From positions 1 through 25,372 of IMG/VR virus record IMGVR_UViG_3300047356_001007: a stretch of DNA of 25,372 nt, one strand, 5' to 3'. Numbering within the stretch: position 1 is the stretch's first letter; each line of letters begins with the position of its first letter. Below the pieces are notes generated by a model, which did no database searches, had not been told where the DNA came from, and worked only from the letters and a program-made list of their open reading frames with translations. Below are positions 1 to 25,372 of this stretch, in pieces. This stretch comes from a virus. A program made the translations under genes and the position numbers.

Positions 1-2
1 AT

Positions 3-3000
3 TCAACAAGCGTACAAAATCCAAATGCTGAAGCAATTCTAGCACAAAATAAAAAGTTTATTCAAGAAGAAGTTACATACTGGATTAACCATAATGTAGG
101 AACAGCTGGTGGTTCAGGTATATGGAATAACTTTGATTATAGTAGTGCAAAATGTAAACGTGATGTAGGTTATATTGTTGATGCATGGATTAACGACTTG
201 TCAAGAGGCGGTAATATTGAAACACGTAGAATGGCTTCTAGTTATCTAGCAGGGAATCAAAATGCTGTAGGCCCATCTGGTACAGGATTAGGTACTGCGG
301 ACCAAATTGCACAAACAAATGGAGCAATTGAATTTGCAAGAGACCTTGTTGTAAACTATGTATTATCTAACACAGCATATACATCAAAGCAAGGTACATT
401 TGTTGTTGACGATCAGAACTTAACTGCAAACGCTTTTCAATTCTACATTGGTAGAAGTAGCTATGCAAACGTATACGTAAACGGTGGTACAGTAACTAAA
501 GCAGATAATACAGTATTACCAGTAAGTGTATTTGCTTATGATGAAGCAACAGGTATTGCTAGTATTACAACAGTTGGTAATCACGGACTAAGTGCAACAA
601 ATGTTATTACAATAGCAGGTATTAATGTTACTTGTACATTTGAAGGCTCTACAGTAGCAAAAGTATATCCAGAAAGTTTACCACAAGTTATTACAACACT
701 TGCAGTTGAATCAGGTACAGGTGTTAAAGATGTTGCAAACAGAGCAAGCACATTAACAAGTGTAATTACAAATGTTATAACTAATGGACTTAATTCGTTA
801 GTAGCACCAGAGAACCCAGTTGCGTCTGATAACACATGTGAACGTGATGTTGGGCTTATTATTGATGGAATGATTATTGACATTGGTAATGGTACAAACA
901 GTAACTTCAACGCTATACAAGCGGCTACACGCTACTTTAGTACAAGTTCAGGTGCTAGAGCACGTATTTCACAAGGTACAGAAACTAGAGCGGCTATGAC
1001 AAAAGCTAAAGCTATTGTTAATAGTGTAGTACAAAATATTGACTTGTTAACACAAAGTAAACGATTTGCTGTTGAAACAGATAACTTAACAACAAATACA
1101 TTCCAAGTTACTCTTGGAACAAATCCTTATTATCACACATATGTTAGTGGCGGTACTGTTACATTCAGTGGGGTTGATTATACTATTAGTGGTTTTAATT
1201 ATAGTCATACAACAGGTAAAGGTATTATCACAACTACTACTGCACACGGATTAGGTGCAGGTGATGTTGTTGTACTTGATAGTATTTTATTTGAATGTGA
1301 ATTTGGAACAAAAGTTTATCCATCAGATTACACAACTTTAATTCCGCAGTGGTTTGATTCTAGTATTAACGATGTTAGTACACAAGTTAAAGATGCTCTT
1401 AATGCTAAATTTGATATTATTCTTGATATCTTAGAAAACGGATTTAGTGCTAGAAATAATTACACACTAGTTGAAGGTAGTACATACTCAATTGACTTTG
1501 GTAACGGAATAGGTAATGATAGTACTGACCAAGGTGTTAACACTAACGTTGATATCCTTCCAGGTAAAATTATTATTGGTAAAACATCAGGTGCTAGAGG
1601 ACGTATTGTAAAATATACAAGTGGTGTAGATTTAGGCGGTACAGCATACGACAGAGCAGAAGTTGTACTAGTTGAGCCAAGAGACTTTAGAATTGGTGAA
1701 GAATTAGAATACGGTAACGGAACTAAAGAAAAACAAATTACTGTACACGTTGAAACAGGTATTTACTACGAAGACTATCCGTTGAAAGTTCCTGCTAACG
1801 TTTCAGTTAAAGGTTCAGACTTTAGACGTTGTCAAATTAGACCTGCTCCAAGAATTTCACAATCACCTTGGGCAACAACATATTTTTACAGAGACAAATT
1901 ACTAGACAATTTAAAAATTACAGACTACACAGGCGCTGACATAGCAACACCACAAGCTATTACAATGACAGGTAATAATAGTGTAGGCGGAAAAATTACA
2001 GTAACACCAGCAGACAACGTTGCTCCTATTGCTTGGGACGGTGCTTGGTTTTACACAGACAATGGTGCTGTAGGACTTATTAGTAATGCTGATGGTGGAA
2101 GCGACTTTGAAGTTACACTTACTACTGACATACTACCAAACCTAAGTGGAATTGCAAGTGGTGCTTGGCATGTTAAGAAGACTGTTAACTACGGTTATCA
2201 CTATTTAACTGATCCAAGTAATGCCGCAAGTACACCTAAACTGAACAACCAGATGGATGTGTTCTTAATGAATGATGCTACAAGACTAGCAAACATGTCA
2301 TTCCAAGGACATGGAGGATTTGCACAGGTACTTGATCCAGCAGGACAAGTATTAGTTAAATCACCATACACACAGGTTTGTGGTAGTTTCTCAGGCAGTG
2401 TTAACAAGCAAGCCTTTAGAGGAGGTATGTATATTGATGGTTTCTCAGGTAACTTAGAAACTAAGATTACAAGCAAAGACGACAACTTTACACTTAATGT
2501 ACAATCAGATGCAGGCACAGGTTTAAGAATTAGAAAACCACAGACACCTGCTCCGTTCTTTATTAACGGTGTACGTTATCAAGTTGATGCTGTTTCAGAA
2601 TACGATGGCGGAACAGGTACAGCAAAACTATTAATTAACAAACTTTCAAACGAAGGTAATGGTTATACTGATACTACATTCCCACAACAGATATATGTTC
2701 AAACTGCTGGTAACAGAAGTATGTTGGCAAACGACTATACTCAGGTTAACGATTTAGGTTACGGATTGTTCTGTAACAACGCGGCACTGTCAGAGCAAGT
2801 TTCAACATTTACTTACTATAACCATACAGCGTTCTTTAGTAACAACGGTTCAGAGATTAGAGCTCTTAACTGTTCTAACGCAAATGGTAACTTTGGTTTA
2901 GTTGCGGCAGGATCAGATCCAAACGAAACTGTTGATGCAATTACAACACTAAGAAATATGCAACAGCCTGGTAAAGTATTTAACGATGCTACAAATACAT

Positions 3001-5831
3001 ATGGCTTTGGCACATTTGCACACGCGGCTGGATCATTTAGTATATTTGTTTACGACTGTGATTACATGCCATATCCAAACAGTTTGATTGACATTTATAC
3101 AGCAACAGGAGTGAATACATACGAAGTTACAGCAACAAGTATTGTTGCAGTAACAACAAGTAATATTGGTGGATACACAGGTGCTACTGGTCCAACAGGA
3201 CGTAAAGGTGCAAACTTACCTATCTACAGATTAAGTGTGTCAGGCGACACTGGATTAGAAACGGCTATTACAGGCGCACACAATCCTACGCCAAACAGTG
3301 ATGCAAGTGCATACGCTGTTCTAAGAATGAACAAAAACCACTTGTTAGATGACCTAAATGGTGTAACAGCAACAAGACCTTCTACTGCGGTTATATTTAC
3401 AGAAAATCCAGATCAAGTTTACAGAAGTATTAGTTTTAATAATCAAGACGCAGACGGTAGTGCATTAGCAAGTGATAGATTCCAAGTTGTTATGGACTCA
3501 GCGTTTAGTCACTTAAACTTAACACTTAGAAATACTGAAGCGGCATTGAATACATATGCTGGTGTTGGTACTACAATGGGTGCGACAGCAGGTGACGTTG
3601 TACTTGCTATTGATACACTAACAGCAACACAACAAGCTCGTATTAACAACAATGATATGATATTCTCCTTTAATGGTAAGACACATATTGTTGCAAACTA
3701 TACAGCAAGATCAGGATATGCTACTGTTGAACTTAACGATTTAGCGGCTTCGAACATTAACAGTAACAATGGACTATATACTGGAGGTGGACTAGCGGCA
3801 GATATGAGATTTAGTCCTGCGGCAACAAGAACTATTCCATTATCATTACAAGACAACGAAGCTGGTACTATTACAGTTGGTATTTCAACTCTAAGAGCTA
3901 ACGGACACGACTTTGATAAAATTGGTACAGGTGGATTTAATACTACTAACTATCCAAGTATTATCTACGGACAGCCAACTATTAGTGCTAACCAAGATGC
4001 AGAAGTTAGCGAACGTGGTAAAGGTAGAGTGTTCTTTGCAAGTACTGACCAAGATGGATTCTTTAGAGTTGGTAAATTCTTTAGTGTAGACCAAGGAACA
4101 GGTACAGTTACATTTGCGGCAAGTATTGCTATTAGTAACTTAGATGGATTAGGATTTAGACAAGGTGTTAGAATTACAGAATTTAGTAATGACGATACAA
4201 TGGCAGATGGTGATCCGGCGGCAGTACCTACAGAATTTGCTACAGAGAAATTTATAGAGAAAAGATTACATTTTGATAGAGATGGTGTAATACTTTCAAT
4301 TGGTACTATTGGTCCAGGTGCTATTGCTAGAGATGGTACTACTCCAATTACAGGAAACATTAATGCTGGTAGTAATAAGATTTACAACCACAGTGATCCA
4401 ACTAACCCACAAGATGTAACTACAAAATCATATGTAGATGCTAGAACACCATTTGATACAGAAGCAATTGGTACAGACATTGGTAATAGAGTAAACAATG
4501 ATATCTTAATGTTCCATGGAGGACTTTATGACAATCATACTGTTACAGGTGATGTTGTGTTTACAAGTAACGGTAGTAATGTTGCAACAGCGGCAATTAG
4601 TTCAGAAGTAATTGTAAATGGTGATGTAAGTCCTACAGCAGGAATTATACAAAGCAAACTTACAATGCAAGCGGCAACTACAAGAGCTAACGCAACAAGT
4701 ATTGCACAAAGTGATTTAGGACTATCAGCATTTGATGCAGATGACTTTACAGTAACAGATGGTTGGGTAACACTAAAAGCAAGTAGTGTTGACTTTGCTG
4801 ACTTACCAGACATTGCACAAAACACAGTATTTGCTAGAAGTGCTACAGGCACAGGTGATGCAAGTGCAATTACTTTTGCAGACGTTGTTAACACTGGTGG
4901 TTCATTTACTACAACAGGTGTTGCTGATAGAATTGTTAAAACAGGTGCAGATGGTAGTATTGATGCACAGAAGATTAAACTAGATAACTATGATATCTTA
5001 GATCAAACCAACTTAACAATGACAATGAAAACACCAGGTGGTGCAACAGTGTTTGGTACAGTTGGTACAGTTCCAAGTAATACAACTACAACATTCCCAG
5101 GATCAATACAAGTAGGTAACACAAGTGTTACAGCATCGTTCTTCCAACAGAACAGTAGCTATGGTGATCCAACTGATGCTACATTAAATAAACCAAGAGT
5201 AGCAAGTGACTGGATGTACACTTCGTTTATTGAAGCACCAGGTGAAAAGAGTACTTCAAGTACAGGTATTGGTATAGGTGCTGGTACAGGATTTAGTAGT
5301 GCAGGTGAAGTTGCTATTGTTGCTAATAATAATACAGCGGCAGTAGTATTTAAACAAGCGGCTATGACTCCAAGTACTAACGGTGGATACGATATAGGTA
5401 CATCGGCATTAAAATTTGGTACATTCCACGGAACTGCCACAGCGGCACAATACGCTGACTTGGCTGAGAATTACTTAGCTGATGCAGAGTATGAAGCAGG
5501 CACTGTTTTAGTATTTGGTGGTGAACAAGAAATAACAACTACTATGCATAAAGCAGATAGAAAAGTTGCTGGTGTTGTTTCAACTAACCCAGCACACTTA
5601 ATGAATAGTGATTTACACGGAGATTATGTTACAGCATTAGCACTACAGGGTAGAGTACCTTGTAAAGTAATTGGTGCTGTTGAGAAAGGTGATATAATTG
5701 TATCTAGTGCAATTCCAGGTTATGGTATGGTACAGAACGATCCACTAGTAGGAACTGTTATTGGTAAAGCAGTTGGAACTAAAGACGGAGATGAACCAGG
5801 GTTCGTTGAAGTTGTGGTAGGGAGAGTATAA
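3..5831 (+). CDS. Giant tail-fibre/adhesin-like structural protein with C-terminal peptidase G2-type domain (5' partial)
   Basis: The reading frame is open from base 3, so the gene begins left of the window; 1942 residues are visible. A TTG at 198 is only an internal codon, because upstream residues such as the CKRDVGYIVDAWIND stretch belong to the same repeat family as downstream sequence. The visible N-terminal part holds two tandem modules (153-836 and 837-1450). The middle is beta-rich, Asn/Thr/Gly-rich fibre-like sequence with a short collagen-like run at 3171-3215. The C-terminus (about 5440-5828, beginning near AAQYADLAENY) matches the peptidase G2/intramolecular chaperone domain seen at the ends of phage fibres and neck appendages, where it helps trimerisation and is then cleaved off. 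The stop overlaps the next ATG (TAATG). The fibre role is inferred from composition, repeats, this terminal domain and neighbours; the receptor is unknown. Confidence 0.75.
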   Translation, partial: STSVQNPNAEAILAQNKKFIQEEVTYWINHNVGTAGGSGIWNNFDYSSAKCKRDVGYIVDAWINDLSRGGNIETRRMASSYLAGNQNAVGPSGTGLGTADQIAQTNGAIEFARDLVVNYVLSNTAYTSKQGTFVVDDQNLTANAFQFYIGRSSYANVYVNGGTVTKADNTVLPVSVFAYDEATGIASITTVGNHGLSATNVITIAGINVTCTFEGSTVAKVYPESLPQVITTLAVESGTGVKDVANRASTLTSVITNVITNGLNSLVAPENPVASDNTCERDVGLIIDGMIIDIGNGTNSNFNAIQAATRYFSTSSGARARISQGTETRAAMTKAKAIVNSVVQNIDLLTQSKRFAVETDNLTTNTFQVTLGTNPYYHTYVSGGTVTFSGVDYTISGFNYSHTTGKGIITTTTAHGLGAGDVVVLDSILFECEFGTKVYPSDYTTLIPQWFDSSINDVSTQVKDALNAKFDIILDILENGFSARNNYTLVEGSTYSIDFGNGIGNDSTDQGVNTNVDILPGKIIIGKTSGARGRIVKYTSGVDLGGTAYDRAEVVLVEPRDFRIGEELEYGNGTKEKQITVHVETGIYYEDYPLKVPANVSVKGSDFRRCQIRPAPRISQSPWATTYFYRDKLLDNLKITDYTGADIATPQAITMTGNNSVGGKITVTPADNVAPIAWDGAWFYTDNGAVGLISNADGGSDFEVTLTTDILPNLSGIASGAWHVKKTVNYGYHYLTDPSNAASTPKLNNQMDVFLMNDATRLANMSFQGHGGFAQVLDPAGQVLVKSPYTQVCGSFSGSVNKQAFRGGMYIDGFSGNLETKITSKDDNFTLNVQSDAGTGLRIRKPQTPAPFFINGVRYQVDAVSEYDGGTGTAKLLINKLSNEGNGYTDTTFPQQIYVQTAGNRSMLANDYTQVNDLGYGLFCNNAALSEQVSTFTYYNHTAFFSNNGSEIRALNCSNANGNFGLVAAGSDPNETVDAITTLRNMQQPGKVFNDATNTYGFGTFAHAAGSFSIFVYDCDYMPYPNSLIDIYTATGVNTYEVTATSIVAVTTSNIGGYTGATGPTGRKGANLPIYRLSVSGDTGLETAITGAHNPTPNSDASAYAVLRMNKNHLLDDLNGVTATRPSTAVIFTENPDQVYRSISFNNQDADGSALASDRFQVVMDSAFSHLNLTLRNTEAALNTYAGVGTTMGATAGDVVLAIDTLTATQQARINNNDMIFSFNGKTHIVANYTARSGYATVELNDLAASNINSNNGLYTGGGLAADMRFSPAATRTIPLSLQDNEAGTITVGISTLRANGHDFDKIGTGGFNTTNYPSIIYGQPTISANQDAEVSERGKGRVFFASTDQDGFFRVGKFFSVDQGTGTVTFAASIAISNLDGLGFRQGVRITEFSNDDTMADGDPAAVPTEFATEKFIEKRLHFDRDGVILSIGTIGPGAIARDGTTPITGNINAGSNKIYNHSDPTNPQDVTTKSYVDARTPFDTEAIGTDIGNRVNNDILMFHGGLYDNHTVTGDVVFTSNGSNVATAAISSEVIVNGDVSPTAGIIQSKLTMQAATTRANATSIAQSDLGLSAFDADDFTVTDGWVTLKASSVDFADLPDIAQNTVFARSATGTGDASAITFADVVNTGGSFTTTGVADRIVKTGADGSIDAQKIKLDNYDILDQTNLTMTMKTPGGATVFGTVGTVPSNTTTTFPGSIQVGNTSVTASFFQQNSSYGDPTDATLNKPRVASDWMYTSFIEAPGEKSTSSTGIGIGAGTGFSSAGEVAIVANNNTAAVVFKQAAMTPSTNGGYDIGTSALKFGTFHGTATAAQYADLAENYLADAEYEAGTVLVFGGEQEITTTMHKADRKVAGVVSTNPAHLMNSDLHGDYVTALALQGRVPCKVIGAVEKGDIIVSSAIPGYGMVQNDPLVGTVIGKAVGTKDGDEPGFVEVVVGRV
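153..1450 (+). repeat. Two tandem protein-level modules inside the giant fibre gene
   Basis: Copy 1 (about 153-836) and copy 2 (about 837-1450) each start with a Cys-(K/E)-R-D-V-G-x-I-(V/I)-D helix-like segment. Each continues with a TFQV/AFQF beta segment, a YV(N/S)GGTV motif, an HGL turn and a T-KVYP motif, and ends in a helix-like segment (VANRASTLTSVITNVITNG versus VKDALNAKFDIILDILENG). DNA identity is low, so the duplication is old. Further copies may lie left of the window. Confidence 0.7.
3171..3215 (+). other. Short collagen-like Gly-X-Y tract within the giant fibre protein
   Basis: Five consecutive Gly-X-Y triplets (GYT GAT GPT GRK GAN) occur in frame. Short collagen-like tracts are common in phage fibres and may form a triple-helical joint in a trimer. 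Five triplets is short, so this may be only a linker. Confidence 0.5.
5440..5828 (+). other. Peptidase G2/intramolecular chaperone-type domain at the fibre C-terminus
   Basis: The last roughly 130 residues, starting near QYADLAENYLADAEYEAGT, have the sequence pattern of the G2-type autoproteolytic chaperone domain of phage fibres: YxDLAE-Y, EAGTVLVFGG, RKVAGVVSTNPA, LQGRVPCKV and GDIIVSSAIPG. The family acts in trimer folding and self-cleavage. I could not assign the catalytic residues or the cleavage site from sequence alone. Confidence 0.6.
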
Positions 5832-6286
5832 TGGCTATTCAAACAATTAATATTGGATCAAGTGCAAACAAAGGCGATGGCGATCCATTAAGAACTGCAT
5901 TTACAAAAATTAACGCTAACTTTGCAGAGCTTGCTGTTACAAATAAAAATAGAGATATTAACGGATCTGTATTCGCTGATGATTCGACACTATTAGTTGA
6001 TGCTGTTAACGGAACAATTACAGCGGCAGTATTAGTTGGTACACTTCCAGCGTTAAACGGAAGTAATCTTACAAACTTAACTATTCCAGCACAGACGTTT
6101 GCCTCACTTACAAGTAAGCCAACTACATTAGCTGGTTACGGAATTACTGATGCGGCAACTTCTGCACAAGGTACTTTAGCGGCAAGTGCATTACAAGCAG
6201 AAACAATTACATTAACAACACTAAAAACAGAGGTAGCGGCAAGTGCCGACTTTGCAGACTTCAAAACTAGAATAGCGGCATTATAA
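5831..6286 (+). CDS. Small tail linker/fibre-associated protein, AIQTINIG-type N-terminus
   Basis: The 151-residue protein opens with MAIQTINIGSSANKGDGD followed by LR-AF-K-N-NF-EL. That motif is repeated in the gene at 9943 and, in degenerate form, at 13634. Residues about 75-110 include the phage-fibre motif KPTTLAGYGITDA, which recurs in the next gene (LPTTLSGYGITDS). The C-terminus is Ala-rich and probably helical. The ATG overlaps the upstream stop by one base, implying translational coupling with the giant fibre. I infer an adaptor or short fibre subunit joining larger fibre proteins to the tail; no enzymatic motif is visible. Confidence 0.7.
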   Translation: MAIQTINIGSSANKGDGDPLRTAFTKINANFAELAVTNKNRDINGSVFADDSTLLVDAVNGTITAAVLVGTLPALNGSNLTNLTIPAQTFASLTSKPTTLAGYGITDAATSAQGTLAASALQAETITLTTLKTEVAASADFADFKTRIAAL

Positions 6287-6296
6287 GGAAAAGAAT

Positions 6297-8324
6297 ATGG
6301 CAAACAGAATACCACTCATAGTTGATAGAGACGATAGCAACAAACTAAAAGAATTACCAATAGGTGATAATTTAGACTTAACAGGCTCAGGTATTACTGG
6401 AGCAGGAATGATTTCTGCAACAGGACTTACACTTGCTGGAGTTAACTATAATCCTTTTAGTGGCAGTTGGAATGACTTAGCAGATAAACCTACTGTAGCC
6501 GCAAGCACAACAGAATTAACAGAAGGTACTAATCAATACTTTACAAACGAAAGAGTTGATGACAGAGTAAATGCTATCCTTAGAGAAGGTAGCGGAATTG
6601 ATATTACATACGATGACTTAAACGGAACTATTACTATTGCCGCAACAGGTGGTGGTGGCGGTGGCTCCGGAGGTAGTGGACTTGTTACTGACCTAACAGG
6701 ACTAGCATCAAGTAACGTATTAAAATGGAATACAACAGCAGGCCAAGATAATAACGGAGCATGGGTAAACAGTTTTATTAACTATAGTGAAATTGTTGGT
6801 ACACCTAGTTTAGCCGCAGTAGCAATAAATGGAAGTTATAATAGTTTATCAAACAGACCAGACTTAGTTAACGACATTAGTGATTTATCAGATGTTGATA
6901 CACAAGGTACACCACCAACTCCAGGACAAGTATTAAAGTGGGATGGACTTAGATGGGCACCAGCTAACGATGCTACATCAGGTGGTGGCGGACTAAATGC
7001 TGATACACTTGATGGATTTGATAGTCCTTACTTTTTAGATTATAATAACTTAAACAACAGACCTAGTTTGTTTGATGGTAACTTTAGTTCAATAGTTGGA
7101 TTACCAACTACACTATCAGGTTACGGCATTACTGATTCTATTAGTGCAAACCAAAGTTATACACAAAACGGTAGTGTAACATTTAATAGTAATACAGGAA
7201 TAGTAGTTGGTACAGATGATAATCTTAAATTACGTGTAGACAATGCTGTAATTATTGAAAGCACAGTAGATGAACAAGATTTAGATATCAATGTAAAACC
7301 AATCACAGGTACAGAGACTGCAATTAAAATTGACACAGGTACAAAGCGTGTTGGTATCTTTACTACAACACCTTCACACAAACTTACAGTAGCAGGTGAT
7401 GTTAATGCTACTTCGTTTATTGGTAGTGGTACAAGTTTAACAGGTATTACACTTAGTCAAGTATTAGCAGGTGGTTCAGAAGTTAGTGATAGCGTGAGCT
7501 TTGGTAATGTAACACCTTACGCTACTGCAACATATAACTTAGGTGCAAGTAATAATGTTTATTCAAATGCATATGCAACTAACTTTCATGGAAGCGGTGC
7601 TAACTTAACAAATATTCCGTTAAGTGCATTATCAATTGGTAGCACTTTAAATATGGGTAGTAATGATATTACTACAACAGGCAAAGTTTACTTTGCAAAC
7701 GTATTTTCAACTGAAGGCGATTTACCAAGTGCTTCAACTTATCATGGAATGTTTGCACACGTTCACGGCACAGGAGCAGGTTACTTTGCTCACGCTGGTA
7801 ACTGGGTGCGATTAGCAAATCAATCAGAACTTAGTGGTTATCTAACAGACCTATCAACAACTAGTATTACTACACTATCAGATGTTAGTATTAATAGTCC
7901 ACAAGCAGGACAAACTATAAAATATGTTGGCGGCATTTGGACTAACGCTACAGGCGGCGACTCAGTTGGTAACTTTACATTTAGTTCTAGCGTAATAGAT
8001 ACTGATGACAGTTCACAAATTGTAATGACACCTAGTGTTAGAATGAGCAGTGATCTTGTAGTAGATGGAAATATTAATGCACAGAAATTTACAGCAGATA
8101 GTTTTGAAAGTAATGGTATAGGTATACCTGCAATAGATAGTAACAGTTCAATTGAGCTAAGAGCTACTGATCAAGTTAGAATTACGCAAAGTCCTTTAAG
8201 ACTTGCTAGTTATACAACAACAGAAAGAAATAGCTTAACACCAGGCAATGCAGATATGATTTATAATACTACAACTAACAAGTTCCAAGGTTATGCCAAC
8301 GGTGCTTGGGTTGACTTGCACTAG
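6297..8324 (+). CDS. Tail-fibre-like structural protein (675 aa)
   Basis: The protein starts MANRIPLIVDRDDSNKLKEL and carries motifs familiar from marine T4-like phage fibres: TTELTEGTNQYFTNERVDDRV, PTPGQVLKWDG, LNADTLDGFDSPYFLDYNNL, several DKPT/NRPDL/NRPSL repeats and LPTTLSGYGITDS. A Gly/Ser linker lies near residues 118-130. Two segments (DVNATSFIGSGTSLTGI and NAYATNFHGSGANLTNI) are internally related beta-repeats. It ends NTTTNKFQGYANGAWVDLH, a terminal motif also common in such fibres. Start context: an AAGGAA-like ribosome site just upstream at about 6286. It sits between the small linker gene and the protease gene. The structural role is well supported; fibre position and receptor are not known. 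Confidence 0.75.
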   Translation: MANRIPLIVDRDDSNKLKELPIGDNLDLTGSGITGAGMISATGLTLAGVNYNPFSGSWNDLADKPTVAASTTELTEGTNQYFTNERVDDRVNAILREGSGIDITYDDLNGTITIAATGGGGGGSGGSGLVTDLTGLASSNVLKWNTTAGQDNNGAWVNSFINYSEIVGTPSLAAVAINGSYNSLSNRPDLVNDISDLSDVDTQGTPPTPGQVLKWDGLRWAPANDATSGGGGLNADTLDGFDSPYFLDYNNLNNRPSLFDGNFSSIVGLPTTLSGYGITDSISANQSYTQNGSVTFNSNTGIVVGTDDNLKLRVDNAVIIESTVDEQDLDINVKPITGTETAIKIDTGTKRVGIFTTTPSHKLTVAGDVNATSFIGSGTSLTGITLSQVLAGGSEVSDSVSFGNVTPYATATYNLGASNNVYSNAYATNFHGSGANLTNIPLSALSIGSTLNMGSNDITTTGKVYFANVFSTEGDLPSASTYHGMFAHVHGTGAGYFAHAGNWVRLANQSELSGYLTDLSTTSITTLSDVSINSPQAGQTIKYVGGIWTNATGGDSVGNFTFSSSVIDTDDSSQIVMTPSVRMSSDLVVDGNINAQKFTADSFESNGIGIPAIDSNSSIELRATDQVRITQSPLRLASYTTTERNSLTPGNADMIYNTTTNKFQGYANGAWVDLH

Positions 8325-8332
8325 GAGTAAGC

Positions 8333-9922
8333 ATGAGTGAAAGAGAATATATTGTCACACTCAATAAGGGTGTTGATTACGCAGAATTCAACCAAGAAAT
8401 GATTTCGACAACAGGCGCTGGAGACATTCCAAATAGAACTGTTGACGTTGCAGATCCAAGAGTACTATCTACAAGAAATACACACTACGCATTAACACAA
8501 GCAGAGGCTGAAACTTTGCGTAACGATGGTAGAGTTACAGATGTACAACTACGTCCAGAAGACAGAGACGATATAGGTATAGGATACCAAGCAACACAAA
8601 CTGCTAATTTTAATAAATCATCAAGCGACTCAGGAGATTATAGAGACTGGGGGAAGATCAGACATAGTTTTGTAGAAAACAAATACGGCACATCAACTTC
8701 ATTAGCTACTAATCCTTTTGGCAGACCACATTCAATGGACGGAACAGGTGTTGATATTGTAATTCAAGATAGCGGATTACAAGTTGATCATCCAGAATTT
8801 CAAGATGCTAATGGAGTATCAAGAGTACAACTAATTGATTGGTATTCAGCTAGTGGAGTATCAGGATTTCAAAGTTCAAACCATTATAGAGACTATGACG
8901 GACACGGAACACATTGTGGCGGAACTGCAACAGGATTAAATTTTGGTTGGGCAACTAATGCTAGAATTTATAGTGTGAAAGTATCAGGTTTAGAAGGAAC
9001 AGGCGACTCGGGCGGAATAAGCACAAGTTTATGTTTTGATGTAATAAAAGGCTGGCATGAAAATAAACCTATAGACCCAAACACTGGTTATAAAAGACCT
9101 ACCATAGTAAATGCAAGTTGGGGATATAGTTTTTACATGGGAAGTTCTTTTACAAACATAAACAGTTATGTATATAGAGGAGCAAATTATAATTCTGGTA
9201 CAGCAGGCTGGAGCACTGGTACAACTTATCACAGAGATACATATGGATTTTATCCTTACTATGCAAGCGGAGGTTATCGAGGTCCTGTAAGATTAGCATC
9301 TGTAGATGCAGATGTGCAAGATTGTATAGATGCCGGTGTACATATTTGTATTGCGGCAGGTAACAATAGTTTTAAAATTGCTAATAGCAGTGATCCTGAT
9401 TACAATAATATTATTTTTTACGGTGGTGGATCAAATAATTATTACCATAGAGGTAGTTCTCCCTTTGATGACGAGGCACTTATAGTAGGCTGTACAGATA
9501 GCACTCCACAAGATGCAACAACAGAAAGAAAAACAAGTTTTAGTTCAACAGGACCAGGAGTAAATATTTTTGCCGCTGGAGAAAACATCGTAAGTGCATG
9601 TAGCACTGTTACTAGATTCGGAAACACACAATACTTTGGCAACTCTAGTTTTAAGCAAACAAATATTAGTGGAACGTCTATGGCTTCACCGCAGGTTTGC
9701 GGAGTGGGTGCATTATATCTACAAGCTGATCCTAGCCTAACTCCAGCACAATTAAAAAGCAAACTTGAAAACGATGCTTTATCTGTTTTAAAAGACGAAT
9801 CAAATAATAGTAACTACGGCGATACAACTGATATTTGTGGGGGGAATAACAGAATGTTGTTTAATAGATATAATAATGCTGTTCCTTTTACAAGTAATGT
9901 TATAGGACTGAAGAAGCGATAA
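8333..9922 (+). CDS. Subtilisin-like serine protease (peptidase S8 family) in the tail module
   Basis: A complete subtilase of 529 residues. Catalytic Asp146 lies in VIQDSGLQVDHPEF, His191 in YDGHGTHCGGT and Ser449 in ISGTSMASPQVCG; the oxyanion Asn is in CIAAGNNSF. Residues 5-75 (REYIVTLNKG; ALTQAEAETLRNDGRVTDVQ) look like an I9-type propeptide inhibitor. There is no signal peptide or transmembrane segment. The gene has its own GGAG site (8324-8327) and lies between fibre genes, with a late-type promoter for the next gene overlapping its stop. All triad residues are present, so it should be active. Plausible roles are processing of fibre proteins during assembly, or a virion-borne enzyme digesting host surface protein. 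The family call is firm; the role is inference. Confidence 0.93.
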   Translation: MSEREYIVTLNKGVDYAEFNQEMISTTGAGDIPNRTVDVADPRVLSTRNTHYALTQAEAETLRNDGRVTDVQLRPEDRDDIGIGYQATQTANFNKSSSDSGDYRDWGKIRHSFVENKYGTSTSLATNPFGRPHSMDGTGVDIVIQDSGLQVDHPEFQDANGVSRVQLIDWYSASGVSGFQSSNHYRDYDGHGTHCGGTATGLNFGWATNARIYSVKVSGLEGTGDSGGISTSLCFDVIKGWHENKPIDPNTGYKRPTIVNASWGYSFYMGSSFTNINSYVYRGANYNSGTAGWSTGTTYHRDTYGFYPYYASGGYRGPVRLASVDADVQDCIDAGVHICIAAGNNSFKIANSSDPDYNNIIFYGGGSNNYYHRGSSPFDDEALIVGCTDSTPQDATTERKTSFSSTGPGVNIFAAGENIVSACSTVTRFGNTQYFGNSSFKQTNISGTSMASPQVCGVGALYLQADPSLTPAQLKSKLENDALSVLKDESNNSNYGDTTDICGGNNRMLFNRYNNAVPFTSNVIGLKKR

Positions 9923-9925
9923 ATA
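9918..9925 (+). promoter_or_regulatory. Candidate T4-type late promoter (GATAAATA)
   Basis: GATAAATA overlaps the stop codon of the protease gene and lies 17 bases before the ATG at 9943, with AGGAG at 9932-9936 between them. The T4 late -10 element is TATAAATA, and a looser NATAAATA has been proposed for marine T4-like phages. The match is good, but an octamer alone is weak evidence in AT-rich DNA. Confidence 0.5.
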
Positions 9926-9942
9926 TAGTATAGGAGACTTAC

Positions 9943-10632
9943 ATGGCAATACAAACTATCAATATTGGAACTATTGCAAACGACGGTACAGGTGATGATC
10001 TACGTGAAGCGTTTGTAAAAGTAAACAATAACTTTACAGAACTTAATGCTAGAAGTGGTGAATCAACTACTGTTGCTAACTTAGGCAGTGCTGGCGAAGG
10101 TGTGTTTGGTCAAATAAGTGGAACTGAACTACAGTTTAAAAAGATTATAGCAGGCACAGCAATAACACTTGCGGCTGATGCTAACGCTATTACAATTAAT
10201 AGTACATCAACAGGACTTCCTAGTGTACAAGTATTTGCAGACAATAATAATATTACACTAGATTCTAACGGTAATGCATTAACACTTGCAGGCGGTGGAA
10301 CTACTACAACAAATTTAAGCGGAACTACACTTACAATTAGCAGTGTAACTTCTGTACAGACTGATACAGATCCTAAACTTACAGCGACACTAAACGCACA
10401 GACAAATAACATTACTAACGTAGGTAACATGACTGGTAATGTACACGGTCTCGATATAAGAACATTTGATGGATTACAGCAATATCTAACATTAGATATG
10501 GGCGAAGCAGTTCCTACAGTGTTTACTAGTACATTAGAATATCTAGCACATAATTTAGCAATTGATTACGATAACGGAACTGAAACGTTTACAGCATCAA
10601 CGGCAGTCGAAGCAGATATGGGAACGCTATAG
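9943..10632 (+). CDS. Tail linker/fibre-associated protein, second AIQTINIG-type paralogue
   Basis: The 229-residue protein begins MAIQTINIGTIANDGTGDDL followed by REAF-K-N-NFTEL, closely matching the start of the protein at 5831. The remainder differs: a Thr/Asn-rich beta region (NNITLDSNGNALTLAGG) and a C-terminal part containing NITNVGNMTGNVHGLDIRTFDG and LTLDMGEAVPTVFTSTLEYL. It has a good AGGAG site at 9932-9936 and a late-type promoter octamer at 9918. No enzyme motif is seen. I infer a baseplate- or fibre-associated virion protein; the shared N-terminus suggests a common attachment partner. Confidence 0.7.
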   Translation: MAIQTINIGTIANDGTGDDLREAFVKVNNNFTELNARSGESTTVANLGSAGEGVFGQISGTELQFKKIIAGTAITLAADANAITINSTSTGLPSVQVFADNNNITLDSNGNALTLAGGGTTTTNLSGTTLTISSVTSVQTDTDPKLTATLNAQTNNITNVGNMTGNVHGLDIRTFDGLQQYLTLDMGEAVPTVFTSTLEYLAHNLAIDYDNGTETFTASTAVEADMGTL

Positions 10633-10642
10633 GGAGTTTTGC

Positions 10643-13600
10643 ATGGCGCAATTATGGACTGTTAATCCAGGGCACAACTTAGGTACATATCAAGAAAGTA
10701 TTACGCAAACTATTGCGTTACCAATTACAACTGGTTGTACTCTTTCGCTTATTAGCGGAAAGTTACCAGGTGGATTAAGAATCTCTGGTGATAACTTATT
10801 AGGCACCCCTTTTGAAGTAAACAGATTGAAAACGTTTAGATTTGTTCTTCGTGCAGTAAAAGGTAATGACAAAGAAGATATAACATTACAAATAACAATT
10901 GATGGTGCTGATTCTCCAGTTTGGGTTACAAATGAAGGGCCTTTACCTATTGGTCCTAATAATAGATTTTATATACTAGATAGTAGTCCATTAGATTTTC
11001 AACTACAAGTTATTGATCCTGACTTACCAGCAGGCGATACTATTGAATATTTTATTGCTGATAACGATGGCGAACTACCTCCAGGGATTACACTAGGAAG
11101 AACAACAGGTAAACTTACTGGAGTAGTTGATCCAATATTAGCATTAGAAAAAAGATCATCAAGTGGCTACTTTGATAGTAATGTATACGGATCTTTTCCA
11201 TTCGACTTTGGCGTAAAAAGTGCAAACGGTTTTGAAAGCTATTACTACGATACAACATTTTATGACTATGCTGTTCCTACTAGAAGCCCAAAAAAATTAA
11301 ATAGATACTACGAATTTACTGTAAGTGCTAGTGACAACATTGTAATTGCTAAACGTAAATTTCAAATCTATCTTGTAGGAGATGACTTCCTAAGATCAGA
11401 TAACACAATTATGCAACTTGCTACTGGGTTATTTACAGCAGACAATACGTATCTAAGAGCTCCTGTTTGGTTAACACCGAGCGACTTAGGATATCGTAGA
11501 GCAAACAACTATGTAACATTATTCCTTGACGTTTACGATCCTACTAGTAATACAGGTATTATTAGTTTTACAGTTAAAGATTCTAATGCAGACGGTAGTG
11601 CAAGTACATTACCACCAGGTATGTCTATTGATAGTACTTCAGGAGAAATTGCAGGACGTATTCCTTATCAACCAGCAGTTACTACAGAATATAAATTTAC
11701 TATTGAAGCCTTAAGACAAATTGGATCTAAAGAAACTACATCTACAGAATCACTTGCAAATAATATCGGAGTTGGAGAAACTTGGAGTGGTGCAGATAAT
11801 GTAGCATTTAGTGACTTTGCTGATAGTTTGTTTAACGGGTTAGGAGCAACAGGTTGGATTGTATTCAATGAAGTTCCTGTAACAGAAGCAGACTCGGGTG
11901 ATAACAAGAGTTATAAGGCAATTAATATTATTGGCAAGTCAGTATGGACTATAGAAAATGGCAGAGTAACATCTACATCAGCTGACAAAGCAAATACAAA
12001 AATTGAAGTAGGTAGTGTTGATTACTTAAGAGGGTCGTTTTTAGGAACTATTGCAAACATAGGTTACAAAACTTATGATGCATTTGGAGCAACTGTTGCA
12101 AATAAAGTTGTTACTATGTCGTTTTATAGTTTTACTAAAAGAACAACATCATTGTTTAATCCAACAGTAGCTAAAGATAAAGAATTTACAGTTAAACTAT
12201 TAGGCGAAGTTGAAAGTGCTATTACATGGAATACTTCAGCCGCACTAGGAAACTTAAGAGCTAACTTTGTTAGTACACTAAATGTTAGTGCAACAAGTAG
12301 TGTACCTAATGCTGTTGTATTATATACTTTAGACTCTGGAAAACTACCTCCAGGGCTTTCGTTAGCAATTGACGGACAGTTACAAGGTAAAATTAAACAA
12401 TTTGGTGAGCCAGGAAAGCCAGGACTTACTACTATTGACAAAGCTACAACACAAACAACATTTGACGGTGCAACAACTACTATTGACAGAAGTTATGTAT
12501 TCACTATAAAAGCACAAGACCAGTTTCAGTTTAGTGCAACAACAAGAACATTTACTATTACAACAACCGATCCAGATGATACTCTTTATAGTAGTGTATT
12601 AATGGTTCCTTTATTAAAACAAGCACAACGCAACACGTTTAGAAACTTTATATCAGACCCTACTATTTTTACACCAGGAAGCATTTATAGACCAAACGAC
12701 GAAACATTTGGATTACAACCACAAATTAAAATGTTAGCTTATGCTGGTATTGAAACAAAAAAGATTGGCGAGTTTGTTGCGGCAGTAGCTAAGAATCATA
12801 AAAGAAAAAAGTATAGACTTGGGGCTGTTAAAAAAGCAGTAGCTAAGAATCCAGGAAGTAATAGTTCTGTATACGAAGTAATATATGTAGATGTAATTGA
12901 CCCTGCAGAACCTGACGTAGGTAAAGGAAAAACAAAGACTGATTTTACTATTCAAACAAACAATGAAGTTACAGTAGATCAAATTCAGTACTCTGTTACA
13001 GATGATAATACTGGTGTAGGTACAGGACAAGGATTTTTTGACTTAGGACTACGAGGTGGTGATGGACTTAGTCCTGCTAATACAGGAACAATTTCTTTTT
13101 ATACTAGAATAGGACCTGTATCATTTGCTTCAGGTGGTAGTATTACAGTTGAACTACAAGATGGTACAACTATTAGCAGTCAAAGCATTGATGATAGTAT
13201 TAGTTCAGATCCATTAAGATTGCGTCCAATAACAAATACTATAAAAATTGATAGTGATGCTATAAAAATTAGTGACAGTAATGACCAAAGAAAGTATATT
13301 AGTAACATTACTAATATGAGAGATAGAATAAGAGCTATTGGTAAAAATCTTAGAGAGTTTTACCCTTTGTGGATGCGTACTGCACAAACAGCAGGACAAG
13401 CAGAACTAGGCTTTAAACTAGCAATACCACTATGTTACTGTAGACCAGGTGAAGCTGATAGTATAATACTTAACATTAACAATAGTAATTTTAACTTTAA
13501 ACAACTAGATATTGAAATTGAAAGATACAATATCGACAGTACAGATGGTAATAGTAACGAGCAGTATGTTCCGTTCGCAAACTACCAGTTCAATGTATAA
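10643..13600 (+). CDS. Large virion protein with repeated Ig-like (He_PIG-type) modules
   Basis: I place the start at ATG 10643 (MAQLWTVNPGHNLGTYQE) because AGGGAG at 10631-10636 lies six bases upstream. The frame also extends to a TTG at 10562, inside the previous gene, but that extension has no comparable site. The 985-residue protein has four copies of the putative-Ig signature LPPGL-x-G-x-L-x-G: GKLPGGLRI near 10760, GELPPGITLGRTTGKLTG near 11070, STLPPGMSIDSTSGEIAG near 11605 and GKLPPGLSLAIDGQLQGK near 12337. Each is followed by a beta segment such as YKFTIEA or YVFTIKAQD. The C-terminal third is Lys-rich, then mixed. Such modules in phages mediate protein or carbohydrate contacts on virion surfaces. 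Structural role likely, exact location unknown. Confidence 0.75.
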   Translation: MAQLWTVNPGHNLGTYQESITQTIALPITTGCTLSLISGKLPGGLRISGDNLLGTPFEVNRLKTFRFVLRAVKGNDKEDITLQITIDGADSPVWVTNEGPLPIGPNNRFYILDSSPLDFQLQVIDPDLPAGDTIEYFIADNDGELPPGITLGRTTGKLTGVVDPILALEKRSSSGYFDSNVYGSFPFDFGVKSANGFESYYYDTTFYDYAVPTRSPKKLNRYYEFTVSASDNIVIAKRKFQIYLVGDDFLRSDNTIMQLATGLFTADNTYLRAPVWLTPSDLGYRRANNYVTLFLDVYDPTSNTGIISFTVKDSNADGSASTLPPGMSIDSTSGEIAGRIPYQPAVTTEYKFTIEALRQIGSKETTSTESLANNIGVGETWSGADNVAFSDFADSLFNGLGATGWIVFNEVPVTEADSGDNKSYKAINIIGKSVWTIENGRVTSTSADKANTKIEVGSVDYLRGSFLGTIANIGYKTYDAFGATVANKVVTMSFYSFTKRTTSLFNPTVAKDKEFTVKLLGEVESAITWNTSAALGNLRANFVSTLNVSATSSVPNAVVLYTLDSGKLPPGLSLAIDGQLQGKIKQFGEPGKPGLTTIDKATTQTTFDGATTTIDRSYVFTIKAQDQFQFSATTRTFTITTTDPDDTLYSSVLMVPLLKQAQRNTFRNFISDPTIFTPGSIYRPNDETFGLQPQIKMLAYAGIETKKIGEFVAAVAKNHKRKKYRLGAVKKAVAKNPGSNSSVYEVIYVDVIDPAEPDVGKGKTKTDFTIQTNNEVTVDQIQYSVTDDNTGVGTGQGFFDLGLRGGDGLSPANTGTISFYTRIGPVSFASGGSITVELQDGTTISSQSIDDSISSDPLRLRPITNTIKIDSDAIKISDSNDQRKYISNITNMRDRIRAIGKNLREFYPLWMRTAQTAGQAELGFKLAIPLCYCRPGEADSIILNINNSNFNFKQLDIEIERYNIDSTDGNSNEQYVPFANYQFNV

Positions 13601-13604
13601 TGCT

Positions 13605-13612
13605 GATAAATA
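13605..13612 (+). promoter_or_regulatory. Candidate T4-type late promoter (GATAAATA)
   Basis: GATAAATA lies in the 33-base gap between the Ig-module gene and the gene at 13634, with GAGAGGA (13621-13627) as the following ribosome site. It is the same octamer, at a similar distance from the start, as at 9918 and 22899. It is one of the few true gaps in this module, which supports a regulatory reading. Confidence 0.55.
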
Positions 13613-13633
13613 ATAGCAACGAGAGGATAAACT

Positions 13634-14239
13634 ATGGCAAGTAATATTAGTGATACAGGAATTAACAGTGATTTTCCTATAGCGGGACAAGATAATGACT
13701 CGCAGGGATTTCGTGATAATTTCACAACAATTAAGGCAAACTTTGTAGCGGCAAAAACAGAAATTGAATCAATACAAACTAACGGTGCAGTAAAGAATGC
13801 AGATAATAATTTCTTAGGAAATACAATTAATAATGCAAACTTTCAAAATACTACTGAAACAGGATATATTGCAGGCGCAACAATTAATACTAGTCAAAAT
13901 GTTAACCTTGACAACGGTGCTTATCAAGAGTTTACAGTAGGTGCAGATATTACGCTTACTTTATCTAACTGGTCAAGTACACTAGCAAGAACAGGTAGAG
14001 TACGTTTACACATTAAAAGCGATCTTGCGGCAGGTAGTGCTACTAATAGAACTATTACACTTGCAAGTAATGCAGGCGGTGGAACTATTAAAACAAGTAG
14101 TAACTGGCCAACTAGTGATCTTACAGCAGTAATTGGTGCTCCAGATGTTGGTGAAGCATCTAAGTATTATGCATTTGACTTTGTAAGTTATGATAGTGGT
14201 GCAACTGTATGGGCTGAATACTTAGGTATCTATCAGTAA
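13634..14239 (+). CDS. Tail-associated structural protein, degenerate linker-type N-terminus
   Basis: The 201-residue protein has an N-terminal segment DTGINSDFPIAGQDNDSQGF followed by RDNFTTIKANF. This parallels the IG-AN-G-GD-LR-AF-K-N-NF motif of the genes at 5831 and 9943. The rest is beta-rich (YQEFTVGADITLTLSNW, GRVRLHIKSDL, NRTITLASNAGGG) and ends VWAEYLGIYQ, resembling small virion proteins common in marine T4-like phages. GAGAGGA at 13621-13627 is the ribosome site. The next gene starts one base after its stop. Structural role inferred; no catalytic motif. Confidence 0.65.
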   Translation: MASNISDTGINSDFPIAGQDNDSQGFRDNFTTIKANFVAAKTEIESIQTNGAVKNADNNFLGNTINNANFQNTTETGYIAGATINTSQNVNLDNGAYQEFTVGADITLTLSNWSSTLARTGRVRLHIKSDLAAGSATNRTITLASNAGGGTIKTSSNWPTSDLTAVIGAPDVGEASKYYAFDFVSYDSGATVWAEYLGIYQ

Positions 14240-14240
14240 G

Positions 14241-14480
14241 ATGCATCCGTTTGCAGAAGATACATCAGATATGACCGTATCGCAACTATACGATAAGATT
14301 ACAGAACTAACTTCAAAATATTTTGCAACCAATAATCCTCAGGTTCAACAACAAATTACAACGTTTATTGAATACTACAAGCAAGAAGCTCTTGTAAAAG
14401 AAGCCAAAATCCGAATTCAAGACAAAGAAAATCAACAAAATGGCGATTTAGATCTTGACAAACTGATTAATATCAGTTAA
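14241..14480 (+). CDS. Small hypothetical protein (79 aa), mostly helical
   Basis: Not recognised with certainty. The 79-residue product (MHPFAEDTSDMTVSQLYDKI...) is polar and rich in Gln, Lys and Glu with predicted helical character (VQQQITTFIEYYKQEAL and KEAKIRIQDKENQQ) and no Cys, signal peptide or membrane segment. It starts one base after the preceding stop, so it is probably translated by reinitiation with the structural gene at 13634. Similar short helical proteins occur beside tail genes in marine T4-like phages, but I cannot name a function. Confidence 0.6.
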   Translation: MHPFAEDTSDMTVSQLYDKITELTSKYFATNNPQVQQQITTFIEYYKQEALVKEAKIRIQDKENQQNGDLDLDKLINIS

Positions 14481-14489
14481 AATACATGT

Positions 14490-15020
14490 ATGCTTATGAA
14501 AACAGACTCACTCGGTATTCCGAGATTTAATAACAAAGACCTTGTCGACATGATTTATAGTGGAAACGCTGATAAGTGTCATGTAGTTCTCTGTGATGCA
14601 TCTGATGATGTAGAACAATTTAATGAGGCTATGGAAGAACAAGGCCTTAATAAACTACAAAAATATATTCCCTTAGATGTAGATCAAAAGACCTTTGATG
14701 GAGTATGTCAAGGTGAATGGTTTATGCCTGATGAGTATAAAGACATTAATGTTTATGAATATGTATTAGGTAAGGCAGAAACACCTTGTCCACAACATGT
14801 ACAAGATCGTATTTGGGAAGAAATGGAACAATACAAGCAACGTGATATGCACAACTTATTACGTTACATGATCTACTTAGTAGACTTTATGCGTGAAAAC
14901 AATATTGTATGGGGTGTAGGTAGAGGATCAAGTGTAGCAAGTTATGTGTTATATTTAATTGGTGTACATAAAATAGATTCAATCCAGTTTGACCTGGATT
15001 GGAGAGAGTTCTTGAGATAA
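14490..15020 (+). CDS. DNA polymerase III alpha (DnaE)-like fragment protein, lacking catalytic aspartates
   Basis: The 176-residue protein matches the DnaE region around the GRGS motif at its C-terminus: residues about 104-143 resemble the helix-rich segment ending NNIVWGV, residues 144-148 are GRGSS, then VASYVLYLIGVHKIDSIQFD and finally EFLR. In cellular DnaE this stretch reads GRGS-x-GSLVAY...DPL...LLFERFLNPER and is followed directly by the PDxDxDF catalytic motif. Here the stop falls right after EFLR, so no polymerase active site is present. The N-terminal 100 residues are unrecognised. The start is ATG 14490 or 14496; neither has a clear ribosome site. A regulatory, scaffold or decoy role at the host replisome is possible but speculative. 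The frame is clean and codon use resembles neighbours, so it is not obviously a decayed pseudogene. Confidence 0.7.
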   Translation: MLMKTDSLGIPRFNNKDLVDMIYSGNADKCHVVLCDASDDVEQFNEAMEEQGLNKLQKYIPLDVDQKTFDGVCQGEWFMPDEYKDINVYEYVLGKAETPCPQHVQDRIWEEMEQYKQRDMHNLLRYMIYLVDFMRENNIVWGVGRGSSVASYVLYLIGVHKIDSIQFDLDWREFLR

Positions 15021-15045
15021 GTAAGTATATAACCAGGAGAAGAAG

Positions 15046-15441
15046 ATGGCAGTAAAACAAACAGGTCGAAAACAATACAGATCAATGCAGGGTAAACCTG
15101 TTGATATGGATTTGTTAAGACAAAGAAACGAACTAACACCAGCAGTTGGTAACGTTCGTGTTAATGCTAGAGGCGACGAACTAGGCGCTGGCGGAAAGAT
15201 TATTAAAAAGCGTGAAGACGTTTTACGTGATTTTTATGAAGATAATGTTGAGCCTACACAGTTTGAAGCATCTGAAAAAGCACCAGTAGTAGAAGAGCCA
15301 GTAGTTGAAGCAACAGAAGTTGAAGCACCTAAGGCACGTTCTACTAAAGCAAAAGTAGGCCAAACAAAAGCTGAAGCAAAAGAAGAAGCTGATGAATGGG
15401 TAGAAGACGCAGACGGCAACTTTGTAAAAAGAGGTGACTAA
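15046..15441 (+). CDS. Conserved-looking hypothetical protein with acidic Ala/Glu-rich C-terminus
   Basis: Not assigned. The 131-residue protein has a basic N-terminus (MAVKQTGRKQYRSMQGKPVD, then MDLLRQRNELTPAVGN) and a Gly-rich centre (ARGDELGAGGKIIKKREDVLR). A low-complexity tail of Val/Glu/Ala/Lys (EEPVVEATEVEAPKARSTKA) follows, and it ends with DEWVEDADGNFVKRGD. The charge asymmetry suggests a DNA- or protein-binding accessory factor with a flexible arm. AGGAGAAG at about 15034-15041 gives a strong ribosome site. Its stop overlaps the start of the GroES-like gene (TAATG), so the two are translationally coupled. Confidence 0.6.
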   Translation: MAVKQTGRKQYRSMQGKPVDMDLLRQRNELTPAVGNVRVNARGDELGAGGKIIKKREDVLRDFYEDNVEPTQFEASEKAPVVEEPVVEATEVEAPKARSTKAKVGQTKAEAKEEADEWVEDADGNFVKRGD

Positions 15442-15899
15442 TGTCAATTGATTATCAAGCAATGGCCCAAGGCCGAAAAGGTATTCAAGGAAAGATTGAG
15501 GCAGAAAGTATTCGTCCAATCAGAAATAGAGTACTAGTACATAATATGCACTTTGGTGAACAAACTACTAAAGGTGGAATTATTATTAGAAGTGACGACG
15601 GTGAAACTAGAGGCATTTATCCACGTTGGGGACAAGTATATGCTAAAGGTCCAGAGAACAAAGATCCATACGAAGAAGGACATTGGATTTTAATTGAACA
15701 TGGACGTTGGACTAGAGGACTTGAACTTCATTTAGCAGGAGAACCTGTTACTATTAGGATGGTTGAAACTGAAAGTATTATTGGATGGAGTGAAGAAGCA
15801 CCATCAAATGATTTACGCATTGGTGAAGAAATGGATCTAAGCGGAGACAAAGCAAGACCGGAAGACTTTACAAACGCCCACGGGCAAATGAATCAATAG
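15441..15899 (+). CDS. GroES-like co-chaperonin (gp31-type candidate)
   Basis: Residues 24-118 follow the GroES fold pattern: IRPIRNRVLVHNM (first strand), a mobile-loop-like EQTTKGGIII (40-49), GQVYAKGPEN, EEGHWILIEHGRW and a final MVETESIIGWSEE strand. At 152 residues it is longer than GroES or T4 gp31, with extra N- and C-terminal tails. T4 gp31 replaces GroES on host GroEL to fold the major capsid protein, and this protein is expected to act similarly in the cytoplasm. Its start overlaps the upstream stop by one base. The match is at pattern level; an OB-fold protein is the main alternative. Confidence 0.65.
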   Translation: MSIDYQAMAQGRKGIQGKIEAESIRPIRNRVLVHNMHFGEQTTKGGIIIRSDDGETRGIYPRWGQVYAKGPENKDPYEEGHWILIEHGRWTRGLELHLAGEPVTIRMVETESIIGWSEEAPSNDLRIGEEMDLSGDKARPEDFTNAHGQMNQ

Positions 15900-15913
15900 A
15901 GAAAGTAAATAAA

Positions 15914-16333
15914 TTGAAGAATGTAGACTTAAACAAGTATAAAGATTTCGTGCGAGAAGTTACTAGTGGTGAATCACTATCAAGTATGCAGATGTATAAT
16001 CGTATAGTTGATATTGAAACAACTGAAAGTAAGATGGGCGTAAACATGTCATTGCTAATGACTGGGGCTATTGGTATTAGTGCAGAAGGTGGTGAGTTTA
16101 TGGAAATTATTAAGAAGTGTGTATTCCAAGGCAAGCCCATGGACGAAGATACACAATATCATGCAATGCGTGAGCTTGGTGATATTATGTGGTACTGGAT
16201 GAATAGTTGTACTGCATTAGGTGTTGACCCAAATGATGTTATTGCTGAAAATGTTAAAAAATTAGAAAAGCGTTATCCGGGCGGATCATTCGATCCTTAC
16301 TATTCAGAAAATAGACAAGAAGGCGACATCTAA
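15914..16333 (+). CDS. MazG-like nucleoside triphosphate pyrophosphohydrolase
   Basis: The 139-residue protein has the all-alpha NTP-PPase signature: E58-x-x-E61 (with E64) in ISAEGGEFMEIIKK and E87-x-x-D90 in HAMRELGDIMWYW, which coordinate Mg2+. These enzymes hydrolyse NTPs or dNTPs to the monophosphate and pyrophosphate. Marine phages commonly carry a mazG, proposed to affect ppGpp or to clean nucleotide pools. I place the start at TTG 15914: there is no in-frame ATG before residue 25, and the nearest ATG (15921) is out of frame. Only a weak GAGAAAG precedes it. The C-terminus (KRYPGGSFDPYYSENRQEGD) is typical of phage members. Confidence 0.85.
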   Translation: MKNVDLNKYKDFVREVTSGESLSSMQMYNRIVDIETTESKMGVNMSLLMTGAIGISAEGGEFMEIIKKCVFQGKPMDEDTQYHAMRELGDIMWYWMNSCTALGVDPNDVIAENVKKLEKRYPGGSFDPYYSENRQEGDI

Positions 16334-16334
16334 T

Positions 16335-16907
16335 TTGTTACCAATATTAACTGACGTAGACGGTGTACTTCTAGTATGGGAGGCATCCTTTAGTAAGTGG
16401 ATGGCTTCTAAAGGCTACACTGTAAAAACTCCAAACGTATACAAACAATCAACACGCTACGGACTAGAACAAGACCTAGCAGATAAGTTAGTATGTCAAT
16501 TTAACGAAAGTGCTTGGATGGGATATTTAGATCCCATGCCTGGTGCTGTTGAATATGTTGAGAGATTAGGAAGACGAGGTTACATCTTTGAATGTCTTAC
16601 TAGTCAAAGCGAAGATAAGTGTGCTGGCGACATACGTAGATATAATCTAGAACAAGTATTTGGTGATGAAGTAATTACAGACTGTACTTGTATTGCGACA
16701 GGTTCTGATAAGGACGAACACTTAAAAAAATGGAAGCCAGGACATTGGTGGATTGAAGATAAGCCTGAAAACTGTATTGCAGGACTTAAAGCAGGACATA
16801 AGCCTATCTTAATTACACATGAATACAACAAAGATTTTGAGCATGAAGGTGTAATAAGAGCTAATTCCTGGGAAGATATATACAATATTGTTACCAAAAC
16901 TGGTTGA
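16335..16907 (+). CDS. HAD-superfamily hydrolase, 5'(3')-deoxyribonucleotidase-like
   Basis: HAD motif I is LTDVDGVLL (Asp7 and Asp9), motif II is CLTSQ (89-90), and motif IV is the acidic pair in WWIEDKPEN (Glu141-Asp142). A lysine for motif III lies among SDKDEHLKK (residues 124-132). The size (190 aa) and cap layout fit phage 5'-nucleotidase-like HAD proteins that dephosphorylate nucleotides, which suits the adjacent MazG-like enzyme, but the substrate cannot be read. The start appears to be TTG 16335, directly after the mazG-like stop, with AAGAAGG (about 16316-16322) upstream. The TGA stop (16905-16907) is embedded in the -35 box of the promoter that follows. Confidence 0.8.
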   Translation: MLPILTDVDGVLLVWEASFSKWMASKGYTVKTPNVYKQSTRYGLEQDLADKLVCQFNESAWMGYLDPMPGAVEYVERLGRRGYIFECLTSQSEDKCAGDIRRYNLEQVFGDEVITDCTCIATGSDKDEHLKKWKPGHWWIEDKPENCIAGLKAGHKPILITHEYNKDFEHEGVIRANSWEDIYNIVTKTG

Positions 16908-16932
16908 CATTCCTACCTTAATACGCTATAAT
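16904..16932 (+). promoter_or_regulatory. Consensus sigma-70 promoter (TTGACA-N17-TATAAT)
   Basis: TTGACA at 16904-16909 and TATAAT at 16927-16932 are separated by exactly 17 bases, a full consensus match. The -35 box contains the stop codon of the upstream HAD gene. The first downstream ATG is at 16962, preceded by GGAG (16952-16955). The promoter should be read by unmodified host polymerase and therefore drive early expression of the block that starts with the small membrane protein and DexA-like gene. Confidence 0.88.
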
Positions 16933-16961
16933 GTATAAAATGAGATTATACGGAGTAGCAT

Positions 16962-17126
16962 ATGAAATTTCCAAAACCACAAACAAGTAGCATAGGCACA
17001 ACAGGCCTAGCTGGTGTAGCATTAATGACGTTGCATTTAACCGGTATGATTACAGGATGGGGATGGCCTATACTTTATATACTGCTTATCATAAGTGCAA
17101 TAGGTCAAGAAAATAGGAAAGGTTAA
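16962..17126 (+). CDS. Small membrane protein (54 aa)
   Basis: A short gene in the 218-base gap after the HAD gene. The ATG at 16962 has GGAG at 16952-16955, six bases upstream. The product starts MKFPKPQTSSIGTTGLAGVA and has one or two hydrophobic segments (about 15-30 and 33-48, including WPILYILLIISAIG), ending QENRKG. Its stop overlaps the ATG of the exonuclease gene by one base. As the first gene after a strong promoter it is likely made early. No known family recognised; a small inner-membrane protein acting on the host is an inference. Confidence 0.75.
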   Translation: MKFPKPQTSSIGTTGLAGVALMTLHLTGMITGWGWPILYILLIISAIGQENRKG

Positions 17127-17665
17127 TGGCAACACACGGAATGATTGACTTGGAGACACTTGGCGTTGAGCCAGATAGTGTTATTATTACTCTAGGTGCG
17201 GTAAAATTTGATCCGTTCAGTGATGCTGAACCCAATCATGGTTTGTATCTACGTTGTGACGTAGAAGAACAATCAGAAAAATATGGTCGGAGTATTGACG
17301 ACAATACATTAGCATGGTGGAGTAAACAAAAGCAAGAAATCCAAGACGAAGCCTTTGGAGATCATGAGCGAGTAAATATGGATAGCTTAACAAAACAACT
17401 TAACAAATGGTGTGTTGGAGTTGATTATCTATGGTGTCAAGGACCTTTATTTGATTATGCAATATTACAAAACTTATACAAGAACGTTGGCAAGCCTTGT
17501 CCGTGGAACTTTTGGCAAATTAGAGATAGTAGAACTGCGTTTGCAATGATGCCTAGTGATCCACGTAAAGCAATACAAGAGCAATTACACAATGCACTAG
17601 CAGATTGTTACTATCAAGCAAAATGCTTACAGCAAACATATAAACATTTCGGAATAACAAAATGA
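17126..17665 (+). CDS. dexA: DexA-like 3'-5' exonuclease (DEDDh family)
   Basis: The 179-residue protein has all DEDDh residues: Asp8 and Glu10 in MIDLETLG, Asp110 in CQGPLFDYAIL, and His155 with Asp160 in HNALADC. Overall order and length fit the T4 DexA/exoribonuclease-like group, which degrades single-stranded DNA or RNA from the 3' end. In T4, DexA is an accessory early exonuclease, fitting its place just behind the sigma-70 promoter. Substrate preference (DNA or RNA) cannot be decided from sequence. It overlaps the upstream small gene by one base, and the next small gene by four (ATGA). Confidence 0.87.
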   Translation: MATHGMIDLETLGVEPDSVIITLGAVKFDPFSDAEPNHGLYLRCDVEEQSEKYGRSIDDNTLAWWSKQKQEIQDEAFGDHERVNMDSLTKQLNKWCVGVDYLWCQGPLFDYAILQNLYKNVGKPCPWNFWQIRDSRTAFAMMPSDPRKAIQEQLHNALADCYYQAKCLQQTYKHFGITK

Positions 17666-17829
17666 AAAAGAAAATAGATACAAGACGAGATGCTTGGGAT
17701 AGAGATTATATGGGCGGGCATTATGTGAAGCCTGAGCCAACAAGCACTAAACAAATTTCAAATGCGGCACCAGTACTTGTGTTTGCATTTTTCTTTATAG
17801 CAATATTAATAATGGTAGGTAACAAATGA
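17662..17829 (+). CDS. Small membrane protein (55 aa)
   Basis: The ATG at 17662 overlaps the exonuclease stop (ATGA) and its TGA (17827-17829) overlaps the start of the clamp-loader gene (ATGA again), so it fits exactly between two sure genes. The product has a basic, polar N-terminal half (MKKKIDTRRDAWDRDYMGGH) and one C-terminal transmembrane segment (VLVFAFFFIAILIMV), followed by GNK. The topology is probably N-in with a single anchor. No family recognised. The double overlap is the main evidence that it is translated. Confidence 0.7.
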   Translation: MKKKIDTRRDAWDRDYMGGHYVKPEPTSTKQISNAAPVLVFAFFFIAILIMVGNK

Positions 17830-18740
17830 AAGAATTATGGGTAGAGAAATACCGTCCAAGCACAGTTGATGGATATGTATTTAGAGATGATGCACAAAAG
17901 CAACAAGTTAATCAATGGATCAAAGATGGTACTATTCCGCATTTGCTGTTTAGTGGCAATGCAGGCATTGGTAAGACAACACTTGCAAAGATTCTTCTTA
18001 ATCAATTAGAAGTAGGCGATCTTGATATACTAGAGATTAATGCTAGTAGAACAAACAGTGTAGAAGATGTGCGTGATAAGATTGTAAACTTTGTACAAAT
18101 GATTCCATTTGGTGAGTTTAAGGTTGTACTACTTGATGAGGCTGATTATTTAAGTCCAAACGCACAGGCGGCACTACGTGGTGTTATGGAGGAGTATCAT
18201 ACAACAGCAAGATTTATTTTAACTTGTAACTATCCTAACAGAATTATTCCTGCACTACATAGCAGGTGTCAAGGCTTTCATATTGAACGTATTGACCAAA
18301 CAGAATTTACTGCACGAGTTGCAGAAATTGTTCTTACAGAAGGTGTTACTCCAGACTTGGATATCTTAGACACTTATGTAAAAGCAACGTATCCTGATTT
18401 GCGTAAATGTATTAACATGGTGCAAATGAATTGTGTTGACGGCAAACTAGTGCCGCCGGCTAAAGCAGATACAGGTGATGCTGACTATAAGATTGAAATG
18501 GTTGAATTGTTTAAAGCGGGTAAGATAGGACAAGCACGTAAACTAGTCTGTTCGCAAGCAAGGCCAGAAGAGATTGAAGATATATACAAATGGTTGTATG
18601 ACAACATTGATCTGTTTGGTGATGAAGAAAAGCAAGAAAGTGCAATCCTAATTATTAAGCAAGGACTTGTAGATCATACATTAGTTTCCGATCCGGAGAT
18701 TAATTTAGCCGCAACCTTAATTAGATTAGCGAGATTGTAA
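17826..18740 (+). CDS. 44: Sliding-clamp loader subunit, gp44-like (RFC small subunit-type AAA+ ATPase)
   Basis: The 304-residue AAA+ protein is close to the usual gp44 length. Walker A is GNAGIGKT (44-51), Walker B VVLLDEAD (100-107), sensor 1 lies in ILTCNYPNR and the arginine-finger motif SRC is at 146-148. It opens WVEKYRPSTVDGYV, a hallmark of RFC/gp44 proteins. Four gp44 subunits plus one gp62 load the gp45 clamp on primer-template DNA. A gp62 partner and gp45 clamp are not seen here and would lie outside the window. It is inside the overlapping early block, four bases into the preceding gene. Confidence 0.95.
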   Translation: MKELWVEKYRPSTVDGYVFRDDAQKQQVNQWIKDGTIPHLLFSGNAGIGKTTLAKILLNQLEVGDLDILEINASRTNSVEDVRDKIVNFVQMIPFGEFKVVLLDEADYLSPNAQAALRGVMEEYHTTARFILTCNYPNRIIPALHSRCQGFHIERIDQTEFTARVAEIVLTEGVTPDLDILDTYVKATYPDLRKCINMVQMNCVDGKLVPPAKADTGDADYKIEMVELFKAGKIGQARKLVCSQARPEEIEDIYKWLYDNIDLFGDEEKQESAILIIKQGLVDHTLVSDPEINLAATLIRLARL

Positions 18741-19184
18741 ATGAAGATTTTAATATTTGGACTACCTGGTAGTGGGAAAACTACACTTGCAAAACCCTTT
18801 GCAGACTTAATTGGAGCAGTACACATTAACGCTGATGCAGTACGTACACAGTACGAAGGACCAGACATGACTAAATGGAACTTTAGTCTGGAAGGTCGTA
18901 TGCAACAGTCACAGCGTATGCGTCATTTAGCTGATGGAGTAGTCATGGCCGGCAAAATTGCAGTTGCTGACTTTGTGTGCCCCACAGAAGAAGCACGTAC
19001 ACAGTTTGCGCCAAACTATACTGTTTGGATGGATACTATCAAAGAAGGAAGATTTGAAGATACTAATAAAATGTTTAAAGCACCTACACACTTTGACTAC
19101 CATGTAAAAGAATGGTTTACTGATACACACGCACAACTTTCAGAAGTAGTAAAAAATTATATGGAGAGAAACAATGTCGTTTGA
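18741..19184 (+). CDS. P-loop kinase, adenylylsulfate kinase-like
   Basis: The 147-residue protein starts with MKILIFGLPGSGKTTLAKPF (Walker A at 7-15). It continues with HINADAVR (about 28-35), which resembles the LDGDNVR segment of APS kinase (CysC), and ADFVCPTEEAR (76-86), which resembles CysC's SPYREDR region. A conserved-looking VWMDTIKEGRFEDTN follows. APS kinase phosphorylates adenylyl sulfate; other small P-loop kinases (polynucleotide, gluconate-type) share this layout, so the substrate is uncertain. It begins directly after the clamp-loader stop and overlaps the nucleotidyltransferase gene by 11 bases, which suggests the two enzymes act together. Confidence 0.75.
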   Translation: MKILIFGLPGSGKTTLAKPFADLIGAVHINADAVRTQYEGPDMTKWNFSLEGRMQQSQRMRHLADGVVMAGKIAVADFVCPTEEARTQFAPNYTVWMDTIKEGRFEDTNKMFKAPTHFDYHVKEWFTDTHAQLSEVVKNYMERNNVV

Positions 19185-19587
19185 TTTACAAAAACCTACA
19201 ACACAAATGCTTGGACGTTGGCAACCTTGGCATCCTGGACATACAGAACTGTTCAAACGTGCAATATCCGAAACAGGTCAAGTATGTATTATGGTTCGTG
19301 ACGTTGGCGGCATTATAGGTAAAGACGCTGGCGCAGGACGTACTGCAACTCAAGACGATAATCCGTTTGAATTTCATACTATTAGTGGTGATATACAATG
19401 GGCATTAAAGCAAGAAGGTTACGAGCATCATGTAGACTATATTATTATGCAAGTACCCAACATTGTAGATATTAGTTACGGACGAGGTGTAGGCTACACT
19501 TTTACAGAACATGACTTAGGAAAAGAGATACATAATATTAGTGCAACAAACATACGTGCAGAAATGCGAGATAAAGGAGAGCTATGA
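19174..19587 (+). CDS. HxGH-type nucleotidyltransferase (cytidylyl/adenylyltransferase-like)
   Basis: The 137-residue protein has the nucleotidyltransferase start [17 protein letters not shown], with the HxGH motif at His20-His23, and the C-terminal ISATNIR (122-128) equivalent to the ISxTxxR motif. These bind the triphosphate of ATP or CTP in NMN adenylyltransferase, phosphopantetheine adenylyltransferase, glycerol-phosphate cytidylyltransferase and relatives (ATP sulfurylase uses a similar fold). The R-x-QP-x-HxGH opening leans towards NadM-like enzymes. The second substrate is unknown. The gene overlaps the kinase by 11 bases and the ferredoxin by four. Confidence 0.8.
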
Positions 19588-19925
19588 CCTATCTAGTCAA
19601 CGATAACTGTATTAAATGTAAACATATGGATTGTGTAGAAGTATGTCCTGTAGACTGTTTTTATGAAGGCGAAAACATGCTTGTAATTAATCCAGACGAA
19701 TGTATTGACTGCGGAGTATGTGAACCCGAATGTCCAGTAGATGCTATTATTACAGACTTTCAAGATACTGATAATAAATTTTACGAGCTTAATCATAAAT
19801 GGTCAAACACTTGGCCTAATATTACAACAAAAGAAGAATCACAAGTACCAGCTGATGCAGAAGAATGGGCAGACGTAAAAGACAAGATGAAATACTTTTC
19901 TGAAAAACCCGGAGCAGGAGATTAG
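19584..19925 (+). CDS. fdxA: Seven-iron ferredoxin (3Fe-4S plus 4Fe-4S), FdxA-like
   Basis: The 113-residue protein follows Azotobacter FdI/FdxA over its full length. Cysteines 9, 17 and 50 match the 3Fe-4S ligands and cysteines 21, 40, 43 and 46 the 4Fe-4S ligands, in [18 protein letters not shown] and [15 protein letters not shown]. The tail (SNTWPNIT, then EEWADVK and [10 protein letters not shown]) resembles alphaproteobacterial FdxA, which often ends with a similar GKGD-like sequence. It is a soluble low-potential electron carrier; the partner is unknown, though phage or host oxidoreductases are candidates. All ligands are intact, so it should be functional. It overlaps the preceding gene by four bases and the next starts one base after its stop. 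It is a host-derived auxiliary gene by inference. Confidence 0.95.
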
Positions 19926-20246
19926 ATGAAATTAAAATGCAAACACATTTTATTAAGTTTTGATAAATCACCAAATAGTTCTCACGATAGACCTTTAGGT
20001 GTTGCTGTTGCTGATGCTGAACAACTAATAAAAGATATTAAAAGCAGTAAAATTAGTTTTACCGAAGCGGCAGGCAAACATAGTGCATGTGCAAGTGGTC
20101 CAAGACACGGCGGAGAGCTAGGATGGTTTGAAGAAGAAAAAATGCACCCTGACTTTAGTAATGCTGTAAAAGTAATTCAAGTTGACGATATTGGTCCACC
20201 TGTGATTACTCCTTGGGGTGTACATATTGTATATAGGCAAGGTTAA
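19926..20246 (+). CDS. Parvulin-type (PpiC/Pin) peptidyl-prolyl cis-trans isomerase
   Basis: The 106-residue protein consists of a single rotamase domain with no signal peptide or anchor. It has the parvulin HIL strand in CKHILLSF, then FTEAAGKHSACASGP, GGELGWFEEEKMHPDFSNAV, and the C-terminal PPVITPWGVHIVYRQG strand. It should catalyse Xaa-Pro isomerisation in the cytoplasm. It lies between the ferredoxin and methyltransferase genes, its stop overlapping the next ATG by one base. Candidate clients are phage structural proteins or host proteins. Confidence 0.88.
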   Translation: MKLKCKHILLSFDKSPNSSHDRPLGVAVADAEQLIKDIKSSKISFTEAAGKHSACASGPRHGGELGWFEEEKMHPDFSNAVKVIQVDDIGPPVITPWGVHIVYRQG

Positions 20247-20884
20247 TGGGTCCTGAAGGTTCAAATTTAAAATTTAGCGAAAACGGCTGTGATTTTTGGG
20301 CGTTGGACAATAGCTATTATAGAAAAGGTTTCTTTGTTGATATTGGTGCTAGTGATGGAGTTACTGCTAGTAATACATACTTGCTTGAAAAGTTTTATAA
20401 ATGGCAGGGCATCTGTGTAGATCCAAATCCTGTTACATTAAAAAGTATGTGTGGTGCTAGAGATACAATAGTTAGCGACCTTTGTGTATACAATGAATCA
20501 GGAAAAATATTACCTTTTAAATACTTAGGTGACCAATCAGAATTTTATGGTTGGAATCTTCGAAGTGGTATAGATGGTCTTGTAAGCAAAGATATGCCTG
20601 TTAAAATGAACGATCATAAAGTGTTTACAATTACACTTACGGATTTGTTAGAACTTTATAATGCGCCTAATAAGATTGATTACATAAGCATTGATGTTGA
20701 AGGAAGTGAAATTGAAGTTTTAACAGGACTTGACTTTTCTAAATATGATGTTAAAATGTTTAGTATAGAATATGAGAATGAAGAAAATAGAGCAAAGATA
20801 GACTGGATCATGTCTAGAAATAATTATAATAGAGTTGACTTTGATCAACAATGTACAGAAGATAGGTATATAAAGAATGGTTGA
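20246..20884 (+). CDS. FkbM-family SAM-dependent methyltransferase
   Basis: The 212-residue protein has motif I VDIGASDGVTASNTYLLEK (31-49), a SAM-ribose acidic segment ICVDPNP (56-62), and the FkbM signature IDYISIDVEGSEIEVLTGLD (144-163), followed by FSIEYENEE. FkbM enzymes methylate oxygen on sugars or small molecules. In marine T4-like phages they are often found with 2OG oxygenases and sugar-modifying genes; here a 2OG oxygenase follows directly with an eight-base overlap. Substrate unknown. It could modify lipopolysaccharide, a phage glycan or DNA. Confidence 0.85.
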   Translation: MGPEGSNLKFSENGCDFWALDNSYYRKGFFVDIGASDGVTASNTYLLEKFYKWQGICVDPNPVTLKSMCGARDTIVSDLCVYNESGKILPFKYLGDQSEFYGWNLRSGIDGLVSKDMPVKMNDHKVFTITLTDLLELYNAPNKIDYISIDVEGSEIEVLTGLDFSKYDVKMFSIEYENEENRAKIDWIMSRNNYNRVDFDQQCTEDRYIKNG

Positions 20885-21410
20885 GTATGAATACTACGAT
20901 TGGAACAACTTACTTACAGAAGACGACAGACAAAGAATGTGTCGTGATGTATCAACTGGTATAGACTCTGGTAAATTTTGGACTAACAGTCCTAAGTATC
21001 AAACTGATTGGAATGTGTTCCAAGACTTTACAGATCTAAAGATGAGTTTTCTTTGGAGTTGTTTTAGATACTTAGGTAGAGAAGTTCAAATTAAGAATGT
21101 ACAAAGCTGGAGTTTTCGTACAAGTTTAAAACACGTTGAAACTAGAGATACACTTTGGCATCATCATAATCATAATAAAGAAACAAAAACAGTAAGTGGT
21201 GTATACTATATGCACTTACCTGATGATGTAAAAGATTTAGAAAAAGCAGGAACAGAATTAGCACCTGTTAGTCCAGAAGGTGAAGGTAACTTTTTTGTAC
21301 CTTGGAAAACAGGACATTGGATGATTTATCCTGGAGCGGTATGGCATCGTCCAGGCGTAGTACAATCACAACAAGACCGCTTTATTGTAGCGGCAGATAT
21401 GGAGTTTTAA
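20877..21410 (+). CDS. 2-oxoglutarate/Fe(II)-dependent oxygenase-like protein
   Basis: The 177-residue protein has a central His cluster (WHHHNHN, residues 94-100) followed by VSGVYYMHLP. The distal part GHWMIYPGAVWHRPG (147-160) supplies His157, with Arg168 in QQDRFIVAADMEF as the 2-oxoglutarate contact. This is the layout of the phage 2OG-Fe(II) oxygenases that hydroxylate sugars or proteins. The HxD part of the classical iron triad is not obvious, so the metal ligands are uncertain. It overlaps the FkbM gene by eight bases and probably acts in the same modification pathway. Confidence 0.78.
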   Translation: MVEYEYYDWNNLLTEDDRQRMCRDVSTGIDSGKFWTNSPKYQTDWNVFQDFTDLKMSFLWSCFRYLGREVQIKNVQSWSFRTSLKHVETRDTLWHHHNHNKETKTVSGVYYMHLPDDVKDLEKAGTELAPVSPEGEGNFFVPWKTGHWMIYPGAVWHRPGVVQSQQDRFIVAADMEF

Positions 21411-22073
21411 GTGAACGTTAAATTAGTAAGTTATAGTAAACCAGCAGACGAGTTTTTAAAAGAAGGACTTTTTGATGTTCAAGATCTTATTGCATTTTGT
21501 GCCAAAGTATCAAATCCTACAGCACAAATTAATATGGAAACAAGTGAACGTTTAATTAAGTATTTGATTAAACATCAACATTGGTCACCTTTAGAAATGG
21601 TTAATGCAGTATTAGAAATTAATACTACACGTGATATTGCACATCAAATTGTAAGACACCGTAGTTTTGCTTTCCAAGAGTTTTCACAGCGTTATGCAGA
21701 TCCTAAAGAGCAAGGTGAGATGTTCGAATACAGTGAAGCACGTTTACAGGATCCAAAGAACAGACAAAATAGTGTTGATGTAGACGATGCAAAGTTACAA
21801 CTTGATTGGGAACATGCACAAAGACGTATAGCAGTACTAGCCAAAAAAGAATATGATTGGGCTATTAAGAAAGGTATTGCTAAAGAACAAGCACGTAAAG
21901 TATTACCCGAAGGTCTTACAAAAACACGACTGTATATGAATGGTACCCTAAGAAGCTGGGTTCATTATATTGATCTACGCGGTGCCAATGGCACACAAAA
22001 AGAACATATGGAAATTGCCCATTCGTGTGCCAAAGTTATCGCTGAAATTTTTCCGTTAATGAAAGAGCTTTAG
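21411..22073 (+). CDS. thyX: FAD-dependent thymidylate synthase ThyX
   Basis: The 220-residue protein carries the ThyX motif RHR-x7-S at Arg82-His83-Arg84...Ser92 (RHRSFAFQEFSQRY), and the C-terminal region LRSWVHYIDLRGANGTQKEH expected of the family. It makes dTMP from dUMP using methylenetetrahydrofolate and FAD, supplying thymidine for an AT-rich genome. The start is GTG 21411, immediately after the oxygenase stop. It is the last gene of the plus-strand block; only three bases separate its stop from the converging phoH. Confidence 0.95.
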   Translation: MNVKLVSYSKPADEFLKEGLFDVQDLIAFCAKVSNPTAQINMETSERLIKYLIKHQHWSPLEMVNAVLEINTTRDIAHQIVRHRSFAFQEFSQRYADPKEQGEMFEYSEARLQDPKNRQNSVDVDDAKLQLDWEHAQRRIAVLAKKEYDWAIKKGIAKEQARKVLPEGLTKTRLYMNGTLRSWVHYIDLRGANGTQKEHMEIAHSCAKVIAEIFPLMKEL

Positions 22074-22076
22074 ACT

Positions 22077-22799
22077 CTATTCATCACCGTATACTTCAAG
22101 TACCTCCCTCACTGCGTCATGCCTTTCGATATCTTGGTGGCCAAATTCTATAGATGATAGGTGTGACGCATTACCAAACTTACCTAAATGATTAATAAAG
22201 TCAATTAAGCCATTATCTTTCATTCTGTCTGCTTGATTTAAGTCTCCTGTTACGGCCATCTTGGAACCTTCCCCTAAACGTGTTAGTAGCATCTTCATTT
22301 GATTAGCTGTTGAGTTTTGCATCTCGTCAGCAATGATGTATGCCTTTTTAAACGTTCGACCACGCATGTATGCTAACGGTGCTATTTCTAGTACACCTTC
22401 TGCAATCATGCCTTCAATTTCTTTTGCTGTAAAATACTCTCGTAATACGTCAAAAATAGGTCTAGTCCAGGGGGCCATCTTTTGTTCTAAGGTGCCAGGT
22501 AAAAAACCTAGATCCTCGTCAACTGAAACAGCCGGTCTTGTAACAATAATTTTGTCCACAACACCTTCTTTAAAAAGTTTAATTGATGTTAAAACTGCTA
22601 TCAGAGTCTTACCAGTACCAGCCGGACCAATACCAAAGACAACGTCTTTCTTTGCATCAGCCAGAGTTAGCATGTAAGATTCCTGTGCCTTATTACGAGG
22701 CACAATTTTAACATTTTTGTGCTTTTCAGGAAGGTAGTTATTAATTTGAACAACATTATTGTGAAAGTTCTTGCTCTTGCGAGCTCGCTTTGCACTCAT
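22077..22799 (-). CDS. phoH: PhoH-like P-loop ATPase
   Basis: The only minus-strand gene in the window. The 240-residue protein has Walker A GPAGTGKT (58-65) and Walker B AYIIADEMQNST (Asp158-Glu159), followed by MLLTRLGEGSKMAVTGDLNQAD, all typical of the PhoH ATPase domain. It starts MSAKRARKSKNFHNNV, a basic N-terminus. The ATG at 22799 is preceded by a strong AAAGGAGG site (22814-22807, minus strand). PhoH is widespread in marine phages, and its role (RNA or phosphate-stress related) is not settled. It converges tail-to-tail with thyX. Confidence 0.95.
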   Translation of the reverse strand: MSAKRARKSKNFHNNVVQINNYLPEKHKNVKIVPRNKAQESYMLTLADAKKDVVFGIGPAGTGKTLIAVLTSIKLFKEGVVDKIIVTRPAVSVDEDLGFLPGTLEQKMAPWTRPIFDVLREYFTAKEIEGMIAEGVLEIAPLAYMRGRTFKKAYIIADEMQNSTANQMKMLLTRLGEGSKMAVTGDLNQADRMKDNGLIDFINHLGKFGNASHLSSIEFGHQDIERHDAVREVLEVYGDE

Positions 22800-22852
22800 G
22801 AAGTGTCCTCCTTTAATGTGACTTCTATAAACTCTTACTTTGTTTACAAAAA

Positions 22853-22860
22853 TATTTATC
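22853..22860 (-). promoter_or_regulatory. Candidate late promoter for phoH (GATAAATA, minus strand)
   Basis: The plus strand reads TATTTATC, so the minus strand reads GATAAATA, 54 bases before the phoH ATG. It is the same octamer as at 9918, 13605 and 22899 and lies within a true intergenic gap. Confidence 0.5.
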
Positions 22861-22898
22861 TAGGTTTGTCAACTGTTAAGTGCTAACACAACTTATGT

Positions 22899-22906
22899 GA
22901 TAAATA
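22899..22906 (+). promoter_or_regulatory. Candidate late promoter for the structural gene at 22935 (GATAAATA)
   Basis: GATAAATA lies 29 bases before the ATG at 22935, with AGGTGG (22922-22927) as ribosome site. It mirrors the octamer facing phoH in the same gap. Confidence 0.55.
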
Positions 22907-22934
22907 ACTATATAATAGAATAGGTGGCGATATA

Positions 22935-23471
22935 ATGAAAGATATCACAGACGTAGTAAAAAACATATCAGAAATATATGACAGCGATGTAGCATTCACT
23001 GTATTAAAAGACTTTGAAAGAGTGCTAGACGATCTAGACATATATGTGTATGATAACTGGTCAGAAGGCGAAATAGTGCATGGTCCTAAAATTAGTAGAC
23101 ATTGGGTAACCTGTGCGTTTATGTGGCCATTAGACGAAATGCCTGATCCAATGGGCGGAAAACGTCTATTAGACTATGACTGTAAAGTTACCTATAAAAA
23201 AGACAAGATTATTAGACCACGTAAAATACGTAAACCAGATGATATTCGCCCTGGTACTAAAAAAGGCAAGTTAGACACATTACCTATTTGGGTAGTAGAG
23301 ATTATGATGCCTAAGAAATTAATTGCAGATATATACGGTGGTATGAAAGCTATGACTGACTATGAAATTGATGCAGGATCACAACCTACGGTTCCAGCAG
23401 AAACACAAGAAGCTGATGTAGGTGCAGAAGCAACTGCTGATGTAGGTGGCGAAGAGTTAGAGACAGTATAA
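22935..23471 (+). CDS. Virion structural-type protein (178 aa), function unknown
   Basis: Not assigned to a named function, though the pattern ERVLDDLDIYVYDNWSEGEI, HWVTCAFMWPLDEMPDPMGG and KRLLDYDCKV followed by RPGTKKGKLDTLPIWVVEIMM is familiar from conserved structural proteins of marine T4-like phages. The C-terminal 35 residues (GSQPTVPAETQEADVGAEAT) are an acidic, Ala-rich flexible tail. It has AGGTGG at 22922-22927 and a late-type promoter octamer at 22899. Its stop overlaps the start of the next gene by one base, and the two probably form an assembly pair. A neck, tail or baseplate location is possible; the sequence does not say. Confidence 0.65.
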   Translation: MKDITDVVKNISEIYDSDVAFTVLKDFERVLDDLDIYVYDNWSEGEIVHGPKISRHWVTCAFMWPLDEMPDPMGGKRLLDYDCKVTYKKDKIIRPRKIRKPDDIRPGTKKGKLDTLPIWVVEIMMPKKLIADIYGGMKAMTDYEIDAGSQPTVPAETQEADVGAEATADVGGEELETV

Positions 23472-24169
23472 TGGGTTTACTTAAAAACGATCTAGGACAT
23501 CTAGTAGATAAAATTATTGAAATTGATTCTTATAAATCTAAGATGGGTGAAGATTCTGATATTGTTACACTAGCATTTAGTGTACACGGAAACGAGCCTG
23601 CAAAAGATTTAGAAAATTTTATTGAAAAAGGTTATCCGTTTGTTCTTGATGCTGACGTTACTTCAGGTGAACAGTCAGATGGTACATATAAAGTGTTTGT
23701 TGAAATAGAACGCACAAAAGATATATCAAATAATATTTTAGAAATTGCAGACGGTGTCAAAAAATTAGCTGATTTAGAAAGTATGAAGTTTAGGTACTAT
23801 AAGAATTTTAGAAGTAGAGACTTAGACGAAGAAAATTTAGCAATTATACCTGTTGATCAATCAAGTTACGAAATTGCAATAAACGAAACACAGTACGAAA
23901 ACTATAAAAACTTCTTTACTAAAAGTTATGCTGAATCAATCGATATGTTAGGTGAAACATTAATTGTTAAAAATACATATGCACAACCAATGAGATTTGA
24001 AGTAACTGACTTTGGTAGAGATCCTATGATTGAAGAAACAATAAACATGAAAGATATGGGTGAAGTAATTTTCCTTTCCAAAGTATTAGGAGACTATAAC
24101 ATTACCAAATACGGTAATACTATTGTACTAACAAACGAAGGTTATAGACTACACCTAAAAAGGATTTAA
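23471..24169 (+). CDS. Virion structural-type protein (232 aa), partner of the upstream gene
   Basis: No enzymatic motif seen. The protein starts MGLLKNDLGHLVDKIIEIDS and contains SDIVTLAFSVHGNEPAKDLE, a segment VLDADVTSGEQSDGTYKVFV and an ISNNILEIADGVKKLADLES helix, ending GNTIVLTNEGYRLHLKRI. This arrangement is seen in conserved structural proteins of marine T4-like phages. It overlaps the 178-aa gene by one base, and the next small gene starts immediately after its stop (TAAATG). The structural role is inferred from context and resemblance. Confidence 0.65.
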   Translation: MGLLKNDLGHLVDKIIEIDSYKSKMGEDSDIVTLAFSVHGNEPAKDLENFIEKGYPFVLDADVTSGEQSDGTYKVFVEIERTKDISNNILEIADGVKKLADLESMKFRYYKNFRSRDLDEENLAIIPVDQSSYEIAINETQYENYKNFFTKSYAESIDMLGETLIVKNTYAQPMRFEVTDFGRDPMIEETINMKDMGEVIFLSKVLGDYNITKYGNTIVLTNEGYRLHLKRI

Positions 24170-24322
24170 ATGAACAACTGTTTAAACTGCGGACACGGAT
24201 CACATTGCGGGACAAGTTTATTCAAAGATCATAAAGACGGCGATAACCAAATTATAAATATTAAAGTATGTGAGCAATGTCGGTGTAAGGCATGCCAAAC
24301 AAAGGATACAGATAATGGCTAA
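24170..24322 (+). CDS. Small Cys-rich zinc-ribbon-like protein (50 aa)
   Basis: The ATG at 24170 follows the previous stop directly and the TAA (24320-24322) overlaps the endolysin start by eight bases. The product (MNNCLNCGHGSHCGTSLFKD...) has seven cysteines: 4, 7, 13, 34, 37, 39 and 42, giving CxxC near the N-terminus and CxxCxCxxC near the C-terminus, plus His9 and His12, which suggests one zinc site or two. Small zinc-ribbon proteins of this style occur in marine T4-like phages. Its own function is unknown. A late promoter octamer lies inside it. Confidence 0.75.
   Translation: MNNCLNCGHGSHCGTSLFKDHKDGDNQIINIKVCEQCRCKACQTKDTDNG
24253..24260 (+). promoter_or_regulatory. T4-consensus late promoter (TATAAATA) ahead of the endolysin
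   Basis: TATAAATA, the exact T4 late -10 element, lies inside the Cys-rich small gene, 54 bases before the endolysin ATG at 24315. It would give late transcription of the lysis genes independent of the structural genes. It is the only exact T4-consensus octamer I noticed in the window. Confidence 0.6.
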
Positions 24323-25163
24323 AGAACACTTTAAATTTGATTTCGAAGAATGGATGGCAGAAGAGCTTATTCATAGAGACGACTGGAAAGATTGGTACGA
24401 AGCAATGTTAGAAGTGCTTCCGTTATGGGAAGTAAATACAGCAGAGCGTGTAGCAATGTTTGTAGCACAGTGTGGACACGAGTCCGGCGGCTTTAGAGTA
24501 CTAAGTGAAAACTTAAACTACAGCGCCAAAGCACTTAACACAATTTTTCCTAAGTATTTTAGACGAGCAAACAGAGATGCAAATGAATATCATAGACAAC
24601 CTGAAAAAATCGCAAACGTTATTTACGCTTCACGTATGGACAACGGCGACACTGATAGCGGTGACGGCTGGCGCTTTCGCGGTGGTGGTATACTTCAGTT
24701 AACTGGACGTTACAATTATACACAGTTTGCTAAAGAAATGGAAATGACTCCAGAAGAAGCAACCGACTATGTACGCACTAAGAAAGGCGCACTAGACTCA
24801 GCATGTTGGTTCTGGGATACAAACGGCATAAACAAGTATTGTGATAACATGGACGTTGTAGGTGCTACAAAACGCATCAATGGTGGCACTATTGGATTAG
24901 ACGATCGTAAGAAACATTATCTACATGCAATGGATGTACTAGGTGGTGACTTTGAAGAGCCTGAAACAGATTACAATCAAACTATCAGAGTAGGATCACG
25001 TGGTCCATTAGTAGCAGAAGTACAAGAGAAACTTGATATTTCACCTGCTGACGGTATCTTTGGTCCAGGTACTGCACGTATTGTTAAAGAGTGGCAATCA
25101 AGTCAAGGCTTAGTTGCTGATGGTATAGTCGGACCTAAGACGCTGGGAAAGTTACTAGGGTAA
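24315..25163 (+). CDS. GH19 chitinase-type endolysin with C-terminal peptidoglycan-binding domain
   Basis: I use ATG 24315, with AAAGGA (24300-24305) about nine bases upstream; the frame also extends to a GTG at 24270, which is less likely. The 282-residue protein has the GH19 signature MFVAQCGHESGGFRVLSENL (catalytic Glu56, second Glu65) and DGWRFRGGGILQLTGRYNY (117-135). A PG_binding_1-like domain follows at about 218-282 (TIRVGSRGPLVAEVQEKL; ADGIFGPGTARIVKEWQ; VADGIVGPKTLGKLL). GH19 lysins cut the glycan strands of peptidoglycan. No signal peptide is present, so release should need a holin or another route. It is followed by a membrane-anchored spanin candidate. Confidence 0.9.
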   Translation: MAKEHFKFDFEEWMAEELIHRDDWKDWYEAMLEVLPLWEVNTAERVAMFVAQCGHESGGFRVLSENLNYSAKALNTIFPKYFRRANRDANEYHRQPEKIANVIYASRMDNGDTDSGDGWRFRGGGILQLTGRYNYTQFAKEMEMTPEEATDYVRTKKGALDSACWFWDTNGINKYCDNMDVVGATKRINGGTIGLDDRKKHYLHAMDVLGGDFEEPETDYNQTIRVGSRGPLVAEVQEKLDISPADGIFGPGTARIVKEWQSSQGLVADGIVGPKTLGKLLG

Positions 25164-25171
25164 ATACAAAT

Positions 25172-25372
25172 ATGTTTAGTGGATTAAAAATTGCATTAGT
25201 TTTTATAGTTCTAGCCGCGGCTGGAGGTGGATTATTCTATGTCAAACAACTACAATCTAATTTGGAAATAGCAAGATTAAACAACGCTAAGTTAGAAAGT
25301 GCTGTTGAAACAAGTGAAGCAAGTATAGCAACGCTTAAAGCAGACAATATTAAACTAAACAAATTATCAGAC
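25172..25372 (+). CDS. Membrane-anchored coiled-coil protein, spanin candidate (3' partial)
   Basis: An ATG at 25172 opens a frame that runs to the window edge (67 residues visible). The N-terminus MFSGLKIALVFIVLAAAGGG then LFYV is a single transmembrane segment. It is followed by a polar stretch KQLQSNLEIARLNNAKLESA then VETSEASIATLKADNIKLNK, which looks like a coiled coil. That topology, immediately downstream of an endolysin, fits an inner-membrane spanin (Rz-like) that helps disrupt the outer membrane. An outer-membrane partner is not visible. No strong ribosome site precedes the ATG. Its Ala-Ala-Ala is written GCC GCG GCT (25214-25222), relevant to the GCWGC finding. Confidence 0.65.
   Translation, partial: MFSGLKIALVFIVLAAAGGGLFYVKQLQSNLEIARLNNAKLESAVETSEASIATLKADNIKLNKLSD

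Follow-up and report, generated by a model that had tools for sequence, protein, structure and literature searches.

The window analysed here is the whole 25,372 bp stretch of IMG/VR record IMGVR_UViG_3300047356_001007, with a G+C content of 36.8%. It is a fragment of a large T4-like phage, as judged from a gene content that includes tail-fibre and subtilase-like genes, a clamp loader, MazG, ThyX, PhoH and an endolysin, and the phage looks lytic. IMG/VR classes the record as linear, and the record is probably itself a fragment. Among isolated phages, clamp loader and PhoH place the window nearest to jumbo phages, for example PA5oct (55% and 51% identity to the window, respectively) and Atu_ph07 (47% for both), and the clamp-loader/PhoH neighbourhood is common to the window and these isolates. 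A megablast search of the window against 50,697 phage records gave no match. The subtilase-family protease gene (8333-9922) lies within the tail-fibre module, and a 176-aa protein encoded at 14490-15020 matches the DNA polymerase III alpha NTPase domain in part only.

Table 1. Features of the window, with the GCSGC words that it contains
Feature	Position	Strand	Remark
Whole window, GCWGC-free on both strands	1..25372	.	0 vs about 33 expected
GCGGC at an Ala-Ala pair	2781..2785	+	1 of the 35 GCGGC words in the window
GCCGC in tail-fibre-like gene	6498..6502	+	exact count
GCGGC at an Ala-Ala pair in subtilase-like gene	9353..9357	+	exact count
GCC GCG GCT (GCCGCGGCT), three Ala codons without GCWGC	25214..25222	+	exact count
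Clamp-loader AAA+ ATPase (T4 gp44-like)	17826..18740	+	marker for fetching relatives and for the tree
Ferredoxin FdxA, proteobacterial type	19584..19925	+	sole host hint within the window
Parvulin-type peptidyl-prolyl isomerase, small gene	19926..20246	+	in 13/19 site-poor and 0/13 other contigs
thyX, FAD-dependent thymidylate synthase	21411..22073	+	left edge of methyltransferase insertion point
thyX-phoH junction	22074..22076	.	empty in window; DNA methyltransferase directly after thyX in G017 and G022
PhoH-like ATPase	22077..22799	-	marker for fetching relatives; minus-strand gene, also site-free
GCSGC starts 1-22 of 44	921, 990, 2223, 2781, 2904, 3024, 3540, 3744, 3795, 3819, 4116, 4218, 4590, 4671, 5337, 5358, 5442, 6023, 6152, 6179, 6236, 6275
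GCSGC starts 23-44 of 44	6498, 6639, 6813, 7930, 7954, 9353, 9572, 10171, 12239, 12779, 13748, 14027, 17764, 18168, 18452, 18708, 19307, 20067, 21390, 24487, 25214, 25217

GCWGC is excluded from the window. GCAGC and GCTGC, which are reverse complements and therefore count as one site, both have an exact count of 0, and GCGGC and GCCGC occur 35 and 9 times; the sequence-only reading had noticed the absence and had put the latter two at about 30 and 8. Its estimate of 15-20 expected GCWGC sites was too low, as a maximal-order Markov model gives 32.8 and two codon-preserving shuffles give 34.1 +/- 2.4 and 31.9 +/- 2.6 (minimum 24 in 300), or about 33. The comparison with a codon-preserving shuffle, which that reading had proposed as a check, thus stands at 0 vs 31.9 +/- 2.6. 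No other strand-symmetric 5-mer of the window is as strongly depleted as GCAGC/GCTGC (z -12.6). The site is missing from each codon phase, from each coding strand and from the non-coding DNA, which rules out a codon or translational cause, and the minus-strand phoH gene is likewise empty, in agreement with the earlier claim that the depletion affects both strands.

The sites were swapped synonymously rather than deleted, because GCNGC in the coding sequences remains at expectation (41 vs 42-43); GCSGC is raised about four-fold (41 vs 7.7-10.7 expected). Alanine codons that precede another alanine (n=36) are GCG in 29 cases and GCC in 7, and never GCA or GCT, so that the three dozen or so Ala-Ala pairs said to start with GCG or GCC come to 36/36. 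Among the 577 alanines elsewhere, GCA (344) and GCT (189) predominate, with GCG (23) and GCC (21) making up 44/577 (8%). The examples quoted earlier lie at the positions given for them, the GCCGC placed near 6497 sitting at 6498.

Relatives of the window were fetched by PhoH and clamp-loader searches. Among the resulting 160 loci, GCWGC is absent or almost absent in about 100, normal in about 40 and intermediate in the rest, although loci from different searches may overlap per phage and our counts rest on dereplicated totals only. A count in related phages, also proposed as a check, gave 0 vs 929 expected for all GCWGC in 27 dereplicated strict sequences (0.90 Mb). The 156,563 bp contig G001 has 0 vs 150 expected, and the count is also 0 in the whole contigs G005, G006, G008, G009, G010, G011 and G012. 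The site-free group consists of widespread large aquatic, largely marine, bacterial viruses, and DNA identity among site-avoiding phages is just ~73%. In the clamp-loader tree the window's group comprises 79 rows, 78 of them at <=0.1 of expected GCWGC; outside this group the site-free trait is patchy and occurs in several separate lines. At homologous positions in relatives, the commonest replacement of GCWGC is GCSGC.

The loss of GCWGC is not intrinsic to such phages, since sister relatives and isolated controls lie near expectation. GCWGC stands at 0.85-0.94 of expected in the normal relatives G013, G015, G018 and G048, at 0.71 in G016 and at 0.6-1.0 across other relatives. In the isolated phages HTVC008M, Atu_ph07, PA5oct, P-SSM2 and Vibrio phage 2.058.O, the extended word HGCWGCD (H = A/C/T, D = A/G/T; its own reverse complement) is found at 0.92-1.31 of expected. 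A library or assembly artefact was ruled out by the single metagenome 3300021964, which holds the site-free loci L021 and L023 alongside the normal L152 and L156.

Other words are also depleted in these genomes. GTGCAC does not occur in the window, where a Markov model predicts 13 over both strands (about 6-7 sites), and stands at 0.08-0.14 of expected alike in site-free relatives, in related methyltransferase-bearing relatives and in GCWGC-normal ones; it is a second site that the whole group avoids, irrespective of GCWGC. AGCT falls short in every group, at 0.53 of expected in the site-free clade and 0.59-0.70 in the others.

Partial depletion proved to follow a rule of its own. Seven contigs without the phage methyltransferase described below (G002, G004, G007, G024, G025, G026 and G027; G003 is nearly identical to G002 and G004) stand at 0.05-0.31 of expected, and the sites that survive in them are GGCWGC or GCWGCC only. 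Pooled over six contigs, which are fragments and for which flank-class expectations came from codon shuffles or a Markov model, observed over expected counts are 0/396 with neither flank (HGCWGCD), 35/56 with 5'-G only, 12/42 with 3'-C only and 12/6 with both; G024 follows the same pattern, with 0 vs 55 expected for neither flank. HGCWGCD totals 0 vs 1,053 expected in 35 dereplicated sequences (1.39 Mb), and the sampled loci are nearly binary, with none in 111 loci, a single site in L127 and the rest well populated. As the survivors are defined by their flanks, the residue reflects a second exact rule, and weak selection was ruled out as the source of partial depletion in these genomes. An ORF in both G002 and G003 (G002_0070 and G003_0111) encodes a 477-aa membrane protein that, by eye only, has the look of a TctA-type transporter permease.

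The flank effect is symmetric across the strands. That either flank rescues a site, and that HGCWGCD is self-complementary, argues for dimeric recognition of a palindrome and not of asymmetric GCAGC. In the window's own set GGCWGC and GCWGCC are gone as well. The flank rule also extends outside the window's group, as the methyltransferase carriers L354, L361, L347 and L352, unrelated by clamp loader, are HGCWGCD-free and have kept GGCWGC/GCWGCC. HGCWGCD had no match in a literature search, and we know of no similar flank rule for TseI/ApeKI-type systems.

The thyX-phoH interval holds a gene for a 373-aa DNA methyltransferase in G017 (at 16922-18043 of that contig) and G022. Its SSPPY and GYGGR motifs are invariant in 26 aligned family members, motif IV is N4C-like (FSSPPY), and a homologue in a Vibrio phage is annotated as an N4C methylase. 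An AlphaFold2 model (pLDDT 82, pTM 0.84) has SAM-methyltransferase matches in the PDB, and the predicted structure is a SAM-methyltransferase fold. No Pfam or NCBIfam model matched the protein at E 0.001, and a PDB sequence search with it gave nothing meaningful. The C5 methylase model PF00145 was found in 0/50 contigs. PF01555 was found neither in the site-free G001, G005, G006 and G008-G012 nor in the methyltransferase-bearing G051; its silence in this carrier means that the model misses the divergent methyltransferase family in some contigs. The family has 145 relatives in viral contigs, and an alignment search matched just three cellular assemblies, probably through phage contigs in MAGs, so that the methyltransferase points to no host.

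Carriage of this gene is associated with relief from the ban. Among 65 dereplicated loci with both clamp loader and thyX, 1/16 carriers is site-free vs 38/49 non-carriers, a contrast whose strength is exaggerated by the p of 5e-7, because carriers and non-carriers came from separate searches and share ancestry. In carriers related to the window GCWGC mostly stands at 0.13-0.91 of expected, without the flank rule. Their returned sites are chiefly at Ala-Ala, with 387/747 expected (0.52) in codon phase 0 vs 21/119 (0.18) elsewhere (p 2e-6). Such a phase-0 excess would fit regrowth of GCWGC from GCSGC by G/C-to-A/T synonymous mutation after release, and not steady weak selection. There are exceptions: G051 (0 vs 46 expected) and L284 (0 vs 11 expected) are site-free carriers, and the unrelated carrier L354 has HGCWGCD at 0 vs 14 expected, with 17 flanked sites kept. 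These and similar carriers may be recent acquisitions or have other specificities, and because of them the GCWGC specificity of the methyltransferase is something we infer.

Several features bear on the host. The window's ferredoxin scores above the NCBIfam threshold for proteobacterial FdxA, from which our guess would be a proteobacterial host; compared with 399 genomes of one phylum its best identity is 71%, which is not decisive. Thymidylate synthase is ThyX in 87 and ThyA in 10 of the HGCWGCD-free loci, compared with 20 ThyX and 26 ThyA in other loci, a split that could stem from different hosts or from shared ancestry. Parvulin is the only gene family found in most site-poor contigs and in none of the others (Table 1), and is probably a lineage or host marker.

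The best explanation, and one that we consider likely, is that the lineage has long been evading an orthodox Type II endonuclease with the palindrome (H)GCWGC(D) as its target. It would face such a cutter at nearly every infection and over a long time; every GCWGC has been removed, mostly synonymously (GCW to GCS at Ala-Ala). The cutter would be host-encoded and near-constant in the hosts, and may be a homodimer reading HGC half-sites, met in two forms of which one discriminates the flank and one does not. With less confidence, the N4-cytosine-like methyltransferase of the thyX-phoH interval may protect some relatives, which would then regain sites by mutation. The sequence-only reading had proposed long-term avoidance of a host restriction or methylation site. 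Avoidance of the palindrome at the DNA level is strongly supported by the clade-wide absence, the synonymous swaps, the effect on both strands, the normal sisters and isolates and the symmetric flank rule; the host enzyme is a matter of what we infer. Against escape from a Type II cutter, constant pressure across ~73%-identical phages is odd for restriction-modification genes, which are usually patchy in distribution, and the flanked and unflanked specificities need two enzymes or a further factor.

Such constant exposure, together with strict clade-wide zeros, would be accounted for if the phages encode their own (H)GCWGC(D) endonuclease against host DNA or rivals and are protected from it by having no sites. 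A handful of site-poor contigs (G004, G009, G027, G039 and G042) do carry HNH genes, and with contigs being fragments the gene could be missed. However, no nuclease-like family tracks the trait in the covered parts of 19 site-poor vs 13 other contigs, the HNH family shared by G004, G009 and G027 occurs in the normal G018 too, and GIY-YIG is found in 0/44 contigs. Coverage is considerable, in that site-free contigs include 103/133 core families of the normal relatives, or 120 when the partly depleted contigs are added, and the proteins confined to site-poor contigs are by Pfam 2OG oxygenases and a Fis-type HTH protein, with no nuclease. Acquisition of such an enzyme by a genome with some 200 sites would also presumably be lethal without a methylase, and we regard this explanation as unlikely. 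We think it quite unlikely, too, that the exclusion is self-imposed in the wider sense that either the site-free phages or a constant genetic partner make an HGCWGCD cutter against host or rival DNA, to which, having no site, they would be immune without methylation.

The remaining alternatives concern how the site is read. Absence of GCWGC alone cannot separate the palindrome from asymmetric GCAGC, a target that Type IIS, Type III or BREX-like systems would read, as GCAGC and GCTGC are reverse complements. In that case only one flank should matter, yet 3'-C alone rescues (12/42 vs 0/396), and a survey found that Type III sites are very seldom avoided and those of Types I and IIG never (PMC6286503); an asymmetric target is therefore improbable. 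It is more doubtful still that a host methylation signal is itself avoided, because methylated phage DNA would provoke a regulatory or Type IV reaction and not because of a cutter. There is a precedent in the GCWGC m4C methyltransferase M.AbaBS3I of a lake Chloroflexota, listed without a partner restriction-modification system (PMC6329791), but such a signal would rarely be lethal per site, and 0 vs 1,053 needs strong selection on each. Finally, both m5C and m4C methylation are known at GCWGC (PMC8936443, PMC6329791), and methylated sites could deaminate to GTWGC or GCWAC. Mutational loss of this kind is hardly credible, as the commonest replacement is GCSGC and not these C-to-T products, GCSGC is up in the window, and a strict zero needs selection.

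Escape from a Type II cutter would accord with the literature. Phages, mostly lytic ones, are well known to evade restriction by losing recognition sites; the sites lost are almost exclusively those of orthodox Type II systems, and roughly one viral genome in ten has eliminated a site completely or nearly so (PMC6286503). Our phages resemble those surveyed lytic dsDNA phages in eliminating an orthodox Type II-like palindrome, but differ in that the elimination spans a clade of large phages (0/929, 0.9 Mb), follows a flank-resolved rule and includes a phage methyltransferase linked to relief (PMC6286503). The core word is shared with TseI/ApeKI-type systems, GCWGC methylation being known from Aeropyrum pernix (PMC8557920). 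M.AbaBS3I, from lake Chloroflexota CL500-11, methylates GCWGC as m4C (PMC6329791), a chemistry that the N4C-like FSSPPY motif of the phage methyltransferase would match, but it is cellular whereas the phage family is found almost only in viral contigs. The earlier suggestion of an ApeKI/TseI-type or BbvI site agrees with the data in its palindromic form; BbvI (GCAGC, Type IIS) shares the same five bases on one strand, but the two-sided flank rule argues against its asymmetric site.

What is new here is how widely jumbo phages exclude the site, a footprint resolved to the flanking base, and the release pattern with its link to a movable phage methyltransferase. Phage genomes can in this way record the specificity of an unseen enzyme down to the flanking base, so that a missing host defence becomes predictable and then searchable. 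The three clean states seen in close relatives (all sites banned, HGCWGCD banned, no ban), combined with a movable methyltransferase, provide a natural experiment on the speed of site purging under restriction and of site return. The GCWGC pattern could also help to assign hosts to uncultured jumbo phages.

Follow-up and report, generated by a model that had tools for sequence, protein, structure and literature searches.

A split minimal alpha subunit of DNA polymerase III (Pol III), encoded beside a family B polymerase, was predicted by sequence analysis in 2021 in the group 2.2 jumbo phages (PMC7824862), and its N-terminal and C-terminal units correspond to PHROG 11127 and PHROG 11778, respectively. 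In phage CBB, a truncated protein of 172 aa was recorded in 2017 (PMC5259590), and a protein of phage Atu_ph07 was annotated as Pol III alpha in 2018 (PMC6102473). In a survey of marine jumbo phages from 2022, PF07733 was recorded for 51.9% of a single cluster (PMC9123017). Our literature search found no experimental study on the binding or activity of the split enzyme.

Here, we analyzed a stretch of viral DNA of 25,372 nucleotides (IMG/VR record IMGVR_UViG_3300047356_001007), referred to below as the window, in which the open reading frame (ORF) at 14490-15020 is a marine member of this already predicted split Pol III alpha family. A previous sequence-only reading of the window had regarded a family C polymerase fragment in a T4-like phage as unexpected. 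The fragment is real, but the 2021 work had already accounted for it as one of the two parts into which Pol III alpha is split (PMC7824862). Like the protein of the group 2.2 jumbo phages, the window gene product is a stand-alone, GRGS-bearing unit predicted to bind NTP at the N-terminal side of the enzyme; a distant gene for the predicted Mg- and template-binding unit is found in its relatives, and its lineage has a family B polymerase. It differs from them in belonging to a marine metagenomic clade, with the C-terminal unit unseen on the window, which is a fragment contig. The GRGS region is also homologous to that of the full-length phage DnaE proteins (PHROG 405; PB1-like Pseudomonas phages and Gordonia phages), but those are single long polypeptides, while the enzyme of the window is split and minimal. 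Beyond the 2021 prediction, we add controls for the seam between the two halves, structure models, a selection test and the marine distribution of the family. What appeared to be a broken polymerase fragment can be read as one half of a predicted two-part enzyme. The enzyme occurs widely among jumbo phages and in the sea, and the split explains why a protein of 170 aa was annotated as "DNA polymerase III alpha".

The window gene encodes the predicted N-terminal half of a two-part Pol III alpha

The ORF and the parts of it that are relevant to the comparison with Pol III alpha are as follows:

14490-15020, plus strand: N-terminal half (N-half) of a split minimal Pol III alpha (PHROG 11127), 176 aa, uninterrupted ORF
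14772-15014, plus strand: stretch homologous to the Pol III alpha palm, aa 95-175 (about 320-392 of E. coli DnaE)
14913-14930, plus strand: GVGRGS motif, aa 142-147, equivalent to GRGS of Pol III alpha
15006-15020, plus strand: EFLR followed by the TAA stop, the seam at which the bacterial chain continues into PDxDxDF

The ATG at 14499 is a candidate for the true start and would give a protein of 173 aa; since only one other length is more frequent in the relatives, translation may begin there. The Pfam family DNA_pol3_alpha matched residues 95-175 with an E-value of 6.7e-12 (46 bits, cut-off 23.9), and only positions 14-94 of the 260 in the PF07733 model, an N-terminal part, were matched by the window protein. 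A phmmer search against PDB further aligned residues 105-175 to residues 322-392 of E. coli Pol III alpha. The likeness of the C-terminal portion to the GRGS region, ending at EFLR just before PDxDxDF, was thus correctly recognized in the sequence-only reading, and this Pol III-like portion makes up about the last 80 residues. In addition, PHROG 11127 ("DNA polymerase", 171 aa) covered nearly the whole window protein with an E-value of 2e-44 (positions 11-171 of the 171 in the profile). Given this E-value over nearly the full length, the resemblance is far beyond chance, and the window gene is confirmed as a real family C fragment belonging to the phage family PHROG 11127.

The C-terminus of the window protein reads DLDWREFLR, whereas E. 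coli DnaE goes on with FLNPERVSMPDFDVDF, in which the catalytic residues D401 and D403 are located. The catalytic Asp triad (D401, D403 and D555 in E. coli) is not present in the window chain, which stops before DxDxD, and no match to the PHP domain, thumb, fingers or clamp-binding region was found in the window protein.

The catalytic aspartates are encoded by a separate gene in complete relatives

The search for a C-terminal half (C-half) was carried out with the 2021 split prediction known to us, but without the accessions of that paper. Six complete jumbo phage genomes (GAP32, MIJ3, Atu_ph07, K64-1, SCTP-2 and XacN1) were searched with phrog_405 and PF17657, and a second locus besides the N-half was detected in all six; in GAP32, it was a weak PF17657 match that was then confirmed through its ORF. 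PF07733 alone does not detect the C-half. In each of the six genomes, exactly one N-half is accompanied by an ORF for the C-half and by a polymerase of family B, and both halves were also found on six large IMG/VR records. The distance between the N-half and C-half genes in the relatives is about 15-183 kb.

The C-half ORFs of the six complete phages encode 188-216 aa, with DIDID or DVDID a few residues after the start, and belong to PHROG 11778 ("DNA polymerase", about 190 aa). The motifs DxDID, HxxG, KxDxL, IRPxK and KxH are invariant in the six phages. Among the C-halves from metagenomes, D[IV]DID, most often from residue 6, and KxDxL are present in 83/83, and IRPxK in 82/83. With hhalign, the C-half aligned to residues 509-642 of E. 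coli DnaE, D555 included, pairing KHNTGVY with KHAGGVV, GYFKxDFLN with GLVKFDFLG (D555) and LAIIRPAK with VALFRPGP. The C-half carries the third catalytic Asp plus the RPxK and KxH motifs of the fingers. Given DxDID and the equivalent of D555, the C-half holds the complete catalytic Asp triad of Pol III alpha, and GRGS is located in the N-half. Since the C-half profile alone found no polymerase in PDB, the identity of the C-half rests on PHROG 405 and PF17657, the fused profile described below, hhalign and the fold comparison.

Compared with bacterial DnaE and PolC (PF07733; PDB 2hnh, 2hpi, 5lew and 3f2b), the palm fold around GRGS is shared, and the two halves are collinear with E. coli DnaE, the N-half with residues 320-392 and its partner with residue 401 onwards. 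In contrast to the bacterial enzymes, the window chain is without PHP domain and catalytic aspartates, and the C-terminal clamp-, tau- and OB-region is missing. The spacing between DxDxD and HxxG is about 27 residues in the C-half versus about 106 in E. coli, which suggests that the thumb is missing; none was found in either half. Both halves likewise have no PHP domain, clamp-binding region or C-terminal domains.

The two halves align to Pol III alpha through the seam

Provided that the two proteins are parts of a single enzyme, joining the N-half and C-half in silico would be expected to give an unbroken alignment to Pol III alpha. A fused N+C profile was built from eight phages and matched Pol III alpha in PDB with an E-value of 1.5e-10, compared with 2.3e-4 for the N-half profile alone, and the alignment was continuous through the seam with a one-residue gap. 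Against E. coli DnaE, the N+C order gave an E-value of 2e-8 (36.8 bits), while the reversed C+N order gave 3.4e-5 (26.3 bits), the N-half followed by a column-shuffled C-half gave about 1e-3 (about 21 bits), and the C-half alone was not significant. The reversed-order and shuffled controls do not align straight across the seam.

To compare folds, AlphaFold2 models were made from window- and locus-derived alignments, with a pLDDT of 91.1 for the window N-half and 92.5 for the C-half. When these models were compared with PDB using Foldseek, Pol III alpha or PolC made up the first 15 matches for the N-half and the first 14 for the C-half, with modest E-values (best 1.4e-2 and 9.7e-4, respectively) and query TM-scores of 0.3-0.5, and no credible fold other than Pol III alpha/PolC was found for either half. 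The profile and structure comparisons proposed in the sequence-only reading both matched Pol III alpha/PolC, and no unrelated fold emerged. The seam, control and structure results make the published split claim directly testable with two small proteins.

The N-half gene is conserved and under purifying selection

Stand-alone copies of the N-half occur in many jumbo phages, including PA5oct/MIJ3, Atu_ph07, GAP32, K64-1/RaK2-like phages, 121Q, SCTP-2, XacN1, CBB and others, and hundreds of relatives are present in IMG/VR. None of the phage-collection isolates exceeded about 51% identity to the window N-half over the aligned part. For comparison, 162 copies from viral contigs were collected, 161 of them with a complete end. 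GVGRGS or GLGRGS (GxGRGS) was found in 162/162 copies, and none of the 162 runs on into DxDxD. All 161 complete frames are intact and encode 161-196 aa; 147 of them end in EFLR or EFLK, and the others are close variants or one to two residues longer. The N-half gene is under purifying selection, with a median pairwise dN/dS of 0.12 in the 78 closest N-halves. The suggestion that the uninterrupted frame is maintained is borne out by this value, and the search for homologues that had been recommended along with the dN/dS analysis revealed GxGRGS throughout and no decay.

These data also bear on whether the N-half might be what is left of a complete host dnaE that was once acquired and is now decaying. 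The N-half is shorter than any bacterial DnaE, and the protein of phage CBB was called "truncated" (PMC5259590), as would be expected of a remnant. Against this stand the conserved ends, the low dN/dS and the synteny kept across divergent phages, and with 161/161 complete copies intact we rejected decay, to which we give practically no credence.

Family B polymerase and the search for a C-half in the clade of the window

DNA_pol_B was detected on contigs whose N-halves are 67-86% identical to that of the window (G001, G004, G005, G058 and G060-G063), in agreement with the earlier expectation that this T4-like phage, with its family C fragment, would use a family B polymerase. Given the presence of a family B polymerase both in the isolates and on the window-like contigs, the lineage appears to pair a family B replicase with a family C pair.

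No second DnaE piece or C-half was found in the 25-kb window, a fragment, and no C-half linked to its clade was found on 30 plus 35 contigs and several larger ones, all fragments. Long fragmentary contigs of 113 kb (N-half 84% identical), 156 kb (67%) and 111 kb (68%) were likewise without it. This absence is not decisive, because the two genes lie up to 183 kb apart in relatives, and the window's own genome presumably encodes a partner as well. The nearest record with both halves is G055, whose N-half is 47% identical to that of the window, and contigs from marine samples that carry a C-half had no N-half on them. Weak tblastn matches to the C-half in G001 and G002 were rejected as short unrelated ORFs.

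The sequence-only reading had suggested that the protein could serve as a decoy for the host replisome or regulate it. An N-half acting alone on host Pol III, at least in the clade of the window, would fit a stand-alone gene whose product resembles a piece of host DnaE, and also the lack of a partner on the clade's contigs, fragments as they are. The tau- and clamp-binding region of DnaE is C-terminal, however, and the matched palm piece is different from it. In addition, the N-half family occurs in phages of unrelated hosts with a common ending, and in every complete relative checked (6/6) a second gene supplies the aspartates and the remaining palm and fingers. We therefore consider a decoy or regulator highly improbable, and prefer a two-part enzyme.

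Gene neighbourhood and the proposed role of the split enzyme

The genes around the N-half in the window are as follows:

14241-14480, plus strand: ORF of 79 aa upstream of the N-half (phrog_15348, unknown), conserved neighbour
15046-15441, plus strand: ORF of 131 aa downstream of the N-half (phrog_14844, unknown), conserved neighbour
15441-15899, plus strand: GroES-like co-chaperonin/head morphogenesis protein (phrog_931, phrog_3188), conserved neighbour
17826-18740, plus strand: gp44-like sliding clamp loader ATPase, whose location nearby is conserved in the jumbo relatives

Using tblastn, homologues of the upstream ORF were found in 132/168 relatives and those of the downstream ORF in 162/168. 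The GroES-like gene lies within 1.5 kb of the N-half in 134/143 relatives, and the gp44 clamp loader within 4.8 kb in 83/96. The window has this conserved order of N-half, ORF of about 130 aa, GroES-like gene and gp44 clamp loader. An Rv2179c-like 3'-5' exonuclease at 17126-17665 (plus strand), near the N-half and the clamp loader, is a possible candidate for a proofreading partner. At the C-half loci, an opposite-strand ORF of about 125 aa with a WWW..SNR.IPI-like core is the convergent neighbour in all 80 IMG/VR loci (L111-L190), within 1.5 kb of the C-half in 78 of them, and was also seen at L098 and L105-L109.

In the Pol-beta-type nucleotidyltransferase superfamily, the incoming triphosphate is bound by a G[GS] element, to which the GRGS loop corresponds. 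We propose that a minimal family C nucleotidyltransferase resembling Pol III alpha is split in these phages, with the N-half as its N-terminal unit. The N-half would contribute the initial part of the palm, GRGS loop included, and bind the triphosphate of the incoming nucleotide. The C-half would contribute the metal site DxDxD, the last of the three catalytic aspartates and a shortened fingers region, and the two proteins would join in trans in the infected cell into one complete active site. That the N-half and C-half associate in this way beside the family B replicase is the most likely explanation and a rather probable one. Working alongside that replicase, the split enzyme may serve to fill gaps, to repair DNA or to synthesize one of the strands, a conjecture also made by the 2021 authors (PMC7824862).

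Since the minimal enzyme is without thumb, PHP domain and clamp-binding regions, its activity is not assured. We give about even chances to the halves forming an active, thumb-less and PHP-less two-piece family C polymerase, second to the family B enzyme, in an abundant phage group. An active pair would amount to a minimal polymerase of family C, and one may ask why these phages would need two unrelated polymerases. The halves might also assemble into a catalytically dead complex with a structural or regulatory part in the phage replisome, taken up to bind primer-template or nucleotide alongside the family B polymerase and the clamp loader. Such a complex would be compatible with the absence, relative to E. 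coli DnaE, of the thumb, of about 80 residues from the stretch that separates DxDxD and HxxG, and of much of the fingers, with the family B polymerase in the same genomes, and with the location of the N-half gene near gp44. However, GRGS and the three catalytic aspartates are retained in every copy examined, which is unexpected for a dead enzyme, and we regard this explanation as unlikely.

Several other genes of the window, all on the plus strand, were noted. A subtilase-type serine protease of 529 aa (Peptidase_S8, E-value 3.5e-29) is encoded at 8333-9922 amid structural-looking genes. A metabolic run at 18741-21410 includes an APS-kinase-like P-loop protein, a nucleotidyltransferase-like ORF, a ferredoxin-like ORF, a PPIC rotamase, an FkbM methyltransferase and a 2OG-Fe(II) oxygenase; as a clue to the host, the APS-kinase-like gene points to marine bacteria in general. 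A lysozyme/chitinase-like protein (GH19, weak) with a peptidoglycan-binding domain is encoded at 24270-25163.
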